DNA of 64,000 nucleotides from Nesterenkonia pannonica (GTDB lineage Bacteria > Actinomycetota > Actinomycetes > Actinomycetales > Micrococcaceae), in NCBI RefSeq assembly GCF_019575955.1, contig NZ_CP080575.1, positions 2,294,001 through 2,358,000 on the forward strand. Reading direction: 5' to 3'. A model generated the notes under the pieces. It did no database searches and had not been told where the DNA came from. It worked only from the letters and a program-made list of their open reading frames with translations. This document shows, one piece after another, positions 1 to 64,000 of the stretch (position 1 is its first letter; every line of letters begins with the position of its first letter). The position numbers and the translations under genes are program-made.

Positions 1-774
1 GTTGGACATGTCCTTGATGCCTAGCTTCTCTTTGACCATCGATTCGGCGAAGTCGCCAGCGGTTGCCGCCACGACCACGATGACTGCTAGGAGGACAGCC
101 GGCGTACAGGGGCTCATCGAAGACGATCCAGGAGAAGAGCGCGCTGACGGCTGCGGCACCGAGGAGCGAGTAAGCGAACCCTTCCCAGGACTTCTTCGGG
201 CTGACCTTGGGGGCCATGGGACGGCGGCCGAACAGTCGGTAAGCGATGTAGCCGAAGGTGTCGTTGCAGACCACCAGGAGAACGACGACGGTTAGTCGCC
301 ATGCTCCGTCGTCCATCTGCACCAGCAGCACAGCGAAGGAGACGAGGAAGGGCACCCAGCATCCGATGAAGACTGCTGCGGCGGCGGACTGGATCGGGGC
401 TTCTCCGCACCGATGGGCGTGGCCCTGACTGCTGAGCTCACCCAGACCCAGACGAGAATGAGCGCGCTTGTCACGGCGAAGCTCAGGACGAGGCCTTCCT
501 CTGCTGCGAAGTAGGCAGCGACCAGCATCCCCACGGATCCGACGCACAGCGGCACAACGGGCACGTTGTAGCCCTGGCCCTTGAGGGCGCGCGCGACTTC
601 CCACACTCCCAAGCAGAGAAGGACCGAGAAGAGGAGTATGAGAACTTCGACGAAGAAGAGGATACCGATGACTGCCGGGACCAGCAGCGCAGCGCCTGTG
701 GCTATTGCGGCGGGCAGGTCACGGCCACCCCGAGGCTCGTTGCGTGCGGGTTCGGGCAGCGTCGGGGAGGGCAT
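1..774 (-). CDS. cdsA: Phosphatidate cytidylyltransferase CdsA (3' end outside window)
   Basis: This integral membrane enzyme makes CDP-diacylglycerol from phosphatidate and CTP for phospholipid synthesis. The N-terminal part has several hydrophobic segments. The family signature is visible as SPKKSWEGF followed by a hydrophobic helix, then DFAESMVKEKLGIKDMSN before the gene runs off base 1. The reading frame must shift near 390 and near 100, both compatible with lost bases. At 170-175 the minus strand reads GCTTAC (Ala-Tyr) where the family has Ala-Gly, one of the GCCGGC-type lesions. It lies downstream of frr in the classic rpsB-tsf-pyrH-frr-cdsA order, which supports the call. Confidence 0.88.
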
Positions 775-788
775 GCGGTGTAGGAGGC

Positions 789-1345
789 TCAGACCTCGAG
801 CAGCTCGGCTTCCTTGCGCTTGGCCATGTCGTCGATGCGGTCGACATGCTTCTTGGTCAGGCTCTCGAGCTCTTTGGTGCCGCGTTCGGCGTCATCCTCA
901 CCGACTTCGCCGTCCTTGGCGGCCTTCTCCATGGCTTCTTTGGCTTTGCGTCGGGCGTTTCGCACGGACACTTTGTGGTCTTCGGCTTTGCCTTTGACGA
1001 GCTTCACGTATTCCCTGCGCCGCTCTTCGGTGAGGTCGGGCATGGTGATGCGGATCTGTTTGCCGTCGTTGGACGGGTTGGCTCCGATCTCGGAGTCGGA
1101 GAGGGCCTTTTCGATCTCACGCATCGCGGAGATGTCGTAGGGGGTGATGAGGATGGTGCGGGCGTCGGGGTGTTGAAGGACGCCAGCTGCTGCAGCGGGG
1201 TGGCGCTGCCGTAGTAGTTCACGAGCACCTTGGAGTACAGGGCGGGGTTGGCCCGACCGGTGCGAACGGTGGCGAAGTCTTCGCTGGTGGCTTCGACTGT
1301 CCGCTCCATGGCCTCTTCGGCCTCGAGCAGGGTCTCGTCAATCAC
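789..1345 (-). CDS. frr: Ribosome recycling factor (one frameshift)
   Basis: Ribosome recycling factor splits post-termination ribosomes together with EF-G. The protein starts [14 protein letters not shown], has the conserved [10 protein letters not shown] segment near residue 30, and ends with the typical charged helix ELLEV, about 185 residues in total, which is the normal length. The frame breaks near 1150-1170, where Ala-Ser-Phe-Asn-Thr-Pro should continue Asp-Ala-Arg-Thr-Ile; restoring one base in a C run repairs it. An essential gene broken by a single homopolymer base is best explained as a sequencing error. Confidence 0.93.
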
Positions 1346-1413
1346 GGGTCTCTCCTTGGGTGTCCGGTTGTGCCAGGTGGCAGTCTACTGAAGTGTGGTC
1401 GCGCGCGGCATGA

Positions 1414-2160
<747 letters not shown>

Positions 2161-2206
2161 GGGGTCCTCCGCGGCACGTGGCTTCTCGAACAGGGTGGGC
2201 ATAGGA

Positions 2207-2241
2207 AAAGGGGCGGCCACCTGGAAGATGGCCACCCCTTT
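2207..2241 (-). terminator. Rho-independent terminator after tsf
   Basis: A 13-base stem with one mismatch (AAAGGGGCGGCCA on the plus strand pairing with TGGCCACCCCTTT) and a 9-base loop lies between the tsf stop and the pyrH start. On the minus strand the hairpin is followed by a short T run. It would end or attenuate the rpsB-tsf transcript before pyrH. Confidence 0.75.
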
Positions 2242-2278
2242 CCTGTGAAGACGTTCAGCTCAGTCTAGCGTCTTTCGT

Positions 2279-3115
2279 TCAGGATCCGACGCGGAAGCGG
2301 ACGAAGCCCACAGCTTTGGTCCCGGCAGCGTCGAGGATCTGGCTGACGCTCTGCTTGGGGTCCTTGGCGAAGGGCTGGTCCACCAGGACGTGCTCCTTGA
2401 AGTACGCGTTGGTGCGACCCTCGATGATCTTCGAGATGGCCTGTTCGGGCTTGTTCTCGGCGCGGGCAGTCTCCTCGGCGATGCGGCGCTCATCGGCCAC
2501 CTTCTCCTCGGGAACTTCGTCGCGGACGAGGTAGCTCGGCGACATCGCGGCGGCGTGCACCGCGACGTCGTGAGCGGCGGCCTTGGCCTCTTCGGAGTCG
2601 TCTGCCACTGCAACGAGCACGCCGACCTGCGCGGGCAGGTCCTTGGCGGTCTTGTGCAGGTAGGCGTCGACGTATCCGCCGGTGATTTTGGTCAGGCGGC
2701 GGACGACGACCTTCTCGCCCAGGATGGCTGCCTCTTCGGTGACGTAGTCGGACAGCTTCTTGCCGTCGACTTCGTCCTCGAGCAGAGCTTCGACGCCGTT
2801 GTGGCCGCTTACCACAGCCACTTCGAGAACTTTGTCTGCGAGGGCGATGAACTTGTCGGACTTGGCGACGAAGTCGGTCTCTGCGTTGACCTCGAGCAGG
2901 TAGCCTACCTGGTCAGTCACCTTCGCAGTGATGAGGCCTTCGGCGGCCGACCGGCCTTCGCGCTTGGCCGCACCCTTCAGGCCCTTGATGCGGATGGCCT
3001 CGATGGCCTTGTCGACGTCGCCGTCGGACTCGTCAAGGGCCTTCTTGACGTCCATCATGCCTGCGCCGGTGCGCTCGCGCAGGGCCTTGATGTCGGCAGC
3101 GGTGTAGTTCGCCAT
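2279..3115 (-). CDS. tsf: Elongation factor Ts
   Basis: EF-Ts is the guanine nucleotide exchange factor for EF-Tu. The 278-residue protein is in one frame. It opens with MANYTAADIKALRERTGAGM and DVKKAL, the N-terminal UBA-like domain, and carries the TDFVAK motif near residue 80 that contacts EF-Tu. The start follows a GGAGG ribosome site. At 2808-2813 the plus strand reads GCTTAC; the resulting Val-Ser would be Ala-Gly if GCCGGC stood there, as in many homologues. It lies 31 bases downstream of rpsB. Confidence 0.97.
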   Translation of the reverse strand: MANYTAADIKALRERTGAGMMDVKKALDESDGDVDKAIEAIRIKGLKGAAKREGRSAAEGLITAKVTDQVGYLLEVNAETDFVAKSDKFIALADKVLEVAVVSGHNGVEALLEDEVDGKKLSDYVTEEAAILGEKVVVRRLTKITGGYVDAYLHKTAKDLPAQVGVLVAVADDSEEAKAAAHDVAVHAAAMSPSYLVRDEVPEEKVADERRIAEETARAENKPEQAISKIIEGRTNAYFKEHVLVDQPFAKDPKQSVSQILDAAGTKAVGFVRFRVGS

Positions 3116-3146
3116 GGGTTGCGTTCCTCCCGGAGGGTTTAAAGGA

Positions 3147-4055
3147 TCAGGCTTCGGTCTTCTCGGCAGCTTCGCTGGCGTCCGCGTTGGTGGGAACGGC
3201 GGCTTCGCCGGTCTCCTCCTCTGCGACAGCGTCTCCCTCGTTGGAGGGGGAAGCCTGGTCAGGCTGCTCGGCGCCCTTCTCGGCCGCGTGCTGCTCGAGC
3301 AGCTCGCGCTCCCACTCAGCCATCGGCTCTGCGGCTGCCTGGCTGGAGCCGCCGCCGCGCTTCTCGTCGCGGGCGATGAGGCCGTCAGCAGCCGCGTCTG
3401 CGATCACGCGGGTGAGCAGGTCGACGGAGCGGATGGCGTCGTCGTTGCCGGGGATGGGGTAGTGGACCTCGTCGGGGTCGCAGTTGGTGTCGAGGATGCC
3501 GACCACGGGGATGCCCAGCTTGTGAGCCTCGTCGACGGCCAGGTGCTCCTTGTTGGTGTCCACGACCCAGATGGCGGACGGAGTCTTGGTGAGGTTCCGG
3601 ATGCCGCCCAGGTTGGAGCGCAGCTTCTCCAGCTCGCGGGAGAGCAGCAGCAGCTCCTTCTTGGTGTACTGGGAGCCTGCGACGTCGTCGAAGTCGATCT
3701 CCTCGAGCTCCTTCATCCGCTGCACTCGCTTGGAGACGGTGGCGAAGTTGGTGAGCATGCCTCCGAGCCAACGGTGGTTCACGTAGGGCTGGCCGACGCG
3801 GGTCGCCTGTTCGGCGATGGCTTCCTGGGCCTGCTTCTTGGTGCCGACGAAGAGGACGGTGCCGCCGTGGGCGACCGTCTGCTTGACGAACTCGTAGGCG
3901 CGGTCGATGTAGGACAGCGACTGCTGCAGGTCGACGATGTAGATGCCGTTGCGCTCGGTGAAGATGTAGCGCTTCATTTTCGGGTTCCAGCGGCGGGTCT
4001 GGTGACCGAAGTGAACGCCGGAGTCCAGCAGTTGGCGCATAGTGACGACAGACAT
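3147..4055 (-). CDS. rpsB: 30S ribosomal protein S2
   Basis: S2 is a structural protein of the small ribosomal subunit. The frame is intact (302 residues). It begins [19 protein letters not shown] and contains the typical [23 protein letters not shown] and [14 protein letters not shown] segments. A C-terminal tail of about 50 residues rich in Ala and Glu is longer than in E. coli, a common actinobacterial trait. A GAAAGG ribosome site precedes the start. Confidence 0.97.
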
Positions 4056-4408
4056 GAAAAGTCCTTTCGGTGCCGGGCTTACAACATGGGCGTACCCATG
4101 CAGCGCTTACTCGTTTTATCGGTTGCGAATATCTCCGGCTTTCCCGGATTCCTAGCTGCGAAGCAAGCCGAAGCTCGCGGCCCCAGCACCTGCCTTGCCC
4201 AGATGTCTGGGCGTCGGAAGTGGACCGAAGGGGACGACCCGCGCAGAACGCGGGGAATCACAGCGCGTAGTCAGTTGGGCGCGCGGAAGGACCACGCACA
4301 CCAGCTGCTGGGCAAAGTCTAGCGGCACAGGGAAGGAATGCCCAACCACAGGGTGCGTCCTCGCTCTTGCACAGGTGTACCCGGCCGCTGGGCCTCAGGG
4401 CAGAGTGG
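4056..4408. other. Intergenic region upstream of rpsB
   Basis: No gene is supported here. The region must hold the rpsB promoter and leader on the minus strand. Two GCTTAC strings (about 4077 and 4105) may be further GCCGGC lesions, but no protein context tests this. The short inverted repeat around CAGATGTCTGGG near 4200 is too weak to name. Confidence 0.5.
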
Positions 4409-4964
4409 CATTCATGCCTTCGAAGACGACTGCCCGCCCTTGCCGGGGCGATGCTGTGCCTGATGATGCTGGCACTGCCCCTGACGACGGCGAGCGCGGC
4501 GGATCATCCCGACGATTGGAGGAGTCCGTCTGCAGGCGCGTCCGTGGTGCGCGCGTTTGCGGCTCCCTGCCCGTGGGCACGGGGCCACCGGGGTGCAGAC
4601 CTGGACACAGCCCAGAACGCGCAGATCCGCTCCCCGCTGACGGGGTCGTCAGCTTCTCAGGCAAAGTGGTCAACCGCCAGGTGCTCTCGATTAACCACGG
4701 CAACGGATACATCAGCTCCTTCGAGCCCGTCGACAGCGACCTCACAGTCGGAGACCGAGTCAGCCAAGGACAACCCATCGGGCACCTAGACACCTACGAC
4801 AACGCCACCCACCACTGCGACTCCCCTGCCTGCACTGGGGAGTCCGACACCACGGCGAATACATCAACCCGATGCTCCTCTTAGGCCCAGTCGAACCCTC
4901 CGTGCTGCTGCCCTCGACGAACGCTCCGATGCGTGACCTGTGGCTCCCCGAGCGAGATTCGTGA
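4409..4964 (+). CDS. M23-family peptidase-like secreted protein (frameshifted)
   Basis: This is likely a secreted LytM/M23-type peptidoglycan endopeptidase. A hydrophobic signal peptide (AMLCLMMLALPLTTASA) is followed by HRGADLD, the usual HxGxD zinc ligand region, then SGKVVNRQVLSINHGNGYISSFEPV and GDRVSQGQPIGHLDTY. After another frame change comes CLHWGVRHHGEYINPMLLLG, the LHxGVR-type ligand motif and family end. The frame breaks near 4440, 4625 and 4840. The start is unsettled: codons near 4409-4420 or a TTG at 4367 are possible. A role in cell-wall remodelling is inferred from the family. Confidence 0.75.
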
Positions 4965-5090
4965 TCCACCCCACCTGCGGTTATACGCTCATCTGCCGGG
5001 GAGTCGGATAGTTGCTCGGCAGATCAGCGATCATGGTCTTATGGAACGTGATGACCAGTTGCCGAGGAGCGTTTACGCGGCCGGAAACTC

Positions 5091-5899
5091 ATGGCCGGGG
5101 CTCTCACGATCCTGGTGGCAGTCGGGGTTGTGATGGCACTTGTGTGGGCCTTCCAGCGCTCCCTGATCTACTTCCCGGATACCACGGAGGTACCGCTTAC
5201 AGCTGAGGCCCTTTCGGGCGGTGAAGACCTGACTCTCCGAACCTCTGACGGCCTTCACCTGGGCGCGTGGTTCGCACCGGCATCAGCAGAGGCAGAGGAC
5301 CGGGCCTTAGCAGTGCTCATGACCCCGGAAACGGCGGAAACCGTGCCTCTCGGACCGGTCTGGCCAGTGAACTGCAGAATGAGGGTTTCGCAGTGCTCCT
5401 CCTGGACTATCGCGGCTACAGCACAAACCCGGGGATCCGAGCGAGGAGGGGCTCGTCCGTGATGGGATGGCCGCCGTTGTCGCCCTCGAGGCCCAGGGGT
5501 TTCCGCCCGAGCGCACCATCTATTTCGGAGAATCCATCGGCGGCGGCGTGATCGCCGCACTGCTGACCGAACGTCCCCAGCCGCAGCGGCGTTCCGCTCT
5601 CCGTTCACTGAACTGGCCGACGTGGGCCGGGAGCACTACCCGTGGCTTCCCGTGCGTACGATCCTTCGCGACGAGTTCCCGTGGCGGCACACGTGGGCCA
5701 GACCCAGGTGCCGATTTCTGTCATCCGGGCGGAGCACGACTCGGTGGTGCCGACTGAGCTGAGTGCGCAAGTTGCCGCTGCGGCTCCGAATCTCGTCGAG
5801 GAGCGGATTGTCGAGAATGCCGATCACAACGACCCGATCATGTTCGGCCCGGAGGTCGCAGAGGTGGTTGCCCGTCTCGCCGAGAACGTCGACCCCTGA
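5091..5899 (+). CDS. Membrane-anchored alpha/beta hydrolase (three frameshifts)
   Basis: The N-terminus is a single membrane helix (LTILVAVGVVMALVWAF) followed by QRSLIYFPD, typical of BEM46/YfhR-type alpha/beta hydrolases. The nucleophile elbow is GESIGGG, preceded by LLLDYRGYSTNPG, and the C-terminal part supplies the acid (AEHDSVVP) and the histidine (NADHNDP). Frame changes occur near 5330, 5440 and 5580-5690. At 5195-5200 GCTTAC gives Leu-Thr where GCCGGC would give the usual Pro-Pro-Ala-Ala before the sheet. The substrate is unknown; esterase or peptidase activity is possible. Confidence 0.8.
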
Positions 5900-6021
5900 G
5901 CCACGCATCTCCTCATTGCTGCGACCTCACTGAGCCGCAGGGGCGCATGAATCCGCGGGAGCGGCGACGTCCCTATGCGCAGGCGCAGCGCGCAGGGTCA
6001 TAGCGATCAGCAGGGGGCATC

Positions 6022-6343
6022 TCAGTCGGATTCGGGGCTCAGCAGAGGAACGGAGCTTGCCTCCACCGGCACGACGAAACTGATTCCGTGCGGGTCTCCG
6101 TCTTCGAAGAGGACTTCTTCGAGGCATGACAAGATCGGCTCGACTTTGTCTTCGGTCACCAGAATAATGAGCGCAGTCTGAGCTCCGACGAACCTGGCGC
6201 CGAAGAAAGTCCGCCGCGACTTCTGGCCCACCCCGAGCGGAGAGAGCGGTCACGCCGGTGGCCCCGGCTTCCTCAACGAGCGAGATGGCCTTTTCCTCCC
6301 GGTCATCGGGGATGATGACGAACACGGCCTTATGAGACATCAT
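6022..6343 (-). CDS. P-II-like regulatory protein paired with DUF1538 transporter
   Basis: The protein of about 106 residues starts MMSHKAVFVIIPDDREEKAISLVEEAG, continues with KSRRTFFGARF, then TALIILVTEDKVEPILSCLEEV and ends with an LLSPESD tail. The ferredoxin-like beta-alpha-beta pattern and the basic loop resemble P-II-like signalling proteins. One frameshift lies near 6230. Its start overlaps the stop of the upstream DUF1538 gene, so the two are translationally coupled. The likely role is to gate or sense the state of the DUF1538 membrane protein; the ligand is unknown. Confidence 0.7.
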
Positions 6344-7846
6344 GCCTCCGTAGATTCGACGTCGGTGCGGCTGGAATCAGCTCTGACGGAACTGAACCGG
6401 ATGAGAAGAGCGTAGCTCAGGACGGCGATCACTGGTCCGACTGAAGCGAAAGCGATAAGGCCGAAGCCGTCGACGAGCATGTCGCGCCCAGGCACCGCGG
6501 CGGCCAGCCCGATACCCAATGCGGTGATCAGCGGGACCGTAATCTCGCTGGTTGTCACGCCTCCAAGGTCGAAGGCCAGCGGAACGTGCTGTTTGGGTGC
6601 CAGAAGCAGCAGGACCATCGCCAGCAGATAGAGGCTTAAGCAATGACCAACCCAAACGGTGCGCCAGTGAGGATCCGCAGCACTCCTATCCCGATGCCCG
6701 CAGCTACCCCGCAGGCCACCAGGAGCCGAAGCGTGCCAGCCCGCAAGCGCTTCTCTGAGATCTCTTCAGCCTCTTCAGCAATCGCGATCAGCGCAGGCTC
6801 AGCCATGGTCGCAGCGAAGCCGATCAGCACTCCGAAGGCGACGATGAGGAACATCCGGTCAGTCTCTATGAGCTGTTCCGCCATCTGCTTACCATAGGGA
6901 TCAGCCCGAGTTCAAGACCAACGATGAACCCGTAGAGACCCAGAACCACCATGCCGAACCCCACTGTGGCCTGAATTGGGTTGCCCAGTCGCCGTCGCAG
7001 GATCACGAACTGGAAGAACAGCACGACCAGGATGACTGGCAGTACATCTCGGCCCACATAGACCAGCCCAACCATCAGGTCCAGCCACCACGGGAGCACA
7101 TCCTCTGTCCCATTGGCGACCACGGCCTCGCCCGGTGACCCAAATTGATAAACCACGAGGCCGTAGAGCTGCACCCCGACAATGGGGACCATCACACACA
7201 GGGCGACAAGCCCGAAGCCGTCACGGAGCCGACTGCGTCCGGTGATCGAGGACGCCATGCCTATGCCGATGGCAGCTATCAGGGGAACTGTCACGATGTT
7301 GGTGGTGACCCCGCCGGAGTCGTAGGCGAGGCTGGCGATCTCCGGCGGTGAGGAGACGGTAAGGATCAGCACGACCCCGTAGCCGATGAGGAGCATGCGG
7401 TGCAGCGGCCAGCCTAAGAACACGCGGAGTGCCCCCAGCACCATCACTGCGCCCACACTGACTGCGATCACCAGCCGGAAGACGAAGCCGTCCACCTGGC
7501 CTTCACTGACTACCTCGGCCTGGTCTGCCACCGACAGCAGTGCGGGTTCCGCGATCACTGCGGCAAAGCCGATCAGGAAGCAGAAGGGGAGGATTTTCCA
7601 CAGCGACGCCGACCGGATGAGCTTATTGGTGATGGACTTCCCGACTGGAAAGACGCTGCGTTCCAGACCCTCCAAGAAGAGGGCGATGCCGACAGCCACG
7701 ATCACCAGACCGCCCAGAATCGCGTACCAGTCGTCAGGCACTTGGCGGAATACCACCAGCTGAAACAGGGCCACCACGCAGAGAATCGGGACCAGAGCGC
7801 GCAGTGCGTGAATAAGTCTCCGTGTCAGCGCCTGAGCTAGTTTCAC
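6340..7846 (-). CDS. Duplicated DUF1538 membrane protein (putative transporter)
   Basis: This polytopic membrane protein of about 500 residues contains two copies of the DUF1538 unit. Matched motifs are IGFAAVIAEPALLSVA and IGFAATMAEPALIAIA, then GGVTTNIVTVPLIAAIGIG and GGVTTSEITVPLITALGIG. The GTG start at 7846 is chosen because it begins VKLAQALTRRL just before the first membrane segment, with an AAAGGG ribosome site. A frameshift lies near 6890. At 6634-6641 GCTTAAGC replaces GCCGGC; removing the two extra bases joins GLVIA to GLYLLAMVLLLL without a stop. The family is often found beside P-II-like genes, as here. The function is unproven. Confidence 0.82.
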
Positions 7847-8213
7847 GAGGACCCTTTCGGTAGCCGTCCCACTACTGCCTCCGACCCCGGCCCGGGGCGC
7901 AGTGGCTGCCGACGGCACCCCCGCACAGGGAGTGCGGGACTTCAATCCGCGATCAACGGACTATAACAACCAGAAGCCTCGAATCCTGGCTGGAAGTTGC
8001 TTTTCTCCAGTTCAGGACGACACTTTCAGCTCCAACAGCTCACAGCAGGCTAATCCAGAGGTCAGTGCAATGAGCCCTGCTCACTGCAAGGTCCTCCCGG
8101 TACGGGTGCCGCCACCAGAGAATGGGTGACGGCAGGTCGCCTCGCTTTCGACCTAAGACGATGGAACCTACGCCTGCATGCACCGGGGCGTCCGGCACCG
8201 CGGCGAATGGAGG
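7847..8213. other. Intergenic region, nothing recognised
   Basis: This is a 367-base gap upstream of the DUF1538 gene and downstream of the alkylsulfatase gene (both minus strand). It holds GC-rich short repeats such as GGCCCGGGGC but no convincing gene, RNA or terminator. Confidence 0.4.
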
Positions 8214-10096
8214 TCAGGGAAGGACGATCTCGAAAGCCGGATCGGGCTTGTCCAGCAGAGCCACGAGATCCTGCCAGCGGCCGATCGCTCCGGAATGCTG
8301 CAGCCGACCGGCTTCGGCCAAATCCGAAGGATCGGCCAAGCCGGTGACCAATAGCCGGAGCGTGGTGATGTCGCTGGTCAGTTCAAGCTCCAGGTCAGCC
8401 CCTGGGGTCGACGTGGGGTGGTGAGTCAGCACACCGTTGGCCAGAACGATCCGGATGCGACGGGCAGAATCGTTCAGTGCCCATTCGATGACGATGCGTT
8501 CGTCCCATGACCGAGGGCCATCAACGCGTATCGCGAGGGAGTCCAACAGCTGCTCCACACTGAGTGCCTGCAGAAAGTCGGGGGACGCTGTGCTCGTCGG
8601 CGTACCGACGTTGCCGTGGCGCAGCTCGTGGGCACCGGTGAGGAAGAAGTTTCGCCAGGTTCCGTTCTCTGACCCGTAGGCCAACTGTTCAAATGTTGAA
8701 GCCTGCAGTTCGCGTGCTGCCATGTTTTGCGGATCGGCAAAGATGACATGGTTCAGTACGGTGGCCGCCCAGCGAAAATCACCGGAGGAGTGTGCTTCCT
8801 GCGCGTGGTGGAGAGCCGCCTGAGCGCCGCCCATGGCTGTGACGTATCGGATGGCCTGCTCCTCCGGGGTGTTCCCACAGATGGGCTGGGTTGCCATCGA
8901 ACCACCCGAGATACCGCTGGTAGATGGCCTTCACGTTGTGGCTGACCGAACCGTAGTAGCCCCGCGCGTGCCAAGCCTGCTCTATGGCTTATGGCAGTTC
9001 GATCAGATCAGCGATCTCCGCTCCAACATATCCCCTGTTCAGGAGCCGCAATGTCTGATCATGCAGGTAGGCATACACATCCCGATGCAGGCTCAGGTAC
9101 TTCACGATACGTTCATTGCCCCATGTCGGCCAGTGGTGGGAGGCGAACGCCACCGTGATGTCATCGGTGAGAAGCGTGATGCTCTCGGTGAGATACCTAG
9201 CCCACTCGTGCGCGTCTCGAACCACCGCTCCCCGCAGGGTCAGCAGGTTGTGCAGCGTGTGGGAGGCGTTCTCTGCCAGGCAGACAGCACCGAGGTCCGG
9301 AAAGGTGAAGTTCATCTCGGCGGGCGCCTCGGTGTCGGGCGTCAGTTGGAATACGATCCTGACTCCGTCGACAATCTCCTGCTGACCGGTGGAGATGATC
9401 TCGGTCGTCGGCGCGATCAGACTCACTGTTCCGGTGCTGGTCGTCGCCCCCAGGCCAGCGCCGACCTGACCTTCGGGCCCTTTGGACAATGCCGCCCCGT
9501 ACATGTAGCCCGCACGTCTGGTCATCGCACCACCAGCGAATACGTTCTCAGCGACGGCCTCCTTGAGGAAACCGGCTGGGGCGATCACCCTGCACCTCCC
9601 AGCATCTACCTCATCCTGCGAGATCACTCCCTTCACTCCACCGAAGTGGTCCGCGTGGGAGTGAGTGTAGATGACTGCAATCACGGGCCTATCGCCCCGA
9701 TGCTGCCGATACAGGGCCAAGGCCGCAGCAGCGGTTTCGGTTGAGATCAACGGGTCGATCACAATGACCCCGGACCCACCTTCGACGAACGTGATGTTCG
9801 ACAGGTCCAACCCTCGAACCTGGTAAATCCCTCAATCACCTCGTACAGGCCGTGCATCGCCACAAGTCCGCTCTGTCGCCATAAGCTCGGGTTGACGCAC
9901 GGAGGCGCTGGACCTTCCAAGAAGGTGTAGGCCTCGTTGTCCCACACCACTCGACCATCCTCGGCCCGCACTGCCGCCGGGTTCAGTCCCCGACCCACCC
10001 ACGGCGGGCGTCCGCGTAGTCCTGCTGGTCCTCGAACGGCAGACTGTTGATCAGGTCGGCGTTCTGCTGGGCGATGAATTCACTCACCTCAGGCAT
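8214..10096 (-). CDS. Type III (metallo-beta-lactamase fold) alkylsulfatase
   Basis: This Zn-dependent alkylsulfatase resembles SdsA1 and BDS1 and would hydrolyse primary alkyl sulfates such as dodecyl sulfate to alcohol and sulfate. Visible motifs are [28 protein letters not shown] (first zinc site), [11 protein letters not shown] and [11 protein letters not shown], then the dimerisation region [24 protein letters not shown] and a C-terminal SCP2-like domain ending AFEIVLP. About 627 residues fits the family. The start [12 protein letters not shown] at 10096 is needed for the usual N-terminus. Frame changes occur near 9990, 9805 and 8890. An in-frame TAA at 8987-8992 lies inside the conserved ELPPAIEQ stretch and fits the GCCGGC lesion. 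No clear signal peptide is seen, so it is probably cytoplasmic. Confidence 0.88.
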
Positions 10097-10303
10097 CAGG
10101 CACTCCAGTCGTTGCACAAGCCCCTATTCTGTGCATTTCAGTGAACCAACAGAACAGCTCTTGGCACAACCCCTCTAGGCGCAATTCGATCAGGTTTCGC
10201 ACCTTGTTCGTCGGCTCTCTAGGGCCGGGGTGCACTGCGGCTGAGGTCGCTCAACGGCCCCTGTCCCAGCCACATCTGTTTCGCAGCACGCCATGCCTTG
10301 AAA

Positions 10304-10319
10304 TGTGATATGAATCACA
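10304..10319. promoter_or_regulatory. Crp/GlxR-like operator (perfect TGTGA-N6-TCACA)
   Basis: TGTGATATGAATCACA matches the Crp-family consensus exactly; the perfect symmetry extends to ATGTGAT/ATCACAT. It lies only 14 bases before the ATG of the alcohol dehydrogenase and partly abuts its AAGGAGG ribosome site, so bound protein would probably repress. Similar sites recur upstream of six other catabolic units in the window. Confidence 0.7.
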
Positions 10320-10333
10320 TCCAAGGAGGATCA

Positions 10334-11452
10334 ATGAAAATCCAAGCAGCAGTCGCGGAGTCCACGGGAGCACGAATCACCGTGGAGGAGCTCGAGCTCG
10401 AAGATCCAGGCCCCGGCGAAGTGCGCGTTCGCCTGGTCGCCACAGGCGTCTGCCACACGGACACCATCACGCGGGACGGCGACCTGCCGCTCCCGCTGCC
10501 CGGGGTGCTCGGACACGAGGGCGCGGGCGTCGTCGATGCCTTGGGAGCAGGGGTCGAGGGTCTCTCAGTGGGCGACCATGTCGTCATGGGATGGCCTCAC
10601 TGCGGAAAATGTCGCAACTGCCTGCGTGGGGAGCCCCGCTACTGCGCGCTGCTGGGACCGGCAGTGGCGTCGGGCGCCCGGTACCGGGGTCCGCTCGAAG
10701 GCAGCAGCGGCTACCGCCGCGCCGACGGATCCCCGATCTCCGGACACTTCTTCGGCCAATCCTCTTTCGCCACCTACTCGATCGCCGATGCGACGTCCCT
10801 CGTCCTCGTCGACAAGGACCTGGATCTGAAGCTTCTGGGCCCCTAGCCTGCGGTCTTGCGACTGGCGCCGGGGCCGTGCTCAACACTGCTCGACCGCAGC
10901 CTGGGGAGAGCATCGTCATCTTCGGCGCCGGCGCCGTAGGGCTTGCCGCCATCATGGCTGCACGGACGACATCGGCCGCGATCGTCATTGCTGTGGACCT
11001 CCATGACTCGCGCCTCGACCTCGCTCGCCAGTACGGGGCCACCCACGTGATCAATGCGCGCGCACAAGACGTGCTGGAGAAGATCGCGGAGTACAGCGGC
11101 GGCACTCCTGACTACGCCATCGAATGCACCGGCGTGGTCTCAGTCATCGAGCAGGCGGTGAAATGCATAGGCATGCTGGATACGTGCATCCTGGTCGGCG
11201 GAGCTCCGGCCGGAGCCCAGTTCTCCGTCGAGCATCAGCTTAAGCACTCTGGGGAAAGCGGATAGTCGGCACGCTCGGGGGCAGCGGAACGAGTTCTGAG
11301 CTGATTCCGGCGCTGATCTCACTGCACCGCCTCGGACGGTTTCCCTTTGATGAGCTTCTCAGGTTCTACCCCTTGAAGACGTCGAGACGGCCATCCAAGA
11401 CAGCCTGAGCGGAGATGTCATCAAACCCGTCCTGGACATATCGCCAGCGTGA
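10334..11452 (+). CDS. Zinc-dependent medium-chain alcohol dehydrogenase
   Basis: The protein of about 370 residues belongs to the class III/benzyl-alcohol type of medium-chain dehydrogenases. Catalytic zinc ligands are in GVCHTDT and GHEGAG; the structural zinc cysteines are in CGKCRNCLRGEPRYC; the NAD-binding loop is GAGAVG followed by VDLHDSRLDLA. The ATG at 10334 is preceded by AAGGAGG. A lost C near 10850 breaks the frame in the LACGLATGAGAVLNTA segment. At 11238-11245 GCTTAAGC replaces GCCGGC; restoring it gives HQPALWGKRIVGTLGGS, the family motif. With the adjacent alkylsulfatase it could oxidise the alcohol released from alkyl sulfates, but this is inference. Confidence 0.88.
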
Positions 11453-11463
11453 TCCTCAGGCCC

Positions 11464-12743
11464 TCACCAGCGCTGATCGCCCTCGGGGCTGCGTGAGCGC
11501 AGGATAAGCAGGATCGGAACAGTGCAGAGGTACATAGCCGCAGCGACCGTCCAACTGAGTGTGAAATCGGTGCCCAGGTCTCGCAGCCACCCCACAGTCA
11601 GCGGGCCGAGCGCGAACCCGGCGTACATCCCCATCGACGTGACTCCAGAGGCTCGACCGACCCTGCCGGGCGGTGCGGCACGCATCACGGCCGCGTTGAT
11701 GATGACGTTCGCTCCCAGGGCGGTGGCTCCGTGGACGATCGCAGCTGCCCACACGAGCGCGGCGAAGCCGCCCAGCTGTGCCGCGAGCAGGAATCCCATA
11801 CTGACCAAGGACCCGCCGACGATCCCCAGCAGCAGGGACGAGGGCCGGTGCCCCGCACCGATCCTGCGGGCCCACCAGACGCGGGCGAACATCCCGATCG
11901 CACCGCTTACCGTGATGGTCAGCCCGCTTACCACCAGCGAGAACTCCAGCTGCTCCACGGCGAAGAGGGGAATGTAGACATTCAGCGCCTGCAGGCTGAA
12001 GGCGAAGAGGACAGAGAACAGGGTCAGCAGCGCGACCACTGAAGACTTCTCTGCCGCAGGAGCGGGGCCGTCCGAGGCCTGACTGACAGGCTCCCGGACT
12101 GATGGTGCCGATGTCTCCGAATCCACTTCGCGCGGGTGATAGTGCCGACGCAGCACCCAGAAGCCGTAGATGTTCAGCGTCACCACCAGCGCCACCCCAC
12201 CCAGAGCGGCTCCGGTCCACCCCAGCCAGACAGCCATCACGGGGAAGAAGGCACCGGCGGAGAGCTGCGCTATGGGCACGCCGGACTGCTTCATCCCTAT
12301 CCAGCTGGCCCGCTGCGCCGGAGGAACCGCTTCGAGCAGCATCCGGTTGGTGGTGGAATTGAAATTGCTTGGCTGGCCCCCGCCAACACCGCCACCACAC
12401 AGATCAGCAGGTAGCTGGTGGTCAGCGCGGCGACCAGCAGCGAAAGCGCCACCCCGCCGAAGTTGAGCAGCAGCTGCCACCTCAGTGAGACCACATCGGT
12501 CCAGCGGCCCAGCGGCCGCGCCGCCACGGCTGCCGACCCGAAGACGAGGGTCGCCACCAGACCCAGCTGACCGGCTGTGATCTCGAAGCGCTCGACCACT
12601 GCCGCCGAGGTGGAGGACAGCGTCAGCATGAAGAGCGGGCTTACTCCCATGAGACCCGCCAGCACACCCAGCAGATGCAATGAGGGTTTGACGTGGGACT
12701 GCTCACCGGGTGAGCCTATCCCCGTCACAGCCGAGGCGGGCAC
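11464..12743 (-). CDS. MFS transporter
   Basis: This is a 12-helix major facilitator of about 425 residues. The first half carries GRWTDVVSLRW, equivalent to the loop 2-3 motif; the central loop is acidic; the second half starts SSVVALLTLFSVLF. A GTG start at 12743 with an AGGAGG site five bases upstream is preferred over a longer upstream extension. A frameshift lies near 12375-12400. Three GCTTAC strings (11905, 11926, 12639) change Ala-Gly pairs in membrane helices to Val-Ser and fit the GCCGGC lesion. The substrate is unknown; a carboxylic acid is plausible beside acetoacetyl-CoA synthetase. Confidence 0.8.
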
Positions 12744-13008
12744 GGAACCTCCTGCACCCTCAGGCGTGTACGGCTGCGTCCCCGCCCACTGCCCGACCTC
12801 TTCCGCCGCGTGAAATGGATAGGGAGAACAGCGTCGCCATGTGCCACCGTTGGAGAAGGTGAAGACCCACGAGCCCACCACATGGATCGGGGCGTGCACA
12901 CAGTGCGGCAGAAACCGCCGCTTCAAGCCCGATGGGAGCAGTCAGTGACGTCTGAGAGGAACAGGTCAGCAGACGGGTTCTCGACCGCTTACTCCCCGAC
13001 CGCCTGTC

Positions 13009-14976
13009 ATGTGGGCGCCGACGGAGGAGTTTCGCACCAGCACCCGCATGTGGGACTTCATGCGATGGGTCGGCCGCACCCGAGGCGTCGCTCTCACCGA
13101 CTACCGGGACCTGTGGCGATGGTCTGTCACCGAGCTGTCAGATTTCTGGGCAGCCGTCGCTGAGTACTTCGAGCTGATAGGTGACGGCCTCCACGGACCG
13201 GCACTGGCAGAGGAGCGCATGCCAGGAGCCCTCTGGTACCCCGGGCGCGCCTGAACTACGCCGAAAACGTCCTGCGTCACGCCGCCGACCCGCCATGGCG
13301 GACACCACGGCAGTGCTCCGCATAGAGGAGGACAACGCCACGCAGACACTCACGTGGCGGGAACTGGAGGTGAAAGTTGCTTCCTTCGCCGCCCAGCTGC
13401 GCGAACAGGGCGTGCGCCCGGAGATCGAGTGGCCGCCGTGCTGCCCAACGTCCCGGAGGCCCTCATCGGGCTGCTGGCGACCGCTTCCATCGGGGCGATG
13501 TGGACCATCAGCTCACCAGACCTCTCCCCAGCCGCGACGCTGGACCGAGTCCGGCAGCTCGAGCCCACCGTCTTCATCGGAAGCGACGGCTACCGCTTCA
13601 ACGGCAAAGAGTTCGACCAGCTGGAACACATGGAAGACGTCCTCGCAGGGCTGCCCACCGTCGAGCACGTGATCATCGTTCGCACCCTTGATCCCAGTGC
13701 GAATCTGACAGCTTACCGCCTGGCGTTCGACGAGATGACGGCCCGTACCGTGGCGCCCTCCTACGAGCGGCTGCCCTTCGACCACCCCTGTGGGTGCTCT
13801 TCTCCTCTGGCACGACCGGCCAGCCCAAAGGCATCATCCACGGCCACGGGGGCATGCTCCTCGAGGCGTGCAAAGGTACGGGTCTGAACCAGAACATGGG
13901 CCCAGGCGACCTCTACTATGTGGCTGCCAACACCTCGTGGATGGTGTGGAACACCTTGGTCAACAACATGGCCTCCGGCGCGGCGGTGGTCACCTACGCC
14001 GGGTCTCCCACCTACGGCCGCAAGGACCGGCAGTTCGAGGTGCTGGCAGCAACCGGCGCCACAATGTTCGGCGTGGGCGCCGCCTACCTCACCCTCGTCG
14101 AGCAGACAGGGCTGGAACCAGGCAGGGACTGGGATCTGTCCCAGCTGACGTCGATACTCTCCACCGGCTCCCTCTCCCGAACTCCACCTGGGCATGGGTT
14201 CACCGCTCGGTCAAGGCCGATGTCCATCTGGGCTCAGACACCGGCGGAACTGATATCTGCAGCGGATTCATCGGCTCGAACCCGCTGGAACCGGTCCACC
14301 TCGGAGAGCTTCAGGGCCCCTTGCTCGGCGTGGCAGTGCAGGCCTGGGACGACGACGGCGGACGAGTCATCGGCGATGTGGGTGAGATGGTGATCACTCG
14401 CCCCATGCCGTCCATGCCGGTCCGGTTCTGGGACGACCCGGACGCTTCGAAGTACATGGCGGCCTATTTCGAAAAATACCACGGAGTGTGGTGCCAGGGC
14501 GACTGGATTTCGGAGAAGCCCGAGGGCACTTTCGTCGTTCACGGCCGCTCCGACGCGACCCTGAACCGTCAGGGGTCCGGCTGGGGTCCGCTGACATCTA
14601 CGGAGCGTTGGAAGGCATCGACGAGATTGAAGATGCACTGGTGGTGGGAGCGGAGCAGCCCGACGGTGGGTACTACATGCCGATGTTCGTGGTGCTCCGC
14701 GGGGAGGCGCAACTCACCGAGGACCTCATCGAGCGGATGAAGCGACAGATCAGGAGCCGCACGTCCGCGCGTCACGTTCCGGACGAGATCATCAGCGCTC
14801 CCGCGATTCCCAAGACCCACTCCAACAAGCGTGTGGAAGTCCCGATCAAGAAGCTGTTCGCGGGCACAGCGCCCGAGCGCGCCGTGAACCTGGCTTCGCT
14901 GGCGAATCCTGAGTCGATGCGGTGGTTCATCGACTCCGCTGAACAGTTCCATCGCTCCAGCAAGGTCCGCCCCTGA
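13009..14976 (+). CDS. Acetoacetate-CoA ligase (acetoacetyl-CoA synthetase)
   Basis: The enzyme activates acetoacetate (or a similar 3-oxoacid) to its CoA ester with ATP. The N-terminal ACAS_N region has TRMWDFMRWVGRTRG and ARLNYAENVL; the P-loop is LFSSGTTGQPKGIIH; GSDTGGTDICSGFIG and RSDATLNRQGVRLGSADIYG are specific to the acetoacetyl-CoA synthetase branch. The C-terminal catalytic lysine lies in KTHSNKRVEVPIKKL. Frameshifts occur near 13250, 13290, 13425, 13790, 14180 and 14570, all repaired by one or two bases, and a GCTTAC lesion sits at 13711. The true start may lie slightly upstream. It is divergent from the MFS gene. Confidence 0.88.
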
Positions 14977-15016
14977 CCCGGCTATGCGGTGCGGAACCCC
15001 GCCGTACGATGGTCTG

Positions 15017-15795
15017 ATGACTCTCCACCACGTCCGGCGAGGCGCCGGAAGCCCGTTGCTGCTGGTGCACGGCCTCGGCGCGGGCCTGCGCTCCTGGGAT
15101 CCCATCATCGACGAGCTGGCAGAGCACCGGGAAGTCATCGCCGTCGACCTGCCCGGCTTCGGTGAGACGCCGCCGTTGCCTGGCGAGGTGTCGATCGCCA
15201 CGCTCACCGATTCCGTCTCACAATTCATCAGCGAGCAGGGTCTGGACGGCGTTGCGACTGCCGGGCAGTCGATGGGTGGGCGAATCGTCCTTGAGCTCGC
15301 CAGACGCGGGGTCGGCGGTGACACCGTGGCGCTCGCCCCCGGAGGGTTCTGGAGCGATCGCGAGCTGGCGATCTTCGGCTATACGCTTCGGCCCTCCATC
15401 GCCCTGGTTCGCGCCCTGCGCGGTAGCCTGCCGGCACTGTTGGGGAACCGTGTCAGTCGGAGCGCGCTGCTCGCGCAGTTCTCTCCGCGCCCTTGGGCGC
15501 TGACTCAGCAGACTGTGCTGCCTGACCTGCTCGGACTGGCCGACAGCCCAGCGACGGATCCGGCGATAGACGCGCTCACGAAGGGGCCCAAGCAGCAGGG
15601 TGCACCACTGGGGACAGTTCCCGGTCGGGTCACCATCGGGTGGGGACGTCGGGACCTCGTCACCGTTCCGCGGCAGGCGCACCGGGCCGCAGAGGCGTTC
15701 CCGACGCGGCCCTGCACTGGTTCCCCGGTGCGGGCACTTCCCAGTGGGACGCACCGCATGAGGCCGTGAAGCTCATCCTCACGGGTACTCACTGA
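15017..15795 (+). CDS. Alpha/beta hydrolase
   Basis: This soluble alpha/beta hydrolase of about 259 residues shows LLLVHGLGAGLRSWD (oxyanion region), VDLPGFGETPP, the nucleophile elbow GQSMGG, and the C-terminal histidine region HWFPGAGHFPQWDAPHEA. The last part is reached after a frame change near 15705. The start MTLHHVRRG is chosen because the strand pattern begins there. The intact GCCGGC at 15430-15435 is one of few uncorrupted copies. The substrate is unknown; it follows acetoacetyl-CoA synthetase by about 40 bases and may share its transcript. Confidence 0.75.
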
Positions 15796-15838
15796 CAGGG
15801 GCTCGAATGCCCTCCGACAACCGCAAAGAAGGAGAATC

Positions 15839-16327
15839 ATGAAACCAGCATCTCGTCATGACCTGCCCAGCTCGTTGGAGATGGAGTACCTGACCTGCCT
15901 CGAAATCAACGTTGACCACCCCATTGAGGTCGGCAATACGCACGCGGGTCGGCGAAGAGTGGTTCCCATCCTCGGCGGCACGGCACAAGGACCAGCGCTG
16001 AACGGGACGGTTCTGCCTGCTTAAGCGCGGACTTTCAGGTCATTCGATCGCCGACGGTTTCAGACCTCGATGCCCGCTACATCATTGAGGCCGACAGCGG
16101 CGAGCGAATCTTCGTGTCCAACCTGGCGTATCGCACCGGTTCGGCTGAAGACATCGCAGCCTTGGCACAAGGCACTCCCGTGCCTCCGGAAAGAATCTAC
16201 TTCCGCTGCTCTCCCAGGTTCGAAGTCGCGGGCGAGGATCTCAAGTGGCTTGAGTCGACAGTAGTTGTGGGGGCTTGGCGTGCGAACACCGACCGCGGTC
16301 CTGATCAACCTCTGGTCGATTCTCTAG
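15839..16327 (+). CDS. DUF3237 family protein
   Basis: A small beta-barrel protein of about 162 residues. It reads LEMEYLTCLEINVDHP, NGTVLPAGADFQ, DARYIIEADSGERIFVSN and, after a frame change in a G run near 16270, VRTPTAVLINLWSIL. At 16019-16026 GCTTAAGC introduces a stop; GCCGGC restores VLPAGADFQ, the best-conserved part of the family. AAGGAG precedes the start. DUF3237 members are of unknown function and often sit in catabolic operons. Confidence 0.78.
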
Positions 16328-16543
16328 CACCGCATCTCGTGCCCACTAATTCACGAGCGAGGGCAGCCATAGAACGAGGTCTGGAAAAGCGAAGAATACG
16401 ACGATGAGCGCTATTTCTATAGCGACGAAGGGCCATACACCCTTAAACACTTCAGATGCCTTTATATCTGCGGCACCCGAGACTACAAAGCAGTTGATCC
16501 CTATTTGGCTGCAAAGAGTCAGGCCACCCTGCGTACAGCACCA

Positions 16544-16884
16544 TCACATATGGGAACGCAGAAGGATTATCAGTATCAGAACTCCCAGGCCAGACACTGC
16601 CGCAGACAGCAGCAGGAGGCTCGGAACGTTCTTCGGCAAATTGTTGTCACTCAGTCCGGGTCCGTAGTTCCGGTAGCGCCGCCTCTGACCGAGATAGAGC
16701 CCCACACTCGTCACCAGGGCCGCAGCTGAGACGGAAAGCACCTGTGCTCCGTATTCGGGAACCCAACGCGGCGCGAAACCTGCTAGGACGGCAAGCAGCA
16801 GTGCCGTTCTCCCCACGAAAGAATCGTGCGCTCGGGCTGCAGCCCCGGATCATGGTGCAGGGGCAGATGGCTGCTCGAAGGCAT
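16544..16884 (-). CDS. DUF202 small membrane protein
   Basis: A protein of about 113 residues starting MPSSSHLPLHHD, then PGLQPERTILSWGRTALLLAVLAGF, the DUF202 signature with its Arg-Thr motif before the first helix. Two further helices follow, separated by a YLGQRRRYRNYG basic loop. It directly follows another DUF202 gene, a common YidH/YidG-like pairing. The function is unknown. Confidence 0.72.
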
Positions 16885-16888
16885 GGCA

Positions 16889-17222
16889 TCAGGCTCCCAA
16901 AACTGCCATCAGAGGCCCTCCTGAGCTTAAGCAGCGATGACCACAGCGACAACTGGCCCAATGAGGGGCAGAGGAAGTGATCTTTTGAGCAGCAGATCAC
17001 CACTCGCACCGTTGGGTCGAATACACCGTGCTCAAACGCCTCCAGACCAATGGCAGCTGCCACGAGCGCGAGTGACGTGCGGATCCAGGCGAGGAAGGTT
17101 CACTCGTTCGCCAGCGTGAACCGTGGAGCAGGATCGTCTCCACCGCCTAGCAGGCGGGTCTGCCAATCATTCGACAATGGTTGGCTCACGAGGGCCACCG
17201 GTGCGGCTGTACTCGATTGCAT
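16889..17222 (-). CDS. DUF202 (YidH-like) small membrane protein, with in-frame TGA
   Basis: The N-terminal stretch ends PRFTLANE, then TFLAWIRTSLALVAAAIGLEAF, the YidH motif, where NERTFLAWIRT is expected. The codon between Glu and Thr reads TGA near 17110 instead of an Arg codon. A frame change near 17010 leads into LPLPLIGPVVAVVIAAGSGGPLM, where GCTTAAGC (16925-16932) again stands for GCCGGC. The gene ends just before the second DUF202 start. The TGA may be another base error, or a real null mutation; this cannot be decided here. Confidence 0.62.
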
Positions 17223-17403
17223 ACTGGCGTGAGCCTACGAGGATGCGAACTGTCGAACATCAGGGCTGGGGCAAACATGCTCTTCCTCGAATCTGCGGCG
17301 CAGGGAAACTCACAGGACGCTTCGCCTGCGTGCCGCCCACATCGCACTCCTCGACGGCAAAATACCCCAGACAGTCAGCGCAGCGTGTGAGGCGGCTTGC
17401 ACC

Positions 17404-17419
17404 AACACTGAACGGTGTT
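17404..17419. promoter_or_regulatory. Inverted repeat upstream of the ABC/glycosidase operon
   Basis: AACACTGAACGGTGTT has 5-base arms AACAC/GTGTT around a 6-base spacer. It resembles the half sites of the longer repeat at 25747-25769 in the same locus (AATACTGAA / TTCGGTATT), so both may bind one regulator, possibly the TetR protein at 27482. Confidence 0.4.
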
Positions 17420-17437
17420 TAGCATTTAAGTCAAGGT

Positions 17438-17453
17438 TGTGTTTAGGATCACA
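17438..17453. promoter_or_regulatory. Crp/GlxR-like operator (one mismatch)
   Basis: TGTGTTTAGGATCACA differs from TGTGA-N6-TCACA at one position. It lies about 100 bases before the first permease start, a fitting distance for an activator site. Confidence 0.5.
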
Positions 17454-17549
17454 CTTGCCGCATATCTCGCTGCGGCTGCTCTTCGCCCAGAGGACAGGAT
17501 TTTCTATGGACATCTTCCGCACCCCATCGCCGCATTACGAGGAGATGTA

Positions 17550-18487
17550 ATGCTGCTGTTCTTCGCCAAACGCCTAGGGGCGGCTCTCACTCTGCTCGTC
17601 GCTGTGTCATTCGTCATCTATATGCTCCTCTATCCAGCTGCGGGGAACATCGCGGCCAATGTCCTGGGGGAGAACGCCACTCAGGAGCAGGTGAGCCTTC
17701 TCAATGAGCAGCTGGGACTCGACCGGCCTCTTCCGGTCCAATACGGAGACTGGCTCCTCGGGGCCGCGACGGGCGACCTGGGCGTCTCGTACTTCACGAG
17801 CCAACCCGTCGCAGACATGCTGGCGGTCAGACTGCCCGTCACCCTCTCGGTGGTCGCCCTCGTGATGGTCCTGACAGCCCTCTTCGCGTTTGCGATCGGC
17901 ACCTACGCCGGAATTCGACGAGGCCGTCTGGATCGGTTTCTGCAGCTCATATCGACCCTCGGAGATGCACTGCCGAACTTCATCATCGCCATCTTCCTCG
18001 TGACCTTCTTCGCACTGCAGCTGGGATGGTTCCCAGCCACCGGGTACACAGCTCTGAGAGACTCCCCGGCAGATTGGGCCCTTTCACTCACTCTGCCCGT
18101 GGCTGCGCTGACCATCAGCGGCGTCGCGGCGGTGGTGCAGCAAGTGCGGTCCGCGACGATAGGGGTGCTTCAGAACGACTATATTCGCACCCTCCGCAGT
18201 CGGGGACTGTCGGAGCGCCGCATCATCTTCACGTCAGTTCTCAAGAACAGCTCAACGAACGGACTGACAGCACTCGGAGTGCAGATCGTCGGCATCCTGG
18301 GCGGCGCCGTCGTCATCGAACAGGTCTTCGCACTGCCCGGACTGGGCTCCTCGCCATCGAGTCCGCTCGGCGTACGGACCTGCCCGTGGTCATCGGGACC
18401 GTCATGGCCTTTGTCCTGATCGTGGTCGCAGTGAACCTGCTCGTCGACCTCGCTGTCGCCTGGCTCAACCCGAAGGTGCGTCTGTAA
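17550..18487 (+). CDS. ABC transporter permease, DppB/OppB type
   Basis: The inner-membrane permease starts MLLFFAKRLGAALTLLVAVSF, the typical N-terminal helix of this family, after a GGAGATG ribosome site. It has the LGLDRPLPVQYGDWL periplasmic segment and the cytoplasmic EAA-like loop NDYIRTLRSRGLSERRI. A frame change near 18350 leads to DLPVVIGTVMAFVLIVVAVNLLVDLAVAWLNPKVRL, the usual C-terminus. The stop overlaps the next start. With the following fusion protein it would form the channel of an oligopeptide- or oligosaccharide-type importer. Confidence 0.87.
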
Positions 18488-20320
18488 TGACATCACAATC
18501 CATGAACGCCGATCCCACGCCCATGACTCCTCCCTCCAGCAGCAGGCAGCGTCAGCGCGCAGCCTTGAGACGATTCCTGCAGAATCCCTCGGCGTCGCCT
18601 CTGCCCTGTGTCTGGGAATCATCATCGTCCTCGCGCTGGTCGTCCCGCTGCTCGGCCTGCCCGATCCAGGAGCGACGAACCTGCGGAATGCTACTGAGCC
18701 CCCAGCGGTGACCACTGGCTGGGCACCAATACGTCAGGCCAAGACATACTGTCCCGCCTGATGTGGGGCAGCCGCGTCAACCTCGTCGGAGCTGCCATCG
18801 CCGTGAGCATCGCCTTCGTCATCGGAGTGACCGCCGCGCTGCTCGCGGGCTACTACCGCGGATGGCTCGACTCGATCGCGAGCTGGTTGAACAACCTCAA
18901 CATGGCCCTCCCGGGCATCGTCGTCCTCTTGGCGGTGAGCTCCGTGATCGGCCCCTCAGTATGGACCGCCATGGCGATATTCGGCGTCATCCTCTCACCC
19001 GGTTTCTTCAGAATCGTTCGCGGGGCTGTGATGGCCGTGCGCGACGAGCTCTACATCGACGCGGCGCGCGTCTCCGGGCTCAGCGACGCGCGCATCATCT
19101 CGCGTCACATCCTCACAGTGGTCAGGGCGCCGGTGCTGATCCAGTGCGCTCGTCTGGGGTCGATCGCCATTGGGGTGCAAGCAGGGCTGGAGTTCCTCGG
19201 AATCTCAGATTCGCGACAACCCTCCTGGGGCCAAATGCTCAACGAAGGCTTCCGGCGCATCGATGCGGACCCGCTGCTGGTTCTGTGGCCCTCCATCGTC
19301 ATCGGCCTGGTCTCCGTCTCACTGGTCCTATTGGGCAACGCCCTGCGCGACGCCCTCGAAGACAGAGATTCGGTCGCCTCACCTCATGTGCGGGCAGAGC
19401 AGGCCGCTGGTGCGACGACGGAATACTCCGCCTCTGCAGCATATCGGGAGGAGGTCCCCGCTCCTGACCATGAGGCGCTTCTGAGCGTGCGAGATCTTCG
19501 CGTCTCGTACAGCCAGGAAGTGGTGCGCGGCGTGAGCTTCGATCTGCACCAGGGAGAGGTGCTGGGCCTAGTCGGCGAATCGGGCTCAGGAAAGAGCCAA
19601 TCAGCTTTCGCCGTGTTGGGACTGCTCCTGAAGGCGGACGTGTATCAGGGGATCAGTGCATTTCTCAGGCACCGACCTTGTTGCTCTGCGAAAGAAGCAG
19701 CATGCGGCTCTGCGCGGTAGCGACATCGCATACATTCCCCAAGAGCCCATGAGCAATCTTGATCCTTCCTTCAAGATCGGCCATCAGCTGACGGTTCCAC
19801 TCAGGCAGAAGACGCGCATGTCCGCATCACACGCAAGGACGAAGATCCTCGCTCTCCTGGCACGGGTAGGAATTCCTGATCCAGAACGAACATTCAACGC
19901 CTATCCTCACGAAATCTCGGGAGGCATGGCACAGCGAGTCCTCATCGCAGGAGCAGTCTCATGCGAACCTCGGCTGCTCATCGCCGACGAGCCGACAACA
20001 GCCCTCGATGTCACCGTTCAGGCCGAAGTTCTTGAACTGCTGAGAGAGCTGCAGGGCGAGCTCGGGATGTCCATGCTGCTGGTCACCCACAACTTCGGCG
20101 TGGTCGCCGACATATGTGACCGAGTCGCGGTGATGCAGGAGGGGCGGCTCGTCGAGGCTTAAGCACCGTCGAGAGGACATTCGAAGATGCCCAGCATCCT
20201 TACACTCAGCGGCTCTTGGACGCCATCCTCGAGGACGTCGAACCCCGTCCGTACCCGTTCGAAGACGCGAGTGAATCCTTCGATTCCGCACCAAGCGACC
20301 CGACAGAAACGAACAAGTGA
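18487..20320 (+). CDS. ABC transporter permease-ATPase fusion (DppC-DppD)
   Basis: One protein of about 610 residues joins a DppC-type permease to a DppD-type ATPase. The permease part has [20 protein letters not shown] and the EAA loop [14 protein letters not shown]. After [12 protein letters not shown] a linker of about 40 residues leads without a stop into [21 protein letters not shown], Walker [10 protein letters not shown]-loop [12 protein letters not shown], signature ISGGMAQRV and Walker [13 protein letters not shown]. Frame changes lie near 18590, 18705 and 19640. At 20157-20164 GCTTAAGC replaces GCCGGC; restoration gives [23 protein letters not shown]. Such fusions are known in actinobacteria; the junction itself contains no frameshift. 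Confidence 0.85.
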
Positions 20321-21160
20321 TGACTAATCCGCTGCTTGACATCAAAAATATCGGGGTTGAATTCTCCGTTCGCGGACCAAGGAAGACATTCAAGGCACTG
20401 GAAGGCGTCTCCTTGAGGATTCGACCTTCCGAGACCCTGGGGCTTGTCGGTGAATCCGGTTCGGGTAAATCTACGATCGGCCGTGCGGTTCTGGGCCTCG
20501 TGCCAGTCTCAGAGGGCACCATCACGTTCGAGGGGAAGGACATCACCCGAATACGTCGAGCCGAACGGCGCGCCCTGAGCAGGGACATCCAAGTGGTCTT
20601 CCAAGATCCCTACACGTCACTCAACCCCTCCATGACGATCGAGGACATCCTTGCTGAACCGCTGATAGCGGCTGGGTCCGACAGGCGACCCGCCCTGAAC
20701 CGAATCACGGAGCTTCTGGACCGTGTTCAGCTGCCCGCAGACGCGCGCCACCGACTCCCCGAGAGTTCTCCGGGGGCAGAGGCAGCGTATCGCCATCGCC
20801 CGGGCACTGGCGCTCAAGCCAAAACTGATCGTGTGCGACGAACCGGTCTCCGCTCTGGATCTCACGACCCAAGCTCGAGTCTTGGAGCTTTTCACCGAAA
20901 TCCAGGAGGACACGGGCGTCTCCTATCTGTTCATCACTCACGACCTGGGAGTTGTGCGGGCCATCAGCCACAACGTGTCGGTGCTCCACAGACGTCGCGT
21001 GGTCGAAACGGGCCGTGCTTCACAGGTCACGGAAGCCCCACAGCACCCCTACACGCAGAAGCTCTTCATGTCTGCGCCCGTACCGGACCCGAACAGGCAG
21101 CGCGAACGGCGCGCAGCTCGTATTGCACACACACGACAGGAGATCACCGATGAGGCCTAG
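20320..21160 (+). CDS. ABC transporter ATP-binding protein, DppF type
   Basis: This is the second ATPase of the importer, about 280 residues. It has Walker [11 protein letters not shown]-loop VVFQDPYTSLNPSM, signature FSGGQRQRIAIARAL (reached after a frame change near 20765), Walker B LIVCDEPVSALD, the switch region ITHDLGVV and the oligopeptide-type C-terminus APQHPYTQKLF. Its start overlaps the stop of the fusion gene (TGATG). The end overlaps the beginning of the GH3 gene, so transport and hydrolysis are translationally linked. Confidence 0.88.
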
Positions 21161-23030
21161 TCACTGCACCTCAGGCGAGACGGCTCACGAGTTCAGCCCC
21201 GAGGCGTCAATGGCAATGGCCGAATCGACCCTTTCGAAGACTCGCGCCTCAGCACAGAAGAGCGAGTCAAGGACCTCGTCGGCAGACTGTCGCTGCGCGA
21301 GAAGGCGGGACTGATGTTTCAAACCTCCGCCTCAGTGCTTACCAGCGGAGACCCCCACGACGAGGTCCCTCGCATCGGCGCGAGCAAGATCGTGGACCTT
21401 GTGGGGCAGAAGGCCATCAACCACATCAATCTGCACTCCATACCGGACCCAGAGACGATGGCACGCTGGGCCAACGCCATGCAGGCAGAAGCCAAGAAGG
21501 CCAGCCCTCACGGAATCCCTCTCAGCTTCTCGACCGATCCGCGACACTCGTTCTCGGAGAATTTCGGGGCCTCATTCATCGCTGAGCATTTCTCAGCGTG
21601 GCCTGAACCGCTCGGGCTGGCTGCGCTGAACGACGAAGCGGCCGTCTATGAGCATGCCAAGATTGCTGGGGCCGAATATCGTGCGGTGGGAATCCGCGCG
21701 GCTCTGCACCCGACCCTCGACCTGGCCACGGAGCCGCGCTGGTCCAGGCAGTATACGACGTTCGGACAGGACGCCTCCACCGTCGGCCGCTTGGCGAAGG
21801 CATACCTGGACGGCCTGGAGGGACCAGCTCTAGGGGCAGATTCGATCGCGTGCATGGCAAAGCACTTTCCCGGCGGGGGTCCGCAGCAGGACGGTGAGGA
21901 TCCCCACTTTCCATACGGCAGAGAGCAGGTCTATCCAGCCGGGCAGTTCGAGTACCACCTCGAGCCTTTTCGTGAGGTGATCGCGCGCGGCGTCTCAGCG
22001 ATCATGCCCTATTACGGCATGCCCGTGGGACTGCGTCATCGCGGACGGGAGATCGAACAGGTGGGGTTCGGCTACAACAAGCAGATCATCACGGGACTGC
22101 TCCGCGACGAGCTCGGCTATGACGGCGTGGTCTGCACGGACTGGGGCCTGGTCACCGAGTCTGTCCTGGGCGGAAAGGTGCTGCCCCCGAGGGCATGGGG
22201 CGTTGAGCATCTCTCACCTGAGGAGCGAGTGCTGAAGATCATCGACGCGGGCTGTGACCAATTGGGCGGTGAGGAACGCCCAGAGCTCGTTGTTGATCTC
22301 GTGGAGCGGGGCTAATCACCGAGGCTCGCATCAACGAGTCGGTGGCACGCCTCCTCAGAATCAAGTTCGATCTTGGCCTTTTCGACAATCCATTCGTCGA
22401 TGCGGACGCGGCCGTCGAGAGCACGAAGACGCCCGAGTACGTCCGCGCGGGATTCAGAGCACAGGCCCAATCGGCCACCGTGCTGAAGAACGAACCGACG
22501 GCTCTCCCCTGCGACCGGGGATGCGGATCTGCAGCACCAATATCGAAGACGCCGTACTGAGGGAGGCCGGGCTGCAGCCAGTCAAGGAGCCGAAGGATGC
22601 CGATGCCGCTCTGATACGCGTCGATGCGCCGTATGAGCACCGTGACACGTACATGCTGGAGAACGCGTTCCGGGCAGGGTCGCTGGACTTCGATGAAGCG
22701 TTCATCTTTTCCGTGAGAAGCCTCTCGGAGTCCGTGCCGGTCATTCTGATCGTCCACCTGGATCGCCCTGCCGTCCTGACCGCGCTGGAGCCACATGTCT
22801 CTGCATTGGTGGGGGTCTACGGCACGTCGGACGAAGCCTTGATGAAAGCGCTGACGAACGAGATTCCGCCTCAAGGTAGGCTTCCATTCACCATCCCTCG
22901 GAGCTCGGAATCGATCAGAGACTCGGCACCGGACGCGGGCGGAGATTTCCACAGCCTCTACCCGCTGGGGCACGGACTCAGGCTGGAGAGCTCCGCTTAC
23001 TGGGACGCAGAAGTCCGCCACCAGGCCTAG
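21150..23030 (+). CDS. Glycoside hydrolase family 3 (beta-glycosidase type)
   Basis: GH3 enzymes release terminal beta-linked sugars. The (alpha/beta)8 domain shows VGRLSLREKAGLMFQT, MAKHFPGGGPQQDGEDPH (the KHF motif) and the nucleophile region GYDGVVCTDWGLV, with Asp as nucleophile. The second domain ends GRLPFTIPRS and FHSLYPLGHGL. No signal peptide is visible, so it probably acts inside the cell on imported oligosaccharides. Frame changes lie near 21240, 22310 and 22495; GCTTAC lesions at 21337 and 22995. The ATG at 21150 overlaps the ATPase gene. The next gene encodes a sulfatase, suggesting a sulfated glycoside substrate. Confidence 0.84.
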
Positions 23031-23144
23031 CTCCAGGCCCGCCCGCCAGCTCTCCAATAATGTTCGTTACTGCTCCACCTGACCACCCCACTTTCCGCAC
23101 ACATCACATGACGAAGTTCCCAGAGAACGCCCATCGGAGGCTCT

Positions 23145-24667
23145 GATGAAGATCATCTACATAGACGTCGACTCCTGCGGCCAGACCACACGGGCCCCTA
23201 CGGGTACCCCCGCAGAATCACGCCGAATCTCGACAAGCTCGCCGAGAAGAGTGTGCGCTTCGATCGCTACTACTGCTCGGACTCTCCGTGCCTGCCCTCC
23301 AGAACAGCTCTGATGAGCGGCCAGTTCGGCATCACCAACGGTGTGGTCGGCCACGCAGGCAGCGCAGCTCGATTTCGGCTCGACTCGGGCCATCGCCCCC
23401 AGTCTGGCTAAGCCCCTCCTCGGGCAGCACCTGACGGCCAACGGCTACCTCACTGCAGCGATATCCTCCTTCGCAGAACGCCACCGCGCCTACTTCTTCA
23501 TGGGCAACTTTCAGCAGAACATTCAGGCAGAGCCGCAGATCGGTGATGAACCTGCCAGCCTCATCACCGACACCGCCATCGACTGGGTCCGACGCCACCG
23601 GGAGACCGATGATTGGTACCTGCACGTGACCTATTGGGATCCCCACATGGACTACCTGCAGTCAGCGGAGTGGACTGAGGCCGCAGCACAGAGCGGCCCA
23701 GCACCCGAATGGCCGGACCAGGAGGCGATCGACAGCCATCAGGACATCTACGGACCCCGCACCGCACAGGATCTGCACTATGCGGGCCAGCCTCGAGCAT
23801 CGAGGGTGCCCCACAATATGCCGGATCAGATCAGGACCCGGGGCGACTTCAAGCACCTCATCAACGGCTACGACGGTGCTATCCACTACTGGGACCACCA
23901 TTTCGGTCTGCTTCTGGACGCTCTCGAAGAGATGGGCATCAGGGACGAGGTCGCAATCGTGGTCAGTGCGGACCACGGCGAAGCGTTCGGCGAACTGGGA
24001 TCCTACGGCGAGCATGGCTTCGCCAGTGAGCCGGTGCACCACATTCCGCTCCTGATCTCGTGGCCCGGGCTCTCCGAAGATGCGCAGAACTCCAGCGACA
24101 GCTCTCTGCTGTACAACATCGACTACGCACCGACGATCTGTGAACTCCTCGGACTGGAGATTCCGGAGAAGTGGCAGGGAGAGTCCTTTGCTTAGCGCAC
24201 TCACAGGTGCGGAGGTCCCGGATCGCGACTACCTGGTCCTGGGACATGGTGCGCACACCTTCCAGCGATCTGTGCGCACCCGGGACCGCATGTATGTCTG
24301 CACGTATCACCCCGGCTCCTACGGAGTGGCCTGGGAGGCCCTCTACAACATGGTGGATGACCCCACATGCAGCACAATCTGATCGACAGCGACACCGAAA
24401 CGGCCGACTTCCTCCGTGCTCGGCTCCAGGAATGGTGGCAGGCACACGTAACCGCCCCGGTGCACTCCCCGATCCGATGCAGAATGCGATGCAGGAGGGG
24501 CCGACCCTCTATTCCCGACCCCAGGACTATGCGGCCCACCTGCGGGCGACGGGGCGCGAGGAGCAGGCTCGCGAGCTCGAGGAGCGCTCCTCCCCGCTTC
24601 TACCGGTTCAGTGCCGGTGTCATGGCATGCCGCGGCAGAGATCAATACCGCGCGACTCAGAAAATGA
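23145..24667 (+). CDS. Type I (formylglycine-dependent) sulfatase
   Basis: The protein of about 507 residues opens MKIIYIDVDSLRPDHTGPYGYPR (metal-binding Asp residues) once a lost C near 23175 is restored. It carries SPCLPSRTALMSGQFG, the C-x-P-S-R motif whose Cys is converted to formylglycine. Later motifs are HVTYWDPHMDY and VSADHGEAFGELGSYGEHG. At 24190-24196 GCTTAGC makes a stop in GESFAGALTG; GCCGGC removes it. A further frame change lies near 23365, and the C-terminus ends INTARLRK. No signal peptide is seen. Its stop overlaps the start of the FGE gene, which fits co-production with its own maturase. Confidence 0.9.
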
Positions 24668-25662
24668 CCGTGAGCGTTCCCCGGATCCGTATCCGCAGGA
24701 TAGGTCTGCCGCCTCGTGCTGCGCGCCCGCTCGAGGTTCCGGAAGCACGGGGCGCGAGTCACGCGCCCAACCCGTTGAGCGTGCGCCTGGTCGTGGCACG
24801 CACATGATCGCGCAGGCTGGCATACCCGCGGGAACGTTCCTTATGGGCGATTCCCACGACGATGGGAAGCCGACCGACGGTGAGACGCCGGTCCACGAGG
24901 TGCGCTTGGACGCGTTCTCCATCGACACCACCTGTGTCACCAACGCAGACTTCCAGCGTTTCGTTGACGACACCGACTACCTCACCGAAGCCGAGCTCTT
25001 CGGGTCATCGGCGGTATTCCATCTGGCATTTGACGGAATGGACAGAGACATGCTGGGAAGGCATCCGAGCATGCACTGGTGGTTGGAAGTCCGGGGAGCG
25101 AGTTGGCGCCACCCGGGGGCGGCACAGCAGTCTCGACGGACTCGAGGACCACCCTGTCGTGCAGGTCAGCTGGAATGACGCGCAGGCTTACTGCGAGTGG
25201 GTAGGCCGACGCCTCCCCACTGAGGCGGAATGGGAGTGCGCATCACGGGGCGGTGTGCGCAGTGCTCGCTTTCCGTGGGGCAACACGCTCGGCATCGACG
25301 AAGGAGAAGCTGGGCGGTGGCCCCTCAACATCTGGCAGGGAGAGTTCCCCACTCGCAATACGGGCGAGGACGGCTGGCTCGCGACCTCTCCGGTGCGCAG
25401 CTTTTCTCCTAACGGCTATGGGCTATGGCAGACCGTCGGCAACGTGTGGGAATGGTGCCAGGACTGGTACGACCCGAGGTACTACACCCGGTCGAGCCGC
25501 CTGAACCCCACTGGGCCTGAGAGAGGCCGTGCCCGTGTCACGCGCGGCGGATCGTTTCTGTGCCACGACTCCTACTGCAATCGCTACCGGAATGCGGCTC
25601 GCTCCGGCAACGACCCAGACTCGTCCACGTCCAACACGGGCTTCCGCACTGCCACGCCCTGA
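24664..25662 (+). CDS. Formylglycine-generating enzyme (SUMF1/FGE type)
   Basis: FGE oxidises the sulfatase active-site cysteine to formylglycine using copper and oxygen. The N-terminus has the actinobacterial SCCAPARG segment, then GTFLMGDSHDDG and HEVRLDAFSIDTTCVTNADF. The core shows VQVSWNDAQAYCEWVGRRL, PTEAEWECASRGG and GNVWEWCQDWY. The catalytic pair is visible in RGGSFLCHDSYCNRYRNAAR, the CxxxxC motif of true FGEs rather than generic SUMF-domain proteins. Frame changes occur near 24690 and 25065-25130. The natural GCTTAC at 25187 encodes the conserved Ala-Tyr and is not a lesion. Confidence 0.92.
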
Positions 25663-25724
25663 CGAAATCGCGTCTGGCGTACGACGTACTCGGTCTGGAC
25701 GTCTGGGTGTGACACCCCAAGGGT

Positions 25725-25740
25725 TGTGATCTCGGTCACC
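25725..25740. promoter_or_regulatory. Crp/GlxR-like operator (one mismatch)
   Basis: TGTGATCTCGGTCACC matches the Crp consensus except at the last base. It lies about 90 bases before the lipoprotein gene at 25831 and 60 bases after the FGE stop, so the binding protein gene may have its own promoter. Confidence 0.5.
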
Positions 25741-25746
25741 ATGAGT

Positions 25747-25769
25747 AATACTGAATAGCGTTCGGTATT
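25747..25769. promoter_or_regulatory. Inverted repeat upstream of the binding-protein gene
   Basis: AATACTGAA and TTCGGTATT form 9-base arms with one mismatch around TAGCG. Position and symmetry suggest a repressor site. The half site is similar to AACACTGAA at 17404, upstream of the same transport locus. Confidence 0.5.
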
Positions 25770-25830
25770 GGCGCTTCTCGACACCGCCCAGCGAATGGCT
25801 GGTCGCAGCACTCGATCTCAGGAGGGAACG

Positions 25831-27366
25831 ATGAGGAAACAGGAACAAGCGGTTTTGGCCGCTGCATTGGCAGGAGCGCTGGCACTGTCCTCGTGCGGGA
25901 GCGACGGCGCCTCTTCAGCGGAAGCTGATTCACCGGAGACGGCACCTCTTCTGCGCATCGGTCAGCTGCAGGAACCCACCAACTGGGATCCGGCGCACGT
26001 GAACGAGGGGCACCTGCTCCCCTGTACCAGGCGGCGTACGACACGCTTATCAGAATGGAGCCGGACGGCGAGCTCGCGCCCATGCTCGCCGAATCCTGGG
26101 AGCTCTCAGAGGACCGCCTGTCTCTCACGCTCCAACTGCGTGAGGATGTCACTTTCAGCGATGGCGAACCCTTCAACGCAGAAGCTGTCAAGGCGAACAT
26201 CGAGCACTTTCAGGAGGCGAACGGCCCCATGGGCACCGCACTCAAGGCTGTCGAATCGGTCTCCGCTCCGGAAGAGTTCACCGCTGTGCTGGAGCTTTCG
26301 GAGCCGGACCCCTCACTGGAGATGCGACTCAGCACAGCGGGCGGCTTCATGGGAAGCCCGGCCGCCCTGGGCACCGATGAAGTGACCACTTCGCCAGTAG
26401 GATCCGGACCGTATGTCGTGGATGAGACGCGCACTGTCACAGGTTCCAGGATCGCGTTCAGCCGCAACGAGGAGTACTGGGGGAGCAGCTCCCGTTCGAC
26501 TCCGTCGAATTCAGCCTGATGGACGATGAAACGGCACGATTGAACGCACTGCGGAGTGACCAGGTCGACGCCGCCTGGTTCGCGCGGCCCAGCAGCGGCG
26601 AGGAGCTCGAGGGCGCTACCTGAACTCCGAAGAGCTGCAGGTCAATTGGCAAGGCGTCCTCCTCTTCGACCGAGACGGCGACATCGTTCCGGAGCTCGAG
26701 GATCGCCGCGTGCGCGAGGCGCTCGCTCTGGCTCTCGACCCGGAAGCAATCTTTGAGGCGGTGGCCCAAGGCCAGGGAGAGATGACCAGCCAAACGTTCG
26801 CCCTCGACTCGACCGGCTTCGTAGAGGCGCTGGACGAAGAGTACGACTACGACCCGGAACGCGCCGAGGAGCTGCTGGAGGAGGCGGGGGCCGCCGATCT
26901 CAGTGTCGAACTTCCGATCTCAACCACTTTCGACCCTGCCATCTACGACTCCGTCCAGCAGAACTGGGAAGACGTCGGAATCACCGTAGAGCGCCATCAA
27001 TGGGGTCCCGGCGAAGCTATCCCTGCTATGCAGGGCGGTGATCACGAGCTGGCCTACATGCAGCTCGCGGCGCGTGACTCATGGAGACACATCAACTTCC
27101 TCCTTACTCCTGACGCTCCGTGGAACCCGATGGAGACTCAGTCGGATGAGCTCGATGACTTGGTCAGCACGGCGAAAGAGGGTGACGAGACCGAACAGGC
27201 CGAGGCTGCACAGGCGATCAATCAGTACGTCGTGGATGAATACTGGTTCATACCTGTGCTGCGACCTATGAATTTGTTCTATTGGAATGACAACGTAGAG
27301 GTTGAGAACCAGTTCATGAACGATGTCCCCTACCTTTATAACTACTCCCCAAGCGACGAATCATAG
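25831..27366 (+). CDS. ABC transporter substrate-binding lipoprotein (family 5)
   Basis: A solute-binding lipoprotein of about 512 residues for the Dpp-type importer upstream. The signal peptide ends in the lipobox ALALSSCGS. SBP_bac_5 features follow: AYDTLIRMEPDGELAPMLAESW, VTFSDGEPFNAEAVKANIEHF and GSGPYVVDE. The mature protein is very acidic. Frame changes lie near 26015, 26480 and 26620. An AGGAGGGAACG ribosome site precedes the ATG. It is likely to bind a (sulfated) oligosaccharide rather than a peptide, inferred from the glycosidase, sulfatase and FGE neighbours. Confidence 0.87.
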
Positions 27367-27378
27367 CGCCAGCCTGCA

Positions 27379-27425
27379 GCGTTGCATGGGGTTCCGGGCA
27401 GCTAGCCCGGGACCCCATGCAACGC
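27379..27425 (+). terminator. Strong hairpin terminator
   Basis: A long stem (GCGTTGCATGGGGT pairing with ACCCCATGCAACGC, extended by CCGGGC/GCCCGG) with a short loop lies 12 bases after the binding-protein stop. There is no long T run, which is usual in high-GC actinobacteria. Confidence 0.85.
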
Positions 27426-27427
27426 CT

Positions 27428-27453
27428 AGTCTTGTTTACGATCAGGCAAGACT
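27428..27453. promoter_or_regulatory. Inverted repeat upstream of the TetR gene
   Basis: AGTCTTG and CAAGACT form perfect 7-base arms separated by 12 bases, ending 28 bases before the TetR start. It is a candidate autoregulatory operator. Confidence 0.5.
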
Positions 27454-27481
27454 TCTCTACCGCACCTCAGGAGCCAGGCTG

Positions 27482-28093
27482 ATGCCTCGAAAGCCGTATA
27501 CCAAAGGCCGAGCGGCCCAAGAGCGTATTCTCGATACAGCTCTGAAGACAATCTCGACTCAGGGATACGGGTCGACATCGCTCGCGGATATTGCGCGCGA
27601 GGCGGACATGACTCCTGCGGGACTCCTTCACCATTTCGGCTCGAAGGAGAACCTCCTGGTCGAGATACTGAGAAGGCGGGATTTCGTGGATACACAACGC
27701 CTCGCACCCCTGGGCACTGGGCCGGTGCCGAGCAGTCTGCAAGTGGCTCACCATAACGTGAGGGTGCCTGGCCTCATTCATCTCTTCGTCAACGTGGAAG
27801 CTGATGCGAGCGACCCGAACCACCCGGGACACGAGTATTTCAGAAGCAGATATGAGACGGTGAGCAATCGTGTTGCCACGGATATATCTATAAGACAGAA
27901 CGATGGCCGTTTCGACCCGTCTGTCGACGCGCATCAGGTGGCCACCATGATCATTGCCCTGCTGGACGGCCTACAGTCGCGCTGGGCCGTAGACCCAAGC
28001 TCGGTCAACATCTTAGAAACGATTATGACTTTCTGGAATAATTTCGTCGAAGAAAAACTGACCGTCGAGTCAATCAATGCCTACATGGCTTGA
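27482..28093 (+). CDS. TetR family transcriptional regulator
   Basis: A repressor of about 203 residues in one frame. The N-terminal helix-turn-helix reads GRAAQERILDTALKTISTQGYGSTSLADIAREADMTPAGLLHHFGSKENLL in sequence (residues about 8-58). The C-terminal ligand-binding domain is helical, with no recognised ligand motif. The start MPRKPYTKG follows a GGAG site. It closes the sulfatase/glycosidase locus and is the likely local regulator. Two inverted repeats (25747, 17404) and one just upstream (27428) are candidate targets. Confidence 0.88.
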   Translation: MPRKPYTKGRAAQERILDTALKTISTQGYGSTSLADIAREADMTPAGLLHHFGSKENLLVEILRRRDFVDTQRLAPLGTGPVPSSLQVAHHNVRVPGLIHLFVNVEADASDPNHPGHEYFRSRYETVSNRVATDISIRQNDGRFDPSVDAHQVATMIIALLDGLQSRWAVDPSSVNILETIMTFWNNFVEEKLTVESINAYMA

Positions 28094-28129
28094 TTGCGAT
28101 TATTCCGCAAGACTTGTCGTTTCGTCCGT

Positions 28130-28725
28130 TCACGCAGCCGAGGCTGCGACTGATGCCACCCCGCGCAGCGCCTGAGCCCTCGCTTACTCCACGTCCTCCC
28201 GGTCGACTATGACAGTGTCCAGATCAGGCATCTCGTCAATGAAGCCGTAATCGACCATCAGCTCACCCATGTCTTCGAGAGGCTCTCGACGGATCGCACC
28301 ATCGAACTCCTCCATGTTCACCGGAGCAGCTGCTTCTTCGTCCATATCCAAGAAGTTGGAGAGAGTCTCGGCGGTGCCCTCGGGCTCGCTCTGAGCGGCC
28401 TCAATAATCGTGAGATCGCCCTGCCCGTTGAGGACGTTCACCGCAACGGACTGACCCTCAAGGTAACTCCACGTCTCCAGCTCTGAGTCTGCACGCACCA
28501 CCACGGCATTGATGTCTTGACCTTCGGTCAGGGAGTGGGACCACCCCGAAACGATGCGCATGTCCAACCCCTGCTCGACTGCCACGAGCAGGGACAGCGG
28601 ATGGCCTGTCGCGAAGTCCATGTCCCCGGTTTGGACTGCAGGCAGCATTGCTGCGCCGCCCTCACCGGGGACCATGTTCACATCTAGGCCGTGCTCTCCG
28701 GTGGCCCGGTGGTAGTCGGCTCGGC
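28130..28725 (-). pseudogene. Truncated NMT1/SsuA-type substrate-binding protein remnant
   Basis: The frame reads GLDVNMVPGEGGAAMLPAVQTGDMDFATGHPLSLLVAVEQGLDMRIV in sequence, matching the first domain of NMT1/SsuA-like binding proteins. There is no signal peptide and no sequence before the first beta-alpha unit, because the preceding bases belong to ligM and its stop. The middle also looks shortened: LNGQGDLTIIEAAQSEP jumps to a region resembling the C-terminal helix. The terminal stop at 28182-28187 (GCTTAC on plus) fits the GCCGGC lesion and would extend the frame to 28130. No permease or ATPase neighbours it. A decayed fragment is the best reading. Confidence 0.6.
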
Positions 28726-28741
28726 GCTTCGCGGCTTAGGC

Positions 28742-30188
<1,447 letters not shown>

Positions 30189-31032
30189 TCAGGTCAGACC
30201 ATGACGATGCCGATGGGCTTGGACGGTCTGCTCCAGCAGACATGCGATGGTCATCGGGCCCACCCCGCCCGGGACCGGAGTGATCCAGCTGGCGCGTTCG
30301 GAGGCCGCCTCGAACTCGACATCGCCGGTGTTGTCCGCATATCCGGCATCAGCCACGACCGCCCCCTCCTTGATCCATTCGCCCCTGATCAGATGGGGGC
30401 GGCCCGCTGCGGCGACGACGATGTCGGCCCGTGAGACGGCCGCCTGCAGGTCTGGGGTCTTTGAGTGGCAGTACGTGACGGTGGCATCGTCTGCCAGCAG
30501 CAGCAGTCCCATCGGAATGCCGAGGATCCTGCTGCGCCCCACGACCACCGCCTCGCTTAAGCACGTTCGATCCCGTAGTGATCGAAGAGGCGCATGATTC
30601 CGCCCGGGGTGGCAGAGCGGAAGCCCCGCTCGGCGAACGCCATCGACGCCAGCGATCCGGGGTCACGCCGTCGACGTCCTTCGCCGGATCGATCGCGCCG
30701 AACACCTGGGCCTCGTCGACCTGGGGCGGAGCCGGGTGCTGGACCAGGATTCCGTCGACGTCGTCGTCCTCGGACAGGGCCCTGACCTCTGCGACGACCT
30801 GCTCGGTGGTCGACGCTGCGTCCAGAGTGATCTGCCGCGGCTCGATGCCTGCCTTGCGGCTGCGGTCGACCTTCATGCGCACGTAGGTGTGCGAGGCCGG
30901 ATCATCGCCAACGATGACGGTGGCCAGAACCGGAGCCTTGCCGGTCTCTGCCTTGAGCTGCTGGACCTGGTCACCGAGGTCTTCGACGATGGCACGTGCC
31001 GTCGCGCGGCCGTCGAGGATCTGAGCGGACAT
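30189..31032 (-). CDS. folD: Methylenetetrahydrofolate dehydrogenase/cyclohydrolase FolD
   Basis: This bifunctional enzyme interconverts methylene-, methenyl- and 10-formyl-tetrahydrofolate. It starts [19 protein letters not shown] after AGGAGG, and shows [51 protein letters not shown] and [16 protein letters not shown] frame change near 30650 precedes the Pro-Gly-Gly-Ile-Met segment. At 30555-30562 GCTTAAGC is a lesion: GCCGGC restores [15 protein letters not shown]. It lies between purU and ligM on the same strand. Confidence 0.93.
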
Positions 31033-31057
31033 ATATTGCCTCCTTCGAACTCGTGGG

Positions 31058-31936
31058 TCAGAAGACGATCGTGGCGTTGCCGTCTCGCAGCACCCGATCC
31101 TCACAGTGAGCTTCGACCGCAGTGGACAGGACGCGGCGCTCCACATCGGCGCCGCGGCGCTGCAGGTCATCCGCAGTCTCCCGATGGGTGACGCTGATGA
31201 CGTCCTGGGCGATGATCGGACCCTCGTCGAGGTCCTTGGTGACGTAGTGCGCCGTCGCCCCGATGAGCTTCACGCCGCGCTCCTTGGCTTTGCGGTACGG
31301 GCCCGCACCGATGAAGGCGGGGAGGAAGGAATGGTGGATATTGATGATCGGCACGCCCACTCGGTTGATGAAGTCCTCGGTGAGGACCTGCATATAGCGC
31401 GCCAGCACCACCAGGTCCACGTTGTCCTGCAGAAGCTCCAAGTGCCGGGCCTCAGCCTCCTCGCGCCTGCCCTTCTCCACCGGCACATAGAAGTAGGGGA
31501 TTCCGAACGCGCGGACGTCATCGCTGAGGTCAGGGTGGTTGGAGACCACCATGGTGATGCTGACCGGAAGCTCCCCGCGCCGCTGACGCCACAGCAGGTC
31601 CAGCAGGCAGTGATCCGACTTGGAGGCGAAGACGGCCACCCGTTTGAGCCTCTTGGCTTCGACCAGCTGCCACTCCATCCCGAACTCGTTCAGGACCTCC
31701 CCGAGCCTGGTGCGGAGATCCTCGACCACGGCGGAGAGGTTCGGCAGTGAGAACAGGGTGCGCTGGAAGAACCTCCCACCCTCCGGGTCGGAGGTGTGCT
31801 GGTCCAGGGACGCGATATTGGCGCCGAAATCGGCCAGCGTGCCCGTGATCGCTCTGACGATGCCCGGACAGTCAGTGCCCTGCACGATCAGCCGCGCCGT
31901 GTTCTCCTGCTGAGGGTCGGCGACGGTGCTGTCCAT
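31058..31936 (-). CDS. purU: Formyltetrahydrofolate deformylase PurU
   Basis: PurU hydrolyses 10-formyl-tetrahydrofolate to formate and tetrahydrofolate. The 292-residue frame is intact. The N-terminal ACT domain reads LIVQGTDCPGIVRAITGTLADFGANI; the catalytic domain has VAVFASKSDHCLLDLLW, YMQVLTEDFINRVGVPIINIHHSFLPAFIGAGPYRKA in parts, with the IHHSFLP, GATAHYVT and DEGPIIAQD motifs holding the active Asn/His/Asp. In this cluster it would dispose of one-carbon units arising from O-demethylation and regenerate free tetrahydrofolate. Confidence 0.95.
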   Translation of the reverse strand: MDSTVADPQQENTARLIVQGTDCPGIVRAITGTLADFGANIASLDQHTSDPEGGRFFQRTLFSLPNLSAVVEDLRTRLGEVLNEFGMEWQLVEAKRLKRVAVFASKSDHCLLDLLWRQRRGELPVSITMVVSNHPDLSDDVRAFGIPYFYVPVEKGRREEAEARHLELLQDNVDLVVLARYMQVLTEDFINRVGVPIINIHHSFLPAFIGAGPYRKAKERGVKLIGATAHYVTKDLDEGPIIAQDVISVTHRETADDLQRRGADVERRVLSTAVEAHCEDRVLRDGNATIVF

Positions 31937-32027
31937 GGATGCGGGGCCGAGCTGCTCTCGGGTCTGGAAGTGAGTGTCTCCACTGGAACTCCTGTCACGT
32001 GGGGGTCAGTCGTCAATAGGGGTGGGG

Positions 32028-32886
32028 CTACCGAGTTTGGGCGATCAGCTCTTGTCGCCACTGCTCCGCCGCCGCGAGGTCGTTGAAGGTGAAGATGTGC
32101 AGGTAAGCAATATTGGCCTCAGAACCCGCCAGGTTCTGGACCAGGCCTCGGAGAAGCTTGGTGGGCTTGTATCCGCTGGGGCTGAAGAATTTCCAGAGCA
32201 TGTTCTGCTGCTTCTTCAGGAAGCTCGCCGACTGGCCGAGTCCGAGGCTCGCGGAGATGCGCATCAGCTTCTGACGACTGACCGGTCCGGGCATGCCTGC
32301 GTAGATGGGGAGGTCCACGCCTTCGCTGCGAACACGTTCGCCCCACGTGAGGAACGTGTCGGCGCTGAAGCATATCTGGGTGAGGATCCGGTCGGCATAG
32401 GGAGCCTTCTCGCGCAGGGCCTGGTCGATGTCCTCGGCCGGGAAGAAAGCATGACCTTCGGGATACCCGCCGATGCCGATGTTCTCGAAGTGGTGCCCGC
32501 GCCGCTCGAGGGCCTTCAGCAGATCGAGAGCTCCATGGAACTCACCTGCAGGCTCCTCGGCGTCTCCAGCAATGATGAAGATCCGCTTGATCTGAGCGGC
32601 CTCCAGACGGGTGGCGATCCGATCGAGCTCCTCCGCCCGGTGACCAGCCGGGCCGGAATATGCGGAGCCACCGTGTACCCCTGCTGGTGGAGGAGGATCG
32701 CGAGCTCAAGAGTCGGCTCCAGCCCCTTGCCCCCTGTCGCGGTGACGGTGAGGGGACGTCAGTGGGCACTTCGGCGAGAACCTTGTCCTTCGCCGACTTG
32801 AACGGCATGATCTCGTAGCCGATGTGACTCAGAAGCTTGGCGAGCGCCTGCTTCTCCGCGTCAGTGGCTGCTATGGGTTTGGCCAT
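32028..32886 (-). CDS. metF: Methylenetetrahydrofolate reductase-like protein (MetF family)
   Basis: A TIM-barrel flavoprotein family member of about 285 residues. It starts MAKPIAATDAEKQALAKLLSHIGYEIMPF. The central part reads GRAELDRIATRLEAAQIKRIFIIAGDAEEPAGEF, then IGGYPEGH, and ICFSADTFLTWGERV, all typical of MetF substrate and FAD sites. Frame changes lie near 32745, 32640 and 32345. In LigM systems MetF oxidises methyl-tetrahydrofolate to the methylene form, and the position here supports that direction. Confidence 0.85.
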
Positions 32887-33058
32887 GGGCGATCTCCTAG
32901 AGTTCGAGCTGTAGCGGCGATCACTGCCGTCCGTCGGGTCCGTGACCTGCTTCACCGCAACTCTAAGATGTGACGCAGCTAACTCCGTAGGGTATTAGGC
33001 CTGACTTCTTCCGAGACGTATGTCTCGCACTGCGCCTTCGGCGTCGGCGTCGGCGCGC

Positions 33059-33714
33059 TCAGGCCGGAGGCGCGACCAGCCCGGCGTTGACCGCTACCAG
33101 GGCCGCCTGGGTCCGGGAGCTCAGGTTCAGCTTGCCGAGCATGTTGGACACATGCGTGCGCGCCGTACGCTCAGAGATGTACAGCTCCTTGGCGATCTCC
33201 CGATTGGAGCGCCCCTCCCTACGAGGGTCAGCACAGTCCTCTCCCGCTGAGTCAGCGAGGAGATGCCGCTGGCAGGAGAGCCCATGATCTGGGTGAGCTT
33301 CTTCGCCATGGCCGTGTCGATGAAGACCTCGTTCCGAGCCGCAGCGCGGATCGCCGAGGCGACCTCCAGCGGCCCGGCGTCCTTGAGCAGGTAGCCGACC
33401 GCCCCGAGCTGCATGACGGTGTTCAGCCGCTCCGTCTCGCCGAAGCTGGTCAGCACCACCACCTTGACGGAGGGAACTGCTGGCGCATCGCCTTCATGGC
33501 GGTCATGCCGTCCATACGCGGCATGACCAGGTCCAGCAGCACGACGTCCGGCAGCCGTCCGCTCCGCTCCAGCTGGGCGAGCTGGTCCAGCGCATCCTGA
33601 CCGTCCGCAGCCTCCCCGGGACTCGATGTCATCGAGCACATCAACATAGGCGGAGATCCCGCGCCGGGCGACGGCATGATCATCCACGATGAGAACGGTG
33701 AGCGGCTCAGTCAT
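33059..33714 (-). CDS. NarL/LuxR-family response regulator
   Basis: A response regulator of about 217 residues. The receiver domain begins LTVLIVDDHAVARRGISAYV (acidic pair DD) and has the phospho-acceptor in VVLLDLVMPRMDG. The switch Thr/Lys are in VVVLTSFGE and YLLKDAGPLE. The C-terminal LuxR helix-turn-helix starts LTQRERTVLTLVGRG and is completed after a frame change near 33215 to give ERTARTHVSNMLGKLNLSSRTQAALVA in parts. Frame changes also occur near 33615 and 33475. Its start overlaps the histidine kinase stop. Confidence 0.88.
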
Positions 33715-34994
33715 AGGAGGTCTTCGTCCTGTCTCTCTGAGGTGCGGGGCGCCTCGTCATCGGTGAAGCTGAGAGTCCGGAAGGGAATCTCCGCACGCAC
33801 CGCGGTGCCGGCACCCCCTCGGCCCGACTCTATAGTCAGCTCACCCCGCCAGCGCCTCACTCGTTGGCGCATAAAGCTCAGCCCGTGACCCTCCTGCGGA
33901 TCCGCAGGCACCACCGAGCTCCCGGGCTGACTGCCGTTGTCGCGGACGCAGAGCTGCACCGTGCCTAAGCCTCGTCCAGCTCCAGGGTCACCGTGATGAG
34001 GTCCGCCGAGGAGTGCTTGACCGCATTGTGCACAGCCTCTGCGATGACGTGGTAGAGGTCCTCGGCAAAATCCCCCTCGACGTCATCTGCGATCCCTCCG
34101 ATGCTGGTGCGGAAACGGACTCCGGTCTGGCGGTGGGTGGCTGCTTCGAGCTCCCTCAGCGCGTGGCGCAGTCCGGTCCCGGATGTCGCGGAGGGACGAA
34201 GCTGGGCAACCAGACCCCGCAGGTCCTTGAGCACTGATCCAGTGATGTCCTGCAGGTCAGCGGTGATCTCGCGGATCCGGTCCAGGCTCTCCGGGCGGCC
34301 GTCCTCGCCGAGCACCTTGAGGGTCTGCGTCAGCATCCCCATGGAGAACACCTGCTGGACCACAGAATCGTGAAGGTCTCGGGCGAGGCGCTGCCGCTCT
34401 TCGCGCTGGGCTGCGGATCTCTCCTGCTCCAGGAGGAGGCGTAGTCGATGGCCAGACCGGCCTGCTCGGCCATCGCGGTGAGAAACTCGAGGCCCTCCTC
34501 ATCAATCTCCTTGCCCGGAGTGACGAAGGCGTTGAGGACGCCGATGGTGGACTGGCGGACTTTGATGGGCACCGAGGCGAAGGCGTCCCATTCGGGGTGC
34601 CGGTGATACTCGTGCAGCGGCCCCCAGGCCGGGTTGCTCATCACCGCCTGGTACCGATGGGGGATCACTACCCGCTCGCCGCTGTGGAACACATCCAGCA
34701 TGCGCAGGTCTGCGCCCAGGCGCTGGCACTCCATCAGGCGTGAGAAGAAGTCGCTGCTCTGGGAGGCCGGAAATCCGGCGATGCCCAGCATATGGAGCTT
34801 CTCCCCGGGTGAAGGTTCGTGAGAACCTGCACCCCGGCCAGCCCGTCCGTCTGCAGGATCTCGTGGGCCAGCGCGCGCAGGGTAGCGGGCAGGGAGCGCT
34901 CTGAGGCCACCCGCGCAGCAGTGCGGGCGACGGCTGACGCGCGCCGCTCTCGGCGCCGCACCACCTCGGGATCACCATGCGGGTCGGGCGACAT
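33711..34994 (-). CDS. GAF-domain sensor histidine kinase (NarX/DesK-type)
   Basis: A cytoplasmic sensor of about 427 residues with no membrane helix. A GAF domain (roughly residues 25-180) reads LHMLGIAGFPASQSSDF and SVPIKVRQSTIGVLNAFV. The HisKA_3 phospho-acceptor is RQRLARDLHDSVVQQVF, and the HATPase domain has AVHNAVKHSSADLI (N box), VRDNG and GHGLSFMRQRV. Frame changes lie near 34790 and 34440. At 33963-33970 GCCTAAGC is a lesion; restoring GCCGGC joins LELDEA to GTVQLCVRDNG. With the response regulator it is embedded in the aromatic operon, so it may sense an aromatic ligand or redox state. Confidence 0.86.
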
Positions 34995-35010
34995 CAGCTC
35001 ACCCCCTTGG

Positions 35011-36422
35011 TCAGTCTTCCTCGGCGTCGACGTACTCGATGCCCAATTCTTCCAGCTTCGGGCGCAGGTTGTAGAGGTCGAGCCCGAGAACACCCCCGAT
35101 GAACTGCTCACGCTTCTCCGCCTCGTTGTCCGCGCGGCTCTGGGCCTTCGCCGCAACGGCGCCTACCTCATCGCGGGGCACGACGACGATGCCGTCGTCA
35201 TCGGCGACGACAGCATCCCCGGACGGACCGTGACGCCCGGCAGCTGGATCGGAACGTTCACCGAACCGGGGTTGAGCTTATTGGTGCCTTGGGAGTGCAC
35301 GGCCTTCGACCATGCGGGAAGCCCATCTCCGTGAGATCTGCGACGTCACGGACAGCCGGCGTCGATGATCAGGCCCCGCGTGCCGCGAGCCTTGAGCGCA
35401 GCGGCGAAGAGATCTCGAACATTCCGTCGGTGGACCCTGAGGTGAGAGCGACCACCAGGACATCGCCCTCCCCGCACTGCTCCACAGCCGCGTGGATCAT
35501 CAAATTGTCCCCGGGTGGCTCAGGACGGTCACGGCACGGCCAGCGATGCGGGCCCCGGGATAGATAGGGCGCAGCACCGGATCCGCCAATCCCCGCTTGC
35601 CCATCGCCTCGTGGACAGTGGCGACGCCGAGCCTGCCGAACGTCTCAAGCGCAGCGGGGTCAGGGGCCGTATGGAGCGGGTCCGGACGATCCTGTGAGTC
35701 ATACGAGCTCTCCCCCACAACGGGGAAGAGCCGGGCGTGCGCCTCGGCGTGCGTGATGGACTTCGACCCGCCGTTGCGCACCGCCTGAACTCCCCGGCGC
35801 ACCGCCAGGTCTGTGTAGTACTCGATCAGGTGGCTCTGGGCCCCCATACACTCCATCGCCCGGCGCTTCAGGTCGAAGACGTCCGTGATGTCCAGCAGCA
35901 GATCCACCGAGAAGCCGCACATTTCGGGCTGGTGGGGCTCGAACATCAGAACCTGCGGCGCCCCGATGGGCGGGTTCTCGGTCTGATGGCCCATCGCCTG
36001 CGCCACCATGCGGGCACGCAGCAGAACCTCGTGAGCCATGTTGTGATCACGGTTGTACGGGTCCTGGGCTACGTGCGTCAGGATGGTGTTCGGCTGGTAC
36101 TGACGCAGCAGGTCGACCACAGTGTCGAATGCTGACTCGTCGACGGACAGGGGTAGTCGCCGAGGTCCAGGAAGTCTGTGCTGGCACCGAGGATCTCAGC
36201 CGCAGAGGACGCTTCCTCACGGCGCACCCGACGCACTGTGTCCATGGTCATGCCCTCTTGGCGCCACAGCCCCTGCGATTCGCCGCGCTCGCCGAAGCTC
36301 AGACAGATGACGTGCACGTCGTCCCCTCTGGCCGCCGATTTCGCGATGGCTCCTCCTGCGCGCCAGACAAAATCGCCGGAATGGGCGCTGAAGACTACGA
36401 CTGAGTTCTTCTCCTGTGCCAT
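35011..36422 (-). CDS. Fusion: PIG-L-type 4-oxalomesaconate hydratase + CHA aldolase
   Basis: One protein of about 470 residues combines two enzymes of the gallate/protocatechuate meta pathway. Residues about 1-235 are a PIG-L/LmbE-fold protein like GalB (VVVFSAHSGDFVWRAGG, RREEASSAAEILG, HVAQDPYNRDHNMAHEVLLRA). Residues about 250-470 are RraA-like, as in LigK/GalC (LGVATVHEAMGKRGL, PGDNLMIHAAVEQCGEGDVLVV, RGLIIDAGVRD, DAVVADDDGIVVVP). The junction lies within an unbroken stretch (35500-36120), so the fusion is not an assembly artefact. Frame changes lie near 36165, 35500, 35420, 35345 and 35165. GalB hydrates 4-oxalomesaconate and GalC splits the product to pyruvate and oxaloacetate. Confidence 0.82.
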
Positions 36423-36458
36423 GGATCGGTTACCGCCTTTGCAGTTCGGATAGTTGGG

Positions 36459-37239
36459 TCATCTCATCAGGCCGCCGCCGTCGCAGACCATGGTCTGGCC
36501 GGTCACCAGCATGCCGTCCGGCGAGGCGAGGTAGGCGACCATGCTTAAGCAAAGTGGGAGGGCGTGACGAACTCCTGATCGCCTGCCTCTCCATGGTCTT
36601 CGCGAAGACCTCTTCCCGGAGTGCTCCCTGGTTCCGGGGTCGCCACCTGCGCGGGCATGACAGCGTTGACGGTGATCCTGTCCTCGCCCAACTCGTGGGC
36701 CAGGACCCGGGTCATGCCCATGAGCGCGCCTTTGGAGGCTATATATGCCAGCTGACCGGGGTTGCCGGTGAAGAACGTTCGGGAGGCTACGTTGATGATG
36801 CGGCCGCGCCATTCGCTGTCTCGCAGGTGCGGGCAGCAGGCCTGCGACATGAGCAGCGGGCCGACAGCGTTGACGTCGAAGTACCGGTGCATCTCTTCGG
36901 GAGTCGCCTCAAGAAAGCTCCGGCGCCCGGAGAGCAGCCCGGCATTGTTGACGAGGATGTCGATCCCCCGAACCGCTCAGCCACCTCGGAGACAGTCCTG
37001 CTGACCTGGCCCTCATCGGTGATGTCGCAGTCGAAGAGATGCTCGTTCTGTCCCGGCGAATCGTCGGCCGAGTCCGGTACAGGCTCGGTGACATCGAGGC
37101 AGGCGACCGTGCTTCCCTCTGCGGCGAGCCTTGCCGCCAGGCTGCGGCCGAGTCCTCCGGCAGCTCCGGTGACGATGGACACTGTCCCTTCCAGCCGCTG
37201 CGGTACGGCCGAGGGCGCACCGACGGACGGCATCGGCAT
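36459..37239 (-). CDS. Short-chain dehydrogenase/reductase
   Basis: A classical SDR of about 255 residues: nucleotide-binding VTGAAGGLGRSLAARLA, Asp-Ile loop FDCDITDEGQV, NNAG region ILVNNAG, catalytic Ser in INVASRTF, YIASKGALMGMTR (Tyr-x3-Lys) and the C-terminal TGQTMVCDGGGLM. Frame changes lie near 36955 and 36580-36640. At 36543-36550 GCTTAAGC is a lesion (SHFAGMVAYLASPDG when restored). An aromatic-pathway oxidation, for example of the hemiacetal of a ring-cleavage product, is possible but unproven. Confidence 0.85.
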
Positions 37240-37242
37240 CGC

Positions 37243-37518
37243 TCACCTCTCCTGCGGGTGGACTGCCAACGGCTCGACGTCGACATCCATCCACGGGAAC
37301 TGAGGCAGGGAGGACAGCGCCTCGTGGAGCGCAGTCGCATCCGAGGCTTCCCACAGCCCCACGACGGCTCTGCGTCCGGGCACCCGCCAGAGCCTCTTCA
37401 GGATTCCTGCTTCGCGCAGCTCTGCGGCGCGGCTTCGCTCTGCGCTCTTGAGCTCCGCCTTCTCAGCGCTGCTCAGCGAGTCAGGGAGGTCGGTTTCGAA
37501 TCGTACGAGAAATTCCAT
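37243..37518 (-). CDS. Muconolactone isomerase-like protein (CatC family)
   Basis: A 91-residue protein, MEFLVRFETDLP, with ERSRAAELREAGILKRLWRVPGRRAVVGLWEASDATALHEALSSLPQFPWMDVDVEPLA in order. Length and the ferredoxin-like pattern, with GLWEA and SLPLF-like segments, match CatC. In a locus with an extradiol dioxygenase there is no muconolactone to isomerise, so it may act as a tautomerase on a ring-cleavage product. Its end is four bases from the SDR start. Confidence 0.8.
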   Translation of the reverse strand: MEFLVRFETDLPDSLSSAEKAELKSAERSRAAELREAGILKRLWRVPGRRAVVGLWEASDATALHEALSSLPQFPWMDVDVEPLAVHPQER

Positions 37519-37530
37519 GGGCGTCTGCTC

Positions 37531-38243
37531 CTAGGCGCGTGTCTGTTCGGCAAGATCGTGCAGGACCTCCGCGAGCTCGTCAGGGGCTGTGACCATAGCC
37601 TCGTGGCCCGTGGCGATCTCCCGGACCTCCCACCCTGCCTCCTCGGCCTGTTCGCGGAAGGGCCGGAATACTCGCATCCAGTCGGTGCACTCCACATAGG
37701 TAAGCTGCACTCGGTCTGCACTGCCGAGCAGCGTGAGCGGATCCGTGTAGGTCTTCCACGGGTGCGGCGTGAGCCGCGGCGTGAGCCAGTTCAGGTCCCG
37801 CTCCTCAGTGACGCCGAGCTTCTCCAACGGTCGCGGCGGAATCAGCCATCCGAACCCGGAATCCTGCACCGACTCGCGGTAGTGGTGCGCCACCTGCTCC
37901 GGAAGCAGCTCGATGGCCGGGCGGCCGTCTCCTATGAAGGCGTCCAGATAGACGCGACGGGCGAGACGCTCCGGCAGCTGGTCTGCCACTCCCGTGATGA
38001 CCTGTCCGGCATAGCTGTGCCCCACCAGGACCACCTCGGTGAGGTCATAGGCCTGGATGTAGTTCACGACATCGTCGATGTGGGTGTCGAGCCCCACCGA
38101 CGGTGCGACCAGGTGGGCCCGGTCCGAAAGGCCGGTCAGGGTGGGGTGTGGACCTCGTGCCCCGACTTCTGGAGCCTCGGGACCACACGCTGCCAGCACC
38201 AGCCTCCGTGCCACGCACCGGATATCAGAACGAATGTGCTCAT
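37531..38243 (-). CDS. Alpha/beta hydrolase (EstA/salicylate esterase-like)
   Basis: A protein of about 237 residues of the plant-esterase-like branch: MSTFVLISGAWHGGWCW (oxyanion region), TLTGLSDRAHL, the nucleophile elbow GHSYAGQV, DAFIGDGRPAI, and the C-terminal histidine in IATGHEAMVTAPDELAEVL. The start at 38243 gives the family's usual N-terminus, with a frame change near 38155. At 37700-37705 GTAAGC is probably a GCCGGC lesion (Gln-Pro-Ala). The role may be ester or lactone hydrolysis in the aromatic pathway, such as a pyrone ring opening; this is inference. Confidence 0.8.
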
Positions 38244-38288
38244 CGAAGGAGCCTCCTCAGCTCAGACGGCCGCCCGGACGGCACCGTC

Positions 38289-39138
38289 CTACTCGGCAGC
38301 ATCGGTGGCGAAGAGCGCCATCGCGGCCGCAGTGTTGGATCTTAGGCACGTGGTAGGTGTCATGGACCCGGCGAACGTTCTCGCCCAGTGCTCCTCGCAT
38401 GATGAGCCACATGATCATCTCAATGCCTTCGGCACCTGCTTCCTCCACGTACTCAGCGCGGGAGATCTCTGCCAGGGACTGCGGGTCAGTCTCGATCTTG
38501 TCCAGGAAGTTCCGGTCGAACTCCTGGTTGATGAGCCCGGCCCGCTCGCCGGAGAGCTGGTGAGACATGCCCCGGTGCCGAACACCGCCACTTTGATGTC
38601 CTCGGGGTAGGAGCGGATCGCCCTGCCCAGAGCTTCGCCCAGCTGGAGGCAGCGCTTCGCGGTCGGCTGTGGGTAGTGGAGCACGTTGACGAGCATCGGC
38701 ACCACCCGGCAGGGCCACGAGTCTCCCGGATCAGGTGTGTAGACGGAGAGCGGAACGGTCAGCCCGTGGTCCACGTCGATTTCGTGGAAGACGGTCATAT
38801 CGAAGCCCTCGTCCACCAGATTGACCAGCAGGTGCTCCGAGAGCTCAGCATCCCCGACCACCTGCGGCACCTGGCGCGGTCCGTACCCCTCATCCGCGAC
38901 GTCGTACTCCTCAGCGGCTCCGATGGCGAATGTGGGGATGAAGGACATGTCAGAGCATTCGCATGGTCGTTGTAGACGACGATCGCCACATCGGGAGTGT
39001 GCTCAGCCATCCATTCCCGGGCGGGGCGTACCCGTCGAAGAGCGGCTTCCAGAGGTCGTCCTCTGTCTTCTCGTTGTCCATGGCTGCGCCGATCGACGGC
39101 ACATGCGACGTCGCCAGTCCCCAGATGATCTCAGCCAA
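38289..39138 (-). CDS. ligB: Protocatechuate 4,5-dioxygenase-type beta subunit (LigB family)
   Basis: The catalytic subunit of a class III extradiol dioxygenase. It starts (TTG) LAEIIWGLATSHVPSIG, whose His is an iron ligand, then DVAIVVYNDHANAF (second His), FHEIDVDHGLTVPLSV and GTGGMSHQLSGERAGLIN. It ends, after a lesion, YHVPASNTAAAMALFATDAAE. Frame changes lie near 39020, 38950 and 38570. The CTTAGGC at 38341-38347 is a GCCGGC lesion, since restoring it gives the conserved HVPASNT. Its start overlaps the ligA stop. The substrate may be protocatechuate, gallate or a methylated analogue. Confidence 0.88.
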
Positions 39139-39531
39139 ACTTCCGCCCTCCTGCTCGTAGTTCTGCGGTGAATTCCTCTGTGCTCATGCCCGTGAAGACG
39201 CCCCGAGGTCCTGCATCGACTTCTTGTCGATCGCGGCCAGCTTGATGACGTAGAAGATGGACGCCCCGATTTCGGTCATCCCCTTCCAGTCCCTCTCGAG
39301 GACTGCCCGCTTCTGCTCCTCATTGAGCCGGTGCTTGTCGCAGTAGGCAGCCTCATCGGCGGTGAACTCTTCCCGGTTCTCCGGGTGCTTGAGCGAAAAC
39401 AGCATCTTGTTGAGAGCCCGAGCCTGTAAGCTCTTGCGGGCGTCGAAGATGTGGGTCCCCTCCACCTCTGGGGTATAGGACGACACGACCGCCTCCATTT
39501 CTCTGCGTACAGTGTGATGTTGCTCACTCAT
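39131..39531 (-). CDS. ligA: Protocatechuate 4,5-dioxygenase-type alpha subunit (LigA family)
   Basis: The small subunit of about 133 residues covers the active site of LigB. It reads VEGTHIFDARKSLQARALNKMLFSL, where GTAAGC at 39426-39431 should be GCCGGC and would give the family's SRQ; then AYCDKHRLNEEQKRAVLERDWKGM and ASIFYVIKLAAIDKKSMQDLGG. A lost base near 39200 breaks the end, which restores to VFTGMSTEEFTAEL. The stop overlaps ligB. A start at 39561 is also possible. Confidence 0.87.
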
Positions 39532-39584
39532 GAGTCTAGGGGACTCCAGCGCGAGCGACATAGGCGCCTCGACCTAAGCGGAAC

Positions 39585-39598
39585 GGGACATTTGTCCC
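39585..39598. promoter_or_regulatory. Palindromic operator in the ligA / MFS divergent region
   Basis: GGGACATTTGTCCC has perfect 6-base arms around two T's. It lies 54 bases upstream of ligA and about 100 bases upstream of the aromatic-acid carrier, so one regulator could control both directions. Confidence 0.5.
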
Positions 39599-39670
39599 CC
39601 TTCTTCGCAAGGCGGCCACCATCGCTTGACCCCTCACACCCCCGGCTTAGCGTGATCCAGGTCTCAGCAC

Positions 39671-39686
39671 TGAGATGCGTATCACA
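39671..39686. promoter_or_regulatory. Crp/GlxR-like operator (one mismatch)
   Basis: TGAGATGCGTATCACA matches TGTGA-N6-TCACA except for one base. It lies 14 bases before the MFS start, a position nearly identical to that of the 10304 site relative to the alcohol dehydrogenase. Confidence 0.45.
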
Positions 39687-39699
39687 CTTAGGGAGCCGT

Positions 39700-41071
39700 A
39701 TGGACCTGCGCGAAAGATCGAATCCTCGCCGATGAGGATGTACCAGTTCGTCATCATCGGCGTCGTCGCGTTCCTGAACGCCCTGGACGGCTACGACGTC
39801 CTGGCGATCTCCTTCACCGCACCGTCGATCCGTGGCGAGTTCGAACTCTCCGGCACAGCTCTGGGGCTGCTGATGAGCGCCGCACTGATCGGCATGGCGA
39901 TCGGCGCAGTGACGATGGGCCCGGTCGCCGACCGGATCGGACGGCGCAATATGACGGTGGCCGCCCTCATCGTCAATGCTGCGGGCCTCTTCCTCTCGGC
40001 CACCGCTCAGAGTCCGGCCGAGCTGAGCCTGTGGCGCTTCGTCACGGGCCTGGGAGTCGGAGGGATCCTTGTCGGCACCAACGTGATCGCCTCGGAGTAC
40101 TCCTCCCGCAAGCGGCGCGGACTGATGGTCAGCATCTATGCAGTAGGCTTCGGACTCGGCGGCGCGGTGGGAGGCACCATCATGATGGCTCTCATCGATG
40201 CCTTCGGATGGCGCTCGGTCTACGTGTTCGGCGGCGTGATGACGATTCTCGCCCTGGCCCTCGTGCTCAGCATCCTTCCCGAATCGCCGCAGTACCTCTA
40301 CCAGCGGCAGCCGCGAGAGCCCAGCGGAAGCTCGACTCCATTGCTCGGCGACTCGGCTACACCGAGCCGGTGGACCTGCAGGCCAAGCCTGCCTCCCTCT
40401 CGGCGCAGGAGCCTGAGACGTCCGGAGGAAACGAGATAGCAGGCCTGTTCGCTCCCGGGCAGCGGAGAGTGACCATCGTGATCTGGGTGAGCTTCTTTGT
40501 GGTGATGTTCGGCTACTACTTCGTGAACTCGTGGACCCCGACGCTCATGCACGACAGCGGACTCACCGAATCCTTGGCCATGTTCGTGACCGTGATGCTC
40601 ACCCTGGGCGGGGCGATCGGCTGCGTGGTCTTCGGACTCTTCACCGCTCGGTGGTCGACGAGGCAGACCCTCACCTGGTTCACCCTCCTGGTAAGCACGC
40701 TGATGGCAGTCTTCGTCTTCACCGCCAACTGGATGGCGCTGGTGCTGGTGGTCGGCATCCTCGTCGGCTTCTTCGCGAACGGCTGCATCGCCGGGCTCTA
40801 CACGCTGACCCCGCAGTCGTATCCCACCAGGCTGCGCTCCACAGGCGTCGGATGGGGACTGGGAGTCGGCCGCCTCGGCGCCATCATCGCCCCGACAGTC
40901 ACCGGCGTGCTGACCGATGCGGGCTGGACGCCTCAGACGATCTATATGGGAGTGGGCCTCATCATTCTCATCGCCACTGCGGCGCTGCTCTCCATGCGGC
41001 GGCTCGACGTGGAGGCCAACCGCTCACCGCGGGAGGACCTGCAGGCCGCGGAGCCGCAGCGAGCCTCGTAG
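39700..41071 (+). CDS. MFS aromatic acid:H+ symporter (AAHS family)
   Basis: A 12-helix carrier of about 455 residues, like PcaK/VanK. The N-terminus restores to MDLRERIESSPMRMYQF after a frame change near 39720. It carries NALDGYDVLAISFTAP, the AAHS-specific Asp-Gly-x-Asp motif in helix 1, then GPVADRIGRRNM, SEYSSRKRRGLMVSIYAVGFGLGG and PESPQYL before the central loop (frame change near 40315). The second half has TLTPQSYPTRLRSTGVGWG. It is divergent from ligAB and very likely imports the aromatic acid used by the cluster. Confidence 0.88.
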
Positions 41072-41102
41072 GCTGCTCCAGCCGCTCAGCGGGGCACGCT
41101 GG

Positions 41103-41835
41103 TCACACCTGCGCCATGATCGACCCGACCCGATCGCCCTCCGAGCGTTTCCGGTAGATCCGCGCCGGGCGCCCCAAGCCGTTGCTCCCAGGCGGTGTGG
41201 CGCGCTGCTCCAGAGCATCCAAGTGAGGCTCCATTCTCCGGCGGAACGTGTCCTTCTTGTGAGGCTGACCAAGGACCGCGTCGTGAAGCTCGCGCAGCTG
41301 AGTCACGGTGAAGCGACTCCCGAGGAGGTCCCACGGATCGGGCTCCTGGCTGTACTTCTCCCGCACGACATCCACTGCCCACGCGATGATGGCATCGTGA
41401 CCGAACGGCAGACCCGGAATGCCCGTCACAGGCGACAGCTTCGCGTGCCCATGTCGCAGCCCCAGCTCGAGCTCGGCGAGCGGGAGCACGTCCAAATGGG
41501 TCACCGTGAGCACCCAGCCCCGCTCGTCACGGTTCGGGTCGTCGAAGACGTGCAGCTGCCGAGGAGATCGGCCCTGAATGTGCATACGAGTCTCCAAGCA
41601 CCGAAGCACGGCGTCGCCGAGCCGCTCACGATGACGCAGCATAGTCCCCGGCAGCATCCAACTATCCGATTCACTATCGTTCTTACGCTGACGCAGAACG
41701 ACTTTCAATTCTCCATCAGCCACAGTTAGCAGAACGACGTCGACAGCGACAGAGGGCCGCGGATATGCAAGCAGGTCAGTGCGTTCTGGGGCATACTCGC
41801 CAGTATATCGGGTCGGATTGGGCGCCTCTCCGCAT
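41103..41835 (-). CDS. Nudix-domain protein with winged helix (NrtR-like)
   Basis: The Nudix fold begins with a stretch reached by frame correction near 41715-41835 (APERTDLLAYPRPSVAVDVVLL), then ADGELKVVLRQRKNDSESDSWMLPG. The Nudix box is degenerate (RERLGDAVLRCLETRMHIQG), lacking the usual Glu pair. The C-terminal winged helix is SRFTVTQLRELHDAVLGQPHKKDTFRRRM and ends GRPARIYRKR. This arrangement is typical of NrtR-type transcriptional regulators that bind ADP-ribose-like ligands. The exact start is uncertain. Confidence 0.75.
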
Positions 41836-41849
41836 GGGAGTGCAGATTC

Positions 41850-42728
41850 TCAGGCGAAGAGATTCGCTGCGTCACGGACGAATTCCTCACCCGTGGCGAA
41901 GGTCGCGGACCAGATCTTGAGGGCATCGGCCACCGGTTCCTCCATGAGAGGCCGACTGAATCCCTCTGTGCCCCAGCGTCCCTCATAGCCCATCGCTCGA
42001 ACATCTGCCAGCAGCTCACTCAAGTTCAGATTTCCTTCAGAAAGCAAACCGCGGGAGGACTGCCCGAACTCCATATACCCCACATGCGGAAGTGCTGTCT
42101 CTATGGCACGCCTGATGTCGATTTCTTCGATCGACATATGGAACGTATCAAATGAATCTTGAGGTTCCCGAACCCGACATCTCCACAAACCGCACGGCTT
42201 CCGCCGCAGTGTTGATCATTGACGTTTCGTAGCGGTTGACCACTTCGAACGTCATCGTGATCCCCGACCGGTAAGCCTCCTCCGCCACATCGCCGACAAG
42301 CTGGGCCGTGTCAGCCAGTCGCCCTTCGGAGGGGCGGGAGCCGGTGTCGCCGTGGACCCCGTAGGGAATCCCGTTGAGCTGGTCCCCTCCCATCTTTGCG
42401 GTGAGCTCAATGAACTGTCGCAGCTGCTGAAAGCCTCGCGAGCGCACGTACGGATCATCGGAGGCGACGTTCGCCTCCGGGGACTGTGCTGCCATGGTGA
42501 TGGGGCCAGGCCCGAGTTGCGGATGCGCTCACCGAGCTGCTCCACACCTCGGGCGTTGGGAGCTATCGGGGGCAGCACCACGCGCCGATACCCCGCGTCC
42601 CTCATGATCAGAAGCGAACGGGCGAAGGTGCTGCTGAACGGGTCAGTGGTGAATGCTGCGCTCTGGCACGCCAGGTCCGCTGCCAGCGCCGTCCGGTCCG
42701 ACGTCTCTGTCGCTGCCATCGCGGACAT
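41850..42728 (-). CDS. Sugar phosphate isomerase/epimerase-like TIM-barrel protein
   Basis: A xylose-isomerase-like TIM barrel of about 290 residues. Motifs include GVEQLGERIRNSGLAPITMA, GITMTFEVVNRYETSMINT (metal-binding Glu), LKIHLDTFHMSIEE (metal ligands Asp and His), VGYMEFGQSSRG and MGYEGRWGTEGFSRP. These fit D-tagatose/D-psicose 3-epimerase relatives. Frame changes lie near 42500 and 42180. It starts right at the SDR stop, so it belongs to the ketose/polyol operon. Confidence 0.8.
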
Positions 42729-42729
42729 C

Positions 42730-43505
42730 TCAGAACTCCGGGAGATCGAAGCGGTGCTTGAACACCGAGTAGCCGTCATCGACGTTCACCACGGTTCCAT
42801 TCATCGCGTTCGACTCCTCTGAGAAGAGGAAGGCCACCACATTGGCGATCTCCTCCGGTTCGGTCATTCTGTTCCGCAGCTGCTCTGATGCGAACAGTTC
42901 CTTAAGGTGCTGCGGGAACTGCTGAATGATGGCGGTATTGGCCCGCCCTGGCGTGATGGCGAGGACCCGAGTCCCATGCTGGGCGAGTTCGTAGGCCGCT
43001 GACCGGGTGAACGAGATGACGGCGGCCTTCGCGGCGCTGTACGTGAAGGACAGCTCAGCAGCCTGTTCGCCGTAGATCGAGGACGTATTGACGATCACTC
43101 CCCGCCCCCTGCTTCACGAATTGGCGCGCGGCAGCCAGGATGCCGTAGTAGACGCCGTCCTGATCGATCCGGATCATCGGGTGATAGTCGCGTTCAGGCT
43201 CGTGGGAGAGCAGAGGCTTGCCGTAAGCGATGCCCGCGTTGTTGAAGATCCCGTCAAGACGCCCGCAGGCATCCACAGCAGACTGCACCGCCTTCTCGAC
43301 GGCGCTGAAGTCTGAGACATCCACGGCGACCGCGTGGGCCTTGCCCCCTGCGGCCTCAATCTCATCGGCAACCGCCTCTGCTCCTTCACGGTTCAGGTCG
43401 GCGACGACCACCTCAGCGCCCTTCTCAGCGCAGCGCAGGGCGGTCGCGCGACCGATGCCGCTGGCTCCCCGTGATCATCAGAACTTTGTTCTGCAAAGTG
43501 CCCAT
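42730..43505 (-). CDS. Short-chain dehydrogenase/reductase
   Basis: A classical SDR of about 257 residues, MGTLQNKVLMIT, with the Gly-rich loop and IGRATALRCAEKGAEVVVADLNREGAEA, NNAGIAYG, catalytic IVNTSSIYG and YSAAKAAVISF (Tyr-x3-Lys), and TPGRANTA. Frame changes lie near 43465 and 43105. AAGGAG precedes the ATG. It would act on a polyol or ketose in this operon. Confidence 0.85.
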
Positions 43506-43573
43506 AGATTCTCCTTAGAAATGAGCGGAACTCCGATGCCAGCCGCCGCAGCAGAGCGGGGCCCGAGGTGAGG

Positions 43574-43622
43574 CCCGGTGAGGACGGATGGGGCTTAATC
43601 GCCCCCACCCGTCCTCACCGGG
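43574..43622 (-). terminator. Hairpin terminator between binding-protein and SDR genes
   Basis: A stem of about 20 bases (CCCGGTGAGGACGG.. pairing with ..CCGTCCTCACCGGG, one mismatch) around CTTAATCG. It lies after the sugar-binding protein gene in the minus-strand direction and probably limits read-through into the SDR gene. Confidence 0.8.
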
Positions 43623-43723
43623 TCAGGCTCACGCAGGCGCGGCAGCTGTTCGTCTCCCGCCGTCTGGCCTGAGAGCGAATGCCCCCAGGCTTCGTGCTGG
43701 GTTATGCGGCGCGTCGCACGACG

Positions 43724-44709
43724 TCACATGCTCGGCGTGAAGTCATCCGCATTGCTTCGATCGATCAGCTCACCTTCGACCTCGACGAAGCTCTCCTCAG
43801 GCAGGAGCCGTCCTCGTGATACTCCTCAATGTCTGCGAGCACGAGGTCGACGACGCTGAACCAGTCCTGCTGAACCGATGCGTAGAACGGCCCCTCGTCC
43901 CTGATCTCCTCGACCGCCACGCCGAGTGCGTCGATGCCGGTCACGTAGATGTCGTCCCGTCCTGCCTCATCGATCGCCTGAGCGGCACCGAGGGCAGCGT
44001 GGTCCCAGCCGACCCACACCCCATCAAGTCCGTCCGGGTTCGCCTGAAGGTGGTCCGTGACGACCTTCAGCGCCTCCTCCTGCGAGGTCCCCGGGTTCAG
44101 AACCTGTCTCATCTGTCCCCCTGCGATGTCCGCACCGGCCTCTTCGAGCATGTCCACCGCGATGTTGCTCCGAGTCATGATGCCGACATGCGGGTCGTGG
44201 CCGATGACCATGACGTCCTTGCCCTCCAGGCCGCCCATCGCCTCTTCGAGGGCACCCACTGTGAGCTCCGCGAGCTGGGTCTGGTCGAAGGTCACGTCCA
44301 CCACGAAGTCTTCGTTGGGCTCCACTCCCCGTCGATGGAGAAGATCGGGATGTCTGCCTGCTCAGCTGCTGTGACCAGCGGGGCGATCTGTCGGGGTCGG
44401 GAACCCGGCGAGAATCACATCCGCCCCTGGGTGATGGCGGACTGGATGTCGGAGTTGATCTTGTCGTAGTCGAAGTCGCTGGTGTAGAGTGACGTCCCAG
44501 CCCCGCTCCTCGCCCTCGTCGACGAAGTGGTCGAGGGTGAGCTTGCCTGCCGGCGTTCCATAGCCGGCGGTGAAGGCAGCGACCTTGAGCTCCTCGCCCT
44601 CGCCTCCGCCGTCGGCGCTGCCTTCGGCATCGGCCCCGGCTGAGCATCCGCTCAGCGCCAGCATCCCCACAGCGGTGAAACCGACAATGGCTTTGAAATC
44701 AGCACGCAT
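43724..44709 (-). CDS. Sugar ABC transporter substrate-binding lipoprotein (RbsB type)
   Basis: A periplasmic-binding-protein-like lipoprotein of about 328 residues. The signal peptide ends in MLALSGCSAG (lipobox). Mature motifs are KVAAFTAGYGTPAGKLTLDHF, YDKINSDIQSAITQGADVILAGFPD, IPIFSIDGGVE and GLDGVWVGWDHAALGAAQAI, as in type I sugar-binding proteins. Frame changes lie near 44490, 44430, 44400-44340 and 43800; the C-terminus restores to NADDFTPSM. The substrate is unknown. Confidence 0.86.
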
Positions 44710-44786
44710 TTTTTTCTCCTTAGATTGGTGCCACGACGCTGTGGCCTTGGAACTGCTGCTTATAGGTTCTTCGTGCGGTGTGCGGT

Positions 44787-45771
44787 CTAGCGGTTTCGTG
44801 ATTTGAAGGACGACATCAGGACGGCGCCGACGATGATCACTCCAGTGAGGACCTGCTGCGCGTAGGTGTTGACGCCTTCGATGTTCAGCCCGTTCTGAAG
44901 CACTCCGATGATTCCTACGCCCACGAGAGTGCCGCCGATGTTCGCTTGGCCTGATTTCAGGACGGTCATGCCGAGGAACGCCGCTGCGATGGCGAACATC
45001 ATGTAATCGTTGGCGCTGGTGGCGCTCGCGCTGGACAGCTTACTGACGAGGATGATGCCGCCTATGGCAGAGACGAGACCTGACACGGAGAAGGCAAGCA
45101 GCGTGTTCAGGCGCACGTTCACGCCGGAGAGGCGCGCCACCTCACCATTGCCTCCGACGGCGTACCACTGGCGGCCGATCGTGGTGAATCGCAGTACGAC
45201 CCAGATGATGAGCGCCACGGCAGCCGCGAAGAGCACCGGCATCGGAAGACCCATGACTCGTGCCTGTCCGATGACGTGGAACGAGTCGGGCATCCCGTAG
45301 AGGGTCGTACCGTCCGTCACGATGAAGGCGAGCCCTCCGACGGTCGTCATCGTCGCCAACGTGGCGACAATCGCGGAGATCTTCAGGTAGGCGACGAGGA
45401 TCCCGTTGACGATTCCCACCAGCGCGCCCACGATGAGTAGTAGGCGACGATGGCTGCCGGTATGGGTGTGCCGCCGATCATCAGCGCTGAGGAGGTCGCG
45501 CCTGCCAGCGTCGCGGTGGTCCCCACTGAAAGGTCGATGTACCCAGTGACCATGACCACGGTCTGCGCCGCAGCAATGATCGTCAGAATGGCCACCTGGG
45601 CGAGCACATTCGTGAGGTTTCCGACGCTCAGGAATGCACCGGGGTTCAGGGTGCCGAAGACGACGATCAGACCGAGGAAGGCGATTACGGTCCCTCCTGC
45701 CACAGCATCTGGGTCACAGGAGTCTTGTGCTCGATGTCGACTTTCTTGGGTGCGGTTTCCGTCTGAGTCAT
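44787..45771 (-). CDS. Sugar ABC transporter permease (RbsC type)
   Basis: A BPD_transp_2 permease of about 328 residues with around ten helices. It starts MTQTETAPKKVDIEHKTP, then has NLTNVLAQVAILTIIAAAQTVVMVTGYIDLSVG and ends with IEGVNTYAQQVLTGVIIVGAVL. A frame change lies near 45440. GCTTAC at 45038-45043 gives Ser-Lys where GCCGGC gives the expected Ser-Arg-Leu-Ser-Ser-Ala. It directly follows the ATPase gene. Confidence 0.88.
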
Positions 45772-45772
45772 C

Positions 45773-47293
45773 TCAGGCGTCCCTTCCGTAGCAGTAGGAG
45801 AGAAGCATTTCTTCGTCGGCACCCGTGGCAGACACTTCCCCGGATACACGTCCCTCATGCATGATGAGGATCCGATCGGACAGGCCGATGAGTTCGGGCA
45901 GCTCGGAGCTGACAGTGATGATCGTCGTGCCGTTCGCTGCGAGGGCCCGGATGAGCCGATAGATCTCGGCCTTGGTGCCGACGTCGATGCCGCGCGTCGG
46001 CTCGTCGAGCAGCAGAACCTTCGGACTGCGGGCGAGCATCTTGGCCAGCACGACCTTCTGCTGATTCCCTCCGGAGAGCAGACCGACCTCCTGCCGGGGC
46101 CGCGCGCCTTGATCCGCAGGTCGGCGATGCTCTTGCGTGCCAGCTCAGTGATGGCTTTGGCCGAGACCCAGCCCCTGCGCTGACCTTGGAGAGGTTCGCC
46201 ATCGCGACGTTGTTCTCGATCGTGTCGCCCAGCGAGACCCCCTGGGAGCGTCGCTCCTCGGGAACCAGAGCGATGCTTAAGCGCGCAGCGAGCGGTCGAC
46301 GCCGCCGCCCCGGCGAGTGTGGACCCATCGACGGTGATCGTGCCGGCCGTTCGCTTCTGGTCTCCGGCCAGGAGTCGCATCACTTCGCTGCGCCCGGAGT
46401 AAGCGAGGCCCCGATGCCCACCACTTCGCCTGCATGCGCGGAGAAGCTCAGGTCCCGGACCTTGTTCCCGGACAGCGCCTCAACGCTGAGAACCACTCTG
46501 TCCGTCGCGGTGCCTCGATCGGGAACATGCTGTCGGGGATCCCCCACCATCGTGCTGATGACTTCGTCGATGGTGACGTCTTCGACGTCTTTGGTCATGA
46601 TGGTTTGGCCGTTGCGCATGATCGTGACCCGATCGCACAGCTGGAACACCTCTTCGAGGCGGTGCGAGACGTAGACGATCCCGACCCCTTCGTCGCGGAG
46701 TCCGCGCAGCACTGCGAAGAGGTCCTGGATCTCCGTGTCGGTCAGCGCCGCAGTCGGCTCGTCAAGAATGAGCACCCGCGCATTGGAGGCCAGGGCGCGT
46801 GCCACCGAGACCATGGTCTGCTGAACGGGAGAGAGGCTCCCGGCCAGCCGACGGAGCGGAATATTCCCCTGGTTCAGGCGATCCAGGTAGTGGCGGGCTT
46901 GGCGATGCATGGCGCGCCAGCTCACAATCCCTCCTGAGCTGGGGTGCGCTCGCCGAGCAGAATGTTCTCCGCCACGCTGATCGTGGGAATGATGGAGGTC
47001 TCCTGGTAGAGAGCCACCACGCCTGCACGCTGCGCGTCGCGAACTGTGCGGATCTCCAGGGGCTCTGCGTCGCGCTCCAGAGAACCCTGATCCGGCTGGT
47101 GGACTCCCGTCAGAACTTTGATGAGCGTGGATTTTCCAGCCCCGTTCTCTCCCAGAAGGGCATGGATCTCACCCTCTCGGACATCGAGCCTGGCGCCGCT
47201 GAGGGCCGCCACGCCGTCGAAGTGCTTGTGAATGTCGTGAGCTCGCAGGGCAAGTAAGCTGTCCTGGTCCTCCTGGACCATCACGGCGCTCAT
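45773..47293 (-). CDS. Sugar ABC transporter ATPase with two NBDs (RbsA type)
   Basis: A two-domain ATPase of about 505 residues. Domain 1: IHKHFDGVAALSGARLDV, Walker A GENGAGKST, signature LSPVQQTMVSVARAL, Walker B VLILDEPTAALT. Domain 2: LVPEERRSQG, signature LSGGNQQKVVLAKML and Walker B VLLLDEPTRGIDVGTKAE. Lesions at 47255, 46399 and 46275-46282 all restore conserved residues, for example GLAGSGRSEVMR and LRAGIALVPE. Frame changes lie near 46920, 46420, 46325, 46175 and 46100. The gene overlaps the medium-chain dehydrogenase stop by a few bases. Confidence 0.89.
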
Positions 47294-48415
47294 GCTTCGT
47301 CCGCCGCTCGGCTGCAGCGGATGACGACCTTGGGGTGGAGTCCGCTGAGGTGTGTTTCGAAGGCAGCAGCCGCGTCCTCCAGATCGAAGACCGACTGCAG
47401 GAAGGGTTCGAGATCCAGCTCATCGAGAAGCCGCAGCGCACGGGGAAACGTATAGGGGCTCACAAATACGCCCGTGAGCGTCAGCTCCTTCCGATAGAGA
47501 TAGGTCGAGAGGTTCAGCGGCAGGTCGTAGTCCTCCGGGTACATGGCGCCGTAGACGATGGTCCCGCCGGGCACTGCGATGTCCAGCAGTCCCGCCGCCG
47601 CGTGCCGAGACCCGGAGGCGTCGACGACGATGTCGAAGCCCTCTCCGTCGGTGATCTCATGGGCTCGTTCAGCCAGAGACTCCGTGGTCGGGTCGACGAC
47701 ATGCCGCGCCCCGAACTCTTGGGCGAGCAGGCGGCGCTCCGCGATCGGCTCGATCATGGTCAGCGACGTCGCCCCGAAGCGCTCCATCACCTGCAGCGTC
47801 AGCTGGCCGATGGGTCCGCCCCGCAGATGGCGACGCGGTCTCCCGCGCGAACTCGGGTCTTGTCGGCGATGCGCACAGCGACGGAGGTGGGCTCCAGCAG
47901 GCAGCCTTTGAGGAGTGAGACGCTCTCCGGCAGACGATGGACCTGAGACTCGTGCCAGACGATGGACCGGGCCATGCCGGGCCGGTTGGAGTCGAAGAGC
48001 CGCTCGCAGAACTGCTGGCGTCCGTCTCGGCAGGGGGAGCATGCCCCGCAGAAGCGGACGAAGTTTCCTGAGACGCGGTCTCCGACGTCTATGTCGGAAC
48101 GGCTGACGTGGGGCCGACCTCTGCGACCACGCCGGAGATCTCATGCCCCAGGCCGATGGGCACGTCGGTGCCGAAGAAGCCCTCGGCAAGGTGCGGGTCG
48201 GAGCCGCAGATCGCCGCGTATGCCACATCGATGCGGACGTCCTCAGGGCCTAGGGCGTCTGCGGGCAGCTCGACGACCCCGATCTCACCGCGGTCCTCCG
48301 GGTGGAGTGCCGTCAGGCTGCCGATCTTGGTGACCGCCACGGTCGGCACTCCGCCGGACGCACTGGTCTCAGGTGAAGCGGGGTCGGTGCTCGTCATGGA
48401 GTTCACGCCGCTCAT
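47290..48415 (-). CDS. Zinc-dependent medium-chain dehydrogenase (sorbitol/threonine type)
   Basis: An alcohol dehydrogenase of about 373 residues: AAICGSDPHLAEGFFG (catalytic Cys), GLGHEISGVV, structural zinc cysteines in CGACSPCRDGRQQFC, and the NAD-binding GAGPIGQLTLQV. The C-terminal half has DASGSRHAAAGLLDIAVPGGTIVYG. Frame changes lie near 48105, 48020 and 47820. Its start overlaps the transketolase stop (ATGA), so it is coupled to sugar metabolism and probably oxidises a polyol. Confidence 0.87.
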
Positions 48416-49392
48416 TCCTTCTCTCCCACGATCGCAGCAGCAGCCTCAACGGTGGCCCTGAGCCCGTATCCGTGCTTGTCCCGCAGCTCGTCGGCTTCGC
48501 CGAATCCTGCGAAGACCTGGGGATGCCCAATCGCCGGAAGCCGTCCAGGCGGATCTGCCGGTCGGCAAGGACCTCCGAGATCTGGGAGGCCAGCCCGCCG
48601 TAGGCGAGGTGATCCTCCACGACGACGAAGCGGCCCGTCTCCTCCGCGCAGCGGACGATCAGATCCTCATCGACAGGCTTGAGGGTGAACATGTCCACCA
48701 CACGGGCGCTGATGCCGTGGTCTGCGGCGAGCACGTCGGCAGCTTCGAGAGCCTGCGCGACGGTCTCCCCGTGGGCGAAGATGGTCAGATCCTCACCCTC
48801 ACGAGCCGTGATGCCCTTCCCGATCTCGATGTCGACGGACCCGGGCTCGTAGATGACCTTGTCCTTCTTGCCGACGGCAAGACGAATGTAGAGGGCCCCG
48901 ACATGGACATCGACTGTCGCAGAACCTCGCCGACCATCAGAGGGTCGCCGATCGAGGTGACGGTCATGTTGACGAGGCTCGTCATGAGTCCAAGGTCTTC
49001 GACGGCGTAGTGGGTGGATCCCCGTTGCCGACGAGTCCGCCGTGGGTGCCCACGATTTTGACGGGAAGATTGGGGTAGCAGATGTCTGAGCGCACCTGCT
49101 CGAGGGCCCGCATGCTCAGAAAGGGCAGCATGCCGGAGACCACGGGGATGTTGCTCTCGTTGGCGAGGCCTGCTGCGATGCCGACGCACGCCTGCTCTGA
49201 CAGTCCGACATCCACAAAACGGTCAGGGTGTGCGTCACGGAACTCTTTGAGGGTGGCCCCGATGTCCGGCGTCAGGACCCACAGGTTGTCGTTCGCGTCG
49301 CCGATCTCTTTCAGGGTCTGACCGATCACGGTGCGAGAGGACAGCATCTCGCCGAATGTGAATGATGCTTCCTGCTGTGTGGTGACACTCAT
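48412..49392 (-). CDS. Transketolase-like C-terminal subunit
   Basis: The pyrimidine-binding/C-terminal half of a split transketolase, about 327 residues. Motifs are DIGATLKEFRDAHPDRFVDVGLSEQACVGIAAGLA (catalytic Glu in the SEQ segment), GTHGGLVGNG, THYAVEDLG and the transketolase_C domain ARVVDMFTLKPVDEDLI. Frame changes lie near 49020, 48900 and 48525. It starts within the stop region of the N-terminal subunit gene. Such split transketolases are frequent in sugar-catabolic operons. Confidence 0.88.
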
Positions 49393-50258
49393 GATCGAGC
49401 CGCCTTTCGACCTTCAGCCAGTGAGGACAATGCGCGCTGCAAATCTTTCTCGTTGAGTGATCCCGCATGCCACCCCAGATTTCTTTCCATAAAATCAACG
49501 CCTTTTCCTTTGATGGTGTCACAAATAACAACGGTCGGCACCGATGACTTGGGATCCGGCAGTGAGTCGAATGCCGTCACCAGTTCGGCCATATTGTGGC
49601 CATCCACTTCGATCACGTTCCAACCGAATGCTCGCCATTTGTCGGGATAGGGCTCCAATCGGACGCGCTCCTCGGAGAAGCTGGTCATGAGCTGGCGGTT
49701 CCGATCGATGAAGGCGACGAGATTGCCCAGGTCGTTGCTGTGCGCCGCCAGGGCGGACTCCCACACTGACCCCTCGCCGGTCTCTCCGTCCCCCATCAGG
49801 GTGAAGACTCGGTGGTCCATGCCGTTGCGCCGCGCATGCAGCGCCATGCCGGTGGCGAGCGGCAGACCGTGGCCGAGCGAACCGGTCGAGACCTCAACGC
49901 CCGGCAGCTGCACCTTGCACGGGTGCATCCCGTAGGCCGAGTCAAGACGTCCATAGGTGCGGACGATGTCGTCATACTCGAAGAATCCGCGCATGGCCAT
50001 TGCGATGTACATGCACACCGCAGCGTGACCCTTGCTGAGCACAAAGCGATCCCGCTCCGGATTCCAGAGATCATCGGGATCAACATGCATTCCGTATTCG
50101 AAAAGCAGGGTGAAGATATCGGCGGAGGAGAGATCCCCACCTATGTGCACGGCGCCGTCGTATTCACCACATAGAAGAAGGAGCTTTTCGCGCAGTTCGT
50201 ACGAAAGGTCCTCCAACTCGGCGACACTGGCCTCCGGCCGCGTGATCGTTTTAGGCAT
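49389..50258 (-). CDS. Transketolase-like N-terminal subunit
   Basis: The 289-residue protein is in one frame and carries the thiamine-diphosphate half. Key motifs are RFVLSKGHAAVCMYIAM, GSLGHGLPLATGMAL, and the metal/ThDP motif GDGETGEGSVWESALAA, ending with NRNRQ-like IDRNRQLMTSFSE and DGHNMAELVTAF. It is the first gene of the minus-strand ketose/polyol operon. The acceptor and donor are unknown; a non-standard ketose phosphate is possible since no kinase was found nearby. Confidence 0.92.
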   Translation of the reverse strand: MPKTITRPEASVAELEDLSYELREKLLLLCGEYDGAVHIGGDLSSADIFTLLFEYGMHVDPDDLWNPERDRFVLSKGHAAVCMYIAMAMRGFFEYDDIVRTYGRLDSAYGMHPCKVQLPGVEVSTGSLGHGLPLATGMALHARRNGMDHRVFTLMGDGETGEGSVWESALAAHSNDLGNLVAFIDRNRQLMTSFSEERVRLEPYPDKWRAFGWNVIEVDGHNMAELVTAFDSLPDPKSSVPTVVICDTIKGKGVDFMERNLGWHAGSLNEKDLQRALSSLAEGRKAARS

Positions 50259-50303
50259 CTGATCCTCCAGTGAACTTGCGTCATTTCGGCTACTTTGACG
50301 AAA

Positions 50304-50319
50304 TGTGATCTATGTCACC
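50304..50319. promoter_or_regulatory. Crp/GlxR-like operator (one mismatch, central TA)
   Basis: TGTGATCTATGTCACC has the GlxR-type central TA and one terminal mismatch. It lies 46 bases upstream of the transketolase N-subunit start. Confidence 0.55.
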
Positions 50320-50553
50320 TGGAACTATAGGCTCGCCCCCAGGGCTGTAAAGAGCTGTTTGCTCAATCTTGCGATAAGTGGTCGCGTCAGGGCCGTGACC
50401 GGCAGCTGCGGCTTGCTTCGGCCGTTCGCACGGCCCGCGAGCGGCCAGCCCCCGGACAGCCGTAAGGCTTAGGGGCACGGGAGCGGAGCGGCACGCAACA
50501 GCGCCCACAGCCCGGATCCCTGCATGGCCCCGCACAAACCCTTGACACACCCA

Positions 50554-50573
50554 CAAAGTGTTGCTTCACTTTG
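50554..50573. promoter_or_regulatory. Inverted repeat over the putative aldehyde dehydrogenase promoter
   Basis: CAAAGTG-TTGCTT-CACTTTG has perfect 7-base arms. It begins 6 bases after a TTGACA box and would cover the spacer and -10 region, as expected for a repressor. Confidence 0.5.
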
Positions 50574-50577
50574 CCAC

Positions 50578-50593
50578 AGTGACCTAGCTCACA
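50578..50593. promoter_or_regulatory. Crp/GlxR-like operator (one mismatch, central TA)
   Basis: AGTGACCTAGCTCACA, read on the minus strand as TGTGAGCTAGGTCACT, fits the GlxR pattern with central TA and one mismatch. It lies about 110 bases upstream of the aldehyde dehydrogenase start. Confidence 0.55.
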
Positions 50594-50704
50594 TTTGAGC
50601 ATTATGCTCGAGGAGCGAGGTCATCGGCTGCTCAGAGCAACTCTCTGACGTTCGAGAGACTTCACGGCACGCCCACAAACCGCACGCATTCACTGGGAGA
50701 GATC

Positions 50705-52187
50705 ATGACGGACACCACCACGCCGTTGCAGCACACGGATCAGCAGACGCCGACGAGGACACCGCTGTTCTACGGAGGCCGAGAGCACCACACCGATCAG
50801 ACGCTGCGCATCACAAACCCTGCCAACCCATCCCAGGTGGTGGGTGAGGCGGCCGCGGCCAGCCGTGACCAGGCGCTGGAAGCCGTAGGCGCTGCCAAGA
50901 AAGCCTTCCTGCCTGGGCCGCTCTGACCGGTGCGGAGCGCGCTCAGCAGCTGACGCAGGCTGCTGGCGCCATTATGGAGAACTCAGAGCAGGAAGCCGGG
51001 ATCCTGTCCCGCGAGAATGGGAAGGTCGTCGGCGAGTCAACATTCGACCTCATGGGACTCGCGAAGCGCTTCGAGCTCGCCTGCGGATTGGCCGAGGAGG
51101 TCGATGCGGTCGAGGTCCTGCCGGGACCGCCCACCGAGGTGCACGTCTCTCACAAGCCCATGGGAGTCGTGACCATCATCGTGCCCTTCAACTGGTAAGC
51201 TGCCATTCTCGGCGCGTCACTGCCATACGCTCTGATGGCGGGAAACACCGTTGTGGTCAAGCCGCCGCCGTCCTGCCCGTTGGCGACCACGCGGGCGGTG
51301 CAGCGCATCGCTGAGCAGCTTCCACCGGGTGTTCTCAACGTCGTCACCGGCGAAGATGCGGAGATTGGTGAGGCCTTGGTGTCCCACGAAGACGTCGCCA
51401 AGGTCTGCTTCACCGGTTCGGTCAATGGCGGGAAGCGCATCATGACCATGGCCGCGCAGACCCTCACGAATGTGACCCTGGAGCTCGGCGGCAACGATGG
51501 AGTGCTGATCCTCGAGGACGCACAGTTCAACGAGCAGAACATGGACCTGCTCTTCATGGGCATCTTCGGCACGACCGGCCAGGTGTGCATGAACGCCAAA
51601 CGAATCTACGTCCACTCCTCCAAGAAGGAGGAGCTCGTCGCGGAGCTCACCAAACGGCTCGAGCAGGTGCAGCTCGGACCCGCATCAGACTCTTCCACCA
51701 CGATGGGCCCGTTCCACCAGAAGGCCCAGCTGGAGTTCGTCCAGACCCTGGTGAAGGAGGCCAAGGACTCCGGCGCTGACGTCCGGGAGTTCGGGAGCTG
51801 CCCGGCGGCGAATGGGCGGACGGGAACTTCATGCGTCCTTCCCTCGTTCTGGACCCCGATCCGAACCTGCGCGTCGTCACCGAGGAGCAGTTCGGTCCGA
51901 CTATCCCCATCATCACCTTCGAGGATGTCGAGGACGGCATCCGCATGATCAACGACACCGAGTACGGACTCTGCAATTCGGTATGGACGGCCGACGAGGC
52001 GACCGCCCACTCCGTGGGGACCCGGCTGCAGTCCGGCTACGTCTTCCACAATACGCACGGGTAAGCCCTGCTCGATCAGCGTGCCCCGTTCGGCGGCATC
52101 AAGCAGTCCGGCATCGGGCGTGAGATGGGAACCATCGGCCTCCGCGAGTTCCAGGAGCCTCATGCACTGGGCGTCCTGAAGGGCTGA
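50705..52187 (+). CDS. NAD(P)-dependent aldehyde dehydrogenase
   Basis: An ALDH-superfamily enzyme of about 494 residues. The Rossmann and catalytic motifs are PFNWPAAILGASLPYALMAGN, VTLELGGND (general base Glu) and GTTGQVCMNAKRIY (nucleophile Cys), with EEQFGPTIPI and PFGGIKQSG near the end. Frame changes lie near 50910 and 51800. Two in-frame TAA codons (51195-51200 and 52061-52066) occupy the Pro codons of NWPAA and HGPALLD. GCCGGC restores both residues without changing length, which is the clearest evidence for the lesion. Its substrate could be a glycolaldehyde- or aromatic-type aldehyde. Confidence 0.92.
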
Positions 52188-52239
52188 CCGTCGTCCCCGT
52201 GTCCTGCGGACTCGGGAACGCTTCCCCATCAGCATGATT

Positions 52240-52274
52240 CGGCCCCCAAGCGAGGATGTCCTCGCTTGGGGCCG
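52240..52274. terminator. Bidirectional hairpin terminator
   Basis: GGCCCCCAAGCGAGGA pairs with TCCTCGCTTGGGGCC around a 2-base loop, between the ends of the plus-strand aldehyde dehydrogenase and the minus-strand ABC permease. Confidence 0.85.
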
Positions 52275-52300
52275 ATCTGATGCTGTGCATCCGAAGATGC

Positions 52301-53107
52301 TCAGCTGGTGCAGCTAAGCGCCCGCAGCGACTGGTCGCCCGTCCCGGAAGCGCCGCGCTGCCATGGGAGCAGAACAGGCTCGAGCACCCGGAAGAGCAGA
52401 TTGATCAGCAGCCCGAGCAGGCCCGTCAGCACAAGACCGGCGTACATCTCATCGACCGCGAACTGCTGGTAGGCCCGGCGAATCATCGCCCCGATGCCCG
52501 TCTCGGCGCCTACGAACTCCGCAGCGATCAGGGTGATCAGGCACGTCGCCATTCCGAGCCGCAGTCCGTTGAACAGCGGTCCCGATATGGCTGGGAACAG
52601 GAGCTTCGTGACGTACTTCCAGCCGGTCGCTCCGAAGTTGCGTCCTGCTTCGATGATCTCGCTGTCGATGCTCCGCACACTGCTGCGCGTACTGATGATG
52701 ATCTGGAAGAACGCGGTGGCGAACGCAGTCATGATGTACGCGATCTCGCCGCGGCCGACGATGATGATGAAGAGCGGCAGCAGGGCAATCTTCGGCAGCG
52801 GGTAGAGCGTGTCGGTGACAGGTCGGATGAGCAGCTCGAAGGTGCGCCACACGCCCGACGCGATGCCGATCGCAACGCCCAGCACCGCAGCAATCGCAAA
52901 CGAGATCAGCAGACGCTGGATCGTAATGGCGATGTCTCCGCCCAAGCGTCCGTCGGTCAGCTGCGCGATGATCGTCATGACGACCTCACTCAGCGGGACG
53001 AAGAAGCGCTGGTCGAGTACGCCCAGCCTGGTCAGGACCTCCCAGAGCAGGACAATGGCAACAGGAGTCGTCCACGTATGCAGCCCTCGCAGAACTGTGG
53101 GACTCAT
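52301..53107 (-). CDS. ABC transporter permease (SsuC/TauC type)
   Basis: A permease of about 268 residues with six helices, starting MSPTVLRGLHTWTTPVAIVLLWEVLTRLG. The EAA loop is IIEAGRNFGATGWKYVTKLLFPA. The last helix region is AVDEMYAGLVLTGLLGLLINLLFRVLEP. It is intact. Its start overlaps the stop of the second permease. It belongs to a taurine/nitrate/sulfonate-type importer with two permeases. Confidence 0.9.
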   Translation of the reverse strand: MSPTVLRGLHTWTTPVAIVLLWEVLTRLGVLDQRFFVPLSEVVMTIIAQLTDGRLGGDIAITIQRLLISFAIAAVLGVAIGIASGVWRTFELLIRPVTDTLYPLPKIALLPLFIIIVGRGEIAYIMTAFATAFFQIIISTRSSVRSIDSEIIEAGRNFGATGWKYVTKLLFPAISGPLFNGLRLGMATCLITLIAAEFVGAETGIGAMIRRAYQQFAVDEMYAGLVLTGLLGLLINLLFRVLEPVLLPWQRGASGTGDQSLRALSCTS

Positions 53108-53887
53108 GATGCGCTCCTCTCCTCGGCCCGCCACGGCAGGATCTTGTTGGCGATCTCATCGAACCCGACCGTCGCCAGCAGGCCGAGCACAGCGATGCAG
53201 GCCAGGGCGACGTACATATCGGTGACGCGCAGAATCTGCCAGTTCTCCCACAGGAAGTTGCCCAGCCCCGACGACGCACCGATCATCTCGATCGCAATCA
53301 CGGCGATGAGCCCGAAGCCCAGTGAGATGCGGATGCCCGTGACGATCGACGGCAGCGCACCCGGAACGAAGACCCAGAAGAAGCGCTTCGCTCCGCGGCA
53401 GTCGTAGTTGTCGGCCACTTCGATCAGCGTCCTGCTGATGCTGTGCACCCTGCGACGGTGTACAGCATCATCACGATGAGCGGTGTCACGAGCGCGGTCA
53501 GCAGGACCGCTGTCTCGGTACGGCCCAGAATGAATGTGAGAAACGGGAAGAACAGCACACCCGGAATCGGATAGACGAAGGCGAGCACGGTGCTGATTCC
53601 GCGCTCCGTCCACTGTGAAGCCGTGATCGCGATGCCGAGACTGACGCCGATCAGCACAGCCAGCACGATCGTCACGATGAGACGGAAGACCGTCATCAGA
53701 AGATCGCCGCCCAGGCCGCTTTCCATGTCGACGATGATCGACGCACCCGCAGCGATCTGCGTCGGCGGCGGAAGAACGTCACCGGGATCACTCCAGCGCG
53801 GGACAGGAGCTCCCAGGCTGTCAGCAGAGCCAGTGGGCCTACGACGAGTGCCCACCGCTCGCGGAGAAAGCGTCCGATCACGCTCAT
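53104..53887 (-). CDS. ABC transporter permease (SsuC/TauC type), second copy
   Basis: The protein restores to about 261 residues. It begins MSVIGRFLRERWALVVGPLALLTAWELLSRAG, continues after a frame change near 53780 with PPPTQIAAGASIIVDMESGLGGDLLMTV, and has an EAA loop VADNYDCRGAKRFFWVFVPGALPS after a frame change near 53450. It is homologous to the downstream permease, so the channel is probably a heterodimer. Start and stop overlap the ATPase and first permease genes. Confidence 0.86.
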
Positions 53888-54665
53888 TGGTCCCCGCCAG
53901 CCATCGCTGCCTGCACCTCGTCGCGCAGGTGATTCCAGATGTCCTGGGACAGCTTCGCAAACTCCTGTGTGCCGCGAAGCTCGGGCCCGCGATCGAGAGG
54001 GAAGTCGAGGTCGATGACTTCGCTGATCCGGCCTGGGCGCGCAGACATCAGCATCACCCGGTCGGACAGGAACACGGCCTCATCGATGGCATGGGTGATG
54101 TACATCACCGTAGGCCGGGACTCCTGCCGCAGTTCCAGTATCTGCTCCTGCAGAAGTGTGCGCGTCTGCGCGTCGAGCGCCCCGAGGGCTCATCCATCAG
54201 CAGGATCTCGGCATCCTGCGCAAGTGCGCGAGCGATGCCCACGCGCTGCTTCATGCCGCCCGAGAGCTGGTGCGGGTAGAAGTCGCCGAAACGGGCGAGC
54301 CCCATTCTCGCCAGCTGCGTCTGAGCGATCTCTGCCGCCTCCTTCTTCGGCACGTCACGGTTGCGCGGCCCGAAGGCCACATTGTCCCGCACCGACAGCC
54401 ACGGGAACAGCGCGTGCTCCTGGAACACCATGGCCGTCTTCGGGCGGCCCGGCTTCGACTGTCGAATCTCCACCGTTCCGGACGTCGGATGATGGAGGCC
54501 CGCGACGAGCCTCAGCAGCGTCGACTTGCCGCACCCTGACGGTCCGACGACTGCGACGAACTCCGACTCGCCGATGTCCAGCGACACGTCCTCGAGGGCA
54601 GTCACCTCCTCCGCACTCGAAAACCGCTTCGTCACGTCTCTGAGTCTTACTTTCGGGTCGCTCAT
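53884..54665 (-). CDS. ABC transporter ATP-binding protein (SsuB/TauB type)
   Basis: An ATPase of about 260 residues: Walker A GPSGCGKSTLLRLVAGL, Q-loop MVFQEHALFPWLSV, signature LSGGMKQRVGIARAL, Walker B ILLMDEP followed after a frame change near 54185 by LGALDAQTR, and the switch His in YITHAIDEAV. All these are typical of the taurine/sulfonate/nitrate branch. It lies 17 bases downstream of the binding-protein gene. Confidence 0.9.
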
Positions 54666-54682
54666 CTGATTCAGCCCTTCCG

Positions 54683-55778
54683 TCAGTTCTCGAGCGCGGC
54701 ATCACGCCAGGTGAAGTCCCAGATCTCTTCCTCCGGGATGATCTCGTCGTAGTTCAGCGATCCCTGCTCCATGTAGAACTCCTGCAGCTCGAGCACGAGG
54801 TCGAGGTCGACTTCCAGATCCTCATCGATGTGGTGCTGGCGCGACGCGGCGATGAGATCAGGGTCGGCACCGGTGTACTGCTCCACCAGGTCGAGCATCT
54901 CCGGAGTGTCCCAGCCGCCCGTCTCCAGCTCCTCAGCGGCCATTGCGTATGCCCGCATGAAGTCTGTGGCAGCTTCCTCGTTCTCCTCCGCCCAGTCGGT
55001 GTTGAAGAGAATCCCGGTGAAGGGAATCGGCGGCTCGTCAGGAGTCTCCCAGGGCCGGTAGCCGGAGTCGTTGCTCTCGGCTTGGGTCGGGAACGGCTCC
55101 GACAGGACGCCGCCGACGATTCCCCGTTGGCCAGGGCGGGAACCTGGTCCGGGAACGGGATGTATTCGAGATTGACCTCTTCTATGGACAGTCCCATCCG
55201 CTCCAGGGCAAAGCCCAGGACCGCTTCGGTCACCACACCGGGCCCGTTCACAGCGAACGTCTCACCCGCGTAGTCCGACATGTCCTCTGCAACCGACTCG
55301 GCCTCCTCCGAAGAGTCTGCGACCTCCGACGAAAGGATGAAATAGTCCTCCACGTAGCCTGAGTGCATAGGTGCCACGTAGCGAACCGGGAGATCATCTG
55401 CGAAGGCGTTGTACGAGGCAGAGCCGATGCCTGCAAAGCCGGTCTCGTACTGGCCTGTTGCGACACCCGTGATGGCGTCGTTGCCGCTGCTGACCTCGAC
55501 CATCTCGACGTCGACGCCGACTTCCTCGGCATACTTCTCAGCCATGAGGAAAAGAGGAGGGACGAGCCGGTCGCGAGATAGGCGATCTGGATCGCATCGC
55601 TCTCACTCTCAGCCCCGCCCCCGTTGGCGTCTGCTCCTTCACCGCCGTTTCCGAGTCCGTCTCCTTCTGCGCACCCGACAGCGAGGACGAGAGCGGCCAA
55701 GGCGCCCACTGCCACGGGGACGCGACGGCGTCGCGATGAGGTCGGCGTGAGTTCTGGGACTGCTGGTGTGCTGTTCAT
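54683..55778 (-). CDS. ABC transporter substrate-binding lipoprotein (NMT1/SsuA type)
   Basis: A lipoprotein of about 365 residues. A twin-Arg-like RRRRVPVAVGALAALVLAVGC signal ends in a lipobox; an acidic Gly-rich linker follows. The binding domain reads IQIAYLATGSSPLFLMAEKYAEEVGVDVEMV, then GQYETGFAGIGSASYNAF and GPGVVTEAVLGFALERMGLS. Frame changes lie near 55560 and 55120. AAAGGAG precedes the ATG. Next to a ThDP enzyme, its ligand may be a 2-oxo or sulfonated acid. Confidence 0.87.
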
Positions 55779-55825
55779 GCGGAAACTCCTTTGTCTCTGC
55801 GTAGCTGGAGGGCTCCGTTGCCCTT

Positions 55826-57484
55826 TTACTTGTGATCGGGACTGTGGTAAGCGGCCATGAGCCATGAGGGTCGGCCAGTGATCTTCGCGTCGACCACCAG
55901 GGCCGCTCGCGCGGCGACTCAAGCCATGCTCGCACCGGCTCGATGTCATCCATCGAGCGCACCGTCACAGCATCGCAGCCGTAGCCGCGAGCGACGCTGG
56001 CGATGTCTGTGTCGGGGAAGCGCACGATCTCCTGCTCCTCCGCCGTCGAGTCGGGAAACAGGTGAATCTCGGCACCGTAGGCTGCGTCGTTATAGACGAC
56101 GATGAGCATGCCCAGGCCCAGCCGCGCGGCCGTCTCGAGCTCCGCCGCCGCCATCAGCAGCGAACCGTCGCCGACGCCGAGCACTGTCATCCGATCGCGT
56201 CGGGCGATCGCAGCTCCCACAGCGCTCGCAAGCCCCATGCCGATCGCCTGGAAAGACAGTGGGAGAACGAAGCCGGCATCGTCAGGCACTCTCAGGTGCG
56301 CGCCGGGATAGCAGTTGACGTTGCCTCCATCGACGACCACCGTTCGCTCCATCGGCACGAGTGCGTCGAGCTCGTTGGTCAGCTGGGCAGGGTCGACATA
56401 CCCGGGCTCCTCGACGCGCTCAACGGGCTGGTCCTTCCAGTAGCGCGAGGATCTGACACGCTCAGCGACTTCAGGTGAGCGATATCCTCTGCGTGCTGGC
56501 CCCATGGCCGCCAAGGCATCGCGTGCTGCTCGTGAGACCGCAGCCGCATCGCCGACGATTCCCAGGTCAACGCCCCTGTGCATACCGATCGCCTCGGCAC
56601 GGTCGTCGATCTGCACCAGCTGCGTCCCGTCGGTCAGCGATCCCCGCGGGTCGTCCATGTGTTGAGCGAAGCGCCGAAGGCGACGATGAGGTCGCTCTCA
56701 CGGACCAGGGCGGCGGCCCCTCCGTGGCGAACCCGCCCATGATGTCCAGAGCCCATTCATCTCCTTCGAAGACTCCGCGGCCGCCTCCGGACGCGATCAG
56801 CAGGGCACCGGCCGTCTCCGCCAGCTCTCGGATGTCGTGCTTCGCCGCACGCGCACCGCGTCCGCCGACGATGACGGGCCGCTCGGCTGCGTCGAGCAGG
56901 TCCACAAGGGTCTGCACTTCCGCGTGCGACACGGCAGGCTGCGGTAAGCTCAGCGCCGTCGTGGGACGCGCCGCAGGGTACTGAGTCTGCTCCTCCTGTA
57001 TGTCGATGGGCATCGAGAGCACGACTGTTCGCCGCTCGACCTGCGCGACGTGGTAGGCCCGGGCCGCGTCGGTCACGGCTGACTCTGCGGAATGAATGCG
57101 CATGGGCGTCGCTCCCACTGAGGCGACAAGCGCATCCTGGTCGACGTAGAAGTTCGATGTGACGTCGCCCTGGGCGGTGTCGGCGGCGAGGACCAGAACC
57201 GGGGTGTGGCATTTCGCAGCCTCGGCAACACCTGTCAGCGCATTGGTGAGGCCGCAGCCCTGGTGCAGCGAGACCGCCGACACATCACCTGTGACGCGCG
57301 CATATGCGTCGGCCATCGTCGCCGCGCCCATCTCGTGTCGGGCTGCCGTGAACTCTGCTCCCTCTCGAAGCAATGCGTTCGTGACCCGAAAGTTTCCGCT
57401 GCCGACCACACCGAAGATCTGCAGCAGTCCCAGGTCGCCCAGAACGCGGCCCACCGCGTCGGCGACTCTCATCGTCTGTGCCAT
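55826..57484 (-). CDS. Thiamine-diphosphate-dependent enzyme (acetolactate synthase/benzoylformate decarboxylase family)
   Basis: A three-domain ThDP enzyme of about 553 residues. The PYR domain has FTAARHEMGAATMADAYARVTG with catalytic Glu; the central domain VIVGGRGARAAKHDI; the PP domain VVDGGNVNCYPGAHL, and the ThDP/metal motif GVGDGSLLMAAAELETAARLGLGMLIVVYND. It ends after a frame change near 55900 with DAKITGRPSWLMAAYHSPDHK. A further frame change lies near 56700; GTAAGC at 56944 gives Leu-Pro for Arg-Pro. It may decarboxylate or condense the 2-oxoacid imported by the adjacent transporter. The exact reaction cannot be read from the sequence. Confidence 0.82.
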
Positions 57485-57509
57485 GCCACCAAGCCTCCCC
57501 ATCGTTGTT

Positions 57510-57525
57510 TGTGACCTCTGTCACA
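57510..57525. promoter_or_regulatory. Crp/GlxR-like operator (perfect TGTGA-N6-TCACA)
   Basis: TGTGACCTCTGTCACA is a perfect consensus match in the divergent region between the ThDP enzyme and the LysR gene, 26 bases upstream of the former. Confidence 0.65.
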
Positions 57526-57600
57526 GACGCTATGGTCCCGGATGATGTGTGTCCAATAGATATTCGGCATCTTCAACATGCATGGGACTAATATCTAACG

Positions 57601-58506
57601 ATGGACCTCACCATTGATCTCAACCTGATGAGAACCTTTGTGGTCGTCTACCGAGCCCGGAGCATCACCCGCGCTGCGAAGATTCTGCATCTGTCTCAGC
57701 CCGCTGTCAGCCACGCGCTGAGGCGACTTCGCCACCACTTCGAAGACCCTCTGTTTGTGCGCACTCGCACGGGAGTCGCTCCCACCCGACTGGCAGCCAG
57801 CATCTACGCCGAGGTCAACGGACCGCTGTCGCAGGTCGCCGCCAGTACGGAGGATCGGACGCGCTTCGATCCCGCGACCTCGACGAGACGCTTCCGGCTG
57901 GCACTCACCGACCTCGGTGAAGCGGGCCTCCTCCCCGTATCCTTCAGGCGACCGGAAGCGCAGGCTCGGGGATTCAGGTGGAGACGGTCCCACTCGACAT
58001 CGAGACCGTGGCGCAGGATGTGCTCTCCCGACATGTGGATGCAGCGATCGGCAGCTCCCTGTGCACGGACCCGTGGCGCAGGAGGTGCTCTTCCATGACA
58101 GGTACGGCTGCCTTGTGCCTGAGGACTTGGAGGCGCAGGACGGCATCGTGAGCCTGGACACCCTGCGGGCCCTCCCGAGGTGCGCGTGGGAACCTCGGCC
58201 GGGCACCGCATCATCACCGAAGCGGTCACGACTCTCGGCGCGGGAGTCCTGTCGGATGTGCCTCACGTCGAGGTGAACCGGTTTACGTCGCTGCCACGCA
58301 TCGTTGCGCAGTGCGGCTTCTTCGCGATCGTTCCGGTGGATGCCTTCTCGAGGCTCATCCCCGGGCTCGAGGGAACCAAGCTGCTCGAGCTTCCGTTCGC
58401 ATCGCCGCACACCGGCGTCCACCTCATCTCCCACCGTGACGCCGAAGCATCCTCAGCTCACGCGTGGTTCCTCGGAGCGGTCCGGGAGGCGCTCTCAGGT
58501 CCGTGA
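57601..58506 (+). CDS. LysR-family transcriptional regulator
   Basis: A regulator of about 302 residues. The N-terminal helix-turn-helix is LNLMRTFVVVYRARSITRAAKILHLSQPAVSHALRRLRHHFEDPLFVRT in sequence. The effector domain continues RFRLALTDLGEAGLLPV, then, after frame changes near 57960, 58060 and 58175, DRYGCLVPEDL and VPHVEVNRFTSLPRIVAQCGFFAIVP. It resembles the NodD/PcaQ-like subgroup. It is divergent from the ThDP enzyme, the usual arrangement for control of its neighbour. Confidence 0.87.
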
Positions 58507-59837
58507 TGCACACACGCGCACGCGTGCACAGCACCGGACTGTGACACCGCCTCGGCGCACCGAGTGCCCTGCACGCCTACTGCCACCGCGGGCCGCACGC
58601 ACAGACTTCTCGGCGCCGGAGACGAAGAGCAGAAAGCACCCAGCCCAGATCGCGCCCGCGGAGCCCAGCGGAGCTGCGAGTGCGCCTGCGGCGATGGGCA
58701 CGGCCACCTGGCCCACCCGGTTGCCCATCAGGCGCAGCGCCAACGCATTGGAGCGCCAGGAGACCGGAACCGCCTGCGTCACCAGACTCATCGTGAGCGG
58801 CTGCCCCAGCCCGAGGAAGAACCCTGCAAGGACCAGCAGCACGAACAGGGCCCACAGCCAGCCCGTGACCATCGGCAGGACGGCCAGCGTCAGACTCGAC
58901 ATCCACAGAGCTGCGAGCACCAGCACCCCTCGGCTCCACACTCTCCTGAGGAGCGGCAGCGACAGCCGCGAGGCGACGGAGGCCGCAGCACGAACAGACA
59001 GCAGAATGCCCACCATCAGGGGAGATGCCCGCCTCTTCGCCCAGCAGAGGCAGAAACGCCGAGAGGATGTCCAGGATCGAGATCATGGCGATCGACGCGA
59101 GCATGTGGGAGGGCACGTTGGGCACCGTGAGGATCCCCAGGATCGAGGGCTTCTCCGCCTCTGACTGAGGCTCCCCACACAGCCGCTGTGAATCCCGCTC
59201 GAGGAGGGGCGTCGTCGGTGCTGCCCGTCGCCCGCTCCTCGCCTCGAAAGGCGGCCCGGGCGAACTGCAGCAGCGCGATGACCATCAGGGAGAGCGCCCC
59301 ACCGATCCACAGGGCGAGGTTGATGAGGGACAGATTCCCGCTTCCGGCCCCGTCGCTCGGGGCGTTGAGAATGAGACCTCCCAGCAGCGGTCCTATGAGC
59401 TGTCCCGCAGAGAACCCCGCAGTGAACCACCCGAAGGCGGTATCCATCTGCGCGTTGGAGGCGAACCGGGCGATCGCCGACTGTCCTGCGACGGTGAAGA
59501 TCAGCTGCCCCAAGCCGAGCACCGCACTGCCCGCTGCGACCGCCCACAGATCGTTCACGGCGGCGACGAAGGCCACTCCCAGCACGCTCAGAGCGGTGCC
59601 GCCTATCAGCAGCGGCCTGAGGCTCACCGCTCGCTGGGCCCTGGCTCCTATCTGCATGGCCATCACCAGCGGCAGGACCGCATAGACACCGGTGACCAAC
59701 CCGATGGTCATCTCGCTGGCGTCCAGCGCCAGAAGCTTGTACGTGGTCGCCGGGCGAACCATGTGGACTGTCGCCTGGCTCAGCACCGCTGCGAGCACCA
59801 GCACCCACAGCCATCCGCGCATGGGCCGCTCAGTCAT
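58495..59837 (-). CDS. MFS transporter
   Basis: A 12-helix major facilitator of about 445 residues, starting MTERPMRGWLWVLVLAAVLSQATVHMVRPATTYKLLAL. It contains QIGARAQRAVSLRP (loop 2-3), GQSAIARFASNAQMDTAFGWFTAGFSAGQLIGPLLGG and a long central loop. Frame changes lie near 59180 and 59015. The second half has LGLGQPLTMSLVTQAVPVSWRSNALALRLMGNRVGQ. It ends convergently with the LysR gene; the exact C-terminus is uncertain. The substrate is unknown. Confidence 0.82.
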
Positions 59838-60203
59838 ATCTGGAGCCCTGGTGCAGCTCGGCATCGGCGCGAACAGCCAGCATGCGACACAGCGGAAGCT
59901 GCCGGTGAAGGCCATTCATCGCGCGTGGACTCCCTCCCGGGCATCGCACCGTCGTGCGGTTGGATCAGCGACCATGAATCTACACCTATCCCACAGGGCC
60001 GGTTCTGGAGAAGACGCTGGCTCCTGTGCCCGGCGCCTGTTCAGCTGGTCCTGTGCTCCTGCATGACTCCGTGTGCAACCGTCATCGAAGTCGGGAGTTG
60101 AACCTCTCGCCATACGAGGGCCAGTTCAGCGGCAAGACCGCCTGCCCCCAGGAATGACGCATCGAAGCAAGACGGCATTGCCCGTGAGAAGGAGACACAC
60201 ATC
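59838..60203. other. Intergenic region, nothing recognised
   Basis: A 366-base gap between the MFS start and the DUF2267 gene. It must hold both promoters but shows no supported gene, RNA or strong hairpin. Confidence 0.4.
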
Positions 60204-60582
60204 ATGCAGTACGACGAGTTCATCAAAGCAGTCGGCGAGCGCGGCGGCCACAGCGACCGCGAGGCTGCCCTCCGCACAACCCAGGTCGTCCTGGCAGACC
60301 TGGGGCAGCGCCTCAAGGGGAGAGGCGGAGAACCTGGCAGCCCAGCTTCCCGCCGAGCTCAAGGGCCCAGTGACTGAGCACGTGGCAGCGGACCCCGTCG
60401 TCGACGATGTCGACGACTTCCTGCGGCGCGTCGCCGACCACTTGGGCGAAGGAACCGACCCAGCTGAGGCGCGCACCCAGGTCGCAGCGGTTCTCACCAC
60501 GCTTTCCCACGCCGTGTCAGACGGCGAGATCTCGGACCTCCGCTCGCAGCTGCCCGCAGGTTTCGGGCCTCTCTTCGAGTAG
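60204..60582 (+). CDS. DUF2267 domain protein
   Basis: A small helical protein of about 126 residues: MQYDEFIKAVGERGG, AALRTTQVVLADLGQRL, then after a frame change near 60318 GEAENLAAQLPAELKGPVTEHV, ARTQVAAVLTTLSHAVSDGEISDLRSQLPAGFGPLF. This is the DUF2267 pattern of two repeats ending FGPLF. AGAAGGAG precedes the ATG. The function is unknown; members are often stress-linked. Confidence 0.85.
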
Positions 60583-60722
60583 AGGGTCGAAGGCCACACG
60601 CCAGGGGCGGGGCATACCCACGTGGGGGCGAAAGACCTATTCTGGTCACGAGCCGTCGCCGCAGGGCATCCTCTGCGGCGAATCATGACTCATTCCCTGC
60701 TCCCTGACATCGAGGAGAACGC

Positions 60723-61921
60723 GTGGCCGAGCAAGCGAAGGAAGACCTGGAGGACCGCGTCGACGACGGGAGCAGCTCCAAGCCCAAACGTGTGCCGTCT
60801 CTGCGAACCGTCGCTTACTCGGCGCGGAGCAGGATGCAGAAGCCTGAGTTCCTGACCGATGTCATTCAGGTCCTCAAGACTGTGATCGCTGGCACGGCGG
60901 CGTGGTGGTTCTCCACCGCCGTGCTGGGATCGGAGCTCGCATTCCTCTCTCCCTGGACGGCGCTGCTCACCGTCCACGCGACGGTCCACCGCTCGCTGTC
61001 GCGAGGGGTGCAGACCACCGTCGCCTCCAGCATCGGCGTCGGGCTCTCGTTCCTCATCGGCTACTTCCTGGGCGTCGGAATCCTCACCTTCGCCCTCGCG
61101 CTTCTGGTCGGCGTCGCGGCAGCCCGCATCTCATGGATCCGCGATGAGGGCGTCGCTATCGCCACCACCGCCATCTTCATCTTCGGAAGCGGTTTCGACG
61201 AGCAGGCGCCGCTGCTGGACGACCGCATCCTCGAAGTCGCCGTCGGAGTGGCGGTTAGCGTCGCAGTGAACCTGCTGATCGTGCCGCCGCTGGGCGACAA
61301 GCAGGCTGCACGGTACGTGGACAGCCTCAACGAGCGCATGGGCGGGGTCCTGGCGAGCATCTCGGAGGAGTTCTCCGACGATTGGGACACCGACAAGGCA
61401 GAAGCATGGTTCAAAGAGACCGAATCGATGAGCCAGGAGCTCGACTCCGCCTGGGCTGTGGTGCGCTTCGCCCGCGAGTCTCACCGGGCGAATCCGCGCG
61501 GCCGCCACGGCAGGAGCAGACTGGACCAAAGCACCTGGGACACCCGCGAGGCCAGCTACGAGGAGATCCTGGAGCGCACCGATGAAGGCATCTCCCACCT
61601 GCGCCACCTCGCCCGCTCCCTCAGGGAGGCCTCATACTCCGATGGCCAGTGGGATGACCAGTTCCGCGAGCGCTGGACACAGATCGTCGCAAAGGTAGGA
61701 CGAGCCATTGCGGACCCGGACAGGGAAGTCGCTCCTCTCCATGATGAGCTGACGTCCCTCTCCGTCGACATGGCCGAGGACAAGGGCTCCCCACCGATTC
61801 GTGGCCCACCTACGGGTCACTCATCTCGAGCCTGCGCCACATCGTCGTGGTCGTGGACGATGTGGCCTCGGCCCGCCAGGCGCGCGACAGTCGGGGCGAG
61901 AACCCCAAGGTGACCCACTAA
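60723..61921 (+). CDS. FUSC/aromatic acid exporter-like membrane protein
   Basis: A protein of about 399 residues with N-terminal membrane helices (VIQVLKTVIAGTAAWWFSTAVLG, LSPWTALLTVHATVHRSLSRGVQTT, SIGVGLSFLIGYFLGVGILTFALALLVGVA) and a cytoplasmic helical half, typical of the FUSC/ArAE family. The GTG start follows GAGGAG. A frame change lies near 61795 and the restored end is ENPKVTH. GCTTAC at 60813 gives Ala-Tyr for a likely Ala-Gly. Substrates of this family are often aromatic acids, but none can be assigned. Confidence 0.83.
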
Positions 61922-61937
61922 GGGCTTCACTGCCCTG

Positions 61938-62995
61938 TCATTGGGCCGAGGCGACCGCGTAGGCCATCCCCGGGCCTTCAACGTCCAGCCCGATCGTCTC
62001 GCCCGGCGCCGCATGGCGGCGTATTCAGCTGCCGCACTCGCAGCACCTCGTCCTGTCCATGAACACGCACCGTCACGGTGGTGTCATGTCCGAAGTAGTC
62101 CGAGTCGAGCACCACGCCCAGCACACCTCGGCCTGCAGGAGCCAGGGTGAGCTGCTCCGGCCGGAGCATGACTCGCGCCGGACCCGCTGCGGCGGGAAAG
62201 CGCAGCGGAATCTCACCGAGGACGCACGAGGCCCAACCATCCGAGATGACTGCGTCCAGCACGACCGCCTCACCGAGGAACTGCGCGGTCTCCAGATCCG
62301 AGGGAGAGGCGTATACGTCCTGAGGCGCCCCGTCTGCCGGATGCGGCCCTCGGTGAGGACGGCCACCTGATCGGCGAAGGAGAGAGCCTCGTCCTGATCG
62401 TGGGTGACGAGCAGAGCCGTGGTCCCCGTGGCGCGCAGCACCTTCTGCACCGCCTTGCGGGTGCGCTCACGCAGCCCGGCATCCAACGCGGAGAACGGCT
62501 CATCCAGCAGGATCACCTGGGGTGCGCGGGCAAGCGCTCGGGCCAGGGCCACACGTTGGCGCTGTCCACCGGACAGCTCATCGGGCCTCCGCTCGCCGTA
62601 GCTCTGCGGCAGGCTGACCAGGTCGAGGAGCTCCCCACTTTGGCGCGCCGCTGGCTCCTGCTGAGGGCAGAGGAATCGAGGCCGAACGCGACATTGCGCT
62701 CGACGCTCATATGCGGGAACAGTGCGCCGTCCTGCGACACCAGCCCGATCGGGCGGCGGTGAACGGGCTGCTTGGTGATCGCCGACCCGTCCAGCAGAAT
62801 CTCGCCGCTGGAGGGCTGGAGGAAGCCCGCGATGCTGCGCAGCAGCGTCGTCTTCCCCGACCCCGAGGGGCCCACGACCGCCGTGGTGGTGCGGGTAAGC
62901 AGACTCAGGGCAACATCCGTCAGCACCTCATGACCGGCCAGGCTGACATTCAGCGACGTCACGTCGAGAGTTCGTCCTACGGCACTGACGCTCAT
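61938..62995 (-). CDS. ABC transporter ATP-binding protein, ferric-iron (FbpC) type
   Basis: An ATPase of about 350 residues with a C-terminal TOBE domain. Motifs are [68 protein letters not shown] and [14 protein letters not shown]. The TOBE part is [12 protein letters not shown] and [11 protein letters not shown]. Frame changes lie near 62640, 62320 and 62010; the restored end is [16 protein letters not shown] at 62895 gives Leu-Thr for Pro-Ala. It converges with the FUSC gene. Confidence 0.88.
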
Positions 62996-64000
62996 CGGAC
63001 CTCCTTGAGCAGTTTGGAAATGATGATCCCGGTCGGAATCGCAGCGAGCAGAATGAGCAGCACCGCAAATGGCGCGGCGGCGGCGAAGGATTCATTCCCT
63101 GTGTAGGTCCACAGCCGTGTTGCCAGGGTGTCGAAGCCGGTGGGTCGCAGCATCAGCGTTGCGGGCAGCTCCTTGATCACGGTCAGCATCACCATGAGAG
63201 CGCTTACCCGATGCCCGGCGCCATCATCGGCAGCGTCACCCGCAGGTACGCGAGCCCGGATGAGGAGCCCAGGGACTGGGCGGCCTCCTCGAGCTCCGGC
63301 GGGGAGTTCAGCGCTGAGGCGAGCGCCGGGCCCATCGCCAGAGGGAGCATCAGCGAGCAGTAGGCCACGATCAGCATGGGGATCGTCTGATACAGCGCGG
63401 GGACCGCCGAGATGCCCAGCATGACCATGGACAGCCCAACCACCACGCCGGGCAGTGAGTGCGCGAAGTATGCCGCCCGCTCCAGACCGCGCGCGATCAG
63501 CGAGGACGACGGGCGAGGTAGAGAGCCAGCGGGACGGCAAGCACTGTGGTGGCCGCAGCGGCCAGGGCCGCCACCCACAGAGAGCCGACGAAGGCGCTGC
63601 CCACTTCCTCCAGGGACCCGGGAGTCGAGACGCCTCGGTAGGACCAGTAGGACACCGCGGCCACGGGGACGCCGAGGCAGCCGAGCACCGTCACCCACGC
63701 AGCGCCAGAGGCGGGCGCGCCCCATCGTCCAAGCTCGAGGCGGATAGGAGTCGTCGCTCCTCCCGATCCCAGGGCGGCGTAGCGGGTGGAGCGGCGGCGG
63801 ATGCGCCCTCGATCACCAGCACCAGGGCGGTGAGCACCAGCAGGATGGAGGAGAGCGCGATCCCTCCGAGCCGGTCGAAGCCCATGGAGAAGCTGGTGAA
63901 GATGGCGCGGGTGAAGGTATCGACCCGAAGGATCGCCGGCGCCCCGAAATCGGCGATGACGTAGATGGCGCAGAGGAGGCTGCTTACTGTGATCGCAGGG
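62992..64000 (-). CDS. ABC transporter permease, FbpB type (5' end outside window)
   Basis: The C-terminal part of a double-length ferric-iron-type permease. It shows VIADFGAPAILRVDTFTRAIF (periplasmic motif of FbpB), a second half starting SYWSYRGVSTPG, an EAA loop LEEAAQSLGSSSGLAYLRVTLPMMAPGIG, and the conserved VIKELPATLMLRPTGFDTLATRLW. At 63202-63207 GTAAGC (minus strand) gives a stop where GCCGGC restores GIGPALMVMLT. Further lesions lie at 63982, and frame changes near 63800 and 63510. It overlaps the ATPase start by four bases. Confidence 0.87.

Follow-up and report, generated by a model that had tools for sequence, protein, structure and literature searches.

The window analysed here, a stretch of 64,000 nucleotides taken as a whole, raises a simple question: why should short strings built around TTA or TAA stand where related genomes have the palindrome GCCGGC? 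Very probably, they are consensus errors of long-read sequencing, made at GCCGGC sites in which a NaeI-type restriction-modification system has modified a cytosine.

Strings within the window

GTAAGC is present 15 times in the window and GCTTAC 18 times, together with eight copies of GCTTAAGC, two of GCTTAGC, three of GCTAAGC, three of CTTAGGC and one of GCCTAAGC. The original prediction had placed intact GCCGGC at about ten listed positions, and a string count finds it at exactly those; as it had also noted, GCCGGA (37), GCCGGG (36) and GCCGGT (36) are each commoner. Among the starts that it gave for altered sites, 2808 and 47255 are off by one base and 8987 is only GCTTA. The features are listed below, with the strand where one was assigned.

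170..175, + strand: GTAAGC; congener G013 reads GCCGGC
2807..2812, + strand: GCTTAC; congener G013 reads GCCGGC
51195..51200, + strand: GTAAGC, with a TAA stop in the frame of an aldehyde-dehydrogenase-like gene; CCG in congener G010 (DNA alignment, 80% identity)
52061..52066, + strand: GTAAGC, with a TAA stop in the frame of that same gene; CCG in congener G010 (DNA alignment)
1..64000: GTAAGC/GCTTAC set (n = 33), misread GCCGGC and natural sequence mixed
98..103: intact GCCGGC, by string count; also at 10927, 15430, 33807, 35355, 44549, 44563, 46342, 56272 and 63935
6634..6641: GCTTAAGC, a form strongly enriched in the genome
11238..11245: GCTTAAGC, from enrichment of the form
16019..16026: GCTTAAGC, likewise
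16925..16932: GCTTAAGC, likewise
20157..20164: GCTTAAGC, likewise
30555..30562: GCTTAAGC, likewise
36543..36550: GCTTAAGC, likewise
46275..46282: GCTTAAGC, likewise
23407..23413, + strand: GCTAAGC; form and complement 11.7-fold enriched
24190..24196, + strand: GCTTAGC; form and complement 11.7-fold enriched
29443..29449, + strand: GCTAAGC, from string count and enrichment of the form
39645..39651, + strand: GCTTAGC, on the same grounds
52313..52319, + strand: GCTAAGC, on the same grounds

The first four of these sites were compared individually with homologous congener DNA. GCCGGC was recovered as expected at 170 and 2807; at 51195 and 52061 the CCG opposite the stop was there but the GCCGGC context was not, the CCG of G010 sitting in GCCGAT and TCCGGC. 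A DNA search with positions 36500-56400 gave one congener match. At the protein level 34 of 51 window strings were covered, and most matches were spurious GC-rich frames, so that only the aldehyde dehydrogenase sites were kept, along with a GTAAGC/GCTTAC string at 25186, outside the earlier list, which encodes an Ala-Tyr common to all three matched relatives and so exemplifies strings that may be natural.

Depletion, enrichment and alignment

Genome-wide, GCCGGC is found 686 times against 2715 for the control CGGCCG, a ratio of 0.25, when the same ratio in 29 congeners runs from 0.92 to 1.46 (median 1.27). In a 464 kb sample, made of the window and 20 stretches, it has the lowest z among all hexamers (-17.8; 244 seen vs 724 expected, both strands).

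Some of the proposed replacement strings are enriched. GCTTAAGC is present 165 times in the genome, vs 1-31 times in the 29 congeners; this count is the highest among 396 genomes of the order (the runner-up has 92), and no other genome among these has an equally strong signature. By density, there are 34 copies in 504 kb here and none in 360 kb of congener DNA, and GCTTAGC/GCTAAGC is 11.7-fold enriched over congener DNA. GTAAGC/GCTTAC taken alone is a weak signal. The pair is found 1238 times genome-wide vs 1037 for the reversed pattern, in unequal shares (506 GTAAGC, 732 GCTTAC), and its density is 49 per 100 kb here vs 24 in congener DNA; since congeners have half the density, about half of the window's 33 may be natural, and the original view of these strings as footprint holds in part. 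The form proposed at 33963, GCCTAAGC/GCTTAGGC, is no more frequent here (2.4 per 100 kb) than in congeners (2.5).

Alignment tells what the strings replace. In the rpoB region, aligned with nine congeners, a congener has GCCGGC at 140 positions, and here 25 of these are TTA/TAA forms, 7 are intact and 108 are something else; 12 control palindromes, pooled over 1084 positions, give 11, 259 and 814. A second set, 54.9 kb aligned to G013, has GCCGGC intact at 2 of 124 positions and in TTA/TAA form at 15, vs 11.6-49% intact and 0-2 TTA/TAA forms for each of 20 other palindromes. CCCGGG is also seldom kept in the rpoB region (5/70), yet without a single TTA/TAA form, and GCCGGG aligned to G013 has 4 in 99. 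The forms stand where congeners have GCCGGC, as had been claimed, far more often than at control palindromes. Both palindrome strands are affected, again as anticipated, GTAAGC and GCTTAC each aligning to congener GCCGGC. Intact and TA-type positions of the rpoB region add up to 32 of 140 (23%), vs 24% intact among controls; being so close, these values mean that misreading can account for the loss of GCCGGC. Relatives that carry the same strings, which had been named as evidence against misreading, do exist at some GCTTAC sites (at 26415 of the aligned region the string is shared by 7 of 9 congeners, at 24091 by 5 of 9), and these belong to the natural background rather than to the footprint.

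A NaeI-type locus and the origin of the strings

The prediction that a GCCGGC methyltransferase would be found elsewhere in the genome is borne out by homology. A C5 methyltransferase gene, a NaeI-family endonuclease gene and a Vsr gene adjoin at about C1:174672-177083, outside the window. The endonuclease matches NaeI (1ev7, E 1.5e-19) and its family PF09126, in four pieces, above cut-off; the frames of methyltransferase and endonuclease are broken in this assembly, as are those of housekeeping genes. For the methyltransferase, the best PADLOC matches are DruM models, the type II model ranking fourth. Judged by sequence it is related to GCCGGC enzymes: among five inspected records of its relatives, four (about 60% identity) lie beside NgoMIV (three) or near NaeI (one), and the fifth (52.7% identity) has neighbours that are all hypothetical. 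The NaeI system (1ev7; Rhodococcus opacus pROB02) likewise joins a NaeI-family endonuclease, a C5 methyltransferase and Vsr, with an HNH endonuclease gene between NaeI and methyltransferase on pROB02; the frames here differ in being broken by sequencing errors. The NgoMIV/NgoAIV methyltransferase of Neisseria gonorrhoeae is 60.3% identical to the one here over 233 residues and is followed by NgoMIV (1fiu, E 1e-188), whereas the endonuclease found here belongs with NaeI. The NgoMIV family (PF09015) had no match in the genome, in a search that matched no control genome either.

We infer that the NaeI-type system is active in the cell. Its C5 methyltransferase would mark GCCGGC, most likely as 5-methylcytosine, and the modified base would shift the pore signal; the basecaller would then turn CCG into TAA or CGG into TTA, in some cases adding a base or two, and which form results would depend on the neighbouring base. 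Roughly four-fifths of GCCGGC sites would be affected, and the assembly is probably wrong at most of them. The platform was most likely nanopore: homopolymers are shortened (of the 54 runs of six that were aligned from congeners, none is kept), long ones in a way that resembles uncorrected nanopore assemblies, and rpoB is recovered as ten matched pieces, in line with a long-read error background. A cytosine mark bulkier than plain 5-methylcytosine would explain why the change spans three adjacent bases, with insertions of one or two, rather than leaving a single base ambiguous, but we consider it improbable.

The mark might come from another modifier. There is a second C5 methyltransferase amid phage-like genes, at about C1:1761148-1761705, and we hold it, or any such alternative to the NaeI-type enzyme, to be quite improbable: it is the relatives of the first methyltransferase that adjoin GCCGGC enzymes, and PF01555 (N4/N6 methyltransferases) had no match here, when it matched in 11 of 14 control genomes, with the proviso that broken frames could hide one.

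Might the sequence be correct, GCCGGC having been lost by real mutation? Restriction-modification systems can lead to avoidance of their sites, a NaeI-type system is present in the genome, and methylcytosine deamination could be invoked together with avoidance of self-restriction to leave TTA/TAA behind. This is highly improbable. Replacement of three bases and insertions of one or two differ from deamination. In addition, 9 of 19 TA-type sites compared with G013 carry frameshifts, including one in rpoC (at a site that is GCCGGC in 9 of 9 congeners) and two in EF-G; frameshifts in such essential genes are impossible in a living cell, so the forms that cause them cannot be real. The rpoB-region counts, in which intact and TTA/TAA positions together already reach the control level, leave no loss for avoidance to explain, and with the rpoC and EF-G frameshifts they led us to reject mutation as the cause. 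Finally, that the listed strings are mostly natural, a pattern seen in noise, has next to no chance of being right: the natural GTAAGC/GCTTAC density, the sites natural in relatives and the unenriched GCCTAAGC/GCTTAGGC make it true for part of the list, but the excess of GCTTAAGC and of GCTTAGC/GCTAAGC speaks against it and both alignment tests (rpoB region; 54.9 kb against G013) refute it as a full explanation.

Misreading of a modified GCCGGC, as originally proposed, is what the concentration of errors on this palindrome and the presence of NaeI-type genes support.

Known artefacts, consequences and flanking bases

Artefacts of this kind are known; GCCGGC as their motif was not met in the literature searched. 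In the parts of the reports consulted, nanopore consensus errors are described at Dcm CCWGG (PMC6591954), at GCAGC and GCTGG in Listeria (PMC10687267) and at RACG/CGTY in Klebsiella (PMC11610573): as here, a short motif, a tie to a modification system and a nanopore-like assembly. The motif here is different, three adjacent bases are replaced, often with one or two inserted, which exceeds the one-base ambiguities of PMC11610573 as described there, and the case is known from the finished assembly alone. No report of this error at GCCGGC came up among the titles and abstract openings searched, although one may be published. Bacteria are known to carry 5-methylcytosine at GCCGGC (PMC8565308; PMC12871193, in the parts consulted); since, by the same part of PMC12871193, nanopore reads of the gonococcus are usable at GCCGGC, with 5-methylcytosine called, whether the site is misread must be a matter of chemistry or basecaller.

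In this assembly, many of the stop codons and frameshifts are probably false, and the errors probably point to a real DNA-methylation system. As it stands, the assembly is therefore unfit for claims of gene loss or pseudogenes. On a more general level, the errors of a finished assembly were enough, with no reads at hand, to predict which specificity a restriction-modification system should have, and a later search of the genome outside the window turned up genes that match. Loss of GCCGGC combined with an excess of GCTTAAGC makes a simple string test for the artefact in other assemblies.

The base that precedes the strings also speaks for misreading. Natural GTAAGC in congeners follows G in half of the cases, so that a flank preference of GTAAGC is only partly informative. 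Intact GCCGGC follows C in 151 of 270 cases and G in 20, and congener GCCGGC follows T, C and G in 162, 326 and 270 of 872; of the 68 strand readings of GCTTAAGC, 37 have a T in front.

Scarcity of GCCGGC and the strings standing in its place

The footprint is a known type of artefact, one that leads to a real NaeI-type system; GCCGGC as the motif of such an error was not met in the literature searched. The original prediction, nanopore miscalling at a methylated GCCGGC, came from strings such as GTAAGC at places where the encoded protein calls for GCCGGC. It was right in substance, as borne out by depletion of the motif, alignments with congeners and the finding of NaeI-type genes.

The genome is a single contig of 2,699,453 bases with a stated completeness of 62.49; the window covers C1:2294001-2358000. 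Over a 464 kb sample, no hexamer has a lower z than GCCGGC (244 seen, 724 expected), and genome-wide its ratio to the control palindrome CGGCCG is 0.25, against 0.92-1.46 in 29 congeners. GCTTAAGC is found 165 times, against 1-31 in the same congeners, the highest count among 396 genomes of the order (runner-up 92). Counts of 92, 75 and 78, against 13, 15 and 19 for its reversed pattern, come from three genomes of 1.5 Mb that belong to a single genus. GTAAGC/GCTTAC by itself is a weak signal, with 1238 occurrences against 1037 for the reversed pattern, while neither GCCTAAGC/GCTTAGGC nor GTAAAC is enriched overall in density relative to congeners. GTAAGC (506) and GCTTAC (732) are unequal genome-wide, and the excess swaps sides along the genome (11 versus 1 in one stretch, L115; 0 versus 6 in another, L106); one guess is a coding-strand bias of natural sites.

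In the window, a string count found GTAAGC, GCTTAC, GCTTAAGC and like strings as described, and intact GCCGGC at exactly the ten positions listed. Most start positions listed for the other strings were correct; two are off by one base, and 8987 is GCTTA only. The reading of every listed GTAAGC/GCTTAC as footprint holds in part: since these strings occur naturally in congeners at about half the density seen here, some of those listed are likely natural. At 25186-25191, GCTTAC looks natural, coding Ala-Tyr as in all three matched relatives.

Alignments with congeners

Forty kb around rpoB were aligned to nine congeners (identity 79-86%). Where a congener has GCCGGC (140 positions), this genome has a TTA/TAA form (GTAAGC, GCTTAC, GCTTAAGC and kin) at 25, the intact motif at 7 and another string at 108. 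Twelve control palindromes pooled (n=1084) gave 11, 259 and 814, respectively. Seven of those 11 are CGGCCG, and some of them probably overlap GCCGGC. CCCGGG was kept in just 5 of 70 cases, with no TTA/TAA form. Intact and TTA/TAA forms of GCCGGC together make 23%, as against 24% intact for the controls, and misreading can therefore account for the loss of GCCGGC. The misread share comes to about 78% from 25/32 in this region, and about 80% from the genome-wide ratio.

A further 54.9 kb aligned to the congener G013 gave 2 of 124 GCCGGC intact and 15 in TTA/TAA form, whereas 20 other palindromes were kept at 11.6-49%, with 0-2 TTA/TAA forms each. Of eight motifs closely resembling GCCGGC, GCCGGG showed 4 TTA/TAA forms in 99 and CCCGGC was kept in 7 of 82. 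Where the rpoB region is aligned to G013, 19 sites carry a TTA/TAA form, and nine of them shift the reading frame. One lies in rpoC, at a place where all nine congeners have GCCGGC, and two lie in EF-G. An open frame containing ribosomal protein L4 has two, one close to the L4 domain's end and the other upstream of that domain; the remaining four fall in frames without assigned identity.

The window itself offers nine aligned positions with GCCGGC in G013, two being TTA/TAA forms and seven other strings. Site-by-site comparison covers four of the listed sites.

Window sites compared with congeners (position; strand; feature; basis)
170; +; TTA/TAA form, GCCGGC in G013; alignment with G013
2807; +; TTA/TAA form, GCCGGC in G013; alignment with G013
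51195; +; TAA in the window, CCG in the gene of G010, another congener (no whole GCCGGC there); comparison with G010
52061; +; TAA in the window, CCG in the G010 gene (no whole GCCGGC there); comparison with G010

Probable sequencing platform and cause of the misreading

At 0.4 per 100 kb, runs of six G or C are rarer here than in four congeners, which have 5-20 (samples of 40 kb each, hence few runs); runs of four are commoner here than in those samples. Not one of 54 six-base runs in aligned congener sequence is preserved. rpoB is matched as ten pieces, where 28 of 29 congeners give a match over the cut-off (one incomplete genome gives none). Broken genes and shortened homopolymers are features of uncorrected nanopore assemblies (PMC6591954), and the platform was presumably nanopore.

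The form of the misread string depends on the neighbouring base, in counts where each palindrome enters twice, which inflates their chi-square. Of 68 strand readings of GCTTAAGC, 37 have T in front; intact GCCGGC follows C in 151 of 270 and G in 20, and congener GCCGGC (n=872) follows T in 162, C in 326 and G in 270. GTAAGC follows A in 74 of 247 cases and G in 123, of which the A excess alone is informative, because G precedes half of natural congener GTAAGC.

Most likely, 5-methylcytosine made at GCCGGC by a NaeI-type methyltransferase would shift the signal, leading the basecaller to write TAA for CCG and TTA for CGG. PMC11610573 describes ambiguities of one base, smaller than the error here, and PMC12871193 relates that nanopore could read gonococcal GCCGGC, so the outcome must depend on chemistry and basecaller. 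A second C5 methyltransferase (PF00145; L017 6600-8000, minus strand, ~C1:1760600-1762000) is a less likely source. It lies among matches to phage families (RecT-like annealing protein, single-strand binding protein, replication initiation), probably a prophage. PF01555, another methyltransferase family searched in the genome, gave no match. The boldest reading, a modification of GCCGGC bulkier than 5-methylcytosine, is very improbable.

A NaeI-type system outside the window

NaeI recognizes GCCGGC. At ~C1:174672-177083, a C5 methyltransferase and a Vsr gene lie together with a NaeI-family endonuclease, the latter on the strand opposite to the methyltransferase. For the methyltransferase, DruM models score best in PADLOC and a type II model ranks fourth. 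Its best relatives in the plasmid collection are about 60% identical. Neighbourhoods were examined for five of them. Three have NgoMIV after the methyltransferase gene (an E. coli plasmid, a Paracoccus plasmid, and gonococcus, where NgoMIV was identified by match to 1fiu); Rhodococcus opacus pROB02 has NaeI and Vsr upstream, with an HNH gene between; the fifth has hypothetical neighbours. A 2.17 Mb gonococcal record of chromosome size, NZ_CP119142.1, is filed as a plasmid in this collection. In PMC4081073, the NgoMIV site is GCCGGC, and the NaeI site as printed resembles a misprint. Two other papers report 5-methylcytosine at GCCGGC in Aeromonas (PMC8565308) and in gonococcus (PMC12871193).

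Within the genus, the NaeI family occurs in 2 of 30 genomes. The second carrier, G001, is without footprint (GCCGGC/CGGCCG 1.41, GCTTAAGC 6), and its NaeI gene is partial, beside a run of N (L172 ~900-1950). By eye, the adjoining frames resemble fragments of Vsr and of the methyltransferase.
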